Shown here in pieces: positions 1-64,000 of a DNA stretch of 64,000 nucleotides. Made by a program: the position numbers and the translations under genes. Under the pieces are notes generated by a model. That model saw nothing but the letters and a program-made list of their open reading frames with translations, was not told the DNA's origin and did not search any database. Source of the stretch: a virus. The stretch is from IMG/VR virus record IMGVR_UViG_3300009481_003321, positions 1 through 64,000 of that record; one strand, written 5' to 3'. Each line of letters starts with the position of its first letter. Positions within the stretch are counted from its first letter, which is position 1.

Positions 1-46
1 ATGGACAACACTAGATTCACGGGTGTAAATCCCGTCACTCAATTTT

Positions 47-120
<74 letters not shown>

Positions 121-124
121 CTGG

Positions 125-198
125 GGACTTGTAGCTCAGTTGGTTAGAGCAGGGGACTCATAATCCCTTTGTCGCAGGTTCGAGTCCTGCCAAGTCTA
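125..198 (+). tRNA. tRNA-Met (anticodon CAT; could be tRNA-Ile2)
   Basis: The acceptor stem GGACTTG pairs with CAAGTCT. The anticodon stem GGGGA/TCCCT holds loop CTCATAA, giving anticodon CAT. The T arm is GCAGG-TTCGAGT-CCTGC and the discriminator is A. CCA is not encoded; CTA follows. A CAT anticodon can mean elongator Met, initiator Met or lysidine-modified Ile2. The acceptor begins with a G-U pair rather than the mismatch typical of initiators, so elongator Met or Ile2 is more likely. Confidence 0.93.
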
Positions 199-222
199 CT
201 AACACTTAATTAAGGAGATGTC

Positions 223-558
223 ATGTATAAACTTTTGAATTATGTAAATCGAAAATGGAATAAAACAGTTTTTTTGTTTCACGATATTGCTACAAGAACG
301 AAAATTGGTTGGTTGGTTAAATTAAGCATTTGGACTCATGATCGAATGATTTGGGAACTACCTGAAAGATTGCAGTTGGTAGGAGGCGTATTTGTTAGCG
401 AGCATCGCTTACAAAGAGAATTAGAACTGGCTAATCACCAAGCAAAATACTGGATGGATTATGCTTTTGATTTACAGTCACAATTATTTGACATGATACC
501 AGATACTGAAGAGGAAACAAAAGAACCGGAACTTCTAACAGTAGGTGCTGATAGTTAA
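223..558 (+). CDS. Hypothetical protein, 111 aa
   Basis: A strong ribosome binding site (AAGGAG, about 212-217) precedes the ATG, five bases away. The protein is basic and aromatic in its first half, with many Trp/Phe/Tyr residues, and ends in an acidic tail rich in Glu. There is no convincing membrane span and no motif I recognise. It follows the tRNA-Met by 24 bases and ends just before a GTGTATAAT promoter motif, so it probably closes the transcript carrying the two tRNAs. Function unknown. Confidence 0.7.
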   Translation: MYKLLNYVNRKWNKTVFLFHDIATRTKIGWLVKLSIWTHDRMIWELPERLQLVGGVFVSEHRLQRELELANHQAKYWMDYAFDLQSQLFDMIPDTEEETKEPELLTVGADS

Positions 559-571
559 TTTAATTATTTTC

Positions 572-580
572 GTGTATAAT
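572..580 (+). promoter_or_regulatory. Putative phage promoter -10 element GTGTATAAT
   Basis: This is one of five copies of GTGTATAAT in the window, all in gaps between genes. No clear -35 box lies 17 bases upstream. It sits 14 bases after a stop codon and upstream of a small gene and the tmRNA. About 130 bases of leader separate it from the next start codon. The leader shares the short string ATTGGACT with the leader of the copy at 16463. Confidence 0.55.
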
Positions 581-713
581 ATTTATATGCGAATTAATAA
601 TTATGATATGTTCTGCCTACAGGTAGTAATTGGACTTCCGTTGGAAAAGATTAATACTATCATTTTCTTCTTGCTTCTAGTATCTGTTGGCTCAGTATCA
701 AAAAGGGTTAATA

Positions 714-893
714 ATGAAATACGTGGTTTACATGACCGATCCGAGAGGAAAAAACAAGGTCAAAGTAGTTGAAGCGCATGATGTAAAACAGGCAGAATCT
801 AAAGCCAAAGGTAAATATCCGTCTAATACCATCGGAAGAATATCAAGCGATAAGACGGAAATAGATATGTATTCCCAGTTAAAAGAAAAGTAA
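714..893 (+). CDS. Hypothetical protein, 59 aa
   Basis: I chose the ATG at 714 because AAAGGG lies just upstream; an in-frame ATG at 687 has a poorer site. The product is small and basic, with many Lys residues, an N-terminal beta-strand-like stretch (YVVYMTDP) and a KAKGKYP motif suggesting a small DNA-binding or single-domain protein. It ends 10 bases before the tmRNA. No family was recognised. Confidence 0.55.
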   Translation: MKYVVYMTDPRGKNKVKVVEAHDVKQAESKAKGKYPSNTIGRISSDKTEIDMYSQLKEK

Positions 894-903
894 CTATTTA
901 TTT

Positions 904-1240
904 GGGGGTGAAATGGCATCGACTGATTGTGGAAGTAATATTTGCATTGACTGGTTGATCGGTAGGCCAGTATAAAAGCCGATTACATTTTTAATTGCTG
1001 AACATAGTTTCGCAATCGCAGCCTAGCTGCTGGGGTTATACAAGCCTTATTACCAAATTGTATTGACTCCGATAACTCGGATAGAGTTTTCTTACTTGAA
1101 CTAAATGAGAATGATGATAATAATTTATCTGACTCAGATAATTCTGATAGCTTTGTTTGTTGTGCGAATACAATAAACTAACAATGTAGATAATGTTATG
1201 AAAACAATACAGGACGAGGGTTCGACTCCCTCCACCTCCA
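904..1240 (+). ncRNA. ssrA: tmRNA (ssrA), phage-encoded
   Basis: The 5' end GGGGGTGAAATGGCATCGACTG matches the tmRNA start consensus, and the 3' end GGACGAGGG-TTCGACT-CCCTCCACCTCC is the tRNA-like half. The 5' GGGGGTG pairs over seven bases with CACCTCC (1233-1239, one G-U), and A1240 is the discriminator. The tag frame reads GCT GAA CAT AGT TTC GCA ATC GCA GCC TAG at 997-1026, giving AEHSFAIAA then stop, which fits the usual tag ending in hydrophobic-A-A. The length of 337 nt is normal for a one-piece tmRNA. CCA is not encoded. tmRNA rescues stalled ribosomes and tags the nascent chain for proteolysis. A tmRNA gene in a phage genome is rare. The exact resume codon is inferred. Confidence 0.93.
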
Positions 1241-1254
1241 CTAAAGGAACAATG

Positions 1255-1434
1255 ATGGGTCAAATTAAGAGAAAGAGAAAAAAGAAAGAGAAGAAAAAAA
1301 AAGAACGAGACATCAAGATGAAGAAAAGACGGTCTGCAATTAAAGAAAAGCATAGAGAAGAAAAAGCCATCGAAAAAATAAGATGGCAAAACAGGTCTAG
1401 GATAACTCCCTTTAGGAAACCAGAAGAAGAATGA
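1255..1434 (+). CDS. Very basic small protein, 59 aa
   Basis: The start is ATG 1255 (or 1252), behind AAGGA at 1245-1248. About half of the residues are Lys or Arg, with runs such as KRKRKKKEKKKKER, and the sequence is probably one long charged helix. It starts 15 bases after the tmRNA and its stop overlaps the next gene in an ATGA. A nucleic-acid or ribosome-associated role is plausible from charge alone. No family was recognised. Confidence 0.5.
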   Translation: MGQIKRKRKKKEKKKKERDIKMKKRRSAIKEKHREEKAIEKIRWQNRSRITPFRKPEEE

Positions 1435-1682
1435 AATATTATATTGAAAGCGGTGGCTTAAAAACCGTTCTAAACGCAGAGAGTCCTATTAATGGATGCG
1501 TAAAGGCTCTATATAATTTAGTAAAGAGAGCCAAGACTATTGACGACATCCCAATGCTAAACCAACAATTCCTTGTTAGCGAAAGAGGATTCATCACTGA
1601 TAGAGTTCCATTCCAAGTTGAAGTTCCTTTCGATGTTATAATTGATTCCGATGATGTTATGAATGAATACAGTAATTACTAA
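1431..1682 (+). CDS. Hypothetical protein, 83 aa
   Basis: It overlaps the preceding stop in ATGA, and its own stop overlaps the next start (TAATG). This coupling on both sides supports a real gene. The protein looks like a small alpha/beta domain with an acidic C-terminus (DVIIDSDDVMNEYSNY). It has no membrane segment and no recognised motif. Function unknown. Confidence 0.7.
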   Translation: MKYYIESGGLKTVLNAESPINGCVKALYNLVKRAKTIDDIPMLNQQFLVSERGFITDRVPFQVEVPFDVIIDSDDVMNEYSNY

Positions 1683-2206
1683 TGCTTAACTTACAAGACA
1701 AACAATCTTGGTGTGAACACGGCAGAAAGCTCGAAGACTTATTCATTGAGCAGTTTGGTAACAAACTTTCGTTAGAAATCAACAAAGACAAGTCTGATAA
1801 TGTCTACGCAGTTGATATGTATAATATAGAAGATAAACTTCTTTCCGATCTCAAGAGCCAAAACACTCCCTTTTTCCTTGCTGGTAAAAAATACAACGTC
1901 GATCCTCAATTTGCTGTAGTCTTTAATAAAAAAGATAAACTTAACTACATCGACAAAACCTCAGACGGTTCTGATATATACATTTACTTTTGGGTTAAAT
2001 GGAAGAAGCAAGAAAGATTTAATGTTAAAGTGTTAGGCATAGACGCTATATTTAGAACGAAGTTTAGCACCTTACTTGAAATGCTTGATGATAATAAGCT
2101 CCATGAATATAAACAAAGAAAAGATGACACCAAAGGAAACGCAAAGGCTAGTTACGTTTTAGATGTTCGTGAATTAGATTTGGTTCTAAACAATCTGGCC
2201 TCATAG
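1682..2206 (+). CDS. Conserved phage-type protein, possible nuclease fold, 174 aa
   Basis: The start overlaps the previous stop. The centre carries a Asp-x-Lys signature (LSDLKSQNTPFF) followed by YNVDPQFAVVFNKKD and an aromatic strand IYIYFWVKW. This arrangement resembles small phage proteins with a PD-(D/E)XK-like core, but I cannot confirm the fold by eye. The last ten bases, including the stop codon, also form the 5' acceptor strand of tRNA-Arg. No signal peptide or membrane segment is present. Confidence 0.6.
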   Translation: MLNLQDKQSWCEHGRKLEDLFIEQFGNKLSLEINKDKSDNVYAVDMYNIEDKLLSDLKSQNTPFFLAGKKYNVDPQFAVVFNKKDKLNYIDKTSDGSDIYIYFWVKWKKQERFNVKVLGIDAIFRTKFSTLLEMLDDNKLHEYKQRKDDTKGNAKASYVLDVRELDLVLNNLAS

Positions 2207-2268
2207 TTAAATGGACATAACAAGGGTCTTCTAAACCCTAATTCTAGGTTCGATTCCTAGTGGGGCTA
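2197..2268 (+). tRNA. tRNA-Arg (anticodon TCT)
   Basis: The acceptor stem GGCCTCA pairs with TGGGGCT through G-U pairs. The D stem is GTTA/TAAC. The anticodon stem AGGGT/ACCCT holds loop CTTCTAA, giving TCT. The T arm is CTAGG-TTCGATT-CCTAG and the discriminator is A, followed by CTA rather than CCA. It reads AGA codons, which the genes of this window use heavily. Its first ten bases overlap the end of the upstream coding region. Confidence 0.93.
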
Positions 2269-2273
2269 CTAAT

Positions 2274-2426
2274 ATGGGTATTACTGGATTAATAATAACA
2301 GTGTTTTGCTACTTTATAGCGGCTGTAGACTTTTATAGAAAGGATAAAGTTGGCATGGCTGTGGCTTTTATAGCTTATGCTATTGCTAATATAGGCTTTA
2401 TGTTTGAACTGTATAAAAAAGAATGA
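2274..2426 (+). CDS. Small two-span membrane protein, 50 aa
   Basis: The ATG at 2274 opens a frame of 50 codons ending in TGA at 2424-2426, which overlaps the next ATG in ATGA. The protein has two hydrophobic segments, about residues 3-19 and 27-43, separated by FYRKDKVGM, and ends in KKE. No good ribosome binding site is visible, and the start lies five bases after tRNA-Arg. It is probably an inner-membrane peptide of unknown role. Confidence 0.55.
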   Translation: MGITGLIITVFCYFIAAVDFYRKDKVGMAVAFIAYAIANIGFMFELYKKE

Positions 2427-2719
2427 GAATTAATGACGCACCACTACAAGAAATACTGGATGCGTATGACGACCCAAATTTGCAACAGGCAGCAGTTGAG
2501 TTTATTGGACTGCTAAGAACTTTTGATAAACATGAAGATGATGAATATATATATAAAATGGAAGAGGTCGCAGCTAGGATTCAAGATCGCATCCCTTATG
2601 ATGAAGTAAAGTTTATGGGAGAATGGACAGAAGAACCTAGCTTCGTATTAATGGTCACAGCCCTGAAGATGATCGACTTAGGATACTTACCAAGTATCGA
2701 CAAACCAAAAAACTTTTGA
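2423..2719 (+). CDS. Hypothetical acidic protein, 98 aa
   Basis: It is coupled to the previous small membrane gene through ATGA. The protein is mostly helical in appearance and acidic (EDDEY, DEVKF, EWTEEPS). It has no membrane segment or recognised motif. A gap of 93 bases follows before the rIIA-like gene. Confidence 0.65.
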   Translation: MRINDAPLQEILDAYDDPNLQQAAVEFIGLLRTFDKHEDDEYIYKMEEVAARIQDRIPYDEVKFMGEWTEEPSFVLMVTALKMIDLGYLPSIDKPKNF

Positions 2720-2812
2720 ATTTTGAGAAAAAAGACCCTAGACTTTTCGATTCCGTGACGATAAACTATATACATAGTTGATTTCAGTTTATTGTTGATA
2801 AGGAATTTGAAA

Positions 2813-5029
2813 ATGAAATTGCAACAGAACACAAACACAGTCGTTCGCTCCGGTTCCTTCGAGGAATCTAATTTCAAGATTGAGGCTTCTTCTAAAGCCT
2901 TCACAATCCTCTCAGATGGGTTGTACGCTGATGCTATTAAGGCAATCGTTCGAGAATTGTCTACCAATGCTTATGACTCTCATGTTGCGGCTGGGAATCC
3001 TGAAAAGCCCTTCCTGCTTCATCTACCACATCGGTTCAAGTCTTCCTTCTTTGTTCGTGACTACGGCACTGGTTTATCTCACGAAGATTGCATGAACCTT
3101 TATACTACTTATTTTGGTAGCAACAAAACAGACAGTAATGACGCTGTTGGATGTCTTGGTTTAGGTAGCAAGTCTCCGTTTGCATATACCGATAGCTTTG
3201 TAGTCACATCATTCTTTAATGGAACAAAGAGTGTGTACAATTCCTATAAGAATGAACATGATGAACCAGTGTTTGCCTTGATGCACCAAAACGATACGGA
3301 TGAACAAAATGGCATGAAGGTAGAGTTCACTGTTGACGAAGATGACATAGAAGAGTTCCACCAAAAATCTCAGGAGATATACAACCACTTTAAGGTCAAG
3401 CCTGTTGACTTAGATGGTAACTCCTTCAAGATTAAAGAGGAAGACGAATTTGCTATTGAAGGTTCTAATTGGGGTATCTTACATAAACCCAATGGTGGTC
3501 AATACTACAATAGCTCACAGGCATATGCTATTATGGGTCAGGTTGCTTACCCAATAGACGAAGATCACTTCCATGAATATGGAGATGACATTAGAAGCCT
3601 AGTCCAGTCTTCTATCTATATTCACTTTGATATTGGTGAGCTAGATATTACTCCTAGCCGAGAAGCATTAAAGTATAATGAGTATACCAAGCGTGCTATA
3701 AAAGAATCAGCAGAGTGTATCTTATTAGAAATGAAAGAAGTAGTAGAAGAGAACTTTGATGCCTGTGAAACAATACACGAAGCTCGCATTAAATACTACA
3801 AAATGAAAGACTCTAGCCATGTACTTAATAGGGTTGTATCTATCTTTGACAAGGCAGAGGTTCAATGGAAAGACCAGCCTCTATGGAAAAATGCTTACCT
3901 GTGGTTGGATATAGAAGAAGAGTCACCTGTTGCTGGTCATGTTCGTCAAATTTATCGTGACAACTGGAAAACTACAATACAATGCGAAAGTCAAAACAGG
4001 GTGCGATTTGACCATTCTAAAGACATGATCTTTATATACGATGATCTAAAGCGTGGTGGAATTGGTAGAAGTAAACATTATATTAAGAGTAAAGTTGGTA
4101 CTGACAAGTATTCAAGGGAACAAAACAAGTATGTTGGATACCTGTTTACTGGTTGTGAGAAACAAGATGTGATAGACTTCTTGCAATGTAAAGAATCTGA
4201 TTTAGTTCTTACATCTACCCTTGAGTCCCCAAGTAAAAGTAATTACTCTTATACCAGTGAGAAGCGTACATCTATTACTGTATGGAATTATGATAGACGA
4301 CAATGGGATGATGTTTCACACAACATGTCCGAGGGTGGTCTTTATGTGGAGATTAAAAGATATGACATTGTTGGTCTTGATGGTCATCGGTCGTATCGTA
4401 ACGCCGACTCTTTAGTTGAAGCTATGGAAATCTTGGGATATGACTTTGAGCATAAAGATGAAGAGGGCGAAACTTGTAAGCCTGTAATCTTTGGTATCAA
4501 AAGCCAAGAACTAAAAAAGAAGAGGTTTAACCAAAACGAAAACTGGTTCAATGTTCTTGATTTAGCTAATGACTTTTACGATAAGCTAGAGAAAGAACAA
4601 GAAGAATGGAGAATGGACTGGAACTTTTGGGATAATGCTGTTGGTAGTGAGACAAAGACTATGATTAAGATTTACGAATCTTTTGACAAAGCACCAGAAA
4701 CCATTTCAAACTTTGTAGAAGAGTCTCAAGCTCATAGCGAACGTAGACCAGTTATTGAAAAGATGGCTAGACTTTGCTTTTGGCTTGATCGTCTAGACCA
4801 AAACTACCACAACCTTAATTCAGAAGTGTATAAAAAACACCAAGAGCGTGAAGACGCTAATCGCTGGCCTAATATGTACAAAGCAATCCTTGATACCTAC
4901 CCGATGCTAAAATTGTATCTTGAGGAAAAGGGGACATGGGGTGTACTAGAAGATTTTGAAGTTAAAGCTGTAGTTGAATACATTAACCTTATTGAGCGTG
5001 TCAATAAGATTGATCGTTTATTGTCTTAG
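2813..5029 (+). CDS. rIIA: RIIA-like protein with GHKL ATPase domain, 738 aa
   Basis: The N-terminal Bergerat (HSP90/MutL/GyrB-like) ATP-binding fold is visible: N box ELSTNAYDSH at about residues 48-57 (E48, N52, D55), G1 box DYGTGLS at about 83-89, and G2 region GLGSKSPF at about 116-123. The length is close to T4 RIIA (about 725 aa). Directly downstream is an RIIB homologue, the pair seen in many tailed phages. In T4 the RII proteins are membrane-associated and counter prophage exclusion; their biochemical action is not settled. The ATG at 2813 has AAGGAA eight bases upstream and is preferred over a TTG at 2792. Confidence 0.85.
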   Translation: MKLQQNTNTVVRSGSFEESNFKIEASSKAFTILSDGLYADAIKAIVRELSTNAYDSHVAAGNPEKPFLLHLPHRFKSSFFVRDYGTGLSHEDCMNLYTTYFGSNKTDSNDAVGCLGLGSKSPFAYTDSFVVTSFFNGTKSVYNSYKNEHDEPVFALMHQNDTDEQNGMKVEFTVDEDDIEEFHQKSQEIYNHFKVKPVDLDGNSFKIKEEDEFAIEGSNWGILHKPNGGQYYNSSQAYAIMGQVAYPIDEDHFHEYGDDIRSLVQSSIYIHFDIGELDITPSREALKYNEYTKRAIKESAECILLEMKEVVEENFDACETIHEARIKYYKMKDSSHVLNRVVSIFDKAEVQWKDQPLWKNAYLWLDIEEESPVAGHVRQIYRDNWKTTIQCESQNRVRFDHSKDMIFIYDDLKRGGIGRSKHYIKSKVGTDKYSREQNKYVGYLFTGCEKQDVIDFLQCKESDLVLTSTLESPSKSNYSYTSEKRTSITVWNYDRRQWDDVSHNMSEGGLYVEIKRYDIVGLDGHRSYRNADSLVEAMEILGYDFEHKDEEGETCKPVIFGIKSQELKKKRFNQNENWFNVLDLANDFYDKLEKEQEEWRMDWNFWDNAVGSETKTMIKIYESFDKAPETISNFVEESQAHSERRPVIEKMARLCFWLDRLDQNYHNLNSEVYKKHQEREDANRWPNMYKAILDTYPMLKLYLEEKGTWGVLEDFEVKAVVEYINLIERVNKIDRLLS

Positions 5030-5050
5030 TAATTTGTTAGGAGAAAAAAG

Positions 5051-5878
5051 ATGAGTTACATTATTAGTAACAAAGGTGTTGTGAACTGCGTTGTCGCCGG
5101 TAATACTTATACCTTCGACAAGAACCACCCGAACTATACCAAGTTAGTAGGTCACTTGGTTGACAACAATGTTGAGTATTTTGAGGCTGACTATGATGTG
5201 GCATCTGCAATAGATCACTTCTGTGAGGGATATATTGATGTCAAGAATGGAACACTTCAGTGGGATGGTATTGAGATGCCAGAGCTATTCACTGATCGTA
5301 TCATGAAGATGAAGAGTCAAGGCTTTGACTTCCAGCCAATGCTTGAGTTCTTAAACAACATGAATGAGAACCCTTCAGATCATGCTATAGTGGAGTTGTT
5401 TGACTTCATGCAACATGAACATCTACCCATTACAGATGATGGTAGCTTCCTTGCATACAAGGCTGTTGACAAAGACTTCATGGATAAGTGGAGTGGAACC
5501 TTCGACAACTCAGTTGGTAATACAGTTGAAGTTGACAGAACTAAAGTTGACCGCAATCGCAACAACGGTTGTAGTCATGGACTTCATGTAGGTTCTTTGG
5601 ATTATGTCAAAGGTTATGGAAGTGAAGATGGTGGCGATCAATTCTTAATTGTCAAAGTCAATCCTATGGACGTAGTGAGTGTGCCGACATGCTCACGTTT
5701 CCAAAAGTTGCGATGTTGCAAGTACGAAGTTGTTGCACTGTTTACCGATCCTCTCAAGGATTGCGTACAGATGAGTGACAAGCCTCCCGTTGAAGTCGAA
5801 GTGACACACTACGATGAAGCGTGGAAGGATAACGTGCGAGAGCGTATCGAGTCGCTCACAGCCTTGATGACTGCATAG
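5051..5878 (+). CDS. rIIB: RIIB-like protein, 275 aa
   Basis: The segment DGSFLAYKAV (about 133-142) followed by FDNSVGN and NNGCSHGLHVGSLDYV (about 170-187) is characteristic of RIIB-family phage proteins. A GGAG ribosome binding site stands seven bases before the ATG. It lies 21 bases after the rIIA-like gene, and a terminator-like hairpin follows at 5901. In T4, RIIB acts with RIIA. The C-terminal third, after DPLKDCVQM, is more variable and acidic. No transmembrane span is visible. Confidence 0.8.
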   Translation: MSYIISNKGVVNCVVAGNTYTFDKNHPNYTKLVGHLVDNNVEYFEADYDVASAIDHFCEGYIDVKNGTLQWDGIEMPELFTDRIMKMKSQGFDFQPMLEFLNNMNENPSDHAIVELFDFMQHEHLPITDDGSFLAYKAVDKDFMDKWSGTFDNSVGNTVEVDRTKVDRNRNNGCSHGLHVGSLDYVKGYGSEDGGDQFLIVKVNPMDVVSVPTCSRFQKLRCCKYEVVALFTDPLKDCVQMSDKPPVEVEVTHYDEAWKDNVRERIESLTALMTA

Positions 5879-5900
5879 TGTTTGTGTGCTTTGTTGCACA

Positions 5901-5937
5901 GGTGGGTGGTGGGTCGTTCCTGCCACCCACCATTTTC
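5901..5937 (+). terminator. Terminator-like hairpin after rIIB
   Basis: GGTGGGTGG (5901-5909) pairs perfectly with CCACCCACC (5923-5931), leaving a 13-base loop. A short weak T-run (ATTTTCT) follows. It lies 22 bases after the rIIB stop and probably ends or attenuates the rIIAB transcript. Confidence 0.6.
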
Positions 5938-5955
5938 TAATATAGAGGTGTTGCT

Positions 5956-6354
5956 ATGGTTCCCAAAGGATTCTGGAGCTTGATGGCTTTCTGTGTCGTC
6001 TTGCCATTCATTATTGTTGCTACTTGGCCTTTCTGGGTTTTTATTGGAGTTGTCAAAGACATACCAAAACCAAAGAAGCAAGTTAAACCCCAAATCTTAC
6101 CACCACTTCAGCCTCAACCCCAAGTACAATTTGTTTCACGGGTTGTTGCTAAACCTGAAGTCAAAGAAGAGGTTGATGACACACCACCAAAAGTAACTAC
6201 TAAACAAGAGATTATTAATGATGCTATATCTGCATTAACATCTATTGGTTTTAAGAAAACTCAAGCTAAAAGCGCGGTTCATAAAGCGTGTGATGGTAAG
6301 GTTTTTAGTAATGCACAAGATGTCATTAAAGCCACAATGAAGAAGCGCAACTAG
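5956..6354 (+). CDS. Membrane-anchored protein with RuvA C-terminal-like domain, 132 aa
   Basis: Residues about 6-32 form one hydrophobic membrane segment. A proline-rich linker follows (about 37-70). The last 50 residues (ISALTSIGFKKTQAKSAVHKA) resemble RuvA domain III, the three-helix motif that contacts RuvB. GAGGTG serves as ribosome binding site eight bases before the ATG. No RuvB-like motor is seen in the window. The UBA-like RuvA-C fold also serves in general protein contacts, so the call is of a domain, not a function. Confidence 0.6.
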   Translation: MVPKGFWSLMAFCVVLPFIIVATWPFWVFIGVVKDIPKPKKQVKPQILPPLQPQPQVQFVSRVVAKPEVKEEVDDTPPKVTTKQEIINDAISALTSIGFKKTQAKSAVHKACDGKVFSNAQDVIKATMKKRN

Positions 6355-6359
6355 AAATA

Positions 6360-6368
6360 GTGTATAAT
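6360..6368 (+). promoter_or_regulatory. Putative phage promoter -10 element GTGTATAAT
   Basis: This copy belongs to a perfect 17-base repeat, TAGTGTATAATAAGGTG, also found at 27017-27033. It lies only 10 bases before the next ATG, so a transcript starting here would have almost no leader, or the true start codon is further downstream. No -35 box is visible. Confidence 0.5.
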
Positions 6369-6378
6369 AAGGTGAAGT

Positions 6379-6948
6379 ATGAATAGATTAAGAGGAATGA
6401 CTGCATACTTGTGCGGTGCGATGGACAGGGTAGAAGATGGTGGAGTTGCTTGGAGAGAATACATAACTCCAAAACTTCAAGAGCTTGGTGTTGGGGTGTT
6501 TAACCCTTGCAATAAACCCAGTGACTACGCACCGGAAGATGAAGATACAAGAACCCTTGTAAATTCACTGAAGAGACAACAGAAGTACGATAGAGTCTCT
6601 GAAGTTATGAAACCTATATGTGCTGTTGACCTGAGAATGGTGGACATAGCACATTTTATTGTTATGAGTCTGGATGTGGACAATCATCTTTGTGGGTCAT
6701 ATCACGAAGCGTTCGTTGCTATTGGTCAAAAAAAACCAGTTGTAGTGATGTGCAAGCAGGGGAAAAGTAGTTTACCAAACTGGATGTTTGGAGTTTTACC
6801 GCACCTTATGGTGTTCTCTAATTGGAGCGAACTCCTAGAATACCTATACCACATTAACGAAGATGAAGAAGTGGATCATTTGAATCGCTGGAGATTTTTC
6901 GATTTTAATAAGGTATATGGTAATGATAGACATTCAATTCGGTCGTAG
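6379..6948 (+). CDS. Nucleoside 2-deoxyribosyltransferase-like protein, 189 aa
   Basis: The N-terminus AYLCGAMDRVEDGGVAWRE matches the opening strand and loop of the nucleoside 2-deoxyribosyltransferase/MTH538 group (YLAGPM-like), and CGSYHEAFVA (about 113-122) matches the family's catalytic Glu region (G-x-x-x-E). These Rossmann-like proteins swap bases on deoxyribonucleosides or hydrolyse nucleotides, fitting a phage that remodels nucleotide pools. An alternative start is ATG 6397. The 3' end overlaps the next gene by 32 bases. The substrate is not predictable. Confidence 0.6.
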   Translation: MNRLRGMTAYLCGAMDRVEDGGVAWREYITPKLQELGVGVFNPCNKPSDYAPEDEDTRTLVNSLKRQQKYDRVSEVMKPICAVDLRMVDIAHFIVMSLDVDNHLCGSYHEAFVAIGQKKPVVVMCKQGKSSLPNWMFGVLPHLMVFSNWSELLEYLYHINEDEEVDHLNRWRFFDFNKVYGNDRHSIRS

Positions 6949-8155
6949 AGATTTCATGAAAATAGGTGGTATTAGTGCTGGACTAAGTACCATCGGTTTA
7001 ACAGATATTAAAGCTGAAGATGCACCCTTATGTTTATCCCCAAACGATAAATCTGTAATATGGGTTTGGCTTGGCGGTGGTGCAACTCAAGTAGAAACAT
7101 TTGACCCGAAGCCAGACGCTCCAGATAATGTAAGAGCAATTAATGGTTGGGTAAAAACAACTGGTGGATATCACATCGGTTCCGACTGGGCTAACTTAGC
7201 TACGGTTGGCGATAAGATGACAGTTGTTCGTTCTTTCGCTCATGGTAATGCTAGTCATAGAACTGGTACTCATTGGGTAATGACTGGCTACAACAGCACA
7301 GATAATACGCCTCAATCACCAGCTTATAACCCTGCTTATGGGTCTATGGTTTCTAGTGCGTATGGTTCTAATAACCCAATAACTGGTATGCCATCTTATG
7401 TTCGTGTAAACAATATAACTTATGATGGTGGTGCTTGGCTTGGTACTGATTACAAGCCCTATGATGCTACCGGAGAAGGTGTTAAAAATCTTCAACTTAA
7501 AATAGACAAAGAGCATTTTCTCGGTCGTCAAGATTTGTTGAAGGGGCTTGATAGGTTACAAGATGGTTCTTCGCTTCGTGACCAATCCTACAATATGCTT
7601 CTTGGTAATATTGCCAACGCTTTCGATGTAAAGAAAGAAGACCCCAAGAATTTAGAAGAGTATGGAAGTGGTATTGGAGAACAACTACTCCTAGCTAGAA
7701 GACTTGCCGAAAGAGGCACTAAGTTCATTACAATTCAATATGGCGGCTGGGATATGCACTCTAATATCTCTAATGCTCTAAAAAGTAGAGTTCCACCTAT
7801 TGATAAAGCCCTTGCCGCATTAATAAAAGACATCCACAAAAAGGGTCTTAGTAAAGATATTATGGTGGTTGTTACTGGTGAGTTCGGTCGTACTTATAAG
7901 ATCAATGCTAATTCTGGTAGAGATCATTGGCCTAAACTTTCACCACTAATGATTTCCGGTGGTGAATTTCCTATGGGCTTTGCTCTTGGCGAATCTACTT
8001 CTAAAGCGGAAGAACCAAAGACAGACCCATACAATCCACAAAACGTAACAGCAACATTACTTAAACATTTTGGTATTGACCAACATACACAAAGATTAGA
8101 CATGTCTGGTAGACCAAGATACTTCCTAGAGGTAGGTACAAAGTCAATACTATAA
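6917..8155 (+). CDS. DUF1501 family protein with twin-arginine signal, 412 aa
   Basis: The N-terminus has the Tat signature GRRDFMKIGGISAGLSTIG (about residues 9-27). The body follows DUF1501: VIWVWLGGGATQVETFDPKP, LATVGDKMTVVRSF, QYGGWDMHSNI, and VVVTGEFGRTYKINANSGRDHWPKL. DUF1501 proteins belong to the alkaline-phosphatase/sulfatase-like superfamily and are very numerous in Planctomycetes, where they are exported by the Tat pathway. The length of 412 aa is near full size. Presence in a phage is unexpected and suggests acquisition from such a host. The start overlaps the previous gene by 32 bases; ATG 6923 is an alternative. Enzyme activity is unproven for the family. Confidence 0.85.
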   Translation: MVMIDIQFGRRDFMKIGGISAGLSTIGLTDIKAEDAPLCLSPNDKSVIWVWLGGGATQVETFDPKPDAPDNVRAINGWVKTTGGYHIGSDWANLATVGDKMTVVRSFAHGNASHRTGTHWVMTGYNSTDNTPQSPAYNPAYGSMVSSAYGSNNPITGMPSYVRVNNITYDGGAWLGTDYKPYDATGEGVKNLQLKIDKEHFLGRQDLLKGLDRLQDGSSLRDQSYNMLLGNIANAFDVKKEDPKNLEEYGSGIGEQLLLARRLAERGTKFITIQYGGWDMHSNISNALKSRVPPIDKALAALIKDIHKKGLSKDIMVVVTGEFGRTYKINANSGRDHWPKLSPLMISGGEFPMGFALGESTSKAEEPKTDPYNPQNVTATLLKHFGIDQHTQRLDMSGRPRYFLEVGTKSIL

Positions 8156-8166
8156 GCATATTACTA

Positions 8167-8211
8167 GAAGGGTGAGTTGTTCTTGCCCTTCATGCCTGCT
8201 TCTGGTTTTTT
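8167..8211 (+). terminator. Probable terminator after the DUF1501 gene
   Basis: GAAGGGTGAG (8167-8176) pairs with CTTGCCCTTC (8182-8191) through ten positions including two G-U pairs, with a loop of five bases. A run of six T lies at 8206-8211, displaced about 14 bases from the stem. The displacement lowers confidence in true intrinsic termination. Confidence 0.4.
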
Positions 8212-8239
8212 GTCTCTAACCGAGTAAAAGAGAAAAAAC

Positions 8240-8491
8240 ATGAAAATCGCAAAATACATACAGCTTAATAGAAATTCTATATTTAATATTGTTACGCTTA
8301 TCCTTATAGCTTGTCTTGGTTACTGCAACTACAGTCTTGAACAAGAACTAAAGAAAACCAAAAGCGCAGTCTACCCAATGATGCTTGAGATAGTGGATTT
8401 AAGCATGATGATGGAATCTTTTGTTGATATGGCTCCAGAAGAAATGAGAAGAATAGCTGTAGAAGCTATAAAAGAAGAAGCAGGAAAGTAA
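8240..8491 (+). CDS. Small membrane protein with helical tail, 83 aa
   Basis: One membrane segment lies at about residues 13-29 (SIFNIVTLILIACLGYC). An acidic helical tail rich in Met and Glu follows and may form a coiled coil. The N-terminal side is basic, so the tail is predicted outside. The ribosome binding site is weak (AGAGAAA). Unknown family. Confidence 0.55.
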   Translation: MKIAKYIQLNRNSIFNIVTLILIACLGYCNYSLEQELKKTKSAVYPMMLEIVDLSMMMESFVDMAPEEMRRIAVEAIKEEAGK

Positions 8492-8525
8492 CGAAGGATA
8501 TAGTCAGGTTATCGTAATATCGTTT

Positions 8526-8554
8526 TTGACAACAAGGAGGATCTAAACTAGATA
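8526..8554 (+). promoter_or_regulatory. Possible sigma-70-type promoter
   Basis: A perfect TTGACA lies at 8526-8531, followed by a 17-base spacer and the weak -10 TAGATA at 8549-8554. It precedes the small membrane gene at 8577. The spacer contains AAGGAGG, a strong Shine-Dalgarno sequence with no start codon after it at the right distance, so one of these two readings is coincidence. Confidence 0.3.
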
Positions 8555-8576
8555 GTTATCCATAGAAAGGGTAAAC

Positions 8577-8762
8577 ATGAGTTTTGAAAAAGGTAAGCCG
8601 ATTAAGAATTTGGTTTATGGATTGACACACCCGTTAAAGATGGCAAGAGATAAGCCCATCATGTTTCTTTTAGCAGCGGGTACTGGCGTATACTTTATTG
8701 GTGTCGCCGCTGGGTGGTGGTCAATGGATGCTTTTAGCAAAGTGATCCCATTCATGAAGTAA
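8577..8762 (+). CDS. Small membrane protein, 61 aa
   Basis: GAAAGGG stands about seven bases before the ATG. A single membrane segment covers about residues 28-47 (IMFLLAAGTGVYFIGVAAGW), preceded by a basic stretch. A hairpin follows directly after the stop. Phage virions and holin systems contain many such peptides, but nothing identifies this one. Confidence 0.6.
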   Translation: MSFEKGKPIKNLVYGLTHPLKMARDKPIMFLLAAGTGVYFIGVAAGWWSMDAFSKVIPFMK

Positions 8763-8772
8763 TTGTTTATCT

Positions 8773-8800
8773 TAGAACTCCCAAAGGAGTGGGAGTTCTA
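8773..8800 (+). terminator. Hairpin with perfect 10-bp stem
   Basis: TAGAACTCCC (8773-8782) pairs perfectly with GGGAGTTCTA (8791-8800) around an eight-base loop. Only TAATTTT follows, so termination would be weak. It may instead protect or process the transcript upstream of the metalloprotease gene, whose ribosome binding site begins about 12 bases later. Confidence 0.5.
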
Positions 8801-8822
8801 TAATTTTGAAAGGGGTGTAAGC

Positions 8823-9464
8823 ATGAATAATAGAAGAGAATTCTTATATAACTGTGCAATATCATCTTTTCTTGGAATAACCTTTTCAGCACAAACTTCT
8901 GCTGGTATTTTTGATAGAAAAGTTTGTCCATTTTGCACCATTCCAGATACCAATCCCAACGCATTATTGGGTCAGGTAAAATGGGATAGAAAAGATTTTA
9001 GATATTTTATAGCTGGTAGAGATACCTATGATATGGAACAAGAAGTGTGGGACAATGAATTTAAGTTAGCTTTTGACTCATGGTCTAAAGTAACCCCACT
9101 TACATTTCGCCAAGTTACATCTGAAGAAGAATATGATATAATCATTTCTGTCGGTAATAGAAAAAAACAAAGTTTTGGTAAATCTGGCGGCGTATTAGCT
9201 TGGGCGCAACTACCAACAACTAAAAATTTTGACGGTGTTCTTCTGTCAAAGTTTGATTTAGCCGAAAACTGGATAACCCCAAAGGAATTGATAACGGAAC
9301 ACGGCACGGTTCTGCGTTCAGTAGCGGCTCATGAAATAGGACATCTTTTAGGTCTTAGTCATTCTAATAATCCAGACGCATTGATGTATCCTTATATAAA
9401 CAATGCTCTTGAGCCTAGATCAGATGACATTAAAAAGATACAAAAGCTATACGGAAAACCATAA
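8823..9464 (+). CDS. Matrixin-type zinc metalloprotease with Tat-like signal, 213 aa
   Basis: The zinc site HEIGHLLGLSH (H170, E171, H174, H180) fits HExxHxxGxxH of metzincins, and DALMYP around residue 190 is the Met-turn. These define peptidase family M10 (matrixin). The N-terminus NNRREFLYNCAISSFLGITF is a twin-arginine signal with hydrophobic core. CPFC follows at about 35-38. The ATG at 8823 is preferred because GAAAGGGGTG precedes it; a longer frame from 8763 would run through the hairpin. The product is probably exported and may cleave host surface proteins or process a phage protein. Matrixins are uncommon in phages. Confidence 0.85.
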   Translation: MNNRREFLYNCAISSFLGITFSAQTSAGIFDRKVCPFCTIPDTNPNALLGQVKWDRKDFRYFIAGRDTYDMEQEVWDNEFKLAFDSWSKVTPLTFRQVTSEEEYDIIISVGNRKKQSFGKSGGVLAWAQLPTTKNFDGVLLSKFDLAENWITPKELITEHGTVLRSVAAHEIGHLLGLSHSNNPDALMYPYINNALEPRSDDIKKIQKLYGKP

Positions 9465-9525
9465 CCCTTACACAAGACTCTTGGAGGGAATACTCAAATT
9501 ACTTGGATATGAACATCAATCCTAG

Positions 9526-9531
9526 TATAAT
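9526..9531 (+). promoter_or_regulatory. Possible promoter -10 (AGTATAAT)
   Basis: TATAAT at 9526-9531 sits in the gap after the metalloprotease gene, with TTGGAT 17 bases upstream at 9503-9508. It would serve the small membrane gene at 9547 and the first glycosyltransferase cluster. It lacks the GTG of the repeated phage motif. Confidence 0.35.
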
Positions 9532-9546
9532 GAAGAGAGAAGCGTG

Positions 9547-9657
9547 ATGTGGTATGTTTGCAAGTGCTACTTCAGATTAATGGCAATGGCTTTCTTTTTT
9601 TTCTTGCCGTTAATAATACTAAATATGTTAATTTTAGCTGCGATTACTGACGGATGA
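9547..9657 (+). CDS. Tiny membrane protein, 36 aa
   Basis: The ATG at 9547 opens 36 codons ending in TGA at 9655, overlapping the next ATG in ATGA. After MWYVCKCYFR almost all residues to the C-terminus are hydrophobic (MAMAFFFFLPLIILNML), forming one membrane span. The overlap and position at the head of a gene run support it. Function unknown. Confidence 0.4.
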   Translation: MWYVCKCYFRLMAMAFFFFLPLIILNMLILAAITDG

Positions 9658-10616
9658 TACAACAGGACGAAATTATCAGCGTAAAACGCTGGATGTCTCT
9701 CGGAGACTGCAACTACGAAATAGACCACGACGATGATTCAATTCCAGAATCCGGCGTGGTCTATTGCAATATAGAGCATATACACAAATTCTTTGCCAAG
9801 TGCGACTACACAGACAACAAATATGTAGTGGTTAGTGCTTTTAGCGATTATGGCGTAGCCATACAAAAAGAAAATCCAGTAGCGCATGATATGCTCAAAT
9901 GGATACCCTTTATAAAGCAAGATATTCTAAACTTAGACTACTCACCGTTGCTAATAGCAGCAAGATGCGAAGTAGACAAATGCAAGCTAAATGACAAATA
10001 CTCAGTCAAATGCTACTCTAATACATACTCTACATTTAACACAATCCCCAAGAACGTAGTTAAATGGTTTGCCGTTAACCCTATGACTAGAGACGATAGA
10101 ATTACTACAATACCCCTCGGTGTAGGAAAAGATGCCGCAAGAGACATCTGTTTCACCGCAACCAACCCGCTTTTGTTGAATGGCTCTGACCGAGTGAATT
10201 GGGTGTATGCTAATTGGCAGCTAAACACTTTAGAGAGAAGTGATTTAATGGCGGCTCTTGCTCACCAAAAGCCACCTTGGGCTACCATTATCCTAGAACC
10301 TAAGAGCTACCTAGAATATCTTTCAGACTTATCTAAACATTCCTTCGCTATGTGTCCTAGAGGCAATGGTGTAGATTGCTATAGAGTTCTGGAGTGTTTA
10401 TACTGTGGTTGTATCCCAATCGTAAAAGATGAAATAGCTTATGACTATTTAGAAGATCTTCCTCATGTCAAAGTTGATAACTGGCAACAAATAAATATAG
10501 ATTTTCTTAAAGAAGAACAAAAAAGAATAAACAAAACATCTTTCAATATGGATAAAATAAAACTTGAGTTTTGGAAAAATAAAATAGAGGAAGCAAGAGG
10601 CTTGTTAAACGGATGA
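9654..10616 (+). CDS. Exostosin-like (GT47-type) glycosyltransferase, 320 aa
   Basis: The C-terminal block FAMCPRGNGVDCYRVLECL-YCGCIPIV (about 231-257) is the nucleotide-sugar binding signature of exostosin-like enzymes. The upstream TIPLGVGKDA and WVYANWQLNT strands fit a GT-B fold. It opens a cluster with a GT4 enzyme, a PAP2 phosphatase and a GT-A enzyme. The product is probably soluble and cytoplasmic, as no signal or membrane span is seen. Donor and acceptor are unknown. Confidence 0.75.
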   Translation: MIQQDEIISVKRWMSLGDCNYEIDHDDDSIPESGVVYCNIEHIHKFFAKCDYTDNKYVVVSAFSDYGVAIQKENPVAHDMLKWIPFIKQDILNLDYSPLLIAARCEVDKCKLNDKYSVKCYSNTYSTFNTIPKNVVKWFAVNPMTRDDRITTIPLGVGKDAARDICFTATNPLLLNGSDRVNWVYANWQLNTLERSDLMAALAHQKPPWATIILEPKSYLEYLSDLSKHSFAMCPRGNGVDCYRVLECLYCGCIPIVKDEIAYDYLEDLPHVKVDNWQQINIDFLKEEQKRINKTSFNMDKIKLEFWKNKIEEARGLLNG

Positions 10617-10732
10617 AAGCGGTTTTTGCTGGAATGATGGCTTGGGCAATAGAAGTGTCCATAGCGGCTCTTTTACTATTTATATTAAAGCATGAAGAAA
10701 AGAAAGTAATTTCAAGAAGGAAAAAGAATTAA
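10613..10732 (+). CDS. Tiny membrane protein, 39 aa
   Basis: The start overlaps the previous stop in ATGA and the stop TAA overlaps the next ATG (TAATG), so it fits between two glycosyltransferase genes with no spare base. Residues about 3-25 are hydrophobic, and a basic tail (KHEEKKVISRRKKN) follows. It might anchor glycosyltransferases at the membrane; this is inference from position only. Confidence 0.45.
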   Translation: MKAVFAGMMAWAIEVSIAALLLFILKHEEKKVISRRKKN

Positions 10733-11856
10733 TGGCTTTTTTGGATACAACTCGTAACATCAACCTGTCATCTCCGATCAATCAGTTGGGTTATGGCGTA
10801 GCTGGGCTTAATATTGCAAAAGCCCTTCACGAATTAAATCATAGCGTTGCCTTGTTTGTCATTGGAAACCTTGAAGCACCAGAGCAGTATCATGAAGACT
10901 TAAAGCAAATGATTGCTAATAGCAGGATGCCTGACTGGACTGCCCCTTCTATAAGACTATGGCATCAGCATGACATGTCTCAATTTGTTGGTAGCGGAGC
11001 TAAGTACGCCTTTCCAATTTTTGAGCTTGATAAGTTTGCCGATTTAGAAATTCATCATTTATCTCATGTAGACCATTGGTTTGTTACATCCGAATGGGCT
11101 AAAACCATAATGGTTGACCAACTCAAGGGTATTAGAGGTGAAGATTATGTAAAAGAGAATACTTTTGTTATTCCCCTTGGTGTAGATAGGTCGATATTCA
11201 AAGAAGGGGTCGGCAGCAGAAAAGAAACCGTTTTCTATAATTGCGGAAAATGGGAGATCAGAAAAGGTCACGACATCCTAATTACAGCTTTCAATGAGGC
11301 TTTTAATGAGGATGATGATGTAGAGCTTTGGATGATGTGCGATAACCCATTCTATAGCGAGGAAGAAAATTTCCAGTGGGAGAGGCTTTATCGTTCATCC
11401 AGACTGGGCAACAAGGTTAGGGTTATACCCCGACAAAAAACACAGGAAGATGTGTATAATATTATGTCACAAACCGATTGTGGCGTTTTTCCTTCTAAAG
11501 CAGAGGGTTGGAATTTAGAACTCTTGGAAATGATGAGCTGTGGCAAAAACGTCATTGCAACGGATTATTCTTCACACACAGAATTTTGCAACAAAGATAA
11601 TTGCAAATTAATAGAAATTAAAGAAACAGAAGAAGCCCATGACGGTAAATGGTTTAGAGGTCAGGGTAACTGGGCAAAGATTGACAAAGAGCAAATTTCT
11701 CAAATGGCAAATGCTATGAGAGAAGTTCATGAACTGAAGAAAAAAGACGAACTAAATATCAATCAAAATGCTGTAGATACGGCCAAAAGCTTTAGCTGGG
11801 AAAGCTCCGCTAGAAAAATATTAGAGGCGATTGATAAAAATGATTCACATACTTAA
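10732..11856 (+). CDS. GT4-type glycosyltransferase, 374 aa
   Basis: The C-terminal Rossmann domain shows the GT4 pattern: VFYNCGKWEIRKGHDILITAF (about 167-187), VRVIPRQKTQEDVYNIMSQTDCGVFPSKAEGWNLELLEMMSCGKNVIAT with the E-x7-E motif. GT4 enzymes are retaining and use nucleotide-sugar donors. The N-terminal segment SSPINQLGYGVAGLNIAKAL binds the acceptor side in relatives. The start forms TAATG with the preceding small gene. Cytoplasmic; acceptor unknown. Confidence 0.88.
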   Translation: MAFLDTTRNINLSSPINQLGYGVAGLNIAKALHELNHSVALFVIGNLEAPEQYHEDLKQMIANSRMPDWTAPSIRLWHQHDMSQFVGSGAKYAFPIFELDKFADLEIHHLSHVDHWFVTSEWAKTIMVDQLKGIRGEDYVKENTFVIPLGVDRSIFKEGVGSRKETVFYNCGKWEIRKGHDILITAFNEAFNEDDDVELWMMCDNPFYSEEENFQWERLYRSSRLGNKVRVIPRQKTQEDVYNIMSQTDCGVFPSKAEGWNLELLEMMSCGKNVIATDYSSHTEFCNKDNCKLIEIKETEEAHDGKWFRGQGNWAKIDKEQISQMANAMREVHELKKKDELNINQNAVDTAKSFSWESSARKILEAIDKNDSHT

Positions 11857-12529
11857 TGCTACTGGTGGTTCGGATGATATAAATAAAATCCAATACGAAG
11901 GTAAGCCAAGCTCTAAAGAAGAGAAGTGGATAAAGAGAGAGCATCCACTTATAGACATAGACTGGAAAGAAATACTACCTCCTCCACCAGAGAACACAAG
12001 CGATGTAACGAAAATAGATCTTCAGCAAGTTGAAAGAGCAACAAGAAATCTTTCAAAAGAAGATTATGACCTAGTGATGCTTGTGGATGATGATCCAAAG
12101 AATGTGTTTATACCATACTTAAAAAAACACAGACTGTTTTACCCCGCAGATTTAGTAGATTTGGCTCTAGACAATATTTATCCCGTTTGGCTTAAATTAA
12201 AATATCACTACAAGAGGCCACGACCTTTTCAAATAGCTCCACATCTTGGGTATATTATTTCTGTAATACAAACTTCTACACATCAAACCCCCTCTTATCC
12301 CAGTGGACATCTAGCAGAAGGAGCTTTGATCGCAGAAATTCTCTCGGATATTTATCCTGAACACAAAACTGCGTTTTATGAAGCTGCTGGATTAGTAGGA
12401 AAAGGTAGAGTCTTACAAGGGGTTCATTACCCCAGTGACAATGAAGCATCAATGATTCTCGCAAGAGTCGGATGGGAAAACATTAAAGGAAATCTAGATG
12501 ATAAATGGACTGATCTTATCAAAGAATAG
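11840..12529 (+). CDS. PAP2-superfamily phosphatase, 229 aa
   Basis: All three acid-phosphatase motifs are present: K119-x6-R126-P127 (KLKYHYKRP), PSGH at 154-157, and R190-x5-H196-x3-D200. The pattern is that of soluble PAP2/haloperoxidase-like enzymes; no multi-span membrane core is seen. Between glycosyltransferases, it could dephosphorylate a lipid-linked or sugar-phosphate intermediate. The ATG at 11840 overlaps the upstream stop by 17 bases, and the 3' end overlaps the next gene by 32. The N-terminal 60 residues are unassigned. Confidence 0.85.
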   Translation: MIHILNATGGSDDINKIQYEGKPSSKEEKWIKREHPLIDIDWKEILPPPPENTSDVTKIDLQQVERATRNLSKEDYDLVMLVDDDPKNVFIPYLKKHRLFYPADLVDLALDNIYPVWLKLKYHYKRPRPFQIAPHLGYIISVIQTSTHQTPSYPSGHLAEGALIAEILSDIYPEHKTAFYEAAGLVGKGRVLQGVHYPSDNEASMILARVGWENIKGNLDDKWTDLIKE

Positions 12530-13355
12530 AGCGTCTCAGCTTCGCTTTCTACTGGAAAGTATTTCCATAAATGCGCCTCAACTTTTTAATGAGATAAAAG
12601 TAATCTATACATCTACTGATGATGATTTCTCTAAGGGGTATGAAAAGCTAAAAGGGGAAAAAATTCTTCCTAATATAGTCTGGGAAGAAGAGAAAGATTT
12701 TGTTCCAGACTTTTTAAATGCGCTCAAAACCTGTGAGTCTGAATATATATGCGGAATAGTTGACGATTGTGTCATCTATAAACCATTGCCAACAACAAGC
12801 CAAATGATCGAAGAGATGTTTTCTGATGATGTGTTTTGCTTTTCGCTTCGGTTAGGGCTTAATACGATTGTTCAAAATTACATGAGGATGGAGGAACAGT
12901 ATCAACTTGAGCAATACCAACAAAATCCATACTGCATTAGGTGGGAGTGGAAAAATTGGGACTCAAGGCTCAATTATGGATACCCAATATCTTTAGATGG
13001 TCATATATTTAGAACAAAAGAATTATCTGACCTATCCCATAAGTTTGAATTTGAATATCTTAGACAATGGGAGGGTGTCATAGCTGGGAAATGTAGAGAA
13101 GAAACAGATAGAAATATAATGGTTTCTTACAAACAAAATGTTTTGTTTAGTATACCGTCAAATTGTGTTCAAGACCCACCTCTTGTTGCAGGTCAGGTTT
13201 ACGCTTTTTCTGAAAAAGAACTCAATGATAAATATATTAATGATGACGAGGTTATATATTTTGACGGTATGCAATACGCATTTCAAAACGTAGCTTGGGC
13301 GCACAATGAGTTTCCGTTAGTGTTTAAGAAAATAGGAGAGAAAAATGGTTCATAA
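12498..13355 (+). CDS. GT-A fold glycosyltransferase, 285 aa (paralogue of the gene at 24490)
   Basis: The N-terminus INGLILSKNRASQLRFLLES is a GT2-like first strand and helix, and GIVDDCVIY (about 86-94) supplies the acidic metal-binding motif. It aligns along most of its length with the product of 24490-25371 (shared ILSK-RASQL-LLES, LSLRxG-NT-VIQN, pattern S-x-x-GHI-T). The start codon lies inside the PAP2 gene. These may add sugars in the same pathway or to different acceptors. Confidence 0.7.
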   Translation: MINGLILSKNRASQLRFLLESISINAPQLFNEIKVIYTSTDDDFSKGYEKLKGEKILPNIVWEEEKDFVPDFLNALKTCESEYICGIVDDCVIYKPLPTTSQMIEEMFSDDVFCFSLRLGLNTIVQNYMRMEEQYQLEQYQQNPYCIRWEWKNWDSRLNYGYPISLDGHIFRTKELSDLSHKFEFEYLRQWEGVIAGKCREETDRNIMVSYKQNVLFSIPSNCVQDPPLVAGQVYAFSEKELNDKYINDDEVIYFDGMQYAFQNVAWAHNEFPLVFKKIGEKNGS

Positions 13356-13575
13356 AGAAAATGCTATAAACTACCTTTGGCATAAAGCAAAATCAGATCA
13401 AGATAAAGCTCTTATGTCTCTTGGACTTTTAATGGATCATCCGGCTGGAATTGGAGATCACTCAACTGAGGATTTCTATACCAACCTAGATGATGCTTTG
13501 AATCTCTTGGTTGATGCTGATGATAGACTTCATGCGCTTAAAAAGTACTTTCCAGAAGAAGGATCTGATGTTTAA
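13345..13575 (+). CDS. Small conserved acidic phage protein, 76 aa
   Basis: A GGAG site precedes the ATG, which lies inside the previous gene's 3' end. The stretch DHPAGIGDHSTEDFYTNLDDAL (about 31-52) resembles a short protein common in T4-like and marine phages, but I know of no function. It is acidic and helical, and overlaps the next gene by eight bases. Confidence 0.65.
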   Translation: MVHKENAINYLWHKAKSDQDKALMSLGLLMDHPAGIGDHSTEDFYTNLDDALNLLVDADDRLHALKKYFPEEGSDV

Positions 13576-14002
13576 TTGGTTTAAAAAGAAGAAGAAGAAG
13601 AATGAGCAAGAGATAAAACCATCAGACCATCAAAAAGAGTTTAATGGTCTTGCTGTTGCTTCAATGCGTTACGTTGTCGGAGTAGACAGCGTGATCTATC
13701 TAGAATTTTATTGGGATGAAGATGCAGACGATGATGCCATTCATGTCTTTACTGACCTTTTTTCTCAAATAAACAACGGAGAATTGCTGGACTCATCAGT
13801 CGAGTTTATTAAGGAAACTCTTGATTCTGACGGTGAAGGCCACAAATTTAATACGTTTTATCTACCTCTTATTGAACTCCAAAAGGCTAAAATTGAACCC
13901 CTTTTAGAAGCCATAGGTAGCCAAAATATAACAATAAAAGACGAAGTCGTAGTTAAACCAACTGATCTAACGCGCGAGACCTTTGGGGGGAATCAAAGTT
14001 AA
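13568..14002 (+). CDS. Hypothetical acidic protein, 144 aa
   Basis: I chose ATG 13568 because AGAAGGA lies seven bases upstream and the start overlaps the preceding stop. After a basic N-terminus (FNWFKKKKKKN) the protein is acidic (YWDEDADDDAIHVF) and looks like a small alpha/beta domain. No family was recognised. A promoter motif begins four bases after its stop. Confidence 0.6.
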   Translation: MFNWFKKKKKKNEQEIKPSDHQKEFNGLAVASMRYVVGVDSVIYLEFYWDEDADDDAIHVFTDLFSQINNGELLDSSVEFIKETLDSDGEGHKFNTFYLPLIELQKAKIEPLLEAIGSQNITIKDEVVVKPTDLTRETFGGNQS

Positions 14003-14005
14003 AAA

Positions 14006-14014
14006 GTGTATAAT
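14006..14014 (+). promoter_or_regulatory. Putative phage promoter -10 element GTGTATAAT
   Basis: Third copy of the repeated motif, in the 44-base gap before the gene at 14047. It would drive the block encoding an unknown protein, the ClpP-like protease, a sigma-like factor and the DeoC-fold protein. No -35 box is visible. Confidence 0.55.
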
Positions 14015-14046
14015 TAATAGTTACTATTTCCCTTCGGAGATGTGCT

Positions 14047-14637
14047 ATGTTAGATAAAAAAATCGCGTGGGAACGTTGGGACGAGGATGTAATTCAACAA
14101 GAGATTGTAGAAGAATTTTACGACGACGAAGAGAGCGATGAAGAAGTTCTCGAAGATGCTTTAAATTTTCTAGAAAAAATTCCATCTCTTGTTACTACCC
14201 CAATGGGTATGTTTCAGCTTCACGACAAAATGAGTATCCTAAATCAATTTGATTGTTGGATGGGTTATACTAATTTTGATATAACCAATTCTGTAAAAGA
14301 CACTCTAGAAAAAGTAGAGGGAGTTGAACTTCTTAATATAATGACCCGCTATAGGTTCTTCCTTGGTGTGGGAAAAATGTTTAACTTTTCTGAAGTTAGA
14401 AGAGCTATAGAGTCTTTGTTATGTGAATCTGAAATTGATGAATACAGCAAAGAGTCTGTTAGTATTATAAGAGACAATATTTCGTCTGATAAATACTGGG
14501 CGATATTCGTCACAAAAAGTGGCGAGATACTATACGCAAGCACCAACGAAGAGAGTGACGAAGACTACCTTAAAAAGCTTAAACACTACCAAAAACGGAA
14601 GCATAAAAATGGTGGACTGCTTTTGCAGAACGACTAG
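14047..14637 (+). CDS. Hypothetical acidic protein, 196 aa
   Basis: It heads the block behind the promoter motif at 14006, with TCGGAGA as ribosome binding site. The N-terminus is strongly acidic (EEFYDDEESDEEVLEDAL). The rest appears helical with no membrane span, and the C-terminus turns basic (HYQKRKHKNGG). No recognised family. Confidence 0.65.
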   Translation: MLDKKIAWERWDEDVIQQEIVEEFYDDEESDEEVLEDALNFLEKIPSLVTTPMGMFQLHDKMSILNQFDCWMGYTNFDITNSVKDTLEKVEGVELLNIMTRYRFFLGVGKMFNFSEVRRAIESLLCESEIDEYSKESVSIIRDNISSDKYWAIFVTKSGEILYASTNEESDEDYLKKLKHYQKRKHKNGGLLLQND

Positions 14638-14654
14638 AGAAGAGGATTTAAAAA

Positions 14655-15332
14655 ATGGCGAGACCAAAAAACCCCTCGGAATCTATTGTTTCGCAAGCAC
14701 ATGAGTACGACATCATCACCAGTAGGAGAGAAATATTCTTACACTCCTACTTTGACGGTGAAGAGGAAAGTGGAGTAGATTACAGGGTAGCCAATAGATT
14801 TCTAAAAAATATAAAGATACTTGAAAGCATTAGCGACGATCCCATAGTTATTCACCAACATAGTGTTGGTGGAGATTGGGAATGTGGAATGTTGATATAC
14901 GACAGCTTAGTCGCAACTCCCTGTCCTATTATTTTTATATGTCATGGTACAGCAGCTTCAATGGGAAGCATCATACCTCAAGCTGTTTACAAAAAGGGTG
15001 TTCGTCTTGCTACACCTAATTGCTGTTGGTTAATTCATGAAGGTTACGAAGAAGCCTCTGGAACTGTAAAGCAGTTCAATTCATATCATGAGTTTTCAAA
15101 AATTGCTATGGTTCAAATGTATGACATGTACTGCGATAGATGTAAAAACAGCGGTATATTTTTTAAAGATAAGACCGAAAAGGAAACAAAAGCCTACCTT
15201 AAACGAAAGCTAAAAGCTAAAGAAGACTGGTGGTTTAATTCGATGGATGCCTTGTCCTATGGATTTATAGATGGAATTTTTGGGAGCAAAGAATATAATA
15301 CAATAGACAAGATAAAAGAAAATTTGGGATAA
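14655..15332 (+). CDS. ClpP-like serine protease, 225 aa
   Basis: The ClpP/crotonase fold is indicated by HQHSVGGDWECGMLIYDSL (oxyanion strand region, about 67-85), GTAASMGS with the predicted nucleophile Ser102, and WLIHEG with His128. An Asp in the C-terminal helices should complete the triad. The length is slightly longer than bacterial ClpP because of an N-terminal extension. Phage ClpP-like enzymes can serve as head-maturation proteases or degrade host proteins. No scaffold or capsid gene adjoins it, so neither role is shown. AGAGGA precedes the ATG. Confidence 0.8.
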   Translation: MARPKNPSESIVSQAHEYDIITSRREIFLHSYFDGEEESGVDYRVANRFLKNIKILESISDDPIVIHQHSVGGDWECGMLIYDSLVATPCPIIFICHGTAASMGSIIPQAVYKKGVRLATPNCCWLIHEGYEEASGTVKQFNSYHEFSKIAMVQMYDMYCDRCKNSGIFFKDKTEKETKAYLKRKLKAKEDWWFNSMDALSYGFIDGIFGSKEYNTIDKIKENLG

Positions 15333-15336
15333 GGAA

Positions 15337-15843
15337 ATGAAGAAAGTAACAGATGAAGAGCTAAGGAAAGCTCTTAAAAACGAAGATAATATAAATGTAA
15401 TGAATAAGATCTGCATGAAGTATGTCGGTGTTATTCCTTATGAAGAGCTAGAAAGATGTAAGTTAGTGGCTGTTTGGCAAGCCATTGAACGATACGATCC
15501 AACTAGAGGTAAGTGTAAATTTACTTCTTTCTTATGCAATAGGGTTTTTTGGGAATGTCAAAAACAATTATATGATATTAAGAAAACAAAAAAGATACCA
15601 AAAAGCGATTCAGCATCTTGTTTAATTTCAGAAATATGTGGATATGAAAACAAGTTTGACCCAATTGAAATATCAGAAATGATAGAAAAATTAGACGATG
15701 AGTCTAAAGGTATCATACATCAAAGATTTTTTGAATCTAAGACAGCAAAAGAAATAGGACAGGAAAACGGATATGGAAGAGAAACGGCAAGAAGAAGAAT
15801 AATATCTGCAATAGAGAAACTAAAACAATGCTTACAGAACTAG
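15337..15843 (+). CDS. RNA polymerase sigma-factor-like protein, 168 aa
   Basis: Region 2-like sequence ELERCKLVAVWQAIERYDPTRGKCKFTSFLCNRVFWEC (about 36-73) matches the core-binding and -10 melting helices of ECF/sigma-70 group proteins. The C-terminal SKTAKEIGQENGYGRETARRRIISAIEKLKQ (about 135-165) is a region 4 helix-turn-helix. A phage sigma would redirect host polymerase to phage promoters such as the GTGTATAAT sites. Four bases separate it from the ClpP-like gene, and its end overlaps the next gene by 16 bases. Confidence 0.78.
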   Translation: MKKVTDEELRKALKNEDNINVMNKICMKYVGVIPYEELERCKLVAVWQAIERYDPTRGKCKFTSFLCNRVFWECQKQLYDIKKTKKIPKSDSASCLISEICGYENKFDPIEISEMIEKLDDESKGIIHQRFFESKTAKEIGQENGYGRETARRRIISAIEKLKQCLQN

Positions 15844-16460
15844 CCTGTTACAATCAAGATTCAACTTACAATGAAATACTTGAAACTATCTTCATAGCCT
15901 CTGAAAAAGAATTAAATTCTGTCGCTATTCCTTCTGGTTTTATGAGTCGTGTTAACGACTTTCTTCATGACCAAAAATTTTCAGCAGCCATAGATTTTCC
16001 TTATGGTCTAAGCAGTACATCAGTAAGAGTTCATGAAATTATCATGGCTATCAGACAAGGGGCTTCTTTTATAGATCTTGTCATTCATAATGGATATATT
16101 AAAGAAGAGAATTGGAGAAAAATACGGGAAGATCTAAAAGCTTGCATGAGCATATGCAAACAAAACAATGTTACTATCAGGGCTATTGTAGAGTATAGAT
16201 TATTTCCGGTTAAAACTGTTCTTTTAATATGTGATCTCTTAAACACAATAGGTGTCTACAATGTAGTCAACTCAACTGGATTTGTTGCTGATGATATATC
16301 TGATAACGCCATCATTTCACATGAAATACAAGATAAAACAGGTATTTTTGTTACGTCTTGCGTTAGAGCGTTTAATGAACAGCATATAGAAATATTTAAG
16401 GAATTAGATGTACATGCTTTAAGATTAATGTCTTCCAAAGTCGCAGAACACCTTCTTTAA
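15828..16460 (+). CDS. DeoC-fold protein lacking both catalytic lysines, 210 aa
   Basis: The sequence follows deoxyribose-phosphate aldolase: IDFPYGLSSTSVRVHEIIMAI, QGASFIDLVIHNG (the conserved Asp is kept), IRAIVEYRLF, then VVNSTGF where aldolases have VKTSTGF, and GIFVTSCVR where they have GVKASGGVR. Thus the Schiff-base Lys is Val and the second Lys is Phe. The barrel is probably intact but aldolase chemistry is unlikely. It may bind a sugar phosphate or act as a structural or regulatory protein. It overlaps the sigma gene and ends two bases before a promoter motif. Confidence 0.7.
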   Translation: MLTELACYNQDSTYNEILETIFIASEKELNSVAIPSGFMSRVNDFLHDQKFSAAIDFPYGLSSTSVRVHEIIMAIRQGASFIDLVIHNGYIKEENWRKIREDLKACMSICKQNNVTIRAIVEYRLFPVKTVLLICDLLNTIGVYNVVNSTGFVADDISDNAIISHEIQDKTGIFVTSCVRAFNEQHIEIFKELDVHALRLMSSKVAEHLL

Positions 16461-16462
16461 TG

Positions 16463-16471
16463 GTGTATAAT
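16463..16471 (+). promoter_or_regulatory. Putative phage promoter -10 element GTGTATAAT
   Basis: Fourth copy of the motif, two bases after the DeoC-like stop. About 75 bases of leader lead to the first of two tandem probable virion genes. The leader ends in ATATGAAAGGTAATTATC, a ribosome binding region nearly repeated before the second tandem gene. Confidence 0.55.
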
Positions 16472-16546
16472 ATATATGTAGGATTGGACTCTTATTATAG
16501 GAACTTTCGGACTCTGTGCAGAATAGTCATATGAAAGGTAATTATC

Positions 16547-17671
16547 ATGACTGTAAGCACACACAAAGCTAATGTGGCTACTGAATCAGCCGCAACTGCA
16601 ACCATAACGGTTATAGATGGTGACTTAGCTACCACCAATCAGTTTACAGAAGGAACTCATGTTATCATGAGGTCACATGACGGAACAACAAAAGTGTATA
16701 TTCTTTGTGACGCTTCGGAATCTGGCGCGTCTGCCGCTGGTACAGTGTTAACAGCAGGTGATGACACTGGTGCTAGTACGCTTTCAACTGATGCCGCAGC
16801 TCTTGGTACATGCGTTGCTTTTAACGCTAATTTAAATACGGCAACACAAGCCGCTGTATTAAATGCACTTAAAGCAGCAGTTGTACACGCTAATGGACAC
16901 AATGGCAAGATCACGGCAAGTGCTGATCTAACCGCCGCCGATGGCAATCAATCAATTACTTTCACCCAAGCCACTAAAGGCGAAGCGGGTGATACTCAAG
17001 TTATTACCAATATTGACACGGCACTGATGACAACCACGAACTTTTCTGGTGGACATGCAGAAGGCGATAAAAAAGATAAGCACACCATTCTTAATGGTGG
17101 TACTACTAGCGGGTTCAATCGCAAGACCAATACCAAAAGTATCGTTGATATAGTTGGTGGTCGAAAGCTTCATGGGGCGTTCTTAGGAACTAGCTCTGGA
17201 ACCACACATAAAGTTGGTTTATCCAAGGCAACTTCAGGTGGAACTTTTGCATACAATCCTTCGGAGAGTATCGCAAAGCGAGGCACGAACTTTGCCGCTT
17301 CTACACCTGATTCTGGTTTTCTTATTAGAGGTGGTGTTGTAAACAAAATCTCTGGTACTTCTCTTAATCCAATCATCAGTGGTTCTGATACTACTAGTCG
17401 TCGGGCTGGAAATATCCATCCTAAAGAAAAGTATTATCAAAAAGGTGCTTGGTCTGATACCATATTCGACATATTTAGCGGAACACGCTCAGATGTCGAT
17501 ACAAACGCCAAGACTACCATTAGCGGTTACGGTTCTGCTGTAACTTTAGCTACTGACCATGCCGCGCATGTTGGACGTGGAGCTGCACCTCGCAATGGTG
17601 AAATAATCATTCTGTTTGACTTCACTACGTTCACTAATAACTATAAAGATTACAGTGCTATCACTGGCTAA
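16547..17671 (+). CDS. Probable virion structural protein, copy 1, 374 aa
   Basis: The protein is rich in Thr, Ala, Gly and Ser. Its N-terminal half carries a beta module (ATITVIDGD, HVIMRSHDGTTKVYI, ITFTQATKGEAGDTQVI, FSGG) of the kind repeated in phage tail and decoration proteins. The C-terminal half (FAYNPSESIAKR, DSGFLIRGG, YYQKGAWSDTIFDIF, ILFDFTTFTNNYKDYSA) is shared with the next gene. No signal peptide is seen. The gene follows its own promoter motif with AAAGG before the ATG, as expected for a well-expressed structural gene. The exact role is unknown. Confidence 0.65.
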   Translation: MTVSTHKANVATESAATATITVIDGDLATTNQFTEGTHVIMRSHDGTTKVYILCDASESGASAAGTVLTAGDDTGASTLSTDAAALGTCVAFNANLNTATQAAVLNALKAAVVHANGHNGKITASADLTAADGNQSITFTQATKGEAGDTQVITNIDTALMTTTNFSGGHAEGDKKDKHTILNGGTTSGFNRKTNTKSIVDIVGGRKLHGAFLGTSSGTTHKVGLSKATSGGTFAYNPSESIAKRGTNFAASTPDSGFLIRGGVVNKISGTSLNPIISGSDTTSRRAGNIHPKEKYYQKGAWSDTIFDIFSGTRSDVDTNAKTTISGYGSAVTLATDHAAHVGRGAAPRNGEIIILFDFTTFTNNYKDYSAITG

Positions 17672-17689
17672 TATGAAAGGTAAATAATT

Positions 17690-18718
17690 ATGACTTTAAG
17701 TTCACATACTCAGCCACTTGATGATGGCACTACCGTAACAGGTACTATTGTTTTCGGTGGCGCTTGTGCTGTTGACGATACTATTACTATTACTGATGCT
17801 GCTGGTACTTCTAAAGTATTTACAGCAAAGGGATCAACGACCGCAGGAAGTCGTGAGTTTATTAATACTGATGCTGCTGCTGCCGCAACAGCTTTAAAGA
17901 CTTGCATCGACAACGCTGCTGGTTTTGAAACAACATCCATTACTGTAGCTGATGATAGCTCTGGTACTTTAACCCTTACTCTTGTTGCAAATGCAACATA
18001 TCGGTTTAAGAACAAGGCTTCTATTCAGCTTGCTTCAGACATTACTAATGTCACTAGCGTAGACTTTGGTGGCAATGCTGCCGCAGAAGACGTTGATGGA
18101 CACACCATTGTTGGTGGTGGTACTGTTGGTGGATTCAATAGCAAGGGCAATGTTAAAAGTAATCTTGACACGGTTAAAGGTGTAAAGAGTTCTGGTTCAA
18201 AGCTTTATGCTCAAGGCGCTACTATTGCAGGAACTACACGAGCAAGCGCAAGCGCTCATGTGCCGGGAATTAAACTAGTAAGATCTGGTGGTACTTTAGC
18301 GTACAACCCAATGTCAAGAGCTGTTACCTTGTCTTCTGATGATCCTGATGGATATTCATCAACTGCCAACACTGGCTTTTTGATAAGAGGCGGTTCTTCA
18401 ACATTGATTAGTGGAATTGCTTCTACTGATGATGTTCTTGCAATTCCGGGTGAAAACACGGCTGCATCAAGAGATAGAGAACGTCTTTATCACCGAAAGG
18501 GTACTTGGGCTACTCAGATATTCGATATATTTGGTAGCAACCTTCTGCAAAGTGATGGTACAGCCAAGGCCGGTATTACTGGTCGTGGTACTACAGTAAC
18601 TTTGGATGCTGACCATACTGTTCTTAGCTCTAGAGGTGTTCCGGGTGAGCTGATAATGCTGTTTGACTTTGCTACGTTTACTAATAACTACAAAGACTAC
18701 AGCGCTCTTAACGGCTAA
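17690..18718 (+). CDS. Probable virion structural protein, copy 2, 342 aa
   Basis: This is a paralogue of the preceding gene, 18 bases after it and with the same ATGAAAGGTAA leader. Shared blocks are TLAYNPMSRAV, TGFLIRGG, LYHRKGTWATQIFDIFG, and the closing LFDFATFTNNYKDYSALNG. The N-terminal beta module (TITITDAAGTSKVFTAKG, AATALKTCIDNAAGF, TLTLTLVANA) is recognisable but diverged. Alternating head or tail decoration subunits, or a major and minor form, are possible readings. Confidence 0.65.
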   Translation: MTLSSHTQPLDDGTTVTGTIVFGGACAVDDTITITDAAGTSKVFTAKGSTTAGSREFINTDAAAAATALKTCIDNAAGFETTSITVADDSSGTLTLTLVANATYRFKNKASIQLASDITNVTSVDFGGNAAAEDVDGHTIVGGGTVGGFNSKGNVKSNLDTVKGVKSSGSKLYAQGATIAGTTRASASAHVPGIKLVRSGGTLAYNPMSRAVTLSSDDPDGYSSTANTGFLIRGGSSTLISGIASTDDVLAIPGENTAASRDRERLYHRKGTWATQIFDIFGSNLLQSDGTAKAGITGRGTTVTLDADHTVLSSRGVPGELIMLFDFATFTNNYKDYSALNG

Positions 18719-18742
18719 TCTTGTTTTTTCTAGAGGTGTATC

Positions 18743-19051
18743 ATGAATACTGAAATGCCAGCACTAGTTGCTGTAATAGCCATTACTATGGGATTGATCA
18801 AGGTAATTGAAATGTTGATTTCTAAAACGTCGAGTAAAAACTCGATTTTGACAAGTGAAGAAAGAGGTTGGTTACAAGGACTTCATGAACTGCACGAAAA
18901 GTGTGATACCGATGGAACACCTTTGGTTTATGTTCCTCGCAGTTGGGCTGAAATTCAGCGTAACATGCAGCATATAATGACAAAGATTGTTAATGACCAA
19001 AGGAGGATCGCTGATATCCTTGAGAGGATAGATAAAAAACTAGATAAGTAA
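18743..19051 (+). CDS. Membrane protein with cytoplasmic-type helical tail, 102 aa
   Basis: GAGGTG stands before the ATG. One membrane segment covers about residues 6-26 (PALVAVIAITMGLIKVIEML). The conserved-looking tail LTSEERGWLQGLHELHEKCDTDGTPLVYVPRSW is followed by a coiled-coil-like end (IVNDQRRIADILERIDKKL). The layout fits small phage membrane proteins near virion and lysis genes, sometimes annotated as holin-like, but no specific family is certain. A strong terminator follows. Confidence 0.6.
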   Translation: MNTEMPALVAVIAITMGLIKVIEMLISKTSSKNSILTSEERGWLQGLHELHEKCDTDGTPLVYVPRSWAEIQRNMQHIMTKIVNDQRRIADILERIDKKLDK

Positions 19052-19057
19052 ACCTTT

Positions 19058-19093
19058 GGGGGGTGAGGTTATCCTCGCCCCCTATTTTTTTTT
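19058..19093 (+). terminator. Strong rho-independent terminator
   Basis: GGGGGTGAGG (19059-19068) pairs with CCTCGCCCCC (19073-19082) around loop TTAT, with one T-G pair. Nine T follow at 19085-19093. It ends the transcript of the tandem structural genes. Confidence 0.9.
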
Positions 19094-19104
19094 GGAGTAA
19101 TAAA

Positions 19105-19344
19105 ATGAAAGAAGCACTTAAAAGTAAAAAATCAATTATGGCAATTGTTACATTAGTAATTGCACTAGTTCTTGCTGTTATTCAAAATGGTGGACTAGAC
19201 GGAATTATTATAGATGTACCCGGATCTGATCCAATTGAAGTAAACATTCCAGAAAGCTGCGAGTGCAATGATGAATGTAAATGCGACACCGATGATGGCT
19301 CTTGCGATTGTGGTGACGACTGCGATTGTCCTATTTGCGTCTGA
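19105..19344 (+). CDS. Membrane protein with cysteine-rich tail, 79 aa
   Basis: The ATG at 19105 has TTGGAG nine bases upstream, directly after the terminator. A basic N-terminus leads into a membrane segment at about residues 11-27, then IIIDVPGSDPIEVNIPES and a tail with eleven Cys spaced as C-x-C or C-x3-C among Asp and Glu (about 52-78). The tail could bind metal ions or form disulfides outside the cell. Its last 53 bases are read in another frame by the next gene. No family recognised. Confidence 0.6.
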   Translation: MKEALKSKKSIMAIVTLVIALVLAVIQNGGLDGIIIDVPGSDPIEVNIPESCECNDECKCDTDDGSCDCGDDCDCPICV

Positions 19345-19783
19345 TAACAAACAAAGAATTGTTTTCTCAGATTCTTGCGATTATGTTGAAATAAACAATG
19401 TATACAATACAAACGAAGAAACTGGAGAACACACTTTAAGAATGACTCAATACATTTGGTGGGAATGGAGAGACAGGGTTCTTCTTCCCGTCTTAGACCC
19501 AATCACCAAACAAGAGACAGGAGATTGGAAAAGTGGGTCTGACTTTGTTGTTAGAGAGTTTCTTGTAATTTTCAGCAATTCATCAAGCCCTAATGACACA
19601 AATGGTGTTTTGTTAGACAAGAGGAAAGATCACTGGATTTGCATTTTTTGGGATAAAAACGACAAGGTTATGAGGAAAATTCGTTGTAAGTGGTTGGTCA
19701 CAACCCATACTACATACGATGTGGAAATAAAAAACAGAGACATAGTTAAACAAGAAAGAAGAAAACATTTTCAAAAAAGGTAG
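19292..19783 (+). CDS. Putative exported protein, 163 aa
   Basis: The frame opens upstream at 19268, but ATG 19292 gives a short hydrophobic N-terminus (MMALAIVVTTAIVLFAS) that could be a signal or anchor, encoded out of frame within the Cys-rich gene. No ribosome binding site is clear, so the start is uncertain. The rest is beta-rich and aromatic (MTQYIWWEWRDRVLLPVLDP, REFLVIFSN, HWICIFWDKND) with a basic C-terminus. Function unknown. Confidence 0.5.
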   Translation: MMALAIVVTTAIVLFASDNKQRIVFSDSCDYVEINNVYNTNEETGEHTLRMTQYIWWEWRDRVLLPVLDPITKQETGDWKSGSDFVVREFLVIFSNSSSPNDTNGVLLDKRKDHWICIFWDKNDKVMRKIRCKWLVTTHTTYDVEIKNRDIVKQERRKHFQKR

Positions 19784-19785
19784 TC

Positions 19786-20250
19786 ATGAAATATCTAACA
19801 TTAATAATTACTTCTTTGCTTTTAGGATTAACCTATGTTGGTGAAGCCAACGGTGATGAGCTAAAGACTCCATCCCGAAAGGTTATTAAACCCCCAACTA
19901 CGGCGAGGCCGCAATCTTCCCAACAGCGAAGGGTCGTTACACCTCCAACTACTACGAGGCCACCAACCGCCGTGAAGCCACAATTACCTCAAGGCTTTGG
20001 AAGACCTATACAAAGACCTGCGGGGTTTGGAAAACAAGAGTGGCAAAAACCTCAACAGCAACAGGTCAGACCTAGCCACAACTACAGACATGGAAGCATA
20101 ATAATCGGTAGACCATATGTTCATCCGTTTAATTACCCTTCCGTAGAAACTAGGTATCATCCAATACATGGATTTTACAGAGTATATCACCCTCCTGTGA
20201 TTATACAACCACAACCCTTTCATGGTTTCTTTTTTCAGTTTAGATGGTAA
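19786..20250 (+). CDS. Secreted proline-rich protein, 154 aa
   Basis: A classical signal peptide is visible: MKYLTLIITSLLLGLTYVGEANG. The mature part has Pro/Thr/Arg repeats (KPPTTARPQ, TPPTTTRPPT, three related units at about 33-63), then Gln-rich and aromatic-His sequence (HPIHGFYRVYHPPVIIQPQ). It would be exported by Sec. Low-complexity proteins of this kind can bind cell walls, but no target is shown. It starts two bases after the previous stop. Confidence 0.65.
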   Translation: MKYLTLIITSLLLGLTYVGEANGDELKTPSRKVIKPPTTARPQSSQQRRVVTPPTTTRPPTAVKPQLPQGFGRPIQRPAGFGKQEWQKPQQQQVRPSHNYRHGSIIIGRPYVHPFNYPSVETRYHPIHGFYRVYHPPVIIQPQPFHGFFFQFRW

Positions 20251-20261
20251 GGAAAAATAAA

Positions 20262-20666
20262 ATGAAGTATCCAAAAATTAGAGCTGAGTGGCAACCAATA
20301 CATAATCCTGAGATTGATATAAAAAGCCAAGAGTTGAAAATATATAAAAACTCCGAGCTTGTTCAAGAACATTCATTAAATCGTTGGGATACGTCATTAG
20401 AGTTCTTTGTTCCCGCTTGGGACAATAATGGACGTTTAATAGAAGAGCCAACCAGAATATACTATACTATAGAAGCTACTACAGATAATTTTTCGTCTGA
20501 AACTGTAACGTCAAATGTTATAGAATTACAAAGCGTTGCTATTGATGAAACGCCAACGGACTTGAAGGTGTCCGTAATGCCCTTTCCAGATTTTCATCAA
20601 GAGTATAATCCATCAAATACAAACATTAGCGGAAGCAGTTCTATCATGGGTAGTGGGGTTATTTAA
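20262..20666 (+). CDS. Hypothetical beta-rich protein, 134 aa
   Basis: I chose ATG 20262 because AAGGAAAAA lies upstream; ATG 20244 overlaps the previous gene. The sequence suggests an Ig-like or fibronectin-like beta sandwich (LKIYKNSELVQEHSLNRWDTSLEFFVPAWDNNG, IYYTIEATTDNFSSETVTSN). The C-terminus is Ser/Gly-rich. It may be a virion accessory protein, judged by neighbours. The stop and the next ATG are adjacent. Confidence 0.55.
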   Translation: MKYPKIRAEWQPIHNPEIDIKSQELKIYKNSELVQEHSLNRWDTSLEFFVPAWDNNGRLIEEPTRIYYTIEATTDNFSSETVTSNVIELQSVAIDETPTDLKVSVMPFPDFHQEYNPSNTNISGSSSIMGSGVI

Positions 20667-21890
20667 ATGAATTGGCAAGATATACACGATCAAGCAATCA
20701 TATTTGACTGGCATAATCACGGGTGTCTCAAAAACTTTTTATTTGAAAGAAGTCTTGACGGAAACAGCGCAAAGTTTCTATCTAAACTATTCAAAAGATC
20801 TTTCTGGCCTTTTAGCGAAAGAAACACCCTGCCTAAAATGGAACAAGGAGGATTAGATGTAGTTCTTTCTACGGCTTTTATTCCTGAAATAGAATGGGTA
20901 GACGATCAAAAACTAATTAAGATTCTCAAGTGGTTATTTAAGTCTGTGAATAAGAGGGTGTTTGAGCCTAGCTATTTTGACGCTGTTAATGCACAGATGG
21001 ACGCAATGGAAAAAGAAGTAGAAAATTACGGAGGAAGATTTCAGTTTGTATATGGTGTTAAAGAACTAGAAAACGCCCTTATTGACAACAAGATAGCGGT
21101 TCTTCATGCGGTTGAGGGTTGCCATCATCTAAATGGAGAGTTGGGCAAAAAACGACCAGAAGATGTTACTGCCCTACCACCCCTAGTGGAAAATGAATTG
21201 TTGTCAAACTTAGAACACTTCTACAACAGAGGTGTGGCCTATATGACTCTCACTCATTTTTATCAAAATCTAGTTGCCGCCCCAGTTTTTCCTTATCCAG
21301 AATATGGAATCAGTAGAAGCAATTGGAAAGAGTTAATGTCTGGTTGGGATATGAACAAAGGCTTAACGCCTATTGGTAAGAAGGTAGTGCAAACCATGAA
21401 AGACATGGGTATGATTATAGACATAAGCCACTGCACGCCAAAAGCAAGAGCAGAAGTGTATGACATAGTTGGTAATGACATGTCTAAAGTGATAGCAAGT
21501 CATGTTGGCGCTTTTAGTGTAAATCCAGACCCTTACAACTTAGAAGACTGGGAAATAAAATGGCTTGCCGACCACAACTGTCTAGTTGCTTTAATATTTA
21601 TGAACTATTGGATCAGCCCAATTGATTCTGGACTTGGCTTGAAGCACCTAGAAAGAACAATAGATCATATAATAAACATAGCTGGCGATAAAGTACTGGC
21701 TTTAGGAACAGACTTCGATGGATTCACAGATCCACCAGATGAGATAACGGATATTTCCGAACTACCTAGACTTACTAGGTATTTATCTTCACTAAAGGGC
21801 GGTATTGACAAGGATAAATATCCAACAGAAACTATAACCAATATTCTCGGTAGAAATTCATTAAGGTTTATCCTAGAAGGGTGGAAATGA
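20667..21890 (+). CDS. Membrane dipeptidase-like metallohydrolase (peptidase M19), 407 aa
   Basis: Family M19 landmarks occur in order: FDWHNHG (H16, H18; the family usually has H-x-D), HAVEG with the bridging Glu near 150, GLTPIGKKVVQTMKDMGMIIDISH with a zinc His, IASHVGAFSVNP with the next His, and LGTDFDGF with the Asp. The order and spacing match a complete enzyme. M19 enzymes hydrolyse dipeptides, including D-residue ones. No signal peptide is visible, so action may be cytoplasmic or after lysis. A role in peptidoglycan peptide turnover is inference. Such genes are unusual in phages. Confidence 0.85.
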   Translation: MNWQDIHDQAIIFDWHNHGCLKNFLFERSLDGNSAKFLSKLFKRSFWPFSERNTLPKMEQGGLDVVLSTAFIPEIEWVDDQKLIKILKWLFKSVNKRVFEPSYFDAVNAQMDAMEKEVENYGGRFQFVYGVKELENALIDNKIAVLHAVEGCHHLNGELGKKRPEDVTALPPLVENELLSNLEHFYNRGVAYMTLTHFYQNLVAAPVFPYPEYGISRSNWKELMSGWDMNKGLTPIGKKVVQTMKDMGMIIDISHCTPKARAEVYDIVGNDMSKVIASHVGAFSVNPDPYNLEDWEIKWLADHNCLVALIFMNYWISPIDSGLGLKHLERTIDHIINIAGDKVLALGTDFDGFTDPPDEITDISELPRLTRYLSSLKGGIDKDKYPTETITNILGRNSLRFILEGWK

Positions 21891-21891
21891 A

Positions 21892-22404
21892 ATGAAGAAA
21901 TATATAGACGCACTAAAACAATACGCACAAGATGCTACAACTAGTGATGCAAAAACAGGAGCTTGCTGGGATGGCTATGAAAGAGTCCCTAATACCAAAA
22001 AGGGAGAACCCGGAAGCTGTCGTAAAATTGGATCAAGTCAAGCAGACTATAAATATGAAAACCCTAAAACAGGAGAAGTGTTTACATACACAAGAAAAGG
22101 TGCATATAAAAAAGACGGTGTATACTTAGTGTATAAAGGTGTTGCAGAAGAAACAGAAGCGGCTGAGTACCAAGGGAGAAAGGTAACTCTTAATAAGCCA
22201 TTCTTAACTCCAGACGGGCCAAAGAAACGTTCTGTGTATGTAAAAAACGAGAAGGGTAATGTAGTTAAAGTGAACTTCGGAGACCCTAATATGAAAATTA
22301 AGAAAAATGATCCAGCTAGACGCAAGAGTTTTAGGGCAAGACATAATTGCGATAATCCCGGCCCTAAATGGAAGGCAAGATATTGGTCTTGTAAAGCGTG
22401 GTAA
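21892..22404 (+). CDS. Conserved phage-type protein, 170 aa
   Basis: The N-terminal part has paired Cys (TGACWDGYERVPNTKKGEPGSC). The C-terminal part, KRSVYVKNEKGNVVKVNFGDPN followed by FRARHNCDNPGPKWKARYWSCKAW, is a recurrent ending of phage proteins near head genes, to my memory. It is very basic. A structural or maturation role is possible but not shown. It starts one base after the dipeptidase stop. Confidence 0.6.
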   Translation: MKKYIDALKQYAQDATTSDAKTGACWDGYERVPNTKKGEPGSCRKIGSSQADYKYENPKTGEVFTYTRKGAYKKDGVYLVYKGVAEETEAAEYQGRKVTLNKPFLTPDGPKKRSVYVKNEKGNVVKVNFGDPNMKIKKNDPARRKSFRARHNCDNPGPKWKARYWSCKAW

Positions 22405-22405
22405 T

Positions 22406-22693
22406 ATGCCTAATAATAGATTACAATCTATAATAGAGAGACGGCGTCAACGCTCTCAGATTAAAGATGACAAAAGAGACGATAAACAAGAAAAAAAAGA
22501 AACTAAAAGAGACTACAGGCTTGAGAAGATCAATGCTGTAAAAGAGAAAATTTACGCTGTTGCAGCTAAAAGGAAGTGGCTGTTTTTTATTATAGCAGCA
22601 GTAATCGTTGCCTACCTAGTCATCTTCAAAGGCGGTTTTAGCTTTGGGGGTGAAGGAGGAGGTTTTTTAGAGAAGATTAAATCTTTCTTTTAA
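22406..22693 (+). CDS. Basic membrane protein, 95 aa
   Basis: I chose ATG 22406, two bases after the previous stop. Residues 5-45 are dominated by Arg, Lys, Asp and Glu and should form a long charged helix. A membrane segment lies at about 57-73 (WLFFIIAAVIVAYLVIF), then a Gly-rich stretch and a short amphipathic end. The topology suggests a DNA- or protein-binding domain anchored in the membrane. Unknown family. Confidence 0.55.
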   Translation: MPNNRLQSIIERRRQRSQIKDDKRDDKQEKKETKRDYRLEKINAVKEKIYAVAAKRKWLFFIIAAVIVAYLVIFKGGFSFGGEGGGFLEKIKSFF

Positions 22694-22709
22694 TTGACAG
22701 GAGTGAAAA

Positions 22710-22895
22710 ATGGAAAAGATTAAAGCTTTACTTAAGAGTAGAAGATTCTGGACTGCCATTGGTGGTGTTGTTGTGGTTGCCGCTCAGGAAACCCTTGGGC
22801 TTGACCCAGATACAACAAACAGAATTGTCGCAATTGCTGTAGCTTGGATTCTTGGTGACTCTTTGAGAGTTACTTCCACAACCACTACAGAATAA
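22710..22895 (+). CDS. Small holin-like membrane protein, 61 aa
   Basis: CAGGAG precedes the ATG. The sequence SRRFWTAIGGVVVVAAQETLGLDPDTTNRIVAIAVAWILGDSLR has two hydrophobic segments split by an acidic loop, like a widespread class of small phage proteins sometimes called holin-like. No pore activity can be inferred from sequence alone. It is the last gene before a strong terminator. Confidence 0.6.
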   Translation: MEKIKALLKSRRFWTAIGGVVVVAAQETLGLDPDTTNRIVAIAVAWILGDSLRVTSTTTTE

Positions 22896-22902
22896 TTTTA
22901 TG

Positions 22903-22941
22903 GGAGACGGCTCACTTAGAGTGGGTCGTCTCCTTTTTTTT
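22903..22941 (+). terminator. Strong rho-independent terminator
   Basis: GGAGACGGCTCACT (22903-22916) pairs with AGTGGGTCGTCTCC (22920-22933) over 14 positions including two G-U pairs, loop TAG. Eight T follow at 22934-22941. It closes the structural/lysis-like block. Confidence 0.92.
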
Positions 22942-22952
22942 AGGATATAATA

Positions 22953-23237
22953 ATGGAAGAGAAGCACTTATTAGTTTTTTCAGCTAAGTGGTGTGGGCCA
23001 TGCAGGATGATGAAGTCTCTTGTATGGGATGACCAAACCGTAAAAGAAAAACTAGGAGCATTTGACTCTGTTCAATTTTTGGATATTGATGATCCAAACA
23101 ACAGAGCAATGGCGATAAAATACAGGGTTGCTGCCGTACCTATGATTTATATAGTGGACGAGTTAGGCAAGCCTATTAAATTAGCAAGCACTATGGATGC
23201 AAGGCAAGCAGTTAGTTTTTTGAGTGTCAATGAATAA
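22953..23237 (+). CDS. Thioredoxin-like protein (WCGPC), 94 aa
   Basis: The active site WCGPCRMM lies at about residues 13-20, and the cis-Pro strand VAAVPMIYIVD at about 59-69. The length is that of a minimal thioredoxin. It could reduce the class II ribonucleotide reductase encoded at 27198, which has a C-terminal Cys pair needing reduction, or other targets. It is followed by a second, different thioredoxin with an eight-base overlap. Confidence 0.85.
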   Translation: MEEKHLLVFSAKWCGPCRMMKSLVWDDQTVKEKLGAFDSVQFLDIDDPNNRAMAIKYRVAAVPMIYIVDELGKPIKLASTMDARQAVSFLSVNE

Positions 23238-23529
23238 ACAAAAACATCAAGTCGTAGTTTTCATGACAGAGTGGTGTCCACACTGTAAAACAATGAAACA
23301 ATTAACATGGCAAGACGACAAAGTAATTAGTTCAGTGAAGCCATATCACAATAGCAAACCAGCTTACATAATGTGTAATAAGCCCCAAAACAGGCATCTT
23401 GTTGATGAGTTTGATATTGAGAGATATCCAACCGTAGTAATTATGGATGAAGACCATAATATCAAAAAGAGGGCAAACAATATGTCTCCAGAAGATCTGG
23501 TAGACTTTCTAGAAAATTTTAATGGATAA
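23230..23529 (+). CDS. Thioredoxin-like protein (WCPHC), 99 aa
   Basis: The active site is EWCPHCKTMKQ at about residues 15-25, a CPHC centre more oxidising than CGPC in known proteins. The cis-Pro region is IERYPTVVIMDED. ATG 23230 overlaps the previous stop; a GTG at 23224 is possible. It may act as glutaredoxin- or DsbA-like partner. No signal peptide is seen, so it should be cytoplasmic. Confidence 0.8.
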   Translation: MNKQKHQVVVFMTEWCPHCKTMKQLTWQDDKVISSVKPYHNSKPAYIMCNKPQNRHLVDEFDIERYPTVVIMDEDHNIKKRANNMSPEDLVDFLENFNG

Positions 23530-24493
23530 AAATTCAAAGATACTAATAACTGGTGGACAGGGGTGGATAGGTAAAAAACTTGGAGCATATCTATCTCAAG
23601 AAGGCTTTCAAGAAGTCTATGCTCTTGCAGGAACCAGAAGCGGTTTAGATTTAGGCGATGACTCCACTCTAGGCTGGGCTTTCAATATTAACCCAGAAGT
23701 CGTTGTTCATCTAGCAACTCGCCCTCCAACTAAAGAAAACTGTTTAGATTATCCAGCAGGGATGATGTACGAAAATATTTTTGTGACTTCAAAGATACTT
23801 GAAGAAGCAAGGATGAGCGGTTGCAAAAAGTTCATAATGGTGTGGCATTCGTGTTGTTACCCAGAACGACAAATACTACCGCATAAAGAACAAGACTTAT
23901 GGGAAGGCACTCCGCATTGGTCTAGAAGATATTATGGAAATACAGCAAAAGTTATGATGGAACTTAATGCTGCTTTTAGTACACAATTTCCAGACTTCGT
24001 TGGTATTAACCTTATATTCCCAGAGGTTTATGGCCCAAACAGTAGGTTCAACCCAAAGAGAAATAACATAATTGAATCTATCATTACTAATATTTCGGCA
24101 GCTAAGCAATACGACATGGATCTTAATGCCGAAGGAAATTCAAAATCCACCAGAGACTTTCTGTATGTAGATGACGCTGTTCGTGCGATCTATAGCGTTA
24201 TTCAGTTTGCCGATAAATGTGAAACCTACAATGTGTCACAGGGGCATGAAATCAATATAAAAAATCTACATCAAACAATTGCTAAAATTGCAGGATTTGA
24301 AAAACAAATAAACTGGAAAGAACAACATATAGACGCTAAGGAAAAATCTTTCTTAGATATCTCAAGGATAAAAAAAGACTTAGGATGGACACCCATAACT
24401 AATATGGAAAAGGGACTTGCCGAAACAATAAAATGGCATGATGAAAATTTAAGCATTGGAGTCGTTAACCCAGATTCTATTCTAGTCAGATGA
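23522..24493 (+). CDS. NAD(P)-dependent epimerase, GDP-fucose synthase-like, 323 aa
   Basis: The N-terminal GGQGWIG (GxxGxxG) at about 11-17 begins a Rossmann fold. RSGLDLGD, VVHLATR, a Cys-Cys-Tyr-Pro segment (about 117-120) and TRDFLYVDDAVRAI fit the GDP-L-fucose synthase branch of extended SDRs. The catalytic region reads RRYYGNTAKVM: Tyr and Lys are separated by four residues instead of three, which is odd. The pathway would be nucleotide-sugar supply for glycan genes. The last bases overlap the next start (ATGA). Confidence 0.7.
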   Translation: MDKNSKILITGGQGWIGKKLGAYLSQEGFQEVYALAGTRSGLDLGDDSTLGWAFNINPEVVVHLATRPPTKENCLDYPAGMMYENIFVTSKILEEARMSGCKKFIMVWHSCCYPERQILPHKEQDLWEGTPHWSRRYYGNTAKVMMELNAAFSTQFPDFVGINLIFPEVYGPNSRFNPKRNNIIESIITNISAAKQYDMDLNAEGNSKSTRDFLYVDDAVRAIYSVIQFADKCETYNVSQGHEINIKNLHQTIAKIAGFEKQINWKEQHIDAKEKSFLDISRIKKDLGWTPITNMEKGLAETIKWHDENLSIGVVNPDSILVR

Positions 24494-25371
24494 TAACAGC
24501 AATAATTCTATCCAAAGACAGAGCTTCTCAGCTACACCTGTTACTTGAAAGCATTCAAAGAAACAGCGGTAATCTATTCGATATACGTGTTATATACGAA
24601 GCTTCAAACGCTGTGTTTGAACGTGGCTATCAAAAAACAAAAGAAGAATTCTATTACAAAGATAGGTATGGAGTTGAATTCCCTATCAAATGGTATAAGA
24701 GAGAAAGCGAAAATCTAAGCACAGATATAATTAAGAGACTAGGTAGTAGAGATTTAACCTGTATTTTTAGCGATGAAAACATAGTCTTTGAAAGACCTCC
24801 CTCCTATAAAAAAATCATGGAGCTTTTCAGGGATGAAGCTATATCTGCTCTATCTTTAAGGATTGGAAACAACACGGTTATACAAAATCCATATAAAATA
24901 AATGATTACTTTATAGACAAGCCAAAAAAGGGCGAGTTCATACTAGACAAGTTTATGATATGGAATGCTTCTGATGTTAAACCGTTCACCAATTTTGCCA
25001 TGCCGTTTTCTCATAATGGCCATATATACACCACCAAGCTAATAAAATTTATATTAGAAAGAACTGATATACCTACCAAGGAAGACTTTGAAAAGAATCT
25101 ACAAGATAATCTCTACATGGGTCTTTTTGATGGTTTCATTCCTCCCTATATGACTTGCTTGGAATATAGTGTGGTGATAACAAACATAGCAAAGAAGATA
25201 AATGATGAGAGACAGTCTGACTTTGGAACCTCGGAGTTCGGTCTAAACGATAGGTATCTTTCGCACTCAAGAATCGACTACGATTTTTTTGATTTTAGAT
25301 ATGTGTCAAAACCATACCAAGAATTTATCACGAGATTTAAAATTGAAGATTATATGCAGTACGGTCGTTAG
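24490..25371 (+). CDS. GT-A fold glycosyltransferase, 293 aa (paralogue of the gene at 12498)
   Basis: MITAIILSKDRASQLHLLLES opens a GT2-like fold; CIFSDENIVF (about 89-98) takes the place of the acidic metal-binding motif, though it is not a clean DxD. LSLRIGNNTVIQN and FSHNGHIYTTKLI align with the paralogue. It is coupled to the epimerase gene by ATGA. Possibly the two paralogues use different sugars. Confidence 0.65.
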   Translation: MITAIILSKDRASQLHLLLESIQRNSGNLFDIRVIYEASNAVFERGYQKTKEEFYYKDRYGVEFPIKWYKRESENLSTDIIKRLGSRDLTCIFSDENIVFERPPSYKKIMELFRDEAISALSLRIGNNTVIQNPYKINDYFIDKPKKGEFILDKFMIWNASDVKPFTNFAMPFSHNGHIYTTKLIKFILERTDIPTKEDFEKNLQDNLYMGLFDGFIPPYMTCLEYSVVITNIAKKINDERQSDFGTSEFGLNDRYLSHSRIDYDFFDFRYVSKPYQEFITRFKIEDYMQYGR

Positions 25372-26290
25372 AGCCGCTAAGCAAGGAGACATACATGGAG
25401 GTTTGTATGTTGTAGATATAGATTCAGAGGAAGTGCTTTATTATGCGCCGTATGAAATGGATTTTGTTAACGATAATGAGCGTGGAGGAGAAAGAGGTCT
25501 TCGTGGCATTTGCGTTCTTTCTGATCGCATTATCGTTTCTGATTCTGCTGGCTTTACAGAGCTAGACAGAGAAACTTACCAGATAAAGAGAACGTTTCAA
25601 GACAGAGATCACCTTAAAAGCGTACACGAGATAGTTGTTCATGACAACCATATATGGGCTACGTCAACGGCTTATGATGCCATAGCGAAGTACGATCTTG
25701 ACTTTAACCTAAAAGGCTTCTGGCAAATTCTTGGTAAAAATGTAGATGACTACAAGGTGTTGACCGGCAAGAAAGAAATTACCTCGGAAGAAAAAACAGA
25801 AGATGACAATTTTCATATCAATTCAATTTTTGTCAGCGATGGAAGAATTACATTTTCCGGTTTGATTACACCGCTATACGACTTTGAAACAATGGAAGAG
25901 GTGTGTGATATACCTGCTTTTGGAAGAAACAATTCCAAAAGCTTTGTTCACAACTTTTACAAACTAAAAAATATGACTGTAGCAAACCTAACAACTTATA
26001 ATAGCATTGGCATTTCTTATACAGAAAGACCACAGGGTGTTAATGGGTCTGTAGATTTTCATTCATATCCAATACCAAGAGCAAAAAATGCAAAGTTTGT
26101 TGTAGATGATATCGCTTCCAACAATTGGAATCGTGGTCTTGCTATATCAGAAAACAAATTTGTTATTGGTTCTTCTCCTGCGAGGCTATTAGTTTTTGAT
26201 GCTTACACGCAGAAGTTTGAAAAGGAAATTGTATTGGAATCAGATATAAGACATGCTATTCATGGACTGGAGATTATAGATGAACTTTAA
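25343..26290 (+). CDS. Beta-propeller-like protein of the glycan cluster, 315 aa
   Basis: I place the start at TTG 25343, giving LKIICSTVVRAAKQGDIHGGLYVVDIDS, a typical first strand of this family; no good ATG exists. Repeating strands such as GLRGICVLSDRIIVSDSAGFTELDRET and VHEIVVHDNHIWATSTAYDAIAKYDLD suggest a six- or seven-bladed propeller like those of DUF4915-type proteins. It overlaps the glycosyltransferase gene by 29 bases. It probably binds glycan or protein; no catalytic motif is visible. Confidence 0.55.
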   Translation: MKIICSTVVRAAKQGDIHGGLYVVDIDSEEVLYYAPYEMDFVNDNERGGERGLRGICVLSDRIIVSDSAGFTELDRETYQIKRTFQDRDHLKSVHEIVVHDNHIWATSTAYDAIAKYDLDFNLKGFWQILGKNVDDYKVLTGKKEITSEEKTEDDNFHINSIFVSDGRITFSGLITPLYDFETMEEVCDIPAFGRNNSKSFVHNFYKLKNMTVANLTTYNSIGISYTERPQGVNGSVDFHSYPIPRAKNAKFVVDDIASNNWNRGLAISENKFVIGSSPARLLVFDAYTQKFEKEIVLESDIRHAIHGLEIIDEL

Positions 26291-26477
26291 TCAGGAACTT
26301 GCCAAAAAAAACTTGGCTGAAAAACTGGAGATTTCCGACAATAGGTGGGCATGGGTATTGCCGGAATCCGAAAACTACCGTAAAATGATCGCCTATGCCC
26401 TTGGCAAAAAATTTGTCTGGATTCATCCAGAATACCAAAATGGGCAAAACAATAAGAAAGAAAAGCAAAAGAGATAA
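26280..26477 (+). CDS. Hypothetical small protein, 65 aa
   Basis: ATG 26280 lies inside the last codons of the previous gene (11-base overlap). The protein has Trp-rich middle (NRWAWVLPESENYRKM) and a basic tail (NNKKEKQKR). The operon-like overlap is the main support. Unknown. Confidence 0.45.
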   Translation: MNFNQELAKKNLAEKLEISDNRWAWVLPESENYRKMIAYALGKKFVWIHPEYQNGQNNKKEKQKR

Positions 26478-26547
26478 AAAACGTCTCAAACGAGAACGAA
26501 GAATTCGAGCAAGGAAGCGCGATTATGGAACGGCCAACGTGGGATGA
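26440..26547 (+). CDS. Possible tiny Arg/Lys-rich protein, 35 aa
   Basis: The frame from ATG 26440 to TGA 26547 overlaps both neighbours and encodes a peptide of which more than half is Lys or Arg (KRDKKRLKRERRIRARKR). It fills the 47 bases between two genes and resembles the basic protein at 1255 in composition. It may be real or a consequence of an A/G-rich stretch. Confidence 0.3.
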   Translation: MGKTIRKKSKRDKKRLKRERRIRARKRDYGTANVG

Positions 26548-27019
26548 ATATTTTATAAATTTCGCCGTTCTGACTTCAACTAGAAGTCCTGATTCTCAAA
26601 CTAAAGTTGGTTGTGTATTAGTACATGAAAACAGAGTTATTAGCGCTGGCTACAATGGGTTTTGTTCAGGCGTAAATGATTCTTCTTTACCAACTCGTAG
26701 GCCAGACAAGTATCCCTTTATGGTACATGCTGAGCAAAATGCTATAAGTAATATGCTTATTAAACCTAAAAAAGATATTATTGCTTACGTAACGCATATG
26801 CCGTGCTACAGGTGTGCAAAACTTTTATGGCAAAACAATATTACCACATGGAAGATAGCGAATGGTAATAAAGTCAGTAGCTATTCTGATCAAGACACAA
26901 TGATACATAATCATTTGATTGAATTTGGACTACAAATAGAGTGGGTTAGCCCAAGTAGGTCTTACTCAAACGAACTGATAGACAGCGATCAAAATGAAAA
27001 GCAAGGTACATTGTTCTAG
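26525..27019 (+). CDS. dCMP deaminase-like protein, 164 aa
   Basis: The zinc deaminase motifs are H68-A-E70 (VHAEQNAI) and P-C94-Y-R-C97 (MPCYRCAKLL). TWDEYFINFAVLTSTRSPDSQTKVGCVLV is the usual start of phage and bacterial deoxycytidylate deaminases. The reaction dCMP to dUMP feeds dTMP synthesis and goes with the dUTPase at 29410. No thymidylate synthase is present in the window. Its stop codon is the first base group of the promoter motif at 27019. Confidence 0.88.
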   Translation: MERPTWDEYFINFAVLTSTRSPDSQTKVGCVLVHENRVISAGYNGFCSGVNDSSLPTRRPDKYPFMVHAEQNAISNMLIKPKKDIIAYVTHMPCYRCAKLLWQNNITTWKIANGNKVSSYSDQDTMIHNHLIEFGLQIEWVSPSRSYSNELIDSDQNEKQGTLF

Positions 27020-27027
27020 TGTATAAT
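27019..27027 (+). promoter_or_regulatory. Putative phage promoter -10 element GTGTATAAT
   Basis: Fifth copy of the motif, within the same 17-base repeat as at 6358. It immediately follows the dCMP deaminase stop and stands about 170 bases before the ribonucleotide reductase gene. No further copy occurs to the end of the window, so it may drive the whole replication and glycan region. Confidence 0.6.
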
Positions 27028-27197
27028 AAGGTGTCGGAAATTAAATAAGCTTTTACGAAGAGCTAGAGCGGCACTTTTTCGACACGCCATTGTTGCACCA
27101 AGTCAGTAGTTTAAACTTTACTTTACATAAAATTAACCCTAACAAATTTCTTGGTAAAGCAGTGTCGCTCTTTTTTTACCAACCAAGAGGAAAATAG
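27028..27197 (+). promoter_or_regulatory. Structured leader of the ribonucleotide reductase gene, candidate RNA switch
   Basis: The hexamer GTGTCG occurs at 27031 and 27162 and its complement CGACAC at 27080. GTGTCGGAAA (27031-27040) can pair with TTTTCGACAC (27076-27085), while AGAGCGGCAC (27065-27074) can pair with GTGTCGCTCT (27162-27171). The two pairings interleave, so they would exclude each other or form a pseudoknot. TTGGTAAA and TTTACCAA form a further stem near the T-rich end. I see no coding frame in this gap. I could not match it to a known riboswitch class, including cobalamin. Confidence 0.45.
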
Positions 27198-29399
27198 ATG
27201 TCGGTTAGAGAGCTTCAGGATTATACTTTCGTAGCAAAATACGCAAGATGGATACCAGAAAAAAAGAGAAGAGAAACTTGGAACGAAGCTGTTAACCGTG
27301 TAAAAGAAATGATGCTCAATAAGTACTTCGATAATCCTGAAGTACATGAAGACATTGAATGGGCTTACGAGATGATGCGCAAAAAGCGTGTTCTCGGTTC
27401 TCAAAGAGCTTTGCAGTTTGGCGGTAAGCCAATCTTTAAGCATAACGCTCGAATCTATAATTGCATTACCTCTTTTTGTGATCGCTTACGTTTTTTTCAA
27501 GAGTGTATGTATCTTTTACTTTGTGGTTGTGGTACTGGGTTTTCTGTACAGAAACACCACATAGAAAAATTACCAACGCTAGTAAGAAACAAAAGCGGAA
27601 CAAAAAAATATGTTATACCAGACACCATAGAAGGGTGGTCTGATGCAGTAGGTATATTAGTAAGTAGTTACTTTGATCAGGAAGAGTTGTTTCCTGAATA
27701 CAGAGGCAAGAACGTTAACTTTGATTACTCTGATATTAGACCTGCTGGTGCTTACTTAAATTCTAGTGGCGGCAAAGCTCCCGGCCCAGAACCACTAAAG
27801 AATGCTCTATCTAATATTAGAAAGATATTAGACAAGGCATTAAAAGAGCTAGACTTTTGCGATAAATCAATAAGACACCTTACACCCATTCAAGCATACG
27901 ATATAGTGATGCATAGTGCGGATGCTGTTATTTCAGGTGGAGTTCGTAGAAGTGCTACGATATGTCTATTTAGCCCAGACGATGAAGAGATGGCTAAAGC
28001 GAAGACAGGCTCTTGGTTTGTAGAGAACCCTCAAAGAGGTAGATCTAATAACTCTGCTATTCTATTAAGAGATAAAACAACAGCAAAGCAATTCTCAGAA
28101 CTAATGAAGTCTGTCAAAGAATTTGGAGAACCCGGATTTGTATGGTCTGACTCTACAGAGTTAATAGTAAATCCTTGTGTTGAAATTGGAATGTGGCCTG
28201 TAGATGAAACCACGGGACAAAGTGGGTGGCAGGCTTGCAATCTAAGTACAATTAATTGTGCAAAGATAAAGTCAAAAGAAGATTTTCTTGAAGCGTGTAA
28301 AGCGGCTTCTATCATCGGGTCTCTTCAAGCTGGTTTTTCTTCCTTTCCCTACCTAGGAAAAACTAGCGAAAACATAGTATCAAGAGAAGCATTACTTGGT
28401 GTTTCCATGACAGGTATCATGGAACAACACGAAATATGCTTAAGTCCAGAAGTTCAAAAAGCTGGAGCCAAGGCGGTTAAAGATGAAAATAAAAGAATCA
28501 CTAAACTCATTGGAATCAACCAAGCTGCTAGAACTACTTGCATCAAACCTGAAGGCACTAGTAGTTGCGTTCTTGGGACTAGTTCTGGTATCCATCCTCA
28601 TCATGCCAAGCGTTATATTAGACGTGTTCAAGCTAATAAAATGGAACCGATCTACAACTACTTCAGAGAAGTGAATCCAAGAGCTTGCGAAGAGTCCGTA
28701 TGGTCAAACAATGATAGCGATGATGTAGTAGCTTTCTGTATTGAAGTACCCGCTGGAGCAAAAACCAAAAATCAAGTTGGGGCGATTGACCTTCTTAGCC
28801 ATGTAAAAAGCACACAACAAAGTTGGGTAATTCCCGGCACTAATAAATCTCTGTGTACTAAGCCTTGGCTTGTACATAACGTGTCCAATACTATTAATGT
28901 AAAACCAGACGAATGGGAAGAAGTAGAAAAGTTTATCTACAAGAATAGAAAATACTTTTGTGGAATTTCTTTACTTCCAATTACTGGAGATAAAGATTAT
29001 CCACAGGCTCCATTCACAGCGATATACTTACCAACAGAACAAGTGCGTCATTACGGAGACGCATCTTTATTTGTTAGCGGCCTAATAGAAGTCGCTCTCA
29101 ACCTATGGGAAGATAATCTGTGGGCGGCGTGCGATTCACTTCTTGGTGTTGGAGCTAAAATAAAAGGCAACGGCAAAAAAGAATGGTCAGACAGATGTAA
29201 GAAATTTGCAGAAAGATACTTTGAGGGAGACCTCAGAAAACTGACGTACTGCATGAAAGATGTATACAACTGGAAAGAGTGGGTAGACTTAAGCAGGGAA
29301 TACACCTCTGTGGACTATACAGAAGTCATAGAAGAAGAAAACAATGTTAAGCCTGAACAGGAATGGGCTTGTGCGGGCGGTAAATGCGACATTATTTAA
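27198..29399 (+). CDS. nrdJ: Class II (adenosylcobalamin-dependent) ribonucleoside-triphosphate reductase, 733 aa
   Basis: The size matches the monomeric RTPR type of class II enzymes. Radical-site residues N325-P-C327-V-E329 and the following ACNLSTIN block are present, as are LLCGCGTGFSVQ, SGGVRRSATICLFSPDD and CIKPEGTSSCVLGTSSGIHPHHAKRY. The C-terminus CAGGKCDII has the C725-x4-C730 pair that relays electrons from thioredoxin. The enzyme makes deoxynucleotides without a small subunit and needs host cobalamin. AAGAGGAAAA precedes the ATG. It leads the replication operon behind the structured leader. Confidence 0.9.
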   Translation: MSVRELQDYTFVAKYARWIPEKKRRETWNEAVNRVKEMMLNKYFDNPEVHEDIEWAYEMMRKKRVLGSQRALQFGGKPIFKHNARIYNCITSFCDRLRFFQECMYLLLCGCGTGFSVQKHHIEKLPTLVRNKSGTKKYVIPDTIEGWSDAVGILVSSYFDQEELFPEYRGKNVNFDYSDIRPAGAYLNSSGGKAPGPEPLKNALSNIRKILDKALKELDFCDKSIRHLTPIQAYDIVMHSADAVISGGVRRSATICLFSPDDEEMAKAKTGSWFVENPQRGRSNNSAILLRDKTTAKQFSELMKSVKEFGEPGFVWSDSTELIVNPCVEIGMWPVDETTGQSGWQACNLSTINCAKIKSKEDFLEACKAASIIGSLQAGFSSFPYLGKTSENIVSREALLGVSMTGIMEQHEICLSPEVQKAGAKAVKDENKRITKLIGINQAARTTCIKPEGTSSCVLGTSSGIHPHHAKRYIRRVQANKMEPIYNYFREVNPRACEESVWSNNDSDDVVAFCIEVPAGAKTKNQVGAIDLLSHVKSTQQSWVIPGTNKSLCTKPWLVHNVSNTINVKPDEWEEVEKFIYKNRKYFCGISLLPITGDKDYPQAPFTAIYLPTEQVRHYGDASLFVSGLIEVALNLWEDNLWAACDSLLGVGAKIKGNGKKEWSDRCKKFAERYFEGDLRKLTYCMKDVYNWKEWVDLSREYTSVDYTEVIEEENNVKPEQEWACAGGKCDII

Positions 29400-29409
29400 G
29401 GAGATCATA

Positions 29410-29880
29410 ATGGCGATCATCACGGGACACGCAAGTGCTACAGCTACTATTTATGGATACAAACGTCTTGATGTTAAAAAGCTTTCTGAAACTGCTGAAA
29501 TCCCAACTAAAGGTCACGCGAATGACGCTGGTTGGGATCTATATGCTGATGAAGACGTTACATTGTGGCCAGAAGAAACTAATCTGGTATCCACTGGCAT
29601 AGCAATAGCCCTCCCTGAAAACTATGCTGGCTTAATTTGGGATAGATCTTCTATGGGCGTAAAGGGTATACACAGACACGCAGGGGTTATCGACTGTAAT
29701 TATCGTGGAGAAGTTAAGGTTTGTTTACATAACACAACATCTGAAATGTATAAAATTAAGCGCGGAGACAGGATTGCGCAATTATTAATTCAGGAAATCC
29801 CAAAATTTAAACTAAATGAGGTAGAAGAGCTTAACTCAACAGATAGAGATTCTGGTGGTTTCGGCTCTACAGGTAAATAA
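29410..29880 (+). CDS. dut: dUTPase, 156 aa
   Basis: The five trimeric-dUTPase motifs are seen: DAGWDLYADED, WDRSSMGVKGIH, HAGVIDCNYRGEVKV, KRGDRIAQLLI, and the flexible C-terminal RDSGGFGSTG. The enzyme hydrolyses dUTP to dUMP, preventing uracil in DNA and supplying dTMP precursor. AAGGAG lies seven bases before ATG 29410, which is preferred over in-frame starts inside the reductase gene. Confidence 0.93.
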   Translation: MAIITGHASATATIYGYKRLDVKKLSETAEIPTKGHANDAGWDLYADEDVTLWPEETNLVSTGIAIALPENYAGLIWDRSSMGVKGIHRHAGVIDCNYRGEVKVCLHNTTSEMYKIKRGDRIAQLLIQEIPKFKLNEVEELNSTDRDSGGFGSTGK

Positions 29881-29883
29881 TAT

Positions 29884-30573
29884 ATGTCCAGAAGAAAACA
29901 CACTGATAAAGACTATCAGACAAAAGGACAAACAAAGAGAAGAAAAGCCTTAAAACCAAAAACTAAAAATCAAGAAAACTACATTAGGTTAATGTCAGAA
30001 AATGATGTTACCTTTTGCACTGGCCCTGCTGGAACAGGGAAAACAGCAGTAGCAGTGGGTCTTGCTTGTGATTATCTATTAGACAAAAGAGTTGAAAAGA
30101 TAATTGTTACTAGACCTGTAATTGAATCTGGTCGAGGTTTAGGCTTTCTACCCGGAACTTTTGAAGAAAAAATACATCCGTATTTAGTACCCGTAATAGA
30201 AGAGATGGAGTATAGACTAAATACTAATAGGGTTCAGGCTTACAGAGATGAAGGCAAGATAGAAGTTTGTCCCCTAGAATATATGAGAGGGCGAAATTTC
30301 CATAACTGCTTTATGATATTAGATGAAGCCCAAAATGCCACGTTTGAACAATTGAAAATGTTTATTACCAGAATTGGCTGGGACTCAAAAGCTGTTATTA
30401 ATGGCGACATCGACCAAACGGATTTGCTAAAAAAAGAACAGGGTGGTTTAGAGGAATTTCTAGATCGTCTAGATGGTGTGCATGGTGTTGGTCTTGCCGA
30501 ATTAACTGAAGATGATATAATAAGAAATAAAATTATTTCAAAAATCTTGAATGCTCTTTACGACGATCATTAA
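29884..30573 (+). CDS. phoH: PhoH-like ATPase, 229 aa
   Basis: Walker A GPAGTGKT lies at 47-54 and Walker B FMILDEAQN around 143-151 (D147, E148). TRPVIESGRGLGFLPG and NGDIDQTD are typical of PhoH proteins, which are common in marine and soil phages and have reported helicase/RNase-related activity. The N-terminus is basic (MSRRKHTDKDYQTKGQTKRRK). It begins three bases after the dUTPase stop. Confidence 0.9.
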   Translation: MSRRKHTDKDYQTKGQTKRRKALKPKTKNQENYIRLMSENDVTFCTGPAGTGKTAVAVGLACDYLLDKRVEKIIVTRPVIESGRGLGFLPGTFEEKIHPYLVPVIEEMEYRLNTNRVQAYRDEGKIEVCPLEYMRGRNFHNCFMILDEAQNATFEQLKMFITRIGWDSKAVINGDIDQTDLLKKEQGGLEEFLDRLDGVHGVGLAELTEDDIIRNKIISKILNALYDDH

Positions 30574-30933
30574 ATGCCAACATACGATTATCTATGTAAC
30601 GAATGTGGTTGTGAGTTTGAACAATTTCACGGCTTCAATAAAACTCCTGAACCCTGCAAGTGCGGAAGTTCAGACATTAAGATAGTTATTAATCAAGTTC
30701 CTATGGGTTTCGTGAAGGGTGAGCCAACCACTCTTGGTCAGCTTGCCGAATCAAACACAAAAAACATGGGTAGCTATGAACGTAGTGAAAAAAGAGCCAA
30801 GCAGCAAGAAGGAAATCTCAAAAAACAAAAGCCTAAAAACTGGGTAGAAAAATCTGGAAGTGCTACACAATCAGAAATAAACAAAATGACAAAATCGCAG
30901 AAGGCTAAGTACATCCAAGAAGGCAAGAAATGA
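30574..30933 (+). CDS. FmdB-type zinc-ribbon protein, 119 aa
   Basis: The N-terminus PTYDYLCNECGCEFEQFHGF...EPCKCGSSDIKIVI is the FmdB/CxxC zinc ribbon (two Cys pairs within about 35 residues). The rest is basic and low complexity. Such proteins may regulate transcription or bind nucleic acid. The ATG adjoins the PhoH stop; the end overlaps the next gene in ATGA. Confidence 0.75.
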   Translation: MPTYDYLCNECGCEFEQFHGFNKTPEPCKCGSSDIKIVINQVPMGFVKGEPTTLGQLAESNTKNMGSYERSEKRAKQQEGNLKKQKPKNWVEKSGSATQSEINKMTKSQKAKYIQEGKK

Positions 30934-31223
30934 ATTTGCCGCACAAGTCATCAGAAGAAGTCATAAAATACAAAGACCTTGAAGAAGTCAATATACAATG
31001 CGCAGATTGCCAAGAGGAAATATTTAAACTTCTCAGAGTTGCACCAAGCAAAAAAGAAAACAAACTAATTGTTGAATGCCCATTTTGCGATGGAAGAAGT
31101 TGGCTTATTGATGTTGAGGGAGACTATTTTCAAGCACCACCCGAAGATTTAATAGTCGATGATATGTACGAAAAAGACGGTGTTATTATAATAGAGCTGG
31201 AAGGAAAAGAAGATGGAAGCTGA
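30930..31223 (+). CDS. Zinc-ribbon protein, 97 aa
   Basis: Cys pairs CADC (about 25-28) and CPFC (about 51-54) define a zinc ribbon, followed by a beta strand WLIDVEGDYFQAPP and an acidic end. It is coupled to the FmdB-type gene by ATGA. Related short proteins occur in replication regions of phages, with no known role. Confidence 0.6.
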   Translation: MNLPHKSSEEVIKYKDLEEVNIQCADCQEEIFKLLRVAPSKKENKLIVECPFCDGRSWLIDVEGDYFQAPPEDLIVDDMYEKDGVIIIELEGKEDGS

Positions 31224-31536
31224 GGATTTCATTAAGTCTGAGAATGTATCTTATACATACTACGATAAAAACGGAAATGTATTAGATGATGTCTCTAGCT
31301 CTTGTGCATACATAGAGAAAAAAGGAACTGGAGATAGCTATAGAGAAAAATACTATCTCAAGACGCTTCGTGGTGGTCTATATGATCCCCAAGGAATAGA
31401 TGGTAGAAAAGCAAACGCATTGAATACCAAGTTCTCAAAGGTGTCATCAGAAACATTTGATCACTACATTAAATACTTAAGAACTAAACAGAGGAACCAT
31501 CTTACTTGGGCCGATAGGAGTAATATTGATGTCTAA
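31213..31536 (+). CDS. Hypothetical protein, 107 aa
   Basis: It overlaps the previous gene by 11 bases. The protein is polar, with SYTYYDKNGNVLDDVSSSCAYIEKKG and a Tyr/Lys-rich middle YREKYYLKTLRGGLYDP. It has no membrane segment or recognised motif. Function unknown. Confidence 0.65.
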   Translation: MEAEDFIKSENVSYTYYDKNGNVLDDVSSSCAYIEKKGTGDSYREKYYLKTLRGGLYDPQGIDGRKANALNTKFSKVSSETFDHYIKYLRTKQRNHLTWADRSNIDV

Positions 31537-31852
31537 AAAAACAGGCAAGCTTAACAAAGTCGAGAAGTTTTACATAGAAAACAACGAAGACAAAGAAGTT
31601 GGCGAAATAGCGAAAGACCTAAACAGAACTGAAGCGTCAGTTGAAAAGCATATTAAGAATTCCAGAATGAGCCATGTGGACGAAGTTCAGGATAAAAAAT
31701 CCGATATAAGCGAACTTTTCGGACACAAGGAAGATCGAGGTGTTACAATTATGACTCCTGCCGCTTCGGAAATTGCTGACGAGACAAGATCAAAAAGAAT
31801 CAACGTATCATCAAAACACAGAGACGCTATCCATATTATTAAGAAAAAATGA
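31529..31852 (+). CDS. Small helix-turn-helix-like protein, 107 aa
   Basis: TAGGAG lies eight bases before ATG 31529. Residues about 8-45 (KLNKVEKFYIENNEDKEVGEIAKDLNRTEASVEKHIKNS) look like a helix-turn-helix. The segment GVTIMTPAASEIADETR follows. It may be a transcription or replication accessory factor; similar sequences occur in other phages near recA, to my memory. Its end overlaps the next start in ATGA. Confidence 0.6.
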   Translation: MSKKTGKLNKVEKFYIENNEDKEVGEIAKDLNRTEASVEKHIKNSRMSHVDEVQDKKSDISELFGHKEDRGVTIMTPAASEIADETRSKRINVSSKHRDAIHIIKKK

Positions 31853-32331
31853 GTATCTTCTTATCTAAAGAATTCGACGATTACATTAATATCTATGCCG
31901 ACCAAAATCCTCTTTGGATAGCAACCCTGTCCAACGGCGAGGAAATCTATCAGGACGATGGAAGAGAAGGCGCAAAGCCATCTAGCGCTTGGACTAGATT
32001 AAAGCAATATTGCGACATTAATGACTTACATATTGAATCCATTAAATTGAGAAATAAGTCCCATATAGAAGAACTAGGTTCTGGGCATGATGGGTATTTC
32101 TTTTGTAAGTCTGCTGGAGCTTTATTGTTTGGCGATATGACCCAACACTCTTTTATATTTGGTGCTTTGAGTGGGGAGAAGCTTTCCGTAAGGAAATGGA
32201 GACTTCCTGAGTTGATACCGGAATCCGTAGAGGAGAGAGATCCCTATGCGAATCCAGAATTTATTATTGCGAAAAAAGGAATATTGGATGAACAAAGGCT
32301 ACAAGCACAAGACGACAGGTCAAGAATGTAA
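31849..32331 (+). CDS. Hypothetical protein, 160 aa
   Basis: Coupled by ATGA to the preceding gene. The N-terminal half (NPLWIATLSNGEEIYQDDGR, SAWTRLKQYC) and FFCKSAGALLFGDMTQHSFIFG suggest a compact alpha/beta domain. The C-terminus is helical and basic-acidic mixed. No family was recognised. It sits two genes before recA. Confidence 0.65.
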   Translation: MSIFLSKEFDDYINIYADQNPLWIATLSNGEEIYQDDGREGAKPSSAWTRLKQYCDINDLHIESIKLRNKSHIEELGSGHDGYFFCKSAGALLFGDMTQHSFIFGALSGEKLSVRKWRLPELIPESVEERDPYANPEFIIAKKGILDEQRLQAQDDRSRM

Positions 32332-32713
32332 TGCAGCCCAGTACATTGCTGAAATGGTATGTCTGAGAAAAGCCGAAAGAGAAAACGTAGGTAGACCAGC
32401 ATATGCCCTTTGGAACACGCAGAAGTGGAAGAAGGAGTTCCAAAGCCAAGTAACAAAAGGTTACAAGCTTCTTAAAAAATACCACGAAAAGGCTATCATC
32501 AATGCCTTAAATTCTTACAAGGGAAAGGGCATATATTCTCTTAGAGTGGGTTGGCTTGAAGATATTATTAAAAAAGAACAATTCAAGCTAGACAAAATTA
32601 ACGATAGAGAAATTCAAGAAGTTGAGTACGAAGACAATAGCCTTTCTACTCCCAAACAGCCATACGGAAAACAGAGCAAGATTTCAAGACTCAAGGATTT
32701 AGAAAATGAATGA
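32288..32713 (+). CDS. Conserved phage-type basic protein, 141 aa
   Basis: AAAGGAA stands seven bases before ATG 32288, which is preferred over ATG 32246. The protein is Lys-rich (KWKKEFQSQVTKGYKLLKKYHEKAI) with CNAAQYIAEMVCLRKAE near its start. Its position before recA and its basic character suggest a DNA-associated accessory, but this is inference. It overlaps recA by eight bases. Confidence 0.6.
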   Translation: MNKGYKHKTTGQECNAAQYIAEMVCLRKAERENVGRPAYALWNTQKWKKEFQSQVTKGYKLLKKYHEKAIINALNSYKGKGIYSLRVGWLEDIIKKEQFKLDKINDREIQEVEYEDNSLSTPKQPYGKQSKISRLKDLENE

Positions 32714-33776
32714 TGCAGCAGCACTAAAGACCATTACTAAAAAGTATGGAAATATATTAGTAAATGGTGCTGAAGTTTTTCAGGACTTAAAAGATATGCA
32801 GGTCATTCCGGTTAGCCCTGCTTTAGACTATGCTCTTGGTGGTGGCTTTAGAGAAGGCACTTGGATTCAAATGATTGGCGATCCAAAGTCTGGTAAAACA
32901 ACCACAGCCTTGCAGTTTGCCGCTAATTGCCAAAAGAAGGAATATGGTGAACGTCCTATATTCTATGTCAATGTTGAAGGCAGGTTGAGTACTAAAAACT
33001 TTGAAGGAGTGCATGGTCTTGAAGCTGACAAAATTACTGTTGTCCAATCTGAAGGAGAGACCCTTAGTGCAGAAAAGTATCTAGGCGCTGTGGAAAAACT
33101 AGTAAAATCTCATCCCAACTGCGTAGTCATTATTGATTCAATATCTAGTTTTATAGCACAGAAGGATTTAGACGAAGAAGTAAGGGGTGATTATAGACCG
33201 GGAGTTCCTAAGATACTATCTAACTTCTGCAAGAAGATGAGTAGCGTAGTCCCTAAACAAAAAGCTATTATCATAATGATTACTCACTTTATAGCCAACA
33301 CTGGTGGTATGGGTAAAAAGAAAGTGGCAGATGGTGGAGTAAAGGTGCGTTACCAAGCAGACACAATTCTTGAGATAGCATGGATTCAAGCTTGGAAAGA
33401 TAAAAACGAAGGAAACCAAATAGGTCAAGCCCTGCACTGGAAAGTTATAACTTCTGCTCTTGGCGGTTTTGTTGGTGGCGAAGCCATTGGCTGGCTAAGG
33501 TATGGGGTTGGAATTGACTACAAGCAGGAGATGTTTGAGCAAGCTAATGACTTTGATTTAATTTCTGCTGCCGGAGCTTGGTATACTTGTGATTTCTTAG
33601 TTGAAAACCCAAAGCCGATTAAGAAGCTTCTTGAAGCGGAAGGCATTAAAGAAGACGAGGAAGAAAAAATTATAAAGTTCGTCAAGTTTCAAGGACAAAA
33701 TAAACTTAAAGAGTTCCTCGACACAAACGATCTTTGGACTTCTTTGCAAAATTCATTAAAGGAAATGCTGTTTTGA
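32706..33776 (+). CDS. recA: RecA/UvsX-type recombinase, 356 aa
   Basis: Walker A GDPKSGKT is at 58-65; NCVVIIDSISSF (about 137-148) is Walker B, and KAIIIMITHFIAN the L1-adjacent strand. GGVKVRYQADTILEIAWIQAWKD is the L2 neighbourhood. It pairs homologous DNA strands and would support phage recombination-dependent replication and repair. The length matches compact phage RecA proteins. Its stop overlaps a TTG start of a nuclease gene. Confidence 0.9.
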   Translation: MNDAAALKTITKKYGNILVNGAEVFQDLKDMQVIPVSPALDYALGGGFREGTWIQMIGDPKSGKTTTALQFAANCQKKEYGERPIFYVNVEGRLSTKNFEGVHGLEADKITVVQSEGETLSAEKYLGAVEKLVKSHPNCVVIIDSISSFIAQKDLDEEVRGDYRPGVPKILSNFCKKMSSVVPKQKAIIIMITHFIANTGGMGKKKVADGGVKVRYQADTILEIAWIQAWKDKNEGNQIGQALHWKVITSALGGFVGGEAIGWLRYGVGIDYKQEMFEQANDFDLISAAGAWYTCDFLVENPKPIKKLLEAEGIKEDEEEKIIKFVKFQGQNKLKEFLDTNDLWTSLQNSLKEMLF

Positions 33777-34201
33777 GGGCGATAGGGTTTGATGGAAGGG
33801 ATCGCAGATGGAATATCTCTAAGCATGTTGTTCATGGGGACGATAAAAGACCTCGTTCTAAATTGCATATTTCTGCGAGAAAACTCTTGCGCGATTCATT
33901 CCCGTATGATACAATCCTTGAGGAAGTTCCACTTCCCGGTTCACATAAGCCATCAAGAAAATCTACCCTGTTCGTTGATTTCTTGATACCGTCAGAATCT
34001 CTGGCGGTCGAAGTTCACGGGCGACAACACTTTGAGTTTGTCGCCCATTTTCATGGAAACAAGGCGGGTTTTAGAAAATCAAAAGCGAGAGATAGAGACA
34101 AGGCAAACTGGCTTGAAGCCAATTCTATAACTCTTGTTGTGTTAAGTTATTCGGAATCAGAGGATGAGTGGAAAAGAAGAATTATCAATCGACAAGCTTG
34201 A
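33773..34201 (+). CDS. Putative endonuclease (Vsr/PD-(D/E)XK type), 142 aa
   Basis: I choose TTG 33773, overlapping the recA stop in TTGA, with AAAGGAAATG upstream. The core FVDFLIPSESLAVEVHGRQHFEF (Asp then E-x-H-G) and RDRDKANWLEANSITLVVLSYSE resemble Vsr-like and DUF559-type nucleases in which a new D/E pair binds metal and the last strand contains a long helix-strand end. Next to recA it probably processes recombination or repair intermediates. Confidence 0.65.
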   Translation: MRAIGFDGRDRRWNISKHVVHGDDKRPRSKLHISARKLLRDSFPYDTILEEVPLPGSHKPSRKSTLFVDFLIPSESLAVEVHGRQHFEFVAHFHGNKAGFRKSKARDRDKANWLEANSITLVVLSYSESEDEWKRRIINRQA

Positions 34202-34661
34202 AGAGTTTATAGAGGGCTTAGAAAGCTATATAAACGCTGAAGGTGTTATAAACGTAGAGCATAATCCTGAAGTTAAAGGTATAATAAATCTAAGTTCTTT
34301 TGAGCTAAAATCTTTGACAGCAGAAGAGTGCTGCGAGAAAGCCTTCGTTGTTCAGGGTTACTGCAATTACCTACAAAAAATATACAACAAGCATCTAGCT
34401 AGATTTAAATGGTGTGAAGAATTGATCAACCACACTGTTGCTAGTAGGGCTAACAATTTTGATAAGTACACAAAGTGGGAAGTAAAAGTAAACTCGGTTA
34501 TAAGAGAAGATGAATTCATACAAAAAGTATGGAGAGTCAAAAGAGTTGCCGAAGGAAGAATAACCATTTTAGCCGATACAGTAAGAGATGTTAGAAGACA
34601 AGCAGACACTCTTCTAGAACTTGGACGGAGAAGAAGAAATGAATCCTATAGACACAATTAA
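34164..34661 (+). CDS. Hypothetical helical protein, 165 aa
   Basis: It overlaps the nuclease gene by 38 bases. The sequence is helical with a Cys/Lys-rich middle and a strongly basic end (VRDVRRQADTLLELGRRRRNESYRHN). Its size and position after recA recall recombination mediators such as UvsY, but no sequence similarity can be seen by eye. Unknown. Confidence 0.6.
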   Translation: MSGKEELSIDKLEEFIEGLESYINAEGVINVEHNPEVKGIINLSSFELKSLTAEECCEKAFVVQGYCNYLQKIYNKHLARFKWCEELINHTVASRANNFDKYTKWEVKVNSVIREDEFIQKVWRVKRVAEGRITILADTVRDVRRQADTLLELGRRRRNESYRHN

Positions 34662-35091
34662 AAAGGGAATACTTGATAATGATATGGAGCAAGTTATTAA
34701 GGGCTTTACAGCCCTCACAGGAGAAGAGGTCAGACCAGCAGGAGGAGAGCAAGAAAAAAACCCAGAGCCAAAAACAACCAGAAGTGAATCACACGCCGAA
34801 ACCGTGCAACCATCAGTGCAGGTGCGGTCGAAAGACTTAGACTTCTCTACAGAACCTAGAGAGGTTGACACAAAGTTTGGTAGAAAAGAACCTATTCAAG
34901 TTGGATCAAACCAATTTACAGACGATGGTATTGAAGCCAAGGATGTTACAACACCAGACGTTCCTAGAACAAAGAGACGACCTCCTGTTGAATTAGTTGA
35001 AGTTACATGCCACGCTTGCGGTTCTACAGAGAAAATTAACCCAGCATACAAAAGCGGTAGCTATCATCGTTGCGGTAGGTGCGTTGGTTAA
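34639..35091 (+). CDS. Protein with C-terminal zinc ribbon, 150 aa
   Basis: GGAGAAGAAG precedes ATG 34639. The first 115 residues are low-complexity and charged, probably disordered. The last 30 carry VTCHACGSTEKINPAYKSG-SYHRCGRCVG with two CxxC pairs. It lies directly before the helicase (TAATG overlap), so it may be a replisome or helicase-loading accessory; this is inference. Confidence 0.6.
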   Translation: MNPIDTIKKGILDNDMEQVIKGFTALTGEEVRPAGGEQEKNPEPKTTRSESHAETVQPSVQVRSKDLDFSTEPREVDTKFGRKEPIQVGSNQFTDDGIEAKDVTTPDVPRTKRRPPVELVEVTCHACGSTEKINPAYKSGSYHRCGRCVG

Positions 35092-36581
35092 TGACAGAAG
35101 AACTTCGCAATCCCGTTGCAGAAAGAGCCGTTCTTGCTGGACTTATTCAGCATGGAAGCGATGCGTTTATTGATATCAATGGAACAATAGACGAAAAGTC
35201 TTTCACTGTAGAAGAAAACCAAATAGTTTGGTCGTGCCTAAAAAAACTATTTGAAAATTCAGACACGGTTGATTTGCCAACCCTGTATGGAGCCGCTAAA
35301 GCTATCAACCTAGACTCCGTATTTATGGAGAGGGTTCCTAAAGATTATTACAAACGTCTTTCAGCAATAAACGTAGAACTAAGCAACGTTAAGCACCAAG
35401 CATTAACGCTTTGCAAGTTTGATATAGCTAGAGATGTTGATGCTACAGCATCCCAGATACAAAGAAATATCAGAGGGATCACTGGTGACGAAACAATAAG
35501 TCAGATAATAAGCATCGGTGAAACTCCATTCTTTGACTTCTCTGCCAACCTCAACAATCAAATTGAAAACGCCCCTGTTCACATCGGGGATGATATTGAT
35601 GAATACATCCAACATTTAATAGACAACCCTTGCGAAATGATGGGTATTAGCACAGGCTTCCCACGTTTCGATAAAGCTATTGGTGGTGGTTTAAGAAGGG
35701 GTAATGTGGATTTGATTGCGGCAAGAGCTAAGGCTGGTAAGAGTCTATTTGCTGATAGCGTTGCGCTGCACGTTGCTGGAAAGCTGGACATTCCTGTTTT
35801 GATGCTCGACACCGAAATGTCCAAAGAGGATCATATTCATCGCTTGCTTGGAAACATAACCGACATTCCAATTAATGACATATCTACAGGAAAATTTGGT
35901 AAGTCTCAAGGATTGCAAGAAAGAGTCCGTCAAGGCGTAGAGACGTTAAAGAATATACCCTACAAGTACGTTACAATTGCTGGTATGGATTTTGATGAGA
36001 CACTAGCGGTCATGCGACGATGGAAAGAAAGGGAAGTCGGCAGAGACGAGAATGGAAAAACCAAACCATGTTTGATTATTTATGACTATCTCAAACTGAC
36101 CAGTTCCTCTCAGATGAATGATATGAAAGAGTTTCAAGCTCTTGGTTATCAAATGCAAAGCTTGGTTAACTTTACAATTAAAGAAAACGTACCATGTCTA
36201 TCTTTTGTTCAGCTAAACAGGGATGGTTTAACTCGTGAGTCAGAAGATGTAATTAGTGGATCAGATAGGCTTTCTTGGTTTTGTAGTAGCCTGACTATAT
36301 TCAAAAAGAAGTCAGACGAAGAGTTAGCAGAAGATGCTGGAGCTAGTGGTAATAGAAAGTTAGTTCCATTGATTGCTCGTCACGGTGGTGGATTACCCGA
36401 TGACTTTGATTATATTAATATGAATCTAAATGGCGACTTCGGGAGAATAGACGAGGGCTTTACAAAGTCTGAATATGTTTTAGCAAATAAGAAAAAGAAA
36501 GAAGGGTTTGATAATAACGTACATAGCGGAGAAGAGGGCTTTACTATAGAGGAAGAGATTGACCCGGAGAAACCATTTTGA
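35091..36581 (+). CDS. dnaB: DnaB-like replicative DNA helicase, 496 aa
   Basis: The start is ATG 35091 in TAATG. NPVAERAVLAGLIQHG is the N-terminal DnaB hexamerisation domain. Walker A AARAKAGKS ends at K217-S218, and CLIIYDYLKL the Walker B. GIGTGFPRFDKAIGGGLRRG-type sequence (MMGISTGFPRFDKAIGGGL) begins the RecA-like core. It unwinds DNA at the phage replication fork and pairs with the primase gene that follows with a TTGA overlap. Confidence 0.88.
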   Translation: MTEELRNPVAERAVLAGLIQHGSDAFIDINGTIDEKSFTVEENQIVWSCLKKLFENSDTVDLPTLYGAAKAINLDSVFMERVPKDYYKRLSAINVELSNVKHQALTLCKFDIARDVDATASQIQRNIRGITGDETISQIISIGETPFFDFSANLNNQIENAPVHIGDDIDEYIQHLIDNPCEMMGISTGFPRFDKAIGGGLRRGNVDLIAARAKAGKSLFADSVALHVAGKLDIPVLMLDTEMSKEDHIHRLLGNITDIPINDISTGKFGKSQGLQERVRQGVETLKNIPYKYVTIAGMDFDETLAVMRRWKEREVGRDENGKTKPCLIIYDYLKLTSSSQMNDMKEFQALGYQMQSLVNFTIKENVPCLSFVQLNRDGLTRESEDVISGSDRLSWFCSSLTIFKKKSDEELAEDAGASGNRKLVPLIARHGGGLPDDFDYINMNLNGDFGRIDEGFTKSEYVLANKKKKEGFDNNVHSGEEGFTIEEEIDPEKPF

Positions 36582-37642
36582 GAAAGCTTTCAACAAAAGA
36601 ACTGAAAAAGCTTTCAGACTTGATTGCAGCTAATATAGTACCGATACTTGCTACAAAGTTTAATATAGAAGTTAACAACTTTGATGACTATATTTCTTGT
36701 GCTTGCCCAGTACATGAAGGAGACAACCCAAACGCTTTCACAATGAACATCGAGGTTGACCATCCTTATTTCGGATTGTGGAAATGTTGGACTCAAGACT
36801 GTCACGAGGAACATATAAATACACCAGTCGGATTAATTCGTGTCTTGCTTTCTAGAGACCTAGACAAGAACGTGTCGTTTGACGAGACTGTTGAATACTG
36901 CATGAATTTAGTTGAGACTAACTTTGAAGACCTTAATAAAGAATCTGGATCTGTTAGCTTTAGCAATAAATCCTCCAGTATCCAGAGAGCTTTAGAAAAA
37001 AGAGAAAAAAACAAGGCTAAGGGTATATCAAGAAACTTAGTGAGAAACTCTTTAAAAAGACCTGCTGAGTATTATTTAAAGAGAGGTTATTCCAGAGAAG
37101 TTTTAGATCAGTTTGATGTTGGTGTTTGTGCAGACCCTAACAAGCAAATGCGCAACAGGGTTGTGGCTCCCGTGTATGATGATGATTTTAAATGCATGGT
37201 TGGTTGTGTAGGAAGAGTAATGCACGAAAACTACAATGGAAGAAAGTGGATTAACTCAAAAGACTTTTATGCTGGAGCTTGGCTTTACGGCTATTGGTTA
37301 TCAAGGGATAATATACGTAAAACACAAACTGCAATTCTTGTCGAAGGACAAGGGGATGTTTGGAGACTATGGGAGGCTGGTATAACAAATGTTGTAGGCA
37401 TGTTTGGCTCTAGCTTAACAGACACACAAGCAAGAATACTTGAAACATCTGGCGCTTTTACATTAGTATTATTAACAGACAATGATAACGCAGGACAAAA
37501 AGCTAAGAAGGCTATCAAAAAGAAATGCGAGAGAAGCTTTAATATAGTAGAAATTGACGTTCCAACTAAAGATGTTGGAGAAATGACCGTAGACCAAATC
37601 GTAAAACAAATCAAACCTAAACTACAGGAAACTACAGAATGA
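36578..37642 (+). CDS. dnaG: DnaG-like DNA primase, 354 aa
   Basis: The start is TTG 36578, overlapping the helicase stop in TTGA with GGAGAAA upstream. The zinc-binding region is C41-x-C43-P-V-H46 with C70 and C75-H. The Toprim core has ILVEGQGD with E256 and LLTDNDNAG with D301 and D303. The protein is shorter than bacterial DnaG, lacking an obvious helicase-binding C-terminal domain, as in many phage primases. It makes RNA primers for the phage replisome. Confidence 0.85.
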   Translation: MRKLSTKELKKLSDLIAANIVPILATKFNIEVNNFDDYISCACPVHEGDNPNAFTMNIEVDHPYFGLWKCWTQDCHEEHINTPVGLIRVLLSRDLDKNVSFDETVEYCMNLVETNFEDLNKESGSVSFSNKSSSIQRALEKREKNKAKGISRNLVRNSLKRPAEYYLKRGYSREVLDQFDVGVCADPNKQMRNRVVAPVYDDDFKCMVGCVGRVMHENYNGRKWINSKDFYAGAWLYGYWLSRDNIRKTQTAILVEGQGDVWRLWEAGITNVVGMFGSSLTDTQARILETSGAFTLVLLTDNDNAGQKAKKAIKKKCERSFNIVEIDVPTKDVGEMTVDQIVKQIKPKLQETTE

Positions 37643-38400
37643 CAAATATCTTGGGTATCTCTGGAAGAAAACAAAGCGGCAAAACCACCTGCTCTACATT
37701 TCTACATGGCTATCAACTTAGATTTAATGACATTGTTGAAAAATTCATAATGGATGAGGATGGCAACCTAATCGTTAATGCGACACAAGTTAACGAGAAG
37801 GGCGAAGAGGTAGATGGTATGGGTTTTCTGGACATCGAAAGAAAAGACCCAGAGTTCATAGAATACGCAAGCAGGACAGTATGGCCTTACGTGAAATCCT
37901 TCAGTTTTGCAGATCCACTTAAAGTGATTGCTATTGAACTTTTTGGATTGACTATGGAGCAGTGTTATGGAACAGACGAAAATAAAAACACGCCCATAAA
38001 TATAAAATGGGAAAACATGCCTAGCTCTGAAGACAAAACTGGATTCATGACAGCTAGAGAATTCTTGCAGTCTTTTGGCACAGACGTTTGTAGAAAAATT
38101 AAAGATAACATTTGGGTTGAAAGCTGTATCTCCAGAATGTTAACCAGTGGGACAGAATTAGCTATAGTTCCAGACATCCGATTTCCAAACGAAGTAGAGG
38201 CAATACAAAAAGCTGGCGGTAAAGTTATACGCCTAACTAGATCTCCACACGAAGACTCACATCCAAGCGAAACATCATTAGACAACTACGAGGAGTTTGA
38301 CCATGTGATAGATAACCAAAACATGAATATAGATGAGACAAATATGGAATTAATGAAAAGACTCAGGGAATGGGGATGGCTAAAAACCAAAAGCTCATAA
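37639..38400 (+). CDS. Deoxynucleoside monophosphate kinase, 253 aa
   Basis: The P-loop ISGRKQSGKTT lies at 7-17. VKSFSFADPLKVIAIELFGLTMEQCYG and SFGTDVCRKIKDNIWVE are typical of T4 gp1-like dNMP kinases, as is VPDIRFPNEVEAIQKAGGKVIRLTR. The enzyme phosphorylates dNMPs, including modified ones in some phages. ATGA overlap with the primase gene. Confidence 0.85.
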   Translation: MTNILGISGRKQSGKTTCSTFLHGYQLRFNDIVEKFIMDEDGNLIVNATQVNEKGEEVDGMGFLDIERKDPEFIEYASRTVWPYVKSFSFADPLKVIAIELFGLTMEQCYGTDENKNTPINIKWENMPSSEDKTGFMTAREFLQSFGTDVCRKIKDNIWVESCISRMLTSGTELAIVPDIRFPNEVEAIQKAGGKVIRLTRSPHEDSHPSETSLDNYEEFDHVIDNQNMNIDETNMELMKRLREWGWLKTKSS

Positions 38401-38948
38401 GTATACCGTGGGATGCACGGATGGTAGAACAAGCGCAAACAAAAGCAAAGAAACTAGGAAGGATAAACAATTCAATATTAAGAGGTGGAGGCAATGCTGC
38501 CGGATACCTTGGAGAAGAAGCGGTTGCCGCTTATATCGAAGCGAAAATAACAAGTTGTAATAAAGGTAATGAAAAATACGATTATGACATTATCGCTAAA
38601 GATGGCCGCAAGATAGAAGTAAAAACAAAAAGAAGAACAGTTGATCCTTTGGATTACTATGACGTTTCCGTTGCAAAAACAAGCGTTCATCAAAGGCCAG
38701 ACTTATATATTTTTGTAAGTATTAGTTTTGAAAATATGGCGATGCAGGCAGGAAAACGTGTGTATCGTGGTATTAAAAATATTTGGATAGTAGGGCAGGC
38801 AGAGCCTGAAGATTACTTTGCTAGAGCAAAGATTTGGAAAAGCGGCGAAATTGATAAGAGAAACGGTTTTAAAACTCATGTAGATATGTATAACTTGCCC
38901 ATATCGGAAATTGACCCATTAGATGATAGTTTGTTACCACAGGAGTAG
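38376..38948 (+). CDS. Putative PD-(D/E)XK endonuclease, 190 aa
   Basis: GEEAVAAYIEAK (Glu of the first helix), then YDIIAKDGRKIEVKTKRR containing D-x(6-8)-E-V-K define the active site of a PD-(D/E)XK nuclease (about 44-83). It resembles stand-alone restriction-fold nucleases. ATG 38376 is preferred to ATG 38370. It overlaps the kinase gene by 25 bases and the next nuclease by 26. Confidence 0.65.
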   Translation: MAKNQKLISIPWDARMVEQAQTKAKKLGRINNSILRGGGNAAGYLGEEAVAAYIEAKITSCNKGNEKYDYDIIAKDGRKIEVKTKRRTVDPLDYYDVSVAKTSVHQRPDLYIFVSISFENMAMQAGKRVYRGIKNIWIVGQAEPEDYFARAKIWKSGEIDKRNGFKTHVDMYNLPISEIDPLDDSLLPQE

Positions 38949-39936
38949 TAGTCTTGGTACGTTAGAATTTTGTCAGCAGAAATACTTTTTGCAATACAAC
39001 CTTTCTTTCAAAGACAAGACCAATAAAAAAGCTTTGATGGGTACTATTACCCATAAGGTTATGCAAACTCTTGGAGACAAGAAAATTGCAATGAACAAAG
39101 GTCTTGATGTAGTAGAAGACGACGAGACCGGCAAAACGCTAACGCTTGAAGAGTGTGACAATCTAGAGTTATTAAATGACCTAGCCTTTGATTACTACTC
39201 GTCTAGCTTCCCAGAAGTAAACATAACGCAAGCAGACAAACGAACCTGTCTGAAGTGGGCAGAAAAAGCGGTAGCATACGAAGGGGGATCTTTAGACCCA
39301 AGAAACCAAGAAGTATTTGCGACCGAACTATTCTTTGACTTTGAAATAAAAGAACCTTGGGCGAAATACTCTTACGATCTTGGTGGCAAAACAATTGAAG
39401 GGTATCTATCAATCAAAGGAACGGTAGACCTAATATTAAAACAGTCCGAAGATTACTATGAGATTCTAGATTACAAAACAGGAAAAAGAATAGACTGGGC
39501 AACTGGAGAAGAGAAGACCTATGAGAAGTTACAAAAGGATACGCAGCTTCTCTTGTATTACTATGCTTTGAAAAATATGTATCCAGAGCGTGAGTTTTCA
39601 ATCAGTATTTACTACATAAATTCTGGCGGTTTATTCTCGATGGCTTTTGACGAAGAAGACTACCAGAAAGCCGAAGACATACTAAGGAAGAAGTTTGAGC
39701 AAATAAGAAATACCCAACACCCCAAACTCCTATCTAATAAAAATGCTCATTGGAAATGCCAAAAGCTTTGTAAGTTCAGCGAGCCTTATAAAGATACAGG
39801 AAAAAGCCTATGCCAACACATACGAGATGAAGTCATAGAGAAGGGTGTAAATCAGGTTGTTGAAGAGTACGGAAATATTGAAAAAATTACCACCTACGGT
39901 GACGGCGGTGGTAGACTAGCGGATAAGAAAAAATGA
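38923..39936 (+). CDS. RecB/Cas4-like PD-(D/E)XK exonuclease, 337 aa
   Basis: SSLGTLEFCQQKYFLQYNL (about 8-26), MGTITHKVMQ with the conserved His, and ILDYKTGKRIDW with catalytic Asp and Lys are those of the Cas4/RecB nuclease family. A Cys near residue 16 and three Cys near the C-terminus (KCQKLC then LCQHIR) could hold an iron-sulfur cluster as in AddB and Cas4. It probably resects DNA ends for RecA. ATGA joins it to the polymerase. Confidence 0.75.
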   Translation: MIVCYHRSSSLGTLEFCQQKYFLQYNLSFKDKTNKKALMGTITHKVMQTLGDKKIAMNKGLDVVEDDETGKTLTLEECDNLELLNDLAFDYYSSSFPEVNITQADKRTCLKWAEKAVAYEGGSLDPRNQEVFATELFFDFEIKEPWAKYSYDLGGKTIEGYLSIKGTVDLILKQSEDYYEILDYKTGKRIDWATGEEKTYEKLQKDTQLLLYYYALKNMYPEREFSISIYYINSGGLFSMAFDEEDYQKAEDILRKKFEQIRNTQHPKLLSNKNAHWKCQKLCKFSEPYKDTGKSLCQHIRDEVIEKGVNQVVEEYGNIEKITTYGDGGGRLADKKK

Positions 39937-41846
39937 ATTGGACACCCCTACATTTGCATACACACTACAGTCTCCTAGATGGCCTCTCAAAGCCCTCACA
40001 GGTTGCCTCACGGTGTGAAAAGCTTGGCTTTGAATCCTGTGCCTTAACTGATCACGGCACTATATCGGGCGCTGTGGCCTTCACACAGGCATGTAGATCT
40101 AAAAACATTAAACCAATACTCGGATGCGAGTTCTACCTAAGCCAGCAAGATTGCACAATTAAGTCCGACAAAAATAGAAGCCTGAGTCATTTATGCGTAT
40201 TAGCTAAAAACAGGCAGGGTTGGGACAGCTTAATCCAAGCTGTATCCAAAAGTAACGATGAGGAAAACTTTTATTACAGACCTCGTTTAGATTTACAAAC
40301 TCTGGGACAGTTCGCAAACGATAATCTCATAGCTTTTAGCGGTCATCTTGGAAGCGACTTGGCAAACGCCATATTTGCCGACCCTAAATCAGCCTATAGC
40401 GCACCGACAGAAGACGAAGCCAAAAGATATGTACATCCCGATTGGGTTGATAACGTACTACTGTTAGCAAACAAGTACAGGGATATTTTTGGTAAAGACA
40501 ACTTCTTTCTTGAAATTCAAGCTATAGATCAGGAGAACTCGCCTGCTGCAAGTTTGGTTGTTCAGGGTTTAAGATACATAGCCAAGAAATATAAATTCCA
40601 AACCGTTGCTACAGCAGACTCGCATTATCCAGAAAAACAAGACGCTGGAGATCAATTACTTCTTCTTTGCTCTGCAATGAAAACAACCTTGCGAGGAATC
40701 AGAAAGAAGCTCAAAGAAAACGGAGATGTTGCCTTTGGTGGGTTCATGAAGTCTAACAACTTCCACATTCCCTCGCTAGAAGAAATCCAAGCGGTGAATC
40801 AACCACATGAAATAGCCAACACAATGCAAATCGCAGATATGTGTGATAGCTATGACATACTTGGAAAACCAATGCTTCCTAAGTTTAGTTGCCCTCAAGA
40901 CAAATCAGAAGAAGAACATTTACGACAGCTTTGTAGAGATGGTTGGTTGTCTAGACTAGCCCCAACTGGAAAAGTAAGTAACCAACAAGCAAAAGATATA
41001 TACACAGAAAGAATCAAAGCAGAACTAGATGTTATTAGTGATGCAAATCTTGCTGGATATTTTTTAATAGTAAGAGATATTGTAAACAGCGTTCACGAGA
41101 AGAACCATATTCCGGGGCCGGGAAGAGGTTCTGCTGCTGGCTGTTTAGTATCATATCTAGTAGGGATAACGCAAGTAGACCCAATAGAGTATGGATTAAT
41201 CTTTGAGAGGTTTTACAACGCAGGTAGAAATACTGATAACCATATCTCTTTGCCAGATATTGATATTGATGTTCCCGCATCCAAGCGTGATGAAACAATT
41301 GATTACATACGAAATAAATACGGCCAAAAAAGAGTTGGCCAAATGGTTACATTCGGAAGACTTCAAGGAAGAAGCGCTCTTAAAGAAGTTTTAAGAATGA
41401 ACGAGGCTTGCGGTTTTGATGAAATGAACGCAATAACAAAAAGTCTACCGCATGAACACGAAGTTTCCGACCAGTTGGCTGAGATGGATGACCCATCAGT
41501 AATTAAATGGACTTTAATGAACCAGCCAGAGGTTTTAAGAGGTTATTGCAGGCTTAATGACAAAGGTGAGCTAGAGGGAGACTATTCAAAGCTCTTTGCT
41601 CAGGCCATGCGAATAGAAGGAACTTTTAAATCTCAGGGCAAACACGCAGCGGGTGTTGTTATATCTTCACACAGTCTGAATGAAGTTTGCCCAATGGTAA
41701 GAGACAAGAAGGGTGCAGAAAAGATAGCTGGAATGGAAATGAATGACTTAGAGGCTATGGGGCATGTCAAATTTGACATACTTGGTATTTCATTATTAGA
41801 TAAAATTATGGGAGTTAGGGATCAACTCGAAGATAGCAATGTTTAA
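39933..41846 (+). CDS. dnaE: DNA polymerase III alpha subunit, N-terminal half (PHP and palm), 637 aa
   Basis: The PHP domain opens with HLHTHYSLLDGL and ALTDHGT, with GCEFYL and TADSHYP retained, so the metal-binding PHP site looks intact. GPGRGSAAGCLVSYLVGIT and LPDIDIDVP carry the palm aspartates (D444, D446); VKFDILG has the third (D615). The gene stops 22 residues later, at DQLEDSNV, where an ordinary DnaE continues without break. The remainder is encoded at 42730-44322. The two products should assemble into one polymerase of about 1167 residues, close to bacterial DnaE. Confidence 0.9.
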   Translation: MNWTPLHLHTHYSLLDGLSKPSQVASRCEKLGFESCALTDHGTISGAVAFTQACRSKNIKPILGCEFYLSQQDCTIKSDKNRSLSHLCVLAKNRQGWDSLIQAVSKSNDEENFYYRPRLDLQTLGQFANDNLIAFSGHLGSDLANAIFADPKSAYSAPTEDEAKRYVHPDWVDNVLLLANKYRDIFGKDNFFLEIQAIDQENSPAASLVVQGLRYIAKKYKFQTVATADSHYPEKQDAGDQLLLLCSAMKTTLRGIRKKLKENGDVAFGGFMKSNNFHIPSLEEIQAVNQPHEIANTMQIADMCDSYDILGKPMLPKFSCPQDKSEEEHLRQLCRDGWLSRLAPTGKVSNQQAKDIYTERIKAELDVISDANLAGYFLIVRDIVNSVHEKNHIPGPGRGSAAGCLVSYLVGITQVDPIEYGLIFERFYNAGRNTDNHISLPDIDIDVPASKRDETIDYIRNKYGQKRVGQMVTFGRLQGRSALKEVLRMNEACGFDEMNAITKSLPHEHEVSDQLAEMDDPSVIKWTLMNQPEVLRGYCRLNDKGELEGDYSKLFAQAMRIEGTFKSQGKHAAGVVISSHSLNEVCPMVRDKKGAEKIAGMEMNDLEAMGHVKFDILGISLLDKIMGVRDQLEDSNV

Positions 41847-42069
41847 AAAAGAAGCAAAAAAAGGTTACCGACAAAGAGTAAAGAACAAGATCGAAAACGG
41901 AAGGTACGAGGAGTACAAGGGTCTTTCGATTTGTAAGATAAACGACTATTACCCGCTAATGCACGGTAAAACAAAATACCAAGTACATTCGCACTTTTTT
42001 AGTAAACTGTATGATGATATTGATATGGCATTAGACAAATTTTTTGAGATTAGAAGGAAAATAAGATGA
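41839..42069 (+). CDS. Hypothetical small basic protein, 76 aa
   Basis: It overlaps the end of the first polymerase half by eight bases and the exonuclease start in ATGA. The sequence is basic and aromatic (EAKKGYRQRVKNKIENGRYEEYKGL). It could clamp the two polymerase halves, but only position suggests this. No motif recognised. Confidence 0.6.
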   Translation: MFKKEAKKGYRQRVKNKIENGRYEEYKGLSICKINDYYPLMHGKTKYQVHSHFFSKLYDDIDMALDKFFEIRRKIR

Positions 42070-42749
42070 ATTACAAGGATATTATTGTCTTTGATTTTGA
42101 AACTGGATCACGCAATCCTGATAAAACACAACCCGTGCAAATTGCGGCAGTTGCTATTCACGGCAGGAAGTTGACGGTTCAACCAGAGGGCTACTTTGAG
42201 AGTCTTATAAGGCCGATATTTGATGACGAAGAGGCTATTGAGCAGGGTCTAGATCCGATTGAAGATGAAGCTTTGGCTGTTAATGGTAAAACCAGAAAAG
42301 AATTAGCAAAAGCTCCATCGGCCAAGACAGTCTGGAAGAAGTTTACCAATTTTGTTAACAGGTATAACTTCAAAGGGACTCCTTACTATGCACCTATTGC
42401 GGCGGGTTATAACATAGTCGGGTTTGATATGCCGATTGTGCAACGTATGTGTGATATGTATGGGCCGGTAGACAAGAAGACAGGCAAGCAAACACTGTTC
42501 AACAAAATCCACAGAATTGATGTAATGGATAGTGTCTGGATGTGGATGGAAAATAATGCCGATGTTAAATCTCTTAGCATGGATTCAATGCGAGACCTGT
42601 TTGGTATGAGTAAAGAAAATGCTCATGATGCTCTACAAGATGTTAAAGATACGGCCAACTTGATGATTGGCTTTATGAAATTGCATAGAAGAATTGCGCC
42701 AAAAATTAAATTTGAAAAGGCTTTTGCAGATGGAAACCTCCACATTTGA
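42066..42749 (+). CDS. DnaQ-like DEDDh 3'-5' exonuclease, 227 aa
   Basis: Exo I VFDFETGS has D10 and E12, Exo II GYNIVGFD has D121, and Exo III H187-DALQ-D192 has His and Asp. All catalytic residues of a DEDDh proofreading nuclease are present. The length suits a stand-alone epsilon-type exonuclease. It lies between the two halves of the polymerase gene and overlaps the second by 20 bases, making it the likely proofreader of this replicase. Confidence 0.85.
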   Translation: MNYKDIIVFDFETGSRNPDKTQPVQIAAVAIHGRKLTVQPEGYFESLIRPIFDDEEAIEQGLDPIEDEALAVNGKTRKELAKAPSAKTVWKKFTNFVNRYNFKGTPYYAPIAAGYNIVGFDMPIVQRMCDMYGPVDKKTGKQTLFNKIHRIDVMDSVWMWMENNADVKSLSMDSMRDLFGMSKENAHDALQDVKDTANLMIGFMKLHRRIAPKIKFEKAFADGNLHI

Positions 42750-44322
42750 CATTCTTGAACTTGAGTTTCAAGATAAAAAAGCTTGGGATTTGATATGCTC
42801 AGGAAAGACTAAGGGTGTTTTTCAGCTAGAAAGCAACTTGGGTAAGTCTTGGGCTAAAAGAGTCAAACCAAGAAACATAGAAGAGCTTGCTGCTTTAATA
42901 TCAATTATCAGACCGGGAACATTAAAAGCTATCCAAGATGGCAAATCAATGACCCAGAGATTTGTTGATCGTAAAAACCTCAAAGAAGATATAACCTATC
43001 TTCACCCCTCTCTGAAACCCATACTAAAAGGAACTCAGGGAGTTCTTGTCTATCAAGAACAGTCTATGCAAATCGCTCAACAGCTTGCTGGCTTCAGTCT
43101 TCAAGAAGCCGACAACTTACGTAAAGCGATTGGTAAGAAGAAAGCTGACTTGATGGCAAAGGTTAAAAAGCAATTTTTAAAAGGGTCGATTGAACAAGGC
43201 GTTTTAACTAAAGAAGAAGCAGAAGAGATTTTTAGTTGGATTGAAAAATCTAGTAGATACGCCTTCAACAAATCCCATGCTGTTTCTTATGCCATATGTG
43301 CTTACTGGAGTGCATATGCTAAGGCTCATTATCCATTACAGTTTTACTGCAATTATCTTCTTCATTCTTCTGGAAAGCCTGATCCACAGCAAGAAGTAAA
43401 AGATCTTGTAAATGACGCAAAGAATAATGAGATCTATATAAGCCCACCTTCTATAAAATCTATCAACGCTAGTACTGATATTATTGATGGTCATATACAC
43501 TTCGGTCTTATGGATGTCAAATCTGTTGGCATGAAACAAATAGATAAATTTAAAACCGTTGTTGTTGATATAGAAGAATCCTTGGATAAGCCCTTGTGTG
43601 ACTGGTCTTGGCATGAGTTTCTTGTTTTAGTTTCCCCCAATATGAATTCAAGAATGCTCATAGCATTAATATCTGTTGGGTTCTTTGCTCATCTACCAGA
43701 ATCAAGACAGCGAATGCTTGACGAGTTTGATACTTGGAGTGGGTTAACAAAAAAAGAACAGGAATGGGCAGTAACACACTATCTTAAATATAATAATCTT
43801 ATAGAACTCTTGACAGCAATGGCTCCAACAAAGAAAGAAGGAGGAGCTACATTTAACTCAAAAAGATCAGAGATAATCAAAGACTTGCTAATTCAGTGTA
43901 AAAATCCTTCTTACTCATTAAAAGATGATCCAGAGTGGGTTATAAGAACTGAAGAAAACTATCTTGGCGTTGCTTTGACTTATTCAAGAATTGAGACTTA
44001 CGAAACCAATTTAGCGAACACTACAATAAAAGAGTTTTATGATGGCAAGAGAGGTGATGTAAAGATGGCCGTAACCATCTCAGATGTAAAAAAATATATC
44101 ACCAAGAAAGGAAAAATGCAGGGGACAGAAATGGCCTTTTTGTGTGTCGAAGATCATACTGGAACTTTGGATACAGTAACTGCATTTGCGGAAAAATGGA
44201 AAGAGTACAAAAACGTTTTGTACGAAGGTAACAATATTATACTAGTGGGTCAAAACTCTAAAAAGAAAAGATACCAGCTTGATGACGGCTTTATTATTGA
44301 AAGCGTGATAGAACTCAATTGA
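42730..44322 (+). CDS. dnaE: DNA polymerase III alpha subunit, C-terminal half (fingers to OB), 530 aa
   Basis: The protein starts inside the DnaE sequence just before GVFQLES (about 29-35) and contains SIIRPGTL, VLVYQEQSMQIAQQLAGFSLQEADNLRKAIGKKK, and AFNKSHAVSYAICAYWSAYAKAHYP, the fingers of family C polymerases. An HhH region follows, and the C-terminal VTISDVKKYITKKGKMQGTEMAFLCVEDHTGTL is the OB fold. It has no catalytic Asp of its own, so it works only with the first half. ATG 42730 lies within the exonuclease gene. Confidence 0.88.
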   Translation: METSTFDILELEFQDKKAWDLICSGKTKGVFQLESNLGKSWAKRVKPRNIEELAALISIIRPGTLKAIQDGKSMTQRFVDRKNLKEDITYLHPSLKPILKGTQGVLVYQEQSMQIAQQLAGFSLQEADNLRKAIGKKKADLMAKVKKQFLKGSIEQGVLTKEEAEEIFSWIEKSSRYAFNKSHAVSYAICAYWSAYAKAHYPLQFYCNYLLHSSGKPDPQQEVKDLVNDAKNNEIYISPPSIKSINASTDIIDGHIHFGLMDVKSVGMKQIDKFKTVVVDIEESLDKPLCDWSWHEFLVLVSPNMNSRMLIALISVGFFAHLPESRQRMLDEFDTWSGLTKKEQEWAVTHYLKYNNLIELLTAMAPTKKEGGATFNSKRSEIIKDLLIQCKNPSYSLKDDPEWVIRTEENYLGVALTYSRIETYETNLANTTIKEFYDGKRGDVKMAVTISDVKKYITKKGKMQGTEMAFLCVEDHTGTLDTVTAFAEKWKEYKNVLYEGNNIILVGQNSKKKRYQLDDGFIIESVIELN

Positions 44323-44383
44323 CTCATGCGTACATAACACATATCATTAATTAACGATTGATCCTTTAATAGCAAGGAAAGCC

Positions 44384-44752
44384 ATGAACACTATCTCAAA
44401 TTATTGTCGCTTCATTGGCAGGCTAACCGCCGACCCAAAAGTTGTAGAATTCGACAATACATCACTATGTACTTTTACATTAGCAATTAGTGAATACAGA
44501 AAAGAAAAAAACGGTGAGAAAAAGAAAAGCGTTAACTTCTTCGACTTTGAGGCGTGGGACTCAGGTGGAGAAACGATAGAAAAGTATTGTGTTAAGGGTG
44601 ACATTATTGATTTAGTTGCCTCTGCAAGAAATAATTCTTGGACGGATAAAAATGGCAACAAAAGGTTTTCAACAAAATTCAGAGTCAAAGAATTCAAGCT
44701 CTTTAACTCCCCTAGAGAAAAAGAAGTGTTTAAACAAGAACAGTCTAGTTAA
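44384..44752 (+). CDS. ssb: Single-stranded DNA-binding protein, 122 aa
   Basis: The OB fold shows NYCRFIGRLTADPKVVEF, CTFTLAISEYR, VNFFDFEAWDSGGETIEKYCVKGDIIDLVASA, and RFSTKFRVKEFKLF. The usual acidic tip is replaced by KEVFKQEQSS, so C-terminal partner contacts may differ. CAAGGAAAG precedes the ATG. It belongs to the phage replisome. Its last 101 bases overlap the next gene. Confidence 0.88.
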   Translation: MNTISNYCRFIGRLTADPKVVEFDNTSLCTFTLAISEYRKEKNGEKKKSVNFFDFEAWDSGGETIEKYCVKGDIIDLVASARNNSWTDKNGNKRFSTKFRVKEFKLFNSPREKEVFKQEQSS

Positions 44753-45227
44753 CTCAAATAAGTTAGATCAAAAAGAGCTTGAAGAAAAGCTAGTTCATTC
44801 TCATTATGGATTGGTTGTTTCTCAAGCTCTTTATTTTTTAGATGATCCTAATTTTGAGGACTATATTCAAGCAGGTCTTATTGGACTGCTTAAAGCAATT
44901 AGAAAATACGATAAAAACAAATCTAAGTTTAGCACGTATGCTTCTGTTTGTATAAGAAACGAAATTAGTAACTTAAACAAAAAAGCAACAAAGCATGCAG
45001 TAAAAAATTCTAGATCTGTCACAGAACAAGATAAGCAGTATAATAAACAAGAGGTTTTGGATGAATGTATTCCAGAGTTTCTATCGGAGGAAAACAAGTT
45101 TATAATTAAACTAAGGATTCAGGGATATACAAATTTAGAAATATCTAATTTTATGTCATGCTCTAAGGCCGAAGTAAAAGAAAAGATAGAGTTAATTATA
45201 AAGCTGTTGAAAGACTATAACGAATGA
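44652..45227 (+). CDS. Second RNA polymerase sigma-factor-like protein, 191 aa
   Basis: Region 2 is clear: LVHSHYGLVVSQALYFLDDPNFEDYIQAGLIGLLKAIRKYDKNKSKFSTYASVCIRNEISNLNKKA (about 49-114). The C-terminal LRIQGYTNLEISNFMSCSKAEVKEKIELIIKLL is a region 4-like helix-turn-helix. The layout resembles FliA/SigB-type and T4 gp55-like factors. ATG 44652 is my choice; an ATG at 44616 gives a longer protein. It overlaps ssb out of frame and touches the glycan operon by ATGA, a fitting place for a late-gene sigma. Confidence 0.75.
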   Translation: MATKGFQQNSESKNSSSLTPLEKKKCLNKNSLVNSNKLDQKELEEKLVHSHYGLVVSQALYFLDDPNFEDYIQAGLIGLLKAIRKYDKNKSKFSTYASVCIRNEISNLNKKATKHAVKNSRSVTEQDKQYNKQEVLDECIPEFLSEENKFIIKLRIQGYTNLEISNFMSCSKAEVKEKIELIIKLLKDYNE

Positions 45228-46855
45228 GAAAAAAAAGAATACTCTTTTGTGGCGAAGCAACATATCTTAACACTGGGTACGCAACATACCTTCGTGAAGT
45301 CATGAAGCGACTTCATGCAACAGAAAAGTATGACCTAGCTGAGTTTGCAAGTTATGGAGAATTAAAAGATCCTAGAGCAAAAACTGTACCTTGGAAATTC
45401 TACGGCAATTTACCAGACGACGAAAGCCAACAAGAAAGATACGATTCATTACCAACTAATCAGTTTGGTGAATGGAAATTTGAATCTGTGCTTTTAGATT
45501 TTCAGCCGGATATAGTATGTGATATACGAGACTTTTGGATGTTTGAGCATCAAGAAAGATCTCCGTATAGACCGTATTTTCACTGGGTTGTCATGCCCAC
45601 TGTTGATGCTGCGCCTCAAAATGAACAATGGTTGTCAACCTTTGAAAGTGCTGATGCTGTATTTAGTTATTCAGACTGGGGACATGAAGTCCTTGAGAAA
45701 GAATCAAATGGTAGCATTAAATGTTTAGGATCTGCTCCACCATCTGCTGATGCAGCTTATATTCCGGTAGAAGATAAAGCCAAGCATAAAGAAAGTATGG
45801 GCTTTGAGGAAAACATTAAGTTTATTGGCACTGTGATGAGAAACCAAAGAAGGAAGCTATTCCCAGACCTCTTTGAGTCTTTTAGAAAGTTTCTCGATCT
45901 AAGCGGTAGAAATGATGTTTGGCTTTACTGCCACACCAGCTTCCCAGACTTAGGATGGGACATACCAAAACTATTACTAAGATATAATTTGTCGAGCAAG
46001 GTTGTTTTCACTTATATCTGCAATAAGTGCGGTCATACTTTCCCAGCTTTCTTTTCTGACGCCAGAAGAAAATGTCAAGCTTGTGGTTCTTTTTCGGCAG
46101 GTCTAGCAAGCGTACAAAAAGGAGCGTCTTATGACTACCTTGCTAGTATTATGAACCTCTTTGATCTTTATATACAGTACGCCAATAGCGAGGGCTTTGG
46201 TCTTCCCCAAGTAGAAGCCGCTGGCTGCGGAGTTCCTGTCATGAGTGTTGATTACTCAGCCATGTCTAGCGTTGTTAGAAAGCTTGGTGGAACACCACTA
46301 AAACCCAAGGCACTTTACAATGAACTAGAGACGGGTTGCAATAGAGCGGTTCCTGATAATGACTATACAGCTCAGAAGATAGAAGAATTTTTTAAACTAA
46401 GCGACGAAGACAGAAAAAGCTTGGGTAAAAACTCAAGACTTAACTTTGAAAAATATTACCAGTGGGACAAAACAGCCAAAAAGTGGGAAGACCACTTCGA
46501 TTCAGTTGAAATAAAACCAGACGAAGAAACTTGGAAGTCTCCACCTCGAATACACCAACCAGTTAACAATGTTCCAGCAGGGTTATCAGCGTCTCAATAC
46601 GCAAGATGGTTAATCGTTAATGTTCTGGGAGAGCCTGAAAAACTGAACACATTTTTTGAGTCAAGACTGATAAGAGACTTGAATTATGGAATGTTTGTCA
46701 TGGGTACAGGAGATTCTTACCTTAACGAAGATTCCTATAAGTTTGTAAGACCTCAATTTGAAAAGTTTGAAAAAGAGGATGCTCACAAAATGATGGTCAA
46801 CATGTGCAATAAACGCAATCAATGGGAAGCCATAAGAAAAGAAAATATCAAATGA
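45224..46855 (+). CDS. GT4-type glycosyltransferase with inserted zinc ribbon, 543 aa
   Basis: Start of a GT-B fold: RILFCGEATYLNTGYATYLREV. The C-terminal YANSEGFGLPQVEAAGCGVPVMSVDYSAM has the E-x7-E motif. Between the halves there is CNKC (266-269) and CQAC (284-287), a zinc ribbon not normal for this family. The last 110 residues after VEIKPDEETWKSPPR form an extra helical domain. It begins the long glycan operon, ATGA-coupled to the sigma-like gene. Confidence 0.85.
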   Translation: MRKKRILFCGEATYLNTGYATYLREVMKRLHATEKYDLAEFASYGELKDPRAKTVPWKFYGNLPDDESQQERYDSLPTNQFGEWKFESVLLDFQPDIVCDIRDFWMFEHQERSPYRPYFHWVVMPTVDAAPQNEQWLSTFESADAVFSYSDWGHEVLEKESNGSIKCLGSAPPSADAAYIPVEDKAKHKESMGFEENIKFIGTVMRNQRRKLFPDLFESFRKFLDLSGRNDVWLYCHTSFPDLGWDIPKLLLRYNLSSKVVFTYICNKCGHTFPAFFSDARRKCQACGSFSAGLASVQKGASYDYLASIMNLFDLYIQYANSEGFGLPQVEAAGCGVPVMSVDYSAMSSVVRKLGGTPLKPKALYNELETGCNRAVPDNDYTAQKIEEFFKLSDEDRKSLGKNSRLNFEKYYQWDKTAKKWEDHFDSVEIKPDEETWKSPPRIHQPVNNVPAGLSASQYARWLIVNVLGEPEKLNTFFESRLIRDLNYGMFVMGTGDSYLNEDSYKFVRPQFEKFEKEDAHKMMVNMCNKRNQWEAIRKENIK

Positions 46856-47970
46856 AAGTTTTATACATAGGTTGCTATAGAGACGGTACTGGCTGGGGAC
46901 AAGCCGCTACGGATTATATACTGGCGATGGATACTGCTGGAATTGATGTAGTTCCAAGGCCAATCAAGCTCAATTCTAATCAGATAAAAGTACCAGACAG
47001 AATTATAGAGTTAGAGAAGAAAGATAGCTCTGGCTGTAATATTTGCATACAACACATTCTCCCACATTTAATGGAATACACCAATAAGTTTGATAAGAAC
47101 ATAGCCCTCTACGCCACAGAGACCAGCAATTTTATTGATTCTGGATGGTCTAGAAACATAAATCTTATGGATGAAGCGTGGGTCATAAACAACCAAATGG
47201 TTAAAGCCTCGCAAGATAGTGGTGTAGACATACCAATAAAGGTAGTTCCTCACGCCTGTGACTTTAACAAGTTTACCAGAAGCTACAAACCATTCGAGCT
47301 ATCCTCGACAGATAACACCTTCACTTTTTACACAATAGCTGACTTTAATAAAAGAAAAAACCTAGAAGCCTTCGTTAAAGCATTTCATGCTGAGTTTGAT
47401 CCTTCGGAGCCGGTCTCCATAATGATTAAATCAAGCAAGTATGGACTGACTGATGAAGAGACTGCAATAAAGATTAGAGACCTCTGCAATCAAGTTAAGA
47501 CAGGTCTTAAAAAATTCAAGAATCTGAGTGACTATAAAGAAGACTTGATAATCACAAGTTTTATTAGTAATGAAGATATTTGCAGGCTACACAGCTTTGG
47601 AGATTGCTTTGTGATGCCTAGCTATGGGGAAGCTTGGTGTATACCCGCTTTTGATGCTATGGCTTTCGGTAAGACCCCTATCTGTACGAACATTGGTGGT
47701 ATGGCAGATTTTGTTGGGGATGGAGGATTTCTTGTAGAGGGTGTCATGGAACCTGTTTGCGATATGCTTGATACTTTTCCAGCCCTGTTTACGGGAAATG
47801 AAGACTGGTGTTCAGTTAGCATACAAGGATTAAGGGAGTGCATGCGACACGCTTATGAAGAAAGCTCTTCTCTTAAAAAGATGAAGGAGACAGGATTAAA
47901 GCGAGCATATGAATACTCCCATGAGAATATTGGTAACTTAATAAAGGATCTGTTAAATGGCGTTAGTTAG
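46852..47970 (+). CDS. GT4-type glycosyltransferase, 372 aa
   Basis: VLYIGCYRDGTGWGQAATDYILAMD opens a GT-B fold. FTFYTIADFNKRKNLEAFVKAFHAEF and FGDCFVMPSYGEAWCIPAFDAMAFGKTPICTNIGG give the donor-binding site with Glu and the G-G loop. The start is ATG 46852, in ATGA with the previous stop. Cytoplasmic; acceptor unknown. Confidence 0.85.
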   Translation: MKVLYIGCYRDGTGWGQAATDYILAMDTAGIDVVPRPIKLNSNQIKVPDRIIELEKKDSSGCNICIQHILPHLMEYTNKFDKNIALYATETSNFIDSGWSRNINLMDEAWVINNQMVKASQDSGVDIPIKVVPHACDFNKFTRSYKPFELSSTDNTFTFYTIADFNKRKNLEAFVKAFHAEFDPSEPVSIMIKSSKYGLTDEETAIKIRDLCNQVKTGLKKFKNLSDYKEDLIITSFISNEDICRLHSFGDCFVMPSYGEAWCIPAFDAMAFGKTPICTNIGGMADFVGDGGFLVEGVMEPVCDMLDTFPALFTGNEDWCSVSIQGLRECMRHAYEESSSLKKMKETGLKRAYEYSHENIGNLIKDLLNGVS

Positions 47971-48994
47971 TCCGATATCTCAAATTATTAGAGCCTCCAC
48001 AAGGAAGCCAGATGAGAAGTTAAATATTCTCACCTTCCCTACGCACGAACGATATGAAACCATGCTTTCAAAGACTGGTCATAATTTCTATGCGTATCGT
48101 GCAGAAGGTATCAAAGATTGGAACGAAACCTATGCTAAAACACCAGATAATTATGTGTTGCTAGATCCATCACTGGGCGATAGTCAAGTTCCAGAATACG
48201 TAGATTTTGATTTGGTTCTCTCGCAAAACAAATTTGGTCAATACCAAAAAGCTAAACAGCTCGCGCATCAACTTCACCTACCATTGGTCAGTTTGGAACA
48301 TACGCTTCCAATGCCGGAATGGGATGAAAACATCATGGGTCAAGTAAGAGAGATGAGGGGAGATGTCAATGTATTCATTTCAGAATATAGTATTAACGCT
48401 TGGGGGTGGGAGAATAGACTTCAAAGCTTTCTAAACAATGACACGTTTGTTATTACTCATGGTGTAGATACTGAACTATTTTGCTCAAAAGAAGACGAAA
48501 GAAGCGACGAGATACTGTCGGTAGTTAACGACTGGATAAACAGAGACTGGTGCTGTGGCTTTAGTGTTTGGCAAGAAGTAATAAAAGGACTACCTTACAA
48601 GGTGGTTGGCGATACTCCGGGTTTGTCTGAACCAGCCGCTTCAACCGAAGGGCTTGTCGCCACCTACCAAAACAGCAGGATATTTTTGAATACATCAACT
48701 ATATCCCCAGTTCCGACAGCTTTAATGGAAGCGATGTCTTGTGGTTGTGCGGTTGTATCAACCGCAACCTGCATGATCCCAGAAGTTATAGAAAATGGAG
48801 TTAATGGTTTTATAACAAATAATGTTGGAGAAATGAAACAGTATCTTGTAGATCTATTAAATGATGAAGATATGGCAAAAGAAATTGGTGAAAACGCCAG
48901 AAAGACAATCTTAGAAAGATACTCTACAGAACGGTTTGTTGAAAACTGGGACAGGCTACTAACAAATTCAGCTAAAATAGTATTTAAGGGATAA
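47957..48994 (+). CDS. GT4-type glycosyltransferase, 345 aa
   Basis: The donor-site region ATYQNSRIFLNTSTISPVPTALMEAMSCGCAVVSTATCMIPEVIENGVNGFIT is classic GT4, with E replaced in part (P-x-x-LMEAMSCG). TFVITHGVDTELF precedes it. The central GFSVWQEVIKGLPYKVVGDTPGLSE is shorter than usual. It overlaps the previous gene by 14 bases. Confidence 0.85.
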   Translation: MALVSPISQIIRASTRKPDEKLNILTFPTHERYETMLSKTGHNFYAYRAEGIKDWNETYAKTPDNYVLLDPSLGDSQVPEYVDFDLVLSQNKFGQYQKAKQLAHQLHLPLVSLEHTLPMPEWDENIMGQVREMRGDVNVFISEYSINAWGWENRLQSFLNNDTFVITHGVDTELFCSKEDERSDEILSVVNDWINRDWCCGFSVWQEVIKGLPYKVVGDTPGLSEPAASTEGLVATYQNSRIFLNTSTISPVPTALMEAMSCGCAVVSTATCMIPEVIENGVNGFITNNVGEMKQYLVDLLNDEDMAKEIGENARKTILERYSTERFVENWDRLLTNSAKIVFKG

Positions 48995-48995
48995 T

Positions 48996-49460
48996 ATGAA
49001 AATTAGAATTACGGTTGGTGACGACCAAAAGCTTAGTGGTTATCTAAATATAGACCCTATATCCAAATTTGACGATTTATCAGTGGATATACGCAATCTT
49101 GATGAAGTCGCCTCAGACGCAGAATGTATGGAAATTCTTTCTGATGACGTAATAGATTACCTAGAAAAGGAAGAGTCTATGCGGGTTGTGTCTCACTGGG
49201 CTAAAAAGTTGAGGCATGGCGGCAAAATAATAGTAACATCAATAGACGCACATGAAGTTGCCAGATCGTTCTACAGAAAAGAAATAGACGTACAAACGTT
49301 TAACAAGGCTATTCATGGCAATTTTACTCAACCTTGGGATGTAAGACTTAGCCAAACAACACTAGAGGAGCTATCTAGCTTTCTTGAGTCTGTTGGTTTA
49401 CAGGTCACTAAAAAAAGAATCAATGGCATTAAATTAGTAGTGGAGGCAGAAAGACCATGA
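48996..49460 (+). CDS. Methyltransferase-like protein, apparently truncated, 154 aa
   Basis: LSGYLNIDPISKFDDLSVDIRNLDEV, then WAKKLRHGGKIIVTSIDAHEVARSF match the middle and later strands of small SAM methyltransferases in glycan clusters. The Gly-rich motif I is missing, since such proteins normally open with a LNxGxG strand before GYxNID. SAM binding is therefore doubtful. It may be a degenerate or accessory partner. One base separates it from the GT4 gene. Confidence 0.6.
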   Translation: MKIRITVGDDQKLSGYLNIDPISKFDDLSVDIRNLDEVASDAECMEILSDDVIDYLEKEESMRVVSHWAKKLRHGGKIIVTSIDAHEVARSFYRKEIDVQTFNKAIHGNFTQPWDVRLSQTTLEELSSFLESVGLQVTKKRINGIKLVVEAERP

Positions 49461-50269
49461 ATAACGAATTAGATACAAATTTTGAGCAAGTAGAGCCTCA
49501 AAGACAAACTCTAACGACTTCTTGTAAAGATTGTATATTTGCTATTAAAGAAGATAAGTTACAAACAGGATGTTCATTTGGAAGAATAGAAGCGTATTCT
49601 AATAGGGGTATCAATATTATAGAAGCAGAAGACTTAGAAGAAAACGAGTTTTTTGTACTTGAAACTTGGTGCAATGCCTACAGGGAAGAGATTTGGAAAA
49701 CAGCTAATGAGAAAGAGGGTGTAGAAAAAGCTCTCAGAAAAGAATTAGATCCCAAAGTTCAATTTATTATTATAATTCAGGATAGCTTAGACGGTATAGA
49801 AAAGACCATAGAATCAGCCCTTAATCAAGAAGAATTTGCTGCTAAAAGATTAATATTTGTTAACAACAGCGAGTTATCTTATTTTGAAGTGATAACAAAA
49901 ATTAACGAAGTTGTTCCAGAGGGAACGGATTACAGAATTCAAGATATCAGAGGAGAACTCAGTGATCTTGAAGTGATCGACGAAGCTTTTAATAATGTCT
50001 CAAATGGATACTATACGGTAATAGAATCTGGAAAAGAACTCCCATCAGATGTCATTAAAAAAATATACGCTGCAATAAGTATAAAAATTCAAAAGGTAGG
50101 ATATATAGAACCTACAGATGGTATTAACTTAATGACAGTACAAGCGGTTCTTCATAAGTTTTTATACGGAAACAGAGGTGCTTCCTTAAAAACAAAGTTA
50201 GAAGACGGGGAAGTTGCAGATAAAGTTAAAGAGGGAAACTCTCTAATTAGAAACTGGAATGAAATTTAA
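49457..50269 (+). CDS. GT2-like protein with N-terminal Cys cluster, 270 aa
   Basis: The N-terminal 75 residues have CKDCIF, GCSF and WCNAY, four or five Cys that could bind metal. From about residue 98 the pattern VQFIIIIQDSLDGIEKTIESALNQEEFAAKRLIFVNNS imitates a GT2 first strand and helix, but the acidic metal-binding motif is not obvious. It precedes a true GT2 gene with a one-base overlap, so it may be its partner. Confidence 0.55.
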   Translation: MNNELDTNFEQVEPQRQTLTTSCKDCIFAIKEDKLQTGCSFGRIEAYSNRGINIIEAEDLEENEFFVLETWCNAYREEIWKTANEKEGVEKALRKELDPKVQFIIIIQDSLDGIEKTIESALNQEEFAAKRLIFVNNSELSYFEVITKINEVVPEGTDYRIQDIRGELSDLEVIDEAFNNVSNGYYTVIESGKELPSDVIKKIYAAISIKIQKVGYIEPTDGINLMTVQAVLHKFLYGNRGASLKTKLEDGEVADKVKEGNSLIRNWNEI

Positions 50270-51063
50270 TGACATTACCAACAGTTACTGTACTAATAGC
50301 GAACTATAACGATGAAGACTACTTAGACATTGCTATAGAAAGCGCTATTAACCAAGACTATCCCGGCCCATTAAACATATGTATTGTAGACGATGGTTCT
50401 ACAGATGGATCTTGGGGTATCATCGAAACCTACATTAAAAATCCTGCAAAAGATACCACCGAAAATGATTTAGACATAACCTTTTCTCAATACTCCGGTG
50501 GAAGATTTGGCAACACAAAAGTATACGCTATTAAAAATGAGAATAGTGGCCCAAGTGAAGCTAGAAATGTAGGCATTAGATACATGATGGATAAAACAGA
50601 AATATTTGCCATCTTAGATTCTGATGATGAAATGTATGAAAATAAAATAACTGAATGCCTTCCAGTCTTTGAAAGAGGTGAAGGTATGGTTGGTGTAGTT
50701 TATGCAGACTACGACACATTGCATATGGACACAGGAAAAGTTATTAGAGAATATAAAGAGCCATTTAGCAGAAATAGACTCACACAAGAATGTATAGTTC
50801 ATAGCGGATCTTTAATTTCCAAAGAAGCCCTAGAAGAAATTTTGGAAGAAACTGGCTATTACGATAACACAATGAGAACTTGTGAAGATTATGATCTTTG
50901 GATGCGAATAAGTGAAAAGTTTATTATAGCCCATGTTCCCAAGGCGCTTACCAGAGTAAGGGTTACTGGAGACAACTCTTCTTTTATTGTCAATCAAGAA
51001 ACTTGGCAAAAAAATTGGAGAAGGGTCATGGAAAAAATGCAAGCAAGAATAAATGCCAAATAG
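50269..51063 (+). CDS. GT2-family glycosyltransferase, 264 aa
   Basis: The GT2 signature is full: VTVLIANYNDEDYLDIAIESAINQDYPG, CIVDDGSTDGSWGII, NSGPSEARNVGIRY, and FAILDSDDEMY with the DxD-like metal site. CEDYDLWMRISEKF is the late acidic motif. This is an inverting enzyme acting in the cytoplasm. It overlaps its downstream neighbour by 11 bases. Confidence 0.9.
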   Translation: MTLPTVTVLIANYNDEDYLDIAIESAINQDYPGPLNICIVDDGSTDGSWGIIETYIKNPAKDTTENDLDITFSQYSGGRFGNTKVYAIKNENSGPSEARNVGIRYMMDKTEIFAILDSDDEMYENKITECLPVFERGEGMVGVVYADYDTLHMDTGKVIREYKEPFSRNRLTQECIVHSGSLISKEALEEILEETGYYDNTMRTCEDYDLWMRISEKFIIAHVPKALTRVRVTGDNSSFIVNQETWQKNWRRVMEKMQARINAK

Positions 51064-51760
51064 GTTTACGACAACAGTAAAGAAAATAGGCGCTGGAACA
51101 GCTCCAGAAAAACCGCTGACAGTAATAATACCTGTTGCGGGCATGGGTCATAGAATGAAATCTTATGGCCCAAAGTGCTTACTGCCTGCAAATAAAAAAG
51201 AAACTATACTAGAGAAAACAATCTCTAATATAGAAAGGGAATATCCCTATTCTGATATTATTGTTGTAGCTGGGTTTGAATCAGAAAAAGTAATCAAAAC
51301 CCTACCACAAAGCGTAAGGGTTGTTGAAAACTATCAGTATGAATCAACCAATATTGCCGAAAGCATAAGAATTGGCATTAATGCCGCAGCGAATAAGCAC
51401 CTTCTTATTGTTTATGGAGACTTGGTTTTTAATGTCTACTCTATTAGAGATATAACATCAGACGGCCCATGTGCAGTTGTAGACTCTAAAGAAAGATTTA
51501 AAGAAGATGAAGTAGGGGTTACAGTAGTCGATGAAAACATAACTAATTTTGCTTACGGGCTTCCTAAAAAATGGTCGCAAATAGCTTACTTTGAAAATAA
51601 GTCTTTTGACATTTTAAAAGAATTATGTTCAGACAAAAGAAAAAGTAAACTGTATCCTTTCGAGCTGTTTAACATAATTATTAATAGCGGCATATCAATG
51701 AAGGCAAAGGAGCCATCCGGTATGCTAATAAAAGAAATTGATTCACTAAAGGATCTATGA
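51053..51760 (+). CDS. Sugar nucleotidyltransferase-like protein, 235 aa
   Basis: LTVIIPVAGMGHRMKSYGPKCLLPANKKETILEKTI is the G-x-G-x-R-x(6)-PK motif of NTP-transferases, and LIVYGDLVFN carries the metal Asp. Such enzymes make NDP-sugars or CDP-alcohols. The first 18 residues are extra. Substrate not predictable. Confidence 0.8.
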   Translation: MPNRFTTTVKKIGAGTAPEKPLTVIIPVAGMGHRMKSYGPKCLLPANKKETILEKTISNIEREYPYSDIIVVAGFESEKVIKTLPQSVRVVENYQYESTNIAESIRIGINAAANKHLLIVYGDLVFNVYSIRDITSDGPCAVVDSKERFKEDEVGVTVVDENITNFAYGLPKKWSQIAYFENKSFDILKELCSDKRKSKLYPFELFNIIINSGISMKAKEPSGMLIKEIDSLKDL

Positions 51761-51909
51761 TGGGTACTCTTTGGGCGTATGTAAATAACAATTACAAGTG
51801 GTATGCATGGTATTATCTTGAAGGCGAAATTCAGGTTAAACTAGGGCCGTTTTGCAAACAAGAAGAAGCTATGGAAGCAGCGAAAAATTATGAAAATTCT
51901 AATAAGTAG
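51757..51909 (+). CDS. Small aromatic protein, 50 aa
   Basis: The frame opens with ATG 51757, overlapping the previous stop in ATGA, and its TAG at 51907 overlaps the next gene by 20 bases. The sequence MMGTLWAYVNNNYKWYAWYYLEGEIQ is very rich in Trp and Tyr, with an acidic helical end. The fit between neighbours supports expression. Unknown. Confidence 0.5.
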   Translation: MMGTLWAYVNNNYKWYAWYYLEGEIQVKLGPFCKQEEAMEAAKNYENSNK

Positions 51910-52939
51910 CGATGGGTTTCACGCTCACTATCACATAAGAATGTCTTGGCTTAAGGTATTCTCAGCAATGGGTCATCAGGTGCAATTATGGCACAAAGAT
52001 GAGAAACCCGCTTTTGATGCTTTCGATGAATTTGAGCCAGATCTGTTCATGGGGCAAACCTACAATATTACAGAAGCTCTGTGTAAATGTATCAAACAAA
52101 GACCTCACATGAAGGTTGTCATGCGGGCTTCTGATTGGGGTCATATGCAAACAGGTATTGACTTAGAAAAATACCCAATCCTAGTGGCCCAAGAAGAAGA
52201 AAAGAAGTTACTTGAAAAACTTAAGAAAGAGACAGGAAGACCAGACTTTGTCCACAACCACTATCACGATAATTGGATTAGAGTAACGCATAATAAGTGG
52301 CAGGACATTGGTATTAAGCCCGTTTCCTTAATACATGGAGCCGATATATTCGACTTCTACGTTCAACCACCAGTGGAGTCTCTCAAATGCGACATTGGAT
52401 TTGTTGGTGGGTACTGGCCTTACAAGGCAATCAATCTCGATAAATACTTGATTAGTTTGTGTCACCCAGTAGGCGATTATAACATAAAAATATTTGGTGG
52501 TTCAGACTGGCCTGTTGTGCAATACATGGGTCGTATAGCTTCTGAAAATGTTGGGGCGTTATTTTCGTCTGCTACTATTTCACCAAACATCAGCGAACCA
52601 CACTCCCAACACTTTGGGTATGATATCATCGAAAGACCGTTCAAAATTCTAATGAGCGGCGGCTTTTGTATTTCTGATTACGTTGAATCAATGGCTAACG
52701 ATGTATTTACAAACAATGAAATTGTTTTTGCCAAAACCCCAGAAGAATTCAAGCAGCTTATAGACTACTACCTTAAAAACCCAGAAAAAAGAATTGAGCA
52801 TATCCAAGCCGGATACAATTCTGTTGTTCAGCGTCATACTTATTTTCATAGGGTTGCCAAAATCTTTTCTGAATTAGGGATGCAGTCAGAAGCTGATAAG
52901 TGCATGGAAACTATGAAACAGTTTTTCGTTGAGGAATAA
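51890..52939 (+). CDS. GT-B glycosyltransferase, CgeB-like, 349 aa
   Basis: KILISSDGFHAHYHIRMSWLKVFSAMGHQVQLW is the N-terminal Rossmann domain. CDIGFVGGYWPYKAINLDKYLI and HFGYDIIERPFKILMSGGFCISDYVESM match glycosyltransferases of the CgeB/GT1-like type, with F-K-x-L-x-SGG. EIVFAKTPEEFKQLIDYYLKNPEKR closes the domain. Cytoplasmic; sugar unknown. Confidence 0.78.
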   Translation: MKILISSDGFHAHYHIRMSWLKVFSAMGHQVQLWHKDEKPAFDAFDEFEPDLFMGQTYNITEALCKCIKQRPHMKVVMRASDWGHMQTGIDLEKYPILVAQEEEKKLLEKLKKETGRPDFVHNHYHDNWIRVTHNKWQDIGIKPVSLIHGADIFDFYVQPPVESLKCDIGFVGGYWPYKAINLDKYLISLCHPVGDYNIKIFGGSDWPVVQYMGRIASENVGALFSSATISPNISEPHSQHFGYDIIERPFKILMSGGFCISDYVESMANDVFTNNEIVFAKTPEEFKQLIDYYLKNPEKRIEHIQAGYNSVVQRHTYFHRVAKIFSELGMQSEADKCMETMKQFFVEE

Positions 52940-52940
52940 A

Positions 52941-53900
52941 ATGACCGTACTTGTAACAGGTGCTAATGGCTTTGTAGGAAGAAACCTTATACAATCCCTT
53001 CACACCAATAGAAGAACCTTTGGCAATATTATCAATATCAGCAGAAGGCCATTTACTTCTCCCTTTGTTCACAAATCCTATAAATGTGATTTAGGGTTCT
53101 CTGATCAGGAAGATAATCGTTTCTATGCGCTTAGAAACGTTATGAAAAAACATAAACCTGAGTACATATTTCATCTTGCTAGTAAAGCTACAGTTAAGAT
53201 GACAGGTAATGAACCTTTTCAGATTCTGCAAGATAACATATTAAGTACTCAAAAAATCTGTCAATGGGCGCCGAAAGGCGCAAGAGTAGTTCTAGCATCT
53301 ACAGTCATTGTTTATGGAGACTGGATTTTTGAACAAGGGTCTTCTGACTTTCCCGGTAGGGAAGCAAGACCATATACGGAAGAGGATCGAACAGAACCAA
53401 CTTCTATCTATGGAATGACAAAGCGGGCTTCCGAAGGAATTCTTAATTACTACACCAGTACGGGACAGATAAAAGGGGTCTCGGCTCGTATGTGTGCAAC
53501 TGTTGGGCGTGGGTTAACCCACGGGGTTGTTTATGATTTTATTAAGAAGATATTATACAACCCCACTTTAGAAGCGTTGGGAAGCAAACCGGGATCTACT
53601 AAACCTTATTGCCACATAGATGATTTAAAGAACGCTTTAATACTTTTAGCGATGAAGGGTTCTGCTGAAGGAGCGTACAACATAGTTCCAGATGACGCAA
53701 TAAATATTGAACAAGTAGCCAAAGCTGTTATGAATGGACTTGAAGTCTACAGAAATATAGATTGGCTTGGCGACGGAGCAAACTGGAAGGGTGATAACAA
53801 GTTAATAAGCGTATCAAACGATAAGCTAAAAAGCATTGGCTGGACACCTAAATATGGCTCTAAAGAAGCAATATTTGAAGCTGTGAGAAATATGTCATGA
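52941..53900 (+). CDS. NAD-dependent sugar epimerase/dehydratase, 319 aa
   Basis: TGANGFVG (GxxGxxG) near residue 6 and YGMTK (Y-x3-K, about 155-159) are the extended-SDR coenzyme and catalytic motifs; STVIVYGD supplies the Ser/Thr. ATG 52941 follows GAGGAA. It would make or modify an NDP-sugar for the surrounding glycosyltransferases. Confidence 0.85.
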   Translation: MTVLVTGANGFVGRNLIQSLHTNRRTFGNIINISRRPFTSPFVHKSYKCDLGFSDQEDNRFYALRNVMKKHKPEYIFHLASKATVKMTGNEPFQILQDNILSTQKICQWAPKGARVVLASTVIVYGDWIFEQGSSDFPGREARPYTEEDRTEPTSIYGMTKRASEGILNYYTSTGQIKGVSARMCATVGRGLTHGVVYDFIKKILYNPTLEALGSKPGSTKPYCHIDDLKNALILLAMKGSAEGAYNIVPDDAINIEQVAKAVMNGLEVYRNIDWLGDGANWKGDNKLISVSNDKLKSIGWTPKYGSKEAIFEAVRNMS

Positions 53901-54913
53901 AAATACTTTTTCATCCAATAATGCCTTTAGACCTAAAAGACCCGTCACATGTCTCAGATTATCAGTCGGATATGGTCTTTCATGGACTAGTTAAAAATCT
54001 AGGACAAAATGTTCACACCTATCACAATCTTTGGTGGCATCATAAAAAAGCCAAAGAAGGAAACGAACGCGACTTTTCTAAAATCTGGGGCAAAGGTTTT
54101 ACCATGTACGGACTCCTCGAAGAAGAGGAGTATCAAACCTTAGAGATTAACGAAAGGCACTCCAATTATGATGCGATTGTATTGCCAATACATTGGAGTC
54201 ATACAAGTCAGCACCGATACATCATCACACTTTTAAAAAATCTCCTGTCAAATGGCTATGAAAAAAAGCAATTAATTGTAGTGGATGGTTGGGATAGAGA
54301 TTATATAAATCCTGAAATTGCTGAAAAATGTACATACTACAAAAGAGAAATAAAAGATGGGCAAGAAGAATTCGCTAAGCCTGTTTCGTTTGCATTTCCA
54401 GAAGAAAAGATCAGGCCAGTAGACGACTCAAAAAGAAAAGTCCCCTTTGCTCCATTAATACCAGTTAATCAATCAATTGATTCCTCGTATATGTCTACCT
54501 ATCAATACGACACAGAGCAAAGTTATTACGATATGTATCAAACTGCTTACTTCTCGTATACATCTAAAAAGGGTGGTTGGGATACTTTGCGTCATTATGA
54601 AATAATAGCAAATGGTTCTATCCCATTTTTTGTTGATATTGAAAACTGTCCTAAAAACATATTATGGAATTTCCCAAAAGAAAGATTACTTCAGGCTAGA
54701 AATAGTTTGGGTGGAATACCAAACTTAAAAGAGGGCGATTGGAACGGACAGTCATTACCACATTGTGGCGTAATAGTCAAAAACTCTCCCGGCAGTATGG
54801 GAGAGTCTTTCAATTTGAAGCTTTGGGAACACTACAGAGATAGCTTGTATTCTTGGCTTAAAAGAGAGGGAACTACAACCGCTTTAGCTGAATACATACT
54901 AAAGGAAATTTAA
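53897..54913 (+). CDS. Putative glycosyltransferase, 338 aa
   Basis: KILFHPIMPLDLKDPSHVSDYQSDMVFHGL opens an alpha/beta domain. SKKGGWDTLRHYEIIANGSIPFFVDIENCP (about 222-251) is like the donor-binding region of exostosin-like and related GT-B enzymes (WDTxRHxEI-GxIPxF). ATGA with the previous gene and a one-base overlap with the next. The family is uncertain. Confidence 0.65.
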   Translation: MKILFHPIMPLDLKDPSHVSDYQSDMVFHGLVKNLGQNVHTYHNLWWHHKKAKEGNERDFSKIWGKGFTMYGLLEEEEYQTLEINERHSNYDAIVLPIHWSHTSQHRYIITLLKNLLSNGYEKKQLIVVDGWDRDYINPEIAEKCTYYKREIKDGQEEFAKPVSFAFPEEKIRPVDDSKRKVPFAPLIPVNQSIDSSYMSTYQYDTEQSYYDMYQTAYFSYTSKKGGWDTLRHYEIIANGSIPFFVDIENCPKNILWNFPKERLLQARNSLGGIPNLKEGDWNGQSLPHCGVIVKNSPGSMGESFNLKLWEHYRDSLYSWLKREGTTTALAEYILKEI

Positions 54914-55626
54914 TGCTTGGAATAAAAAAAGCTTATTGTCTTTGTTTAGATAAAAGAGAAGAACACTGGCTTGATCTAAAGCGACAATGTGAATCTAAGG
55001 GTTTAGAATTCAATCGGTTTCTTGTAGGAAAAGGCGAGGTTTTTAACCCAGAGGATTACGATAGACTGGACACAGCAATGCCAGAAGGTTTGCAATGGGG
55101 ATATGGTGGTCACGAAAAAGACACTCCTGAAGAAGTTAGTAGAAAAAAAGCCCACCATTACAACGCTTTTGTTTCTCATCAAGCAATGGCAAAAAAAGCC
55201 CTAGAAGATGGCGACGAAAAGGTTTTGTTTCTAGAAGACGATGCTTATTTTACCGAAAGGTTTGACGAGGTAATTGAGAAATCTAAAGAGAAAATAGAAA
55301 ACCTAGATTATGACATATTGTATTTAGGTTGGTGGATTGGGGATGAAGGAGATGATTTTAACAACACGGTAGAAAACACTTGGAAAGAAGAGAAACTACC
55401 AGCAGTTGGAAAAGCATTCAGAATTGCGGGACTGCACGGCATTATATTCTCAAGAAAGATGTTGGATATAATTACACGACTTACCCCTATTAATCCTGTA
55501 GACTCTCAACTAGCTAAATTTTTTCATGACAAAATAAACTCTTATTTTATAGCTCCAAAAATCATACACGACAAAGGTATTTTTAGTGAGTGCGAACAAA
55601 GTGTAACTACGAGGCATAAGCTGTGA
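54913..55626 (+). CDS. GT25-family glycosyltransferase, 237 aa
   Basis: IKKAYCLCLDKREEHWLDLKRQCESKGL, NAFVSHQAMAKKAL, and VLFLEDDAYFTERFDEVI follow the GT25 (LPS galactosyltransferase type) pattern with its EDD metal motif. AGLHGIIFSRKML continues it. It overlaps the HAD fusion gene in a four-base GTGA-like junction (stop and ATG). Confidence 0.82.
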   Translation: MLGIKKAYCLCLDKREEHWLDLKRQCESKGLEFNRFLVGKGEVFNPEDYDRLDTAMPEGLQWGYGGHEKDTPEEVSRKKAHHYNAFVSHQAMAKKALEDGDEKVLFLEDDAYFTERFDEVIEKSKEKIENLDYDILYLGWWIGDEGDDFNNTVENTWKEEKLPAVGKAFRIAGLHGIIFSRKMLDIITRLTPINPVDSQLAKFFHDKINSYFIAPKIIHDKGIFSECEQSVTTRHKL

Positions 55627-56999
55627 TTAAGTTAATCGTTTTTGATCTTGATGGAGTTTTAGTAGAAGCCAGAGATATACATTATCTAGCCCTTAATGAT
55701 GCTCTAGCTAATATGGACGAAAGCTATGTAATAAGTAGAGAAGAGCATTTGTCCAGTTACGATGGTTTACCAACCTCTAAGAAGCTAATGAAGCTTTCTA
55801 AGGAAAAAGGTCTCCCAGTTTCATTTCATAAACATGTCTGGAAAGAAAAACAAAAAGCTACAGAGAGAGTAATCTCAAGCAAAATTAAACCGCAAGATCA
55901 TGTGGGTATTGCAATGACCCTAAGAAGATTAAAATCGGAAGGTTACAAAATATACTGTGCTTCAAACTCTATAAGATCTAGTGTTAAGCTGATGCTTCTT
56001 AAAGCTGGTTATTTAGAATACATTGACGAATACCTATCTAATGAAGACGTAAAGCACCCAAAGCCACACTCTGAAATTTATCTAAAGTGCATGATTCATG
56101 CTGGAGTTAATCCTCAAGAATGTTTGATAGTAGAAGATTCGCATATAGGAAGAGAAGCTGCTGCAAAATCCGGTGCTTTTGTAATGGGTGTTAGAAATTT
56201 AAAAGATGTAATCCCTATAAAAGTACTGGACGCAATTGATGAAGCAAACAAAAAGCAAAAACCGATTGCACCTAAATGGCAGGGCGGTAAAATGAAAGTT
56301 TTGATACCAATGGCTGGAGCTGGGTCTAGGTTTGAAAAAGCTGGATACACATTTCCAAAACCCCTAATTGAGGTTAATGGAAAGCCAATGATTCAAGTTG
56401 TTGTTGAAAACCTAAATATAGAAGCAGAACACATATTCATAGTCCAAAAAGAACATTATGAAAAATACAATTTACGATATTTACTAAACCTCATATCTCC
56501 AGACTGTAAAATAGTTCAAGTAGATGGAATGACAGAAGGTGCTGCCTGCACGACCCTTCTTGCCGAGCAGTATATTAATAATGATGAGCCTTTGTTGGTT
56601 GCCAATTCTGATCAATTTGTGGACTGGAATAGTAATGAATTTTTATATTCCATGCAGGCAGACGAAGTAGACGCTGGAATACTTACGTTTGAATCTATTC
56701 ATCCTAAATGGAGCTTTGCCAAACTTGGTGAGGATGGGTTTGTATCTGAAGTAGCAGAAAAGAAACCAATTAGCAATAAAGCTACTGTTGGTATTTACTA
56801 CTGGTCTAAAGGCAGTGACTATGTAAGATACGCTAACCAAATGATATATAAAAACAAGAGAGTCAATAATGAATTTTACGTATGTCCAATTTTTAATGAA
56901 GCTATAGAAGATGGTAAAAAAATCAAAACATTTGATATAGACAAAATGTGGGGACTTGGCACACCAGAAGACTTGGAGGTATTTTTAAATGGCACTTAA
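55623..56999 (+). CDS. HAD phosphatase fused to sugar nucleotidyltransferase, 458 aa
   Basis: N-terminal HAD hydrolase: FDLDGVL (D8, D10), CASNSIRSS (motif II), KHPKPHSEIY (motif III Lys) and IVEDSHIGREAA (motif IV). After a linker near residue 215, VLIPMAGAGSRFEKAGYTFPKPLIEVNGKPMI is an NTP-transferase head and LLVANSDQFVDW its metal site. The phosphatase and activation steps of NDP-sugar making would be joined in one chain, as in heptose synthesis, although the order differs from known fusions. An internal ATG at 56291 could yield the transferase alone. Confidence 0.85.
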   Translation: MIKLIVFDLDGVLVEARDIHYLALNDALANMDESYVISREEHLSSYDGLPTSKKLMKLSKEKGLPVSFHKHVWKEKQKATERVISSKIKPQDHVGIAMTLRRLKSEGYKIYCASNSIRSSVKLMLLKAGYLEYIDEYLSNEDVKHPKPHSEIYLKCMIHAGVNPQECLIVEDSHIGREAAAKSGAFVMGVRNLKDVIPIKVLDAIDEANKKQKPIAPKWQGGKMKVLIPMAGAGSRFEKAGYTFPKPLIEVNGKPMIQVVVENLNIEAEHIFIVQKEHYEKYNLRYLLNLISPDCKIVQVDGMTEGAACTTLLAEQYINNDEPLLVANSDQFVDWNSNEFLYSMQADEVDAGILTFESIHPKWSFAKLGEDGFVSEVAEKKPISNKATVGIYYWSKGSDYVRYANQMIYKNKRVNNEFYVCPIFNEAIEDGKKIKTFDIDKMWGLGTPEDLEVFLNGT

Positions 57000-57672
57000 A
57001 ATTTTCATTGGCTGGGATTCTAGAGAGGTAAATGCCTACAAAGTTTGCGTAGAATCTTTACTAAAGCACTCTTCAGAAGAGCTTGATATTACGCCTATCG
57101 TAAGAGAAAACCTCATGGATACGGGTGAGTATTTTAGAGAGCAGCCAGAGGCAGGTTCTGTAGAATTTACCTATACTCGATTTTTAACGCCTTACTTGGC
57201 TGAATACAAAGATTGGGCATTATTTATAGATTGTGATTTTTTGTTTACGCAAGATGTAGCTAAATTGTTCAGTTTTGCAAACGATAAATACGCATTAATG
57301 TGTGCTAAACATGATTATGTTCCTAAAAACTCAGTCAAAATGGACGGGCAAAAGCAAGTTGCTTACCCTAGAAAAAATTGGTCTAGCTGCATTTTGTGGA
57401 ATTGTGGACATCCAATGAATAGTCTTTTAACCCCAAAAACCACAAGTGAATGGACAGGTGCTTATCTTCATCGCTTTATGTTTCTAAAAGATAATATGAT
57501 TGGTGAAATTCCAATAGAGTGGAACTGGCTAGAAGGTGAGTATAATAAAGAAGAATTTGAAGACACATACAAAAGACCACCTTCTGCTATCCACTTTACA
57601 AATGGAGGGCCGTGGTTTGATAATTGGCAAGATGTAGACTATGCAGATTTGTGGAGAAGCTATTCATCATGA
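56989..57672 (+). CDS. GT8-like glycosyltransferase, 227 aa
   Basis: IFIGWDSREVNAYKVCVESLLKHSS, TYTRFLTPYLAEYKDWALFIDCDFLF with DxD (about 78-80) and AIHFTNGGPWFDNWQ with the late His are GT8-type. It is likely a retaining enzyme with Mn(II). It overlaps the HAD fusion gene by 11 bases. Confidence 0.78.
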   Translation: MALKIFIGWDSREVNAYKVCVESLLKHSSEELDITPIVRENLMDTGEYFREQPEAGSVEFTYTRFLTPYLAEYKDWALFIDCDFLFTQDVAKLFSFANDKYALMCAKHDYVPKNSVKMDGQKQVAYPRKNWSSCILWNCGHPMNSLLTPKTTSEWTGAYLHRFMFLKDNMIGEIPIEWNWLEGEYNKEEFEDTYKRPPSAIHFTNGGPWFDNWQDVDYADLWRSYSS

Positions 57673-58451
57673 TACTATACGTTACCTCGTTTAATGAAAA
57701 TCTTTTTAACGCTACCGGCAAAAAAATGCTAGAGTCTTTTGTTTATGTAAAAACAGAAGGTCACATGCTTGCAACTTACGAAGGTAACGTTGATTTACCA
57801 AAACACAGAAAAATTATCCCATGCTCATTAGATGACAACTCGTTTTTGCATGACTGGCTGGAAGACAACGCCGATGTAATACCAAAAGAACTTGGTGGTG
57901 AGTTTTCTGGAGAAATGGATAAATACAATTTTAGAGCAAGTCAATGGTTTAGAAAAATAGTAGCGCTCAAGGAAGCGTTAAAATATAAGGATGATTACGA
58001 AGCGGTTGTATTTGTAGACTCCGATGTTAGATTCAAACGCAAGCTTACAGAAGAGTTTATGCTATCTATGTTTGGTGATACCGCAATGTTTTATCACCTT
58101 GGGCCTTTTAGAGAAGAAGCAGACGCAGGAATAGAGTCTGGGTTTATAGGATTTCACATGAAGAATGGCGGTGTTGATTTTCTAGAAACTGTATTTTCTA
58201 AGTTTAAAGACAAGAGCTATAGAGAATATAGACGTTGGGATGATAGTTATGTGTTCCACAATACCGTCAAAGAAAGATCAGATCTAAAATATACGGACGT
58301 AGTTCCTGTTTTTAGTAGAGAAGAAATGATGAAGCCCGGAGCTGGTGGTTGTGGTCATGTAATTCACCGTGGGCCTTTTGCTCCATATCTAAAACATCTC
58401 AAGGGTGTTCACTGGCAAAAACATGGGGTCGAATTTAAAGATGAAGCCTAG
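57669..58451 (+). CDS. Putative GT-A glycosyltransferase, 260 aa
   Basis: ATG 57669 overlaps the GT8-like stop in ATGA. VFVDSDVRF (about 115-123) has the DxD motif, and GGCGHVIHRGPFAP near residue 230 gives a late His. The protein resembles other GT8/GT-A enzymes and follows one. Acceptor unknown. Confidence 0.65.
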   Translation: MILYVTSFNENLFNATGKKMLESFVYVKTEGHMLATYEGNVDLPKHRKIIPCSLDDNSFLHDWLEDNADVIPKELGGEFSGEMDKYNFRASQWFRKIVALKEALKYKDDYEAVVFVDSDVRFKRKLTEEFMLSMFGDTAMFYHLGPFREEADAGIESGFIGFHMKNGGVDFLETVFSKFKDKSYREYRRWDDSYVFHNTVKERSDLKYTDVVPVFSREEMMKPGAGGCGHVIHRGPFAPYLKHLKGVHWQKHGVEFKDEA

Positions 58452-59223
58452 AGTAACCTTTTTAGTTGCAGATACTAAACTTAAATCTCATAAAGCCGCC
58501 CACATTTTTAAAAAAGGCTATGGGCGCTGCAACATAATGCTTTCTGACGAATGGGTAAAATATTCAAAACAAGGAATATATCCAAAAGACTTAGCTACTT
58601 ATGGAATACTAATTGGTCAATATAACGACAAAGGAGAGTTTATAAAAAGAGCCAGAAAGAAATCCAAAAACTTTTGGCATATTGATCATGGATATTTCCT
58701 TAGATCCTCATCGACAACTTCTTTTGATGGTTATTTTAGAATAGTCAGAAATAATTTGTGGAACGATGTATCCGAAAAAGACCATTCTTGGGATAGGTTC
58801 AATTCCTTCAATATAAAAATGAAAGACTTAAGAAAAAATGGAAATCACATAGTAATAATAAAACCGTCTGTTTATATGACAAAATACTTTCCTATTCTAG
58901 ATGACTGGCTTGGCACAACAATCAACAATCTTAAACAGCACACAGATAGGAAAATAGTAGTGTCAACAAAGAATGACAATCCTTTATCTGAGTGCCTGAA
59001 AGATGCTTGGTGTGTCGTAACGGATCATTCAAACGCAGGTATTGAATCTATGATTAATGGAATACCTGCAATATTCACAAATGAAACTAGAAAAAATGGA
59101 GAGCTGTCTCAGGTAGAAGACCCACCTTTTGACAGAAGTTTTTTTAAAGATTTAGCTCATTGTCAATGGAACACAGAAGAAATTATGGGAGGTGACCCTT
59201 GGGAAGATACAACAAGTTACTAG
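58441..59223 (+). CDS. Capsule-glycan synthesis-like protein, 260 aa
   Basis: RVTFLVADTKLKSHKAAHIFKKGYG starts an alpha/beta domain. KIVVSTKNDNPL and WCVVTDHSNAGIESMINGIPAIFTNET (about 195-221) resemble the C-terminal half of capsule glycosyltransferases and CDP-glycerol-type transferases. I read it as a GT-B-like transferase. It overlaps the methyltransferase gene by 25 bases. Confidence 0.55.
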   Translation: MKPRVTFLVADTKLKSHKAAHIFKKGYGRCNIMLSDEWVKYSKQGIYPKDLATYGILIGQYNDKGEFIKRARKKSKNFWHIDHGYFLRSSSTTSFDGYFRIVRNNLWNDVSEKDHSWDRFNSFNIKMKDLRKNGNHIVIIKPSVYMTKYFPILDDWLGTTINNLKQHTDRKIVVSTKNDNPLSECLKDAWCVVTDHSNAGIESMINGIPAIFTNETRKNGELSQVEDPPFDRSFFKDLAHCQWNTEEIMGGDPWEDTTSY

Positions 59224-59762
59224 AAGAAGTAGCAAAGCGACAACCAAAAACAATAGTAGAAGTAGGCACTCATATGGGAATGAGTGCTGTTCGCATGATT
59301 GAGGAAGCTCAAAAATTCAATGATGATGTCTTCTATTATGGATTTGATCTTTTTGAATACATGACTGAAGAATATAAAAAATACGAATTTCATGGCAAAA
59401 GCAATTGTAATTTCGCAGAACCCACCAAGAAACTTAAAAAGACAGGATGTGAATATAAATTAAAGGGTGGTAATACGAGGAAAACCCTTAAGAAGTTCGA
59501 TCCAGACAGACAAATCGACTTTGTTTTTATTGATGGTGGCCATTCGGTAGAAACCATACAAAGCGACTGGGATAATATTAAGAGACTGATGGACGACGAA
59601 ACTGTAGTTATATTTGATGACTACTATGAAAACAGAGATGATGTGGGTTGTAAAAAAGTCATAGAAGAAATGTCTGAAGATTACAACGTGACCTTATTAG
59701 ATCCAGTAGATTATATCGAGAAGAATGATCTATACATAAGGTTTGTAAAGGTAACCAAATGA
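59199..59762 (+). CDS. SAM-dependent methyltransferase, 187 aa
   Basis: TIVEVGTHMGMSAVRM (motif I, about 18-33), IDFVFIDGGHSVETIQSDWDN (about 105-125) and VVIFDDYY follow the Methyltransf_24/class I pattern. It would methylate a sugar or another small acceptor in the glycan pathway. ATGA links it to the next gene. Confidence 0.82.
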   Translation: MGRYNKLLEEVAKRQPKTIVEVGTHMGMSAVRMIEEAQKFNDDVFYYGFDLFEYMTEEYKKYEFHGKSNCNFAEPTKKLKKTGCEYKLKGGNTRKTLKKFDPDRQIDFVFIDGGHSVETIQSDWDNIKRLMDDETVVIFDDYYENRDDVGCKKVIEEMSEDYNVTLLDPVDYIEKNDLYIRFVKVTK

Positions 59763-60799
59763 AAAAGGGAGTCATGTGGATTGGTAGAAAGGGAAGGTCT
59801 GTAGAGTCAATAGGCTTTGCTGACAAGCAGTTCATTCAGTGGATATACAAAGAAACTCCCTTTAACGTTCTTGCAGACACAGTTTATGACAGCACTCAAT
59901 TTAGCATAAAACAAAATCGTTTGTACTTCAGGGATTCTTTGTTAAGAATGTCTGATTACGACACAGCCATATTTTCCTTTAATGCAGAATGGATAACTAA
60001 AGAAAACTATAAAAAAATAGAAGAGGTTTATTACTGGATAAAAGAAAATACCGAATGTGAAATAATCAATAAGCTACCAGACTTTAAAAGAGATGCACAG
60101 AAAGAAAAATACTTTAGCCAACTTAAAATAAACAATATACAAGTTCCAAACTACAGCATAATAAACAAAAAAGAAGACCTGCTAGGGGTAAAGTTTCCCT
60201 ATATAATAAAGTTCAATAATATTCACCAATGGAAAAAGGTTCACAATATTGAAGAGGCTGAAAAATATTATAAGTTATTATCTGAATCCTTAAGGAAAGA
60301 TCAGTTACAGGAAGGATTAAAATATTATGAGAAATTTTCAGACATAAAATTTTCTTCCTTGCGGTATGACACAAAGATAATTGCTGTGGAATTTATTGAT
60401 AATTTTAATGGCAAGTATTGCTCTGCTTCATCCGTGTCTTTTATTAAAGGGGAAATGTTTTATCAGTACAGTCTTTGCTGCCCTGAAAGAGGAGTGGACG
60501 CTATTCATATAGCAGACGTAACTAACTTTGATTTTTTTAGAGCTGGCCAGTTAGAGCTAGAGGAAGTTATCAATTCCAATAAAGAGGCTTTCAAAAGAGT
60601 TGCGAGATTGTCTTTAGACACCGCAAAAATAGACTTCTTGATTGTTGATGGAAAACCTGTGTTCTTAGAACAAGGGTTAAAATTTGGAACATCGTTTAAT
60701 GCAATCAGGTCTCTAGAGTCACATTACCCTAAGATGAAAGAAAAACGTTCGCATCAAAATATGTTAAATATGATATCAAGGAGATCTCATGGGTCATAA
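59759..60799 (+). CDS. ATP-grasp-like protein, 346 aa
   Basis: CEIINKLPDFKRDAQKEKYFSQLKINNIQVPNYSII, FPYIIKFNN (Lys of the ATP-binding strand) and AKIDFLIVDGKPVFLEQGLKFGT with acidic metal ligands (about 300-322) resemble the ATP-grasp fold. Such proteins form amide or peptide bonds by acyl-phosphate. In a glycan operon it could attach an amino acid. The similarity is judged by eye only. Confidence 0.5.
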   Translation: MKKGVMWIGRKGRSVESIGFADKQFIQWIYKETPFNVLADTVYDSTQFSIKQNRLYFRDSLLRMSDYDTAIFSFNAEWITKENYKKIEEVYYWIKENTECEIINKLPDFKRDAQKEKYFSQLKINNIQVPNYSIINKKEDLLGVKFPYIIKFNNIHQWKKVHNIEEAEKYYKLLSESLRKDQLQEGLKYYEKFSDIKFSSLRYDTKIIAVEFIDNFNGKYCSASSVSFIKGEMFYQYSLCCPERGVDAIHIADVTNFDFFRAGQLELEEVINSNKEAFKRVARLSLDTAKIDFLIVDGKPVFLEQGLKFGTSFNAIRSLESHYPKMKEKRSHQNMLNMISRRSHGS

Positions 60800-61166
60800 A
60801 ACACTAACTGGCGCTATTCAAGGAAAGTTTTGGGGAACAACAAGATGCTTCTTTGAAAATTGCTCATCTGAAGTTCATTACATAGAAGCAAATAAAGGCG
60901 GTTTCTGCTCTAGGCATCATCATGCAAATAAATGGAACAGATTTATTGTGCTAGAAGGAGCTTTGAAGGTTATAATATATAAGCAGGATAGTGAAGATGA
61001 GACAATATTAACTGATGGTATGTTTTCAGATGTTCCTCCCGGTGTAGATCATCGCTTTGAAGCCTTGGAAAACACTAAGGCTTTGGAAGTTTATTGGGTT
61101 GATGGACTTGATCCTTCTGACATAGTGAGAAAAGACTCCGGTGGACTTAAAGCTGAAAATAAATAA
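60789..61166 (+). CDS. Cupin-domain protein, 125 aa
   Basis: The cupin motif 1 is GGFCSRHHHANKWNRFIVLEGALKVI with three adjacent His, and motif 2 is DVPPGVDHRFEALE. One small beta barrel. Cupins in such clusters are often sugar epimerases or sugar-phosphate isomerases, but the residues for a specific reaction cannot be assigned. AAGGAG precedes the ATG. Confidence 0.8.
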   Translation: MGHKTLTGAIQGKFWGTTRCFFENCSSEVHYIEANKGGFCSRHHHANKWNRFIVLEGALKVIIYKQDSEDETILTDGMFSDVPPGVDHRFEALENTKALEVYWVDGLDPSDIVRKDSGGLKAENK

Positions 61167-61800
61167 ACCAATTTTAGTCGTTGGTTCTGGATTTTCAGGA
61201 AAGGTAAACACAGAAGATTTTTTTGTTTTGTGTAGCGGAAAATCCCTATACTCTTTGGATTATGCAGATGTTGTTATCTCATTGGATTTAATTAGGATCA
61301 TTCATAATATATCTAACTTTAGAAAGAGATGGGGAATTCACCTAGTACCACACAGAATAACAAACGAACAATGGTTTGGTAGATCAAGTGGAATAATGCA
61401 AAGAGAGTCTGGAGAAGTTGTTTATTTGAAAAGTCCAGTTCACTCCCTGATGTTTTGGAGACCGGATGAGTTTGTCTACCTTAATGAAACAAAGGGGCGA
61501 TTTGATAAACTGAATATCTGTTGTGATTCACTTTCATATGAAGATGCAAATAAAATAATAAACTTCCCAAGGTTTAAAGTTAAAAAATTTTTACGAGAAG
61601 ATACGGTTAGCTACAGTGATTTTGGAAATAAGGATGGTGTCTTAAGAAATAACTCTAGTAGTATACATTTAATATTAAATTTACTATGGTTAAATAAAGT
61701 TAATAAGATATATACTTTGGGGGTAACAGAAGATCACTATAGCTGGAATGTAACAAAGCGTCTTATGGATATGTACAACATTAGTTATGAGAGGTTATAA
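61141..61800 (+). CDS. Hypothetical glycan-cluster protein, 219 aa
   Basis: The start is GTG 61141, within the cupin gene; no ATG suits. ILVVGSGFSGKVNTEDFFVLCSGKSL and SSSIHLILNLLWLNKVNKIYTLGVTEDHYSW look like a Rossmann-type fold, recalling DUF115-like and sialyltransferase-like proteins in which the last block binds nucleotide. Assignment is weak. Confidence 0.5.
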   Translation: MDLKLKINKPILVVGSGFSGKVNTEDFFVLCSGKSLYSLDYADVVISLDLIRIIHNISNFRKRWGIHLVPHRITNEQWFGRSSGIMQRESGEVVYLKSPVHSLMFWRPDEFVYLNETKGRFDKLNICCDSLSYEDANKIINFPRFKVKKFLREDTVSYSDFGNKDGVLRNNSSSIHLILNLLWLNKVNKIYTLGVTEDHYSWNVTKRLMDMYNISYERL

Positions 61801-61801
61801 A

Positions 61802-62275
61802 ATGTTATTTATCTCACACCGAGGAAACACGAATGGCCCAAAGTCATCGTTGGAGAATACCGAGGGATACATTAAAGCGGCTCTGAATAAGCGTTACTTT
61901 GTTGAAGTAGATGTCTGGAAAATTAAAGACAATTGGTTCTTAGGACATGACGGGCCACAATATGCAACGACCGAAGAATTCATTTCTCAGCCATTTTTGC
62001 TTCTTCATGCAAAGAACCTAGAAGCTTTTAAGTCAATGCTTAGCTTAGAATTACATTGCTTTTGGCATCAAGAGGACTTTTACACACTAACAAGTCGTGG
62101 GATTATTATAAGTTATCCGGGTTATGCTTCAGGCGAAGATACAATTTGTATGCAACCTGAGTTACTATCTATGGACACGGTCTCTAATGCGTATGCAATA
62201 TGCTCTGACTATGTTGATTTATTTAAAAATATAAAAAAAGAAGAAAGATCAATTGGCTTTAATGAAACACGATGA
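61802..62275 (+). CDS. Glycerophosphodiester phosphodiesterase-like protein, 157 aa
   Basis: SHRGNTNG (H6, R7), ENTEGYIKAAL and VEVDVWKIKDNWFLGHDGP follow the GDPD barrel start, with E and D for metal and a His on the next strand. The protein is only about two thirds of a normal GDPD. It may be a short variant specialised for a glycan bond. ATG 61802 comes one base after the previous stop. Confidence 0.65.
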   Translation: MLFISHRGNTNGPKSSLENTEGYIKAALNKRYFVEVDVWKIKDNWFLGHDGPQYATTEEFISQPFLLLHAKNLEAFKSMLSLELHCFWHQEDFYTLTSRGIIISYPGYASGEDTICMQPELLSMDTVSNAYAICSDYVDLFKNIKKEERSIGFNETR

Positions 62276-63065
62276 TGTAACTCTTGTTTTGCAAGGGCCA
62301 ATAGAAAAAGGAAAGCTAGGAACCTACCTAGTTGCTGGAATGAAGAATTTAAAATATTATTCTGAAACAGCCAAAACCATTATATCCACTTGGAAAGGAG
62401 CTGAACTAAAACCATCAAAAAGATTTCTAGCTAAATACAATATTGATATTATAGAAGCAAGCGAAGATCTTTATAAAAACATGTATCGTGATGCCAACAT
62501 GAACTTTCAAGTAGCATCCACTCTAAATGGGCTAAAAAAAGTAAAAACTAAATATGTGATCAAGCTTAGATGCGATGAATCTTTCAGTGACTTATCGAAA
62601 TTTATACAAAAAATAAAAGACAATCCAGAAAAAATAGTTACAACAAACATATTCTTTAGCAAGAACAGTTATGATCCGTTTCATCCATCGGATCATGTTA
62701 TTGGCGGCACAACAGAAAATATGAAAAGCATGTTTGGTTATGCTTTTAAGGTTTGTCAAAAGGAAAACACAAACAAACGACTAAACGCAGATTATTTTGG
62801 AGTTCCAAATTTAATTAATCGTGATGGAGACAATGGGCTTTCTCCAGAAACATTTTTATGTTTTTGTTATTTGATATCTAAAGGTATTGCACTTGATCTC
62901 AATAAGAGTGTAGAAATAATGAAAGAAAACTATGAGATTGTACCCCTAGAAGACATGGGAAAATTTCATTGCAAATATGACATATCAGTAATCGACAATA
63001 CAAATTATGACTTTTATCTAAACAACCTGCCACAAAATTTCTTACGATCTATGAATGATCTATAA
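62262..63065 (+). CDS. WavE-like glycan synthesis protein, 267 aa
   Basis: VTLVLQGPI, TAKTIISTWKG, QVASTLNGLKKVKTKYVIKLRCDESFSDL (R-x-D as acceptor/metal site) and GDNGLSPETFLCFCYL resemble WavE LPS-synthesis proteins, taken as glycosyltransferases. ATG 62262 overlaps the GDPD-like gene. Cytoplasmic. Confidence 0.72.
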   Translation: MKHDDVTLVLQGPIEKGKLGTYLVAGMKNLKYYSETAKTIISTWKGAELKPSKRFLAKYNIDIIEASEDLYKNMYRDANMNFQVASTLNGLKKVKTKYVIKLRCDESFSDLSKFIQKIKDNPEKIVTTNIFFSKNSYDPFHPSDHVIGGTTENMKSMFGYAFKVCQKENTNKRLNADYFGVPNLINRDGDNGLSPETFLCFCYLISKGIALDLNKSVEIMKENYEIVPLEDMGKFHCKYDISVIDNTNYDFYLNNLPQNFLRSMNDL

Positions 63066-63082
63066 TTTATAAGGACACAAGA

Positions 63083-64000
63083 ATGACAAAAATCTTAGTG
63101 ACGGGAGGTGGCGGTTATGTTGGTAACGTTCTATGCCGACACCTTCTCGATAAAGGCTACAGAGTAAAGTGCGTTGACAACTTTCATAAGGGTCAATGCG
63201 ATGCCATAATCCCATTAGCTACAAATCCTAACTTTGAATTTGAGTATGGGGATGTTACCGTTCTAGAACAAATGAAGGAGGCTGTTCTTGGGTGTGACGC
63301 TATTATTCATCTCGCTGCTATTGTTGGCTTTCCGGCTTGCAAATCCCAACCTGCGCTGGCTACGGCAGTAAATGTAGAAGGTACTAGAAACATGCTCTTC
63401 GCAAGAGCAGCTTATAACCCAGATATGCCTTTCGTTTACGCCTCCACAGGCAGCGTCTATGGCAAAGTAGAGGGTATTTGCACAGAAGAGTCCCCACTGA
63501 ACGCCGTGTCTCTGTACGGGCTAAATAAGCGCGTTGCAGAGGAGATGGTAGCCAGTCAAAACAACACTGTTTCTTTTAGGTTCGCTACTGGATTTGGTGT
63601 TAGCCCATGTATGCGGGTGAACTTGCTCGTAAACGACTTTGTTTATCAGTCCTTGACGAATGGTATTCTTACTATTTTTCAAGCAGATTTTCGTAGAACA
63701 TTTATCCATGTTAGAGATATGGCAAAAGCCTTTACTACGGGTGTTGAAAACATGGGAAATTGGAAACATAAGGTTTATAATTGTGGTGCTAATCACCTTA
63801 ATTGGACAAAAAGAGAGCTTGCAGAATATGTAAAAAAGAAAACAAACTGCTTCGTTCATTATGAAGAAATTGGAACAGACGCTGACCAAAGAGACTATGA
63901 AGTTAGCTATAATAAATTAGAGGATGAGGGCTTTGTATGTGATGTAGATATGAAGACAGGAATCAAAGAACTAATCAAGGTAGCACCAATCTTACAAATA
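63083..64000 (+). CDS. NAD-dependent epimerase, partial at the window end (306 codons shown)
   Basis: The frame opens at ATG 63083 with AAGGA upstream and has no stop before 64000. TKILVTGGGGYVGNVLCRHLL has GxxGxxG; AIIHLAAIVG, FVYASTGSVYGKVEG and YGLNKRVAEEM (Y-x3-K) are the extended-SDR motifs. FRRTFIHVRDMAKAF continues the fold. It is like UDP-glucose 4-epimerase or dTDP-sugar epimerases and would supply the operon with an activated sugar. Confidence 0.88.
   Translation, partial: MTKILVTGGGGYVGNVLCRHLLDKGYRVKCVDNFHKGQCDAIIPLATNPNFEFEYGDVTVLEQMKEAVLGCDAIIHLAAIVGFPACKSQPALATAVNVEGTRNMLFARAAYNPDMPFVYASTGSVYGKVEGICTEESPLNAVSLYGLNKRVAEEMVASQNNTVSFRFATGFGVSPCMRVNLLVNDFVYQSLTNGILTIFQADFRRTFIHVRDMAKAFTTGVENMGNWKHKVYNCGANHLNWTKRELAEYVKKKTNCFVHYEEIGTDADQRDYEVSYNKLEDEGFVCDVDMKTGIKELIKVAPILQI

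What the first reader, a model, noticed from the sequence alone, without database searches (positions are those of the whole stretch)
45224..64000. Glycan-biosynthesis operon of about 22 genes fused to the replication operon
At least twelve glycosyltransferase-like genes of GT2, GT4, GT8, GT25, CgeB-like, exostosin-like and WavE-like types occur with NDP-sugar nucleotidyltransferases, epimerases, methyltransferases, cupin, ATP-grasp-like and GDPD-like genes. They run without gaps and without a visible promoter from the SSB/sigma genes to the window end. This is far more than is needed for simple DNA glucosylation and suggests a long phage-specified polysaccharide, either on the virion or remodelling the host surface against superinfection.
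Basis: partly seen in the sequence, partly recalled or inferred. Interest (0 to 1): 0.8.

Follow-up and report, generated by a model that had tools for sequence, protein, structure and literature searches.

The report
Bookended glycan-gene island in marine phages
A group of uncultured, mostly marine bacterial viruses carries, at one fixed spot among its DNA-copying and DNA-repair genes, a large swappable set of sugar-chain-building genes that natural selection is keeping intact, so these viruses probably make a sugar coat of their own, most likely on the virus particle.

Summary
Window 45224-64000 is a gapless + strand block of glycan genes. It runs past the window end to 65428 in the 71,019-base IMG/VR record and totals 24 genes of at least 90 aa. 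It lies inside, not just after, the replication-recombination block: nuclease and annealing-protein-like genes follow.

In the 20 complete islands compared, the same GT4 gene opens the slot and the same nuclease gene closes it. Size is 5.8-27.5 kb, 7-32 genes. Of 85 gene families, 36 occur in only one island. An eight-gene left core is kept in 16 of 20. A half-GT-B gene closes the island in 21 of 22 records. dN/dS of nine island genes is 0.03-0.10, like the replication genes, so they are not stuffer DNA or a misassembly.

No export, polymerisation or lipid-initiation gene was found in 22 records, and no thymidylate-synthase-type enzyme. Every enzyme looks soluble.

Best explanation: a virus-encoded cytoplasmic glycosylation pathway, most likely acting on virion proteins, with a conserved core and swappable decorations. 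Host-surface modification through host export is the main rival. The acceptor is undetermined. This is a new variant of the 'LPS clusters' known from cyanophages and pelagiphages.

The parts
44384..44752 (+). single-stranded DNA-binding protein (left flank)
   Evidence: PHROG phrog_44, E 1.5e-22
44616..45227 (+). sigma-70-type factor, last gene before the island
   Evidence: PHROG sigma factor, E 2e-22; homologue found upstream of the island in the closer relatives
45224..46855 (+). left bookend: GT4-type glycosyltransferase with a Cys4 zinc-ribbon-like insert
   Evidence: Pfam Glycos_transf_1 32.7 bits, cut-off 26.4; Zn_ribbon_8 below its cut-off; found in every relative searched and in 20 of 20 islands
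46822..47970 (+). core GT4 glycosyltransferase
   Evidence: Glycos_transf_1 E 2.8e-13; 17 of 20 islands
47957..48994 (+). core GT4 glycosyltransferase
   Evidence: Glycos_transf_1 E 6.3e-17; 17 of 20 islands
48996..49460 (+). core 154-aa protein, by eye like a shortened SAM-methyltransferase (unverified)
   Evidence: no Pfam or PHROG match; 16 of 20 islands; dN/dS 0.032 against L003
49457..50269 (+). core protein: N-terminal Cys4 domain plus GT-A fold without any DxD motif (probable pseudo-glycosyltransferase)
   Evidence: C23, C26 and C39 invariant, C72 nearly so; model pLDDT 81; Foldseek GT2-type fucosyltransferase WrtF E 6e-7; no D-x-D; 17 of 20 islands
50269..51063 (+). core GT2 glycosyltransferase with intact DSDD
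   Evidence: Glycos_transf_2 E 3.8e-23; motif; 16 of 20 islands
51053..51760 (+). core NTP-transferase (sugar nucleotidylyltransferase fold)
   Evidence: IspD/NTP_transferase, MocA/GlmU-type NCBIfam models well below their cut-offs; 20 of 20 islands
51757..51909 (+). conserved 50-aa ORF between nucleotidyltransferase and CgeB-like gene
   Evidence: same place in close relatives, 49-84% identity
51890..52939 (+). core CgeB-like glycosyltransferase
   Evidence: Glyco_trans_1_2 E 2.2e-22; 16 of 20 islands
52929..53900 (+). NAD-dependent sugar epimerase/dehydratase
   Evidence: Epimerase E 4.7e-31; best solved relative annotated GalE-1, 3ehe; 12 of 20 islands
53897..54913 (+). exostosin-like putative glycosyltransferase (unverified)
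   Evidence: no Pfam, PHROG or PDB match; 10 of 20 islands
54913..55626 (+). GT25 glycosyltransferase
   Evidence: Glyco_transf_25 29.1 bits, cut-off 24; 10 of 20 islands
55623..56999 (+). HAD (beta-phosphoglucomutase type) fused to sugar nucleotidylyltransferase; first gene of the optional module
   Evidence: HAD_2 E 2.4e-27 and NTP_transferase E 4.3e-12; 59-62% identical full-length homologues in cyanophages; 6 of 20 islands
56989..57672 (+). GT8 glycosyltransferase
   Evidence: Glyco_transf_8 30.6 bits, cut-off 24.3; DCD motif; 6 of 20 islands
57624..58451 (+). putative glycosyltransferase with DSD motif
   Evidence: no Pfam match; motif; 6 of 20 islands
58405..59223 (+). putative GT-B-like transferase, variable cassette
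   Evidence: no Pfam match above cut-off; 5 of 20 islands
59199..59762 (+). methyltransferase
   Evidence: Methyltransf_24 E 8.2e-16; 4 of 20 islands
59759..60799 (+). 346-aa protein unique to this island; ATP-grasp reading not confirmed
   Evidence: no Pfam or PDB match, weak PHROG hit; no relative at the thresholds used
60789..61166 (+). cupin, strongly conserved where present
   Evidence: Cupin_2 33.9 bits, cut-off 27.2; 77-93% identity; 7 of 20 islands
61141..61800 (+). protein of unknown function, optional module
   Evidence: no Pfam or PHROG match; 6 of 20 islands
61787..62275 (+). short GDPD-like protein (HRG, E-x-D, HD motifs seen in the sequence)
   Evidence: PHROG of unknown function E 2.9e-21; 6 of 20 islands
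62253..63065 (+). WavE-type glycosyltransferase, optional module
   Evidence: WavE E 5.6e-15; 6 of 20 islands
63083..64000 (+). SDR enzyme resembling GDP-heptose 4-dehydrogenase Cj1427; the gene ends at 64018, outside the window
   Evidence: best PDB match 6vo6 E 1.6e-72, YxxxK kept; 80-93% identity in the close relatives that have it; 12 of 20 islands

Best explanation
The block is a functional, phage-borne glycan-assembly island in a fixed genomic slot of an uncultured tailed-phage lineage. SHOWN: conserved bookends, a conserved left core, a variable middle and purifying selection. INFERRED: soluble nucleotidyltransferases and SDR enzymes make activated sugars in the cytoplasm, one probably a GDP-linked heptose or related hexose via a 4-keto intermediate. 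Soluble GT4, GT2 and CgeB-like enzymes build a conserved inner glycan. The optional GT8, GT25, WavE, methyltransferase and cupin genes add lineage-specific outer residues. Two conserved proteins that look like incomplete glycosyltransferases (49457 and 64955) act as non-catalytic subunits or acceptor-recognition parts. The acceptor is most likely phage virion protein, modified in the cytoplasm before or during assembly, as in chloroviruses. The swappable outer part would vary the virion's surface chemistry against decoys, receptors or grazers.
For: (1) Same slot in all relatives: in 20 complete islands the GT4 gene opens and the nuclease gene closes it; size 5.8-27.5 kb, 7-32 genes, 85 families, 36 seen in only one island. 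(2) dN/dS of nine island genes against L003 is 0.032-0.098; replication-region genes 0.003-0.28. (3) Soluble only: no protein with two or more predicted membrane helices in the 71 kb record; none with three or more among 1,244 ORFs of relatives; no PF02397, PF01943, PF00953 or PF04932 in 22 records, controls positive. Virus-encoded cytoplasmic capsid glycosylation in chloroviruses likewise uses mostly soluble, early-expressed glycosyltransferases and a conserved core with virus-specific decorations (PMC5408694). (4) Activated-sugar supply: nucleotidyltransferases 51053 and 55623, Cj1427-like 63083 next to a GDP-fucose-synthase homologue. (5) No thymidylate-synthase-type enzyme (PF00303) in 22 records.
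Against: No acceptor protein can be named from sequence. Virion genes of this lineage could not be recognised. Thr/Pro-rich, mucin-like proteins that could be O-glycosylated occur in distant relatives with small islands but not in this record or G013. A host flippase or ligase could still export the glycan. All 22 records may be fragments, so an exporter elsewhere in the genome is not excluded. The membrane-helix scan was a simple hydropathy scan.
Confidence: 0.45

Rival explanations
1. Host-surface remodelling: the enzymes extend or replace a host LPS, capsule or sheath glycan using the host's own lipid carrier, flippase and ligase, blocking superinfection or re-adsorption of progeny.
For: The island is continuous with replication genes, so it is probably expressed early or mid infection. 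WavE, GT25 and GT8 families are typical of LPS synthesis. Authors of the pelagimyophage study favoured this for similar gene sets (PMC7029224). Island variability fits surface-glycan arms races.
Against: No membrane, flippase, polymerase or initiating transferase genes, which self-contained serotype-conversion systems carry. The host is uncultured and unproven.
Confidence: 0.3
2. DNA hypermodification: the transferases decorate a modified base in phage DNA against restriction.
For: Location among replication genes. The genome has a deoxynucleotide monophosphate kinase-like gene (PF21448), a dCMP deaminase-type gene and a dUTPase. PMC12619734 cites work on virus-encoded transferases that hypermodify DNA.
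Against: No thymidylate-synthase/hydroxymethylase homologue in 22 records. No hydroxylase or T4-type DNA glucosyltransferase among Pfam hits for the island or for 31 other window proteins. The number of genes and the island's variability far exceed known DNA modification.
Confidence: 0.08
3. Non-functional stuffer or passive cargo, the alternative raised for cyanophage LPS clusters.
For: Large, variable, and different in size between close relatives.
Against: dN/dS 0.03-0.10 at dS 0.36-1.2; intact frames; invariant order of core genes in 16 of 20 islands.
Confidence: 0.03
4. Mixed function: the conserved left core serves one acceptor (virion or DNA) and the optional right module another (host envelope).
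For: The optional module 55623-62253 has at least two changes on the flank-gene tree and four in the best tree, and its first gene has 60% identical homologues in cyanophage glycan clusters.
Against: No break in the operon between core and module; all genes share direction and overlap.
Confidence: 0.12

Closest known systems
'LPS' gene clusters of T4-like cyanophages (P-SSM2, S-SSM7, S-SM2; here S-PRM1, S-8S55, B23)
   Same: Block of glycosyltransferases plus nucleotide-sugar genes in a phage genome; shared HAD-nucleotidyltransferase fusion at 59-62% identity over its full length; function unproven (PMC3037559)
   Different: Different phage lineage (split DnaE polymerase, distant TerL); fixed slot between replication and recombination genes instead of near hli/psbA/phoH; conserved bookends. 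The bookend half-GT-B 64955 and core protein 49457 have no match in 50,697 phage records, and 45224 only one weak one
Glycosyltransferase genes of pelagimyophages
   Same: Many glycosyltransferases, including GT8, in variable regions of marine phages (PMC7029224)
   Different: There mixed with tail-fibre genes in a host-recognition region or scattered; here one ordered operon
Chlorovirus cytoplasmic capsid glycosylation (PBCV-1)
   Same: Virus-encoded, mostly soluble transferases; conserved core plus virus-specific decorations; methyltransferase (PMC5408694)
   Different: Eukaryotic virus; transferase genes scattered; capsid glycans demonstrated there, not here
Campylobacter jejuni capsular GDP-heptose pathway (Cj1427, MlghC)
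   Same: 63083 matches Cj1427 best (E 1.6e-72) and is followed by a GDP-fucose-synthase/C4-reductase homologue (PMC10680097, PMC7949155)
   Different: No RmlC-like C3/C5 epimerase recognised; the reductase homologue has altered catalytic residues
Mycobacteriophage virion glycosylation
   Same: Phage-encoded transferases acting on capsid and tail subunits (as described in PMC12619734)
   Different: Few transferases there (two in phage Maravista, PMC11256854) versus a 24-gene island here; not shown here

Membership tests
Cyanophage-type 'LPS' gene cluster | Multi-gene block of glycosyltransferases and nucleotide-sugar enzymes in a tailed-phage genome | tested here: met
   TerL in 3 of 22 relatives
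Cyanophage-type 'LPS' gene cluster | T4-like lineage and position near hli/psbA/phoH | tested here: not met
   DnaE-type polymerase, distant TerL; slot between sigma and nuclease/annealing genes
Wzx/Wzy-type exported polysaccharide locus | Initiating phosphoglycosyltransferase (PF02397 or PF00953) | tested here: not met
   0 of 22 records, controls positive; records may be fragments
Wzx/Wzy-type exported polysaccharide locus | Flippase and polymerase (PF01943, PF04932) | tested here: not met
   0 of 22 records; no multi-pass membrane protein in the 71 kb record
Lysogenic gtr serotype-conversion cassette | Small membrane flippase plus membrane-bound transferase | tested here: not met
   no island protein with two or more predicted membrane helices
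T4-type DNA glucosylation | Nucleotide hydroxymethylase (PF00303) | tested here: not met
   0 of 22 records
T4-type DNA glucosylation | Modified bases in virion DNA | not testable with these tools
   needs virion DNA
Cytoplasmic virion glycosylation (chlorovirus-like) | Soluble transferases without export machinery | tested here: met
Cytoplasmic virion glycosylation (chlorovirus-like) | Glycan covalently on structural proteins | not testable with these tools
   needs glycoproteomics
GDP-heptose 4-dehydrogenase Cj1427 | Closest solved relative and YxxxK active site | tested here: met
   substrate not tested; that 6vo6 is Cj1427 is from my own knowledge, consistent with the literature
GDP-heptose 4-dehydrogenase Cj1427 | Neighbouring RmlC-like C3/C5 epimerase | tested here: inconclusive
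   the cupin 60789 gives Cupin_2/WbuC-like hits, none to the RmlC family
GDP-L-fucose synthase (gene at 64015, just outside the window) | Ser107/Tyr136/Lys140 triad and Cys109/His179 dyad | tested here: not met
   Thr for Ser107, His for Tyr136 and Lys for His179; Cys109 and Lys140 kept; same in all close relatives, while L075/L079/L081 keep Tyr and His
Catalytic GT2 glycosyltransferase (49457) | DxD metal-binding motif | tested here: not met
   no D-x-D anywhere despite a GT-A fold
Complete GT-B glycosyltransferase (64955) | Two Rossmann domains | tested here: not met
   157 aa, one domain; nearest GT-B match BshA covers only about half of that enzyme, TM 0.66, E 0.02

The most novel reading that the evidence does not exclude
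The lineage carries a phage 'glycotype' locus: a fixed slot in the replication-recombination operon whose two end genes never change while whole transferase cassettes are swapped between phages, like a capsule locus. It encodes a complete cytoplasmic pathway that coats the virion with a conserved-core, variable-tip glycan, using subunits derived from incomplete glycosyltransferases to select the acceptor.
Probability: 0.3. Interest if true: 0.78.

Novelty: new variant of a known kind. Interest (0 to 1): 0.56.

Why it matters
The 2010 comparison of T4-like cyanophages left open whether phage 'LPS' clusters are functional or stuffer DNA (PMC3037559). Here more than 20 related records give an answer for one lineage: the genes are under strong purifying selection and occupy a fixed slot with conserved ends. 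The absence of export genes narrows the acceptor to virion proteins, host machinery or DNA, each separable by one mass-spectrometry experiment. If virion glycosylation is confirmed, a prokaryotic virus would have a chlorovirus-like, self-encoded and rapidly swapped glycan coat.

Tried and rejected
Misassembly with host DNA: rejected (same slot in many other contigs, same codon usage). Stuffer DNA: rejected by dN/dS (comparisons with more distant relatives have saturated dS and were not relied on). Exported polysaccharide by phage-encoded Wzx/Wzy: no genes. DNA hydroxymethylase: none. Bacterial source of 63083: the genome-contig scan found nothing. PDB matches for 53897 and 59759: none. PHROGs for the orphan core genes: none. 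Identity of the large minus-strand protein next to the island: no Pfam or PHROG match. Published description of this phage lineage: none found in the searches made; the moraphages (PMC12619734) have a family B polymerase, unlike these. Mucin-like Thr/Pro-rich neighbours as acceptors: present only in distant relatives, so not used as main evidence. The papers on mycobacteriophage virion glycosylation and on virus glycosyltransferases that hypermodify DNA were not held, so both are cited only through PMC12619734. The first attempt to align 48996 homologues failed on a wrong coordinate and was not repeated.
Full report
WHAT WAS CHECKED. The window is bases 1-64000 of a 71,019-base linear IMG/VR virus record. 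ORF calling gives an uninterrupted + strand run from 38370 to 68071. Neighbours overlap or lie within 17 bases, except a 61-base gap before the SSB gene. The glycan block starts at 45224, overlapping the sigma-factor gene by 4 bases, and ends at 65428, past the window. It is followed by a nuclease-like gene (65421-66209), a gene that by eye resembles single-strand annealing proteins (66209-67132; Pfam shows only an N-terminal HeH domain), a zinc protein and a methyltransferase. Convergent minus-strand genes start at 68122, with a strong terminator between the two directions.

GENE CONTENT. Pfam, PHROGs, NCBIfam and PDB searches support 8 glycosyltransferases above curated cut-offs in the window, plus four probable ones. 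They also support two nucleotidyltransferase genes (one fused to a beta-phosphoglucomutase-type HAD domain), SDR sugar enzymes (52929, 63083 and, outside the window, 64015), a methyltransferase and a cupin. The ATP-grasp label is not supported. The GDPD label rests on sequence motifs.

RELATIVES. Two scans of IMG/VR gave about 40 related contigs. The slot between the replication genes and the nuclease/annealing genes always begins with the same GT4 gene (22 of 22 and 10 of 10 records). A small half-GT-B gene closes it in 21 of 22 records, the exception being a contig that stops before that point. In 20 complete islands the size is 5.8-27.5 kb with 7-32 genes. Eight left-hand genes (45224 to 51890) occur in 16 of 20 in the same order. 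52929 and 63083 occur in 12, 53897-54913 in 10, the optional module (55623 to 62253) in 6, and 36 of 85 families in only one island. On a tree of flank and bookend genes the module's presence needs four changes, with at least two forced by well-supported branches. Islands of the most distant relatives (5.8-6.5 kb) keep the GT4 bookend, the nucleotidyltransferase and a highly diverged 64955 homologue.

SELECTION. Against the closest relative (L003; dS 0.36-1.16) the nine island genes from 45224 to 52929 plus 53897 that it covers have dN/dS 0.032-0.098; 13 replication-region genes have 0.003-0.283. Codon usage and GC match the rest of the contig. This is a resident, selected part of the genome.

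TWO ODD CORE PROTEINS. 49457 has an N-terminal domain with four conserved cysteines, and its remainder is predicted as a GT-A fold (pLDDT 81; Foldseek best WrtF fucosyltransferase, E 6e-7, TM 0.43), yet it contains no D-x-D. 64955 is predicted (for its orthologue in L062) with high confidence (pLDDT 89.5) as one Rossmann-like domain resembling half of GT-B enzymes such as BshA (TM 0.66; E 0.02, weak), with nearly invariant YVWDxEWxR and ARSxxHxxxIxxYxN motifs. I infer non-catalytic roles; this is not shown.

SUGAR. 63083 matches PDB 6vo6, which I take from my own knowledge to be the C. jejuni GDP-heptose 4-dehydrogenase Cj1427 (its function: PMC10680097), far better than any other solved protein (E 1.6e-72; next best 4e-25), with YxxxK kept. 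It is the most conserved island gene in most close relatives (80-93% identity). The next gene is a GDP-L-fucose-synthase homologue, the family to which the C4-reductases of that pathway belong (PMC7949155, PMC10680097). In this lineage Ser107, Tyr136 and His179 are replaced by Thr, His and Lys, consistently in all close relatives, so a canonical GDP-fucose synthase should not be assumed. The sugar is therefore inferred to be a GDP-linked heptose or hexose passing through a 4-keto form; substrate identity is untested.

ACCEPTOR. No flippase, polymerase/ligase or lipid-initiating transferase was found in 22 records including one of 223 kb. No protein of two or more predicted membrane helices was found in the 71 kb record, and among larger relatives only small ones or sporadic hits inside long proteins. 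No thymidylate-synthase/hydroxymethylase homologue was found. These negatives disfavour a phage-autonomous exported polysaccharide and T4-like DNA glucosylation, and leave cytoplasmic protein glycosylation or use of host export. I favour virion proteins by analogy with chloroviruses (PMC5408694): mostly soluble transferases, conserved core, virus-specific decorations. Pelagimyophage authors favoured host O-chain modification (PMC7029224). The evidence here does not settle it.

LINEAGE AND HOST. The phages are tailed (a TerL in 3 of 22 records, about 26% identical to Bacillus phage Staley). They encode a DnaE-type polymerase in two pieces. The core proteins 49457 and 64955 have no match in 50,697 phage records, and the left-bookend GT4 has one weak match. 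A DUF1501 protein in the window has its best matches almost all in Planctomycetota (29 of 30 loci, most at 41-47% identity), suggesting but not proving a planctomycete host.

KNOWN VERSUS NEW. Phage glycan clusters are known from cyanophages (PMC3037559) and pelagimyophages, and the HAD-nucleotidyltransferase is shared with cyanophages at 59-62% identity. What is new is the fixed, bookended slot with a conserved core and swappable middle in a lineage for which I found no description, evidence that it is functional, and the two lineage-specific incomplete-transferase proteins. Hence 'new variant of a known kind'.

Noticed in passing
window 39933-44322: The DNA polymerase III alpha (DnaE) is encoded in two pieces: PHP plus N part (39933-41846) and finger/C part (42694-44322), separated by a 76-aa ORF and a DnaQ-type exonuclease. 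The same split occurs in all relatives examined; some (L007, L011, L012, L014, L016, L017) have an additional 257-258-aa ORF between exonuclease and DnaE-C.
   Followed up: partly
window 904-1243: Phage-encoded tmRNA (tag AEHSFAIAA), supported by ARAGORN and Rfam (E 4.5e-41), with tRNA-Asp, tRNA-Met and tRNA-Arg nearby.
   Followed up: partly
window 6917-8155: DUF1501 protein with a twin-arginine-like N terminus in a phage; best bacterial matches almost all Planctomycetota, most at 41-47% identity.
   Followed up: partly
window 8763-9464 and 20667-21890: Matrixin-type metalloprotease with an apparent export signal (E 1e-34) and a membrane-dipeptidase (M19) homologue (E 1e-52): unusual phage cargo.
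   Followed up: no
window 9654-13355 and 23522-26290: Two further small glycan groups away from the island: exostosin/RXYLT1-like and GT4 transferases with a PAP2 phosphatase, and an epimerase with an orphan gene; 12498 and 24490 are paralogues (27%).
   Followed up: partly
window 16547-17671 and 17690-18718: Tandem paralogues, 41% identical, without a PHROG match (16547 also without a Pfam match), possibly virion proteins.
   Followed up: no
L039:9519-11663 (minus); L043 to L054 (G020) several: Distant relatives carry very Thr/Pro/Ser-rich, mucin-like proteins (60-aa windows up to 84% S/T/P), one right beside the island: candidate O-glycosylation acceptors there.
   Followed up: partly
window 51757-51909: Conserved 50-aa ORF inside the island core, 49-84% identical in relatives.
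   Followed up: no
L002:14493-16019 (minus), L065:12645-20912 (minus): Giant (about 2,700 aa) unannotated protein convergent with the island in close relatives; no Pfam or PHROG match.
   Followed up: partly
window 15337-15843 and 44616-45227: Two sigma-70-type factors in one phage, the second directly upstream of the island.
   Followed up: no
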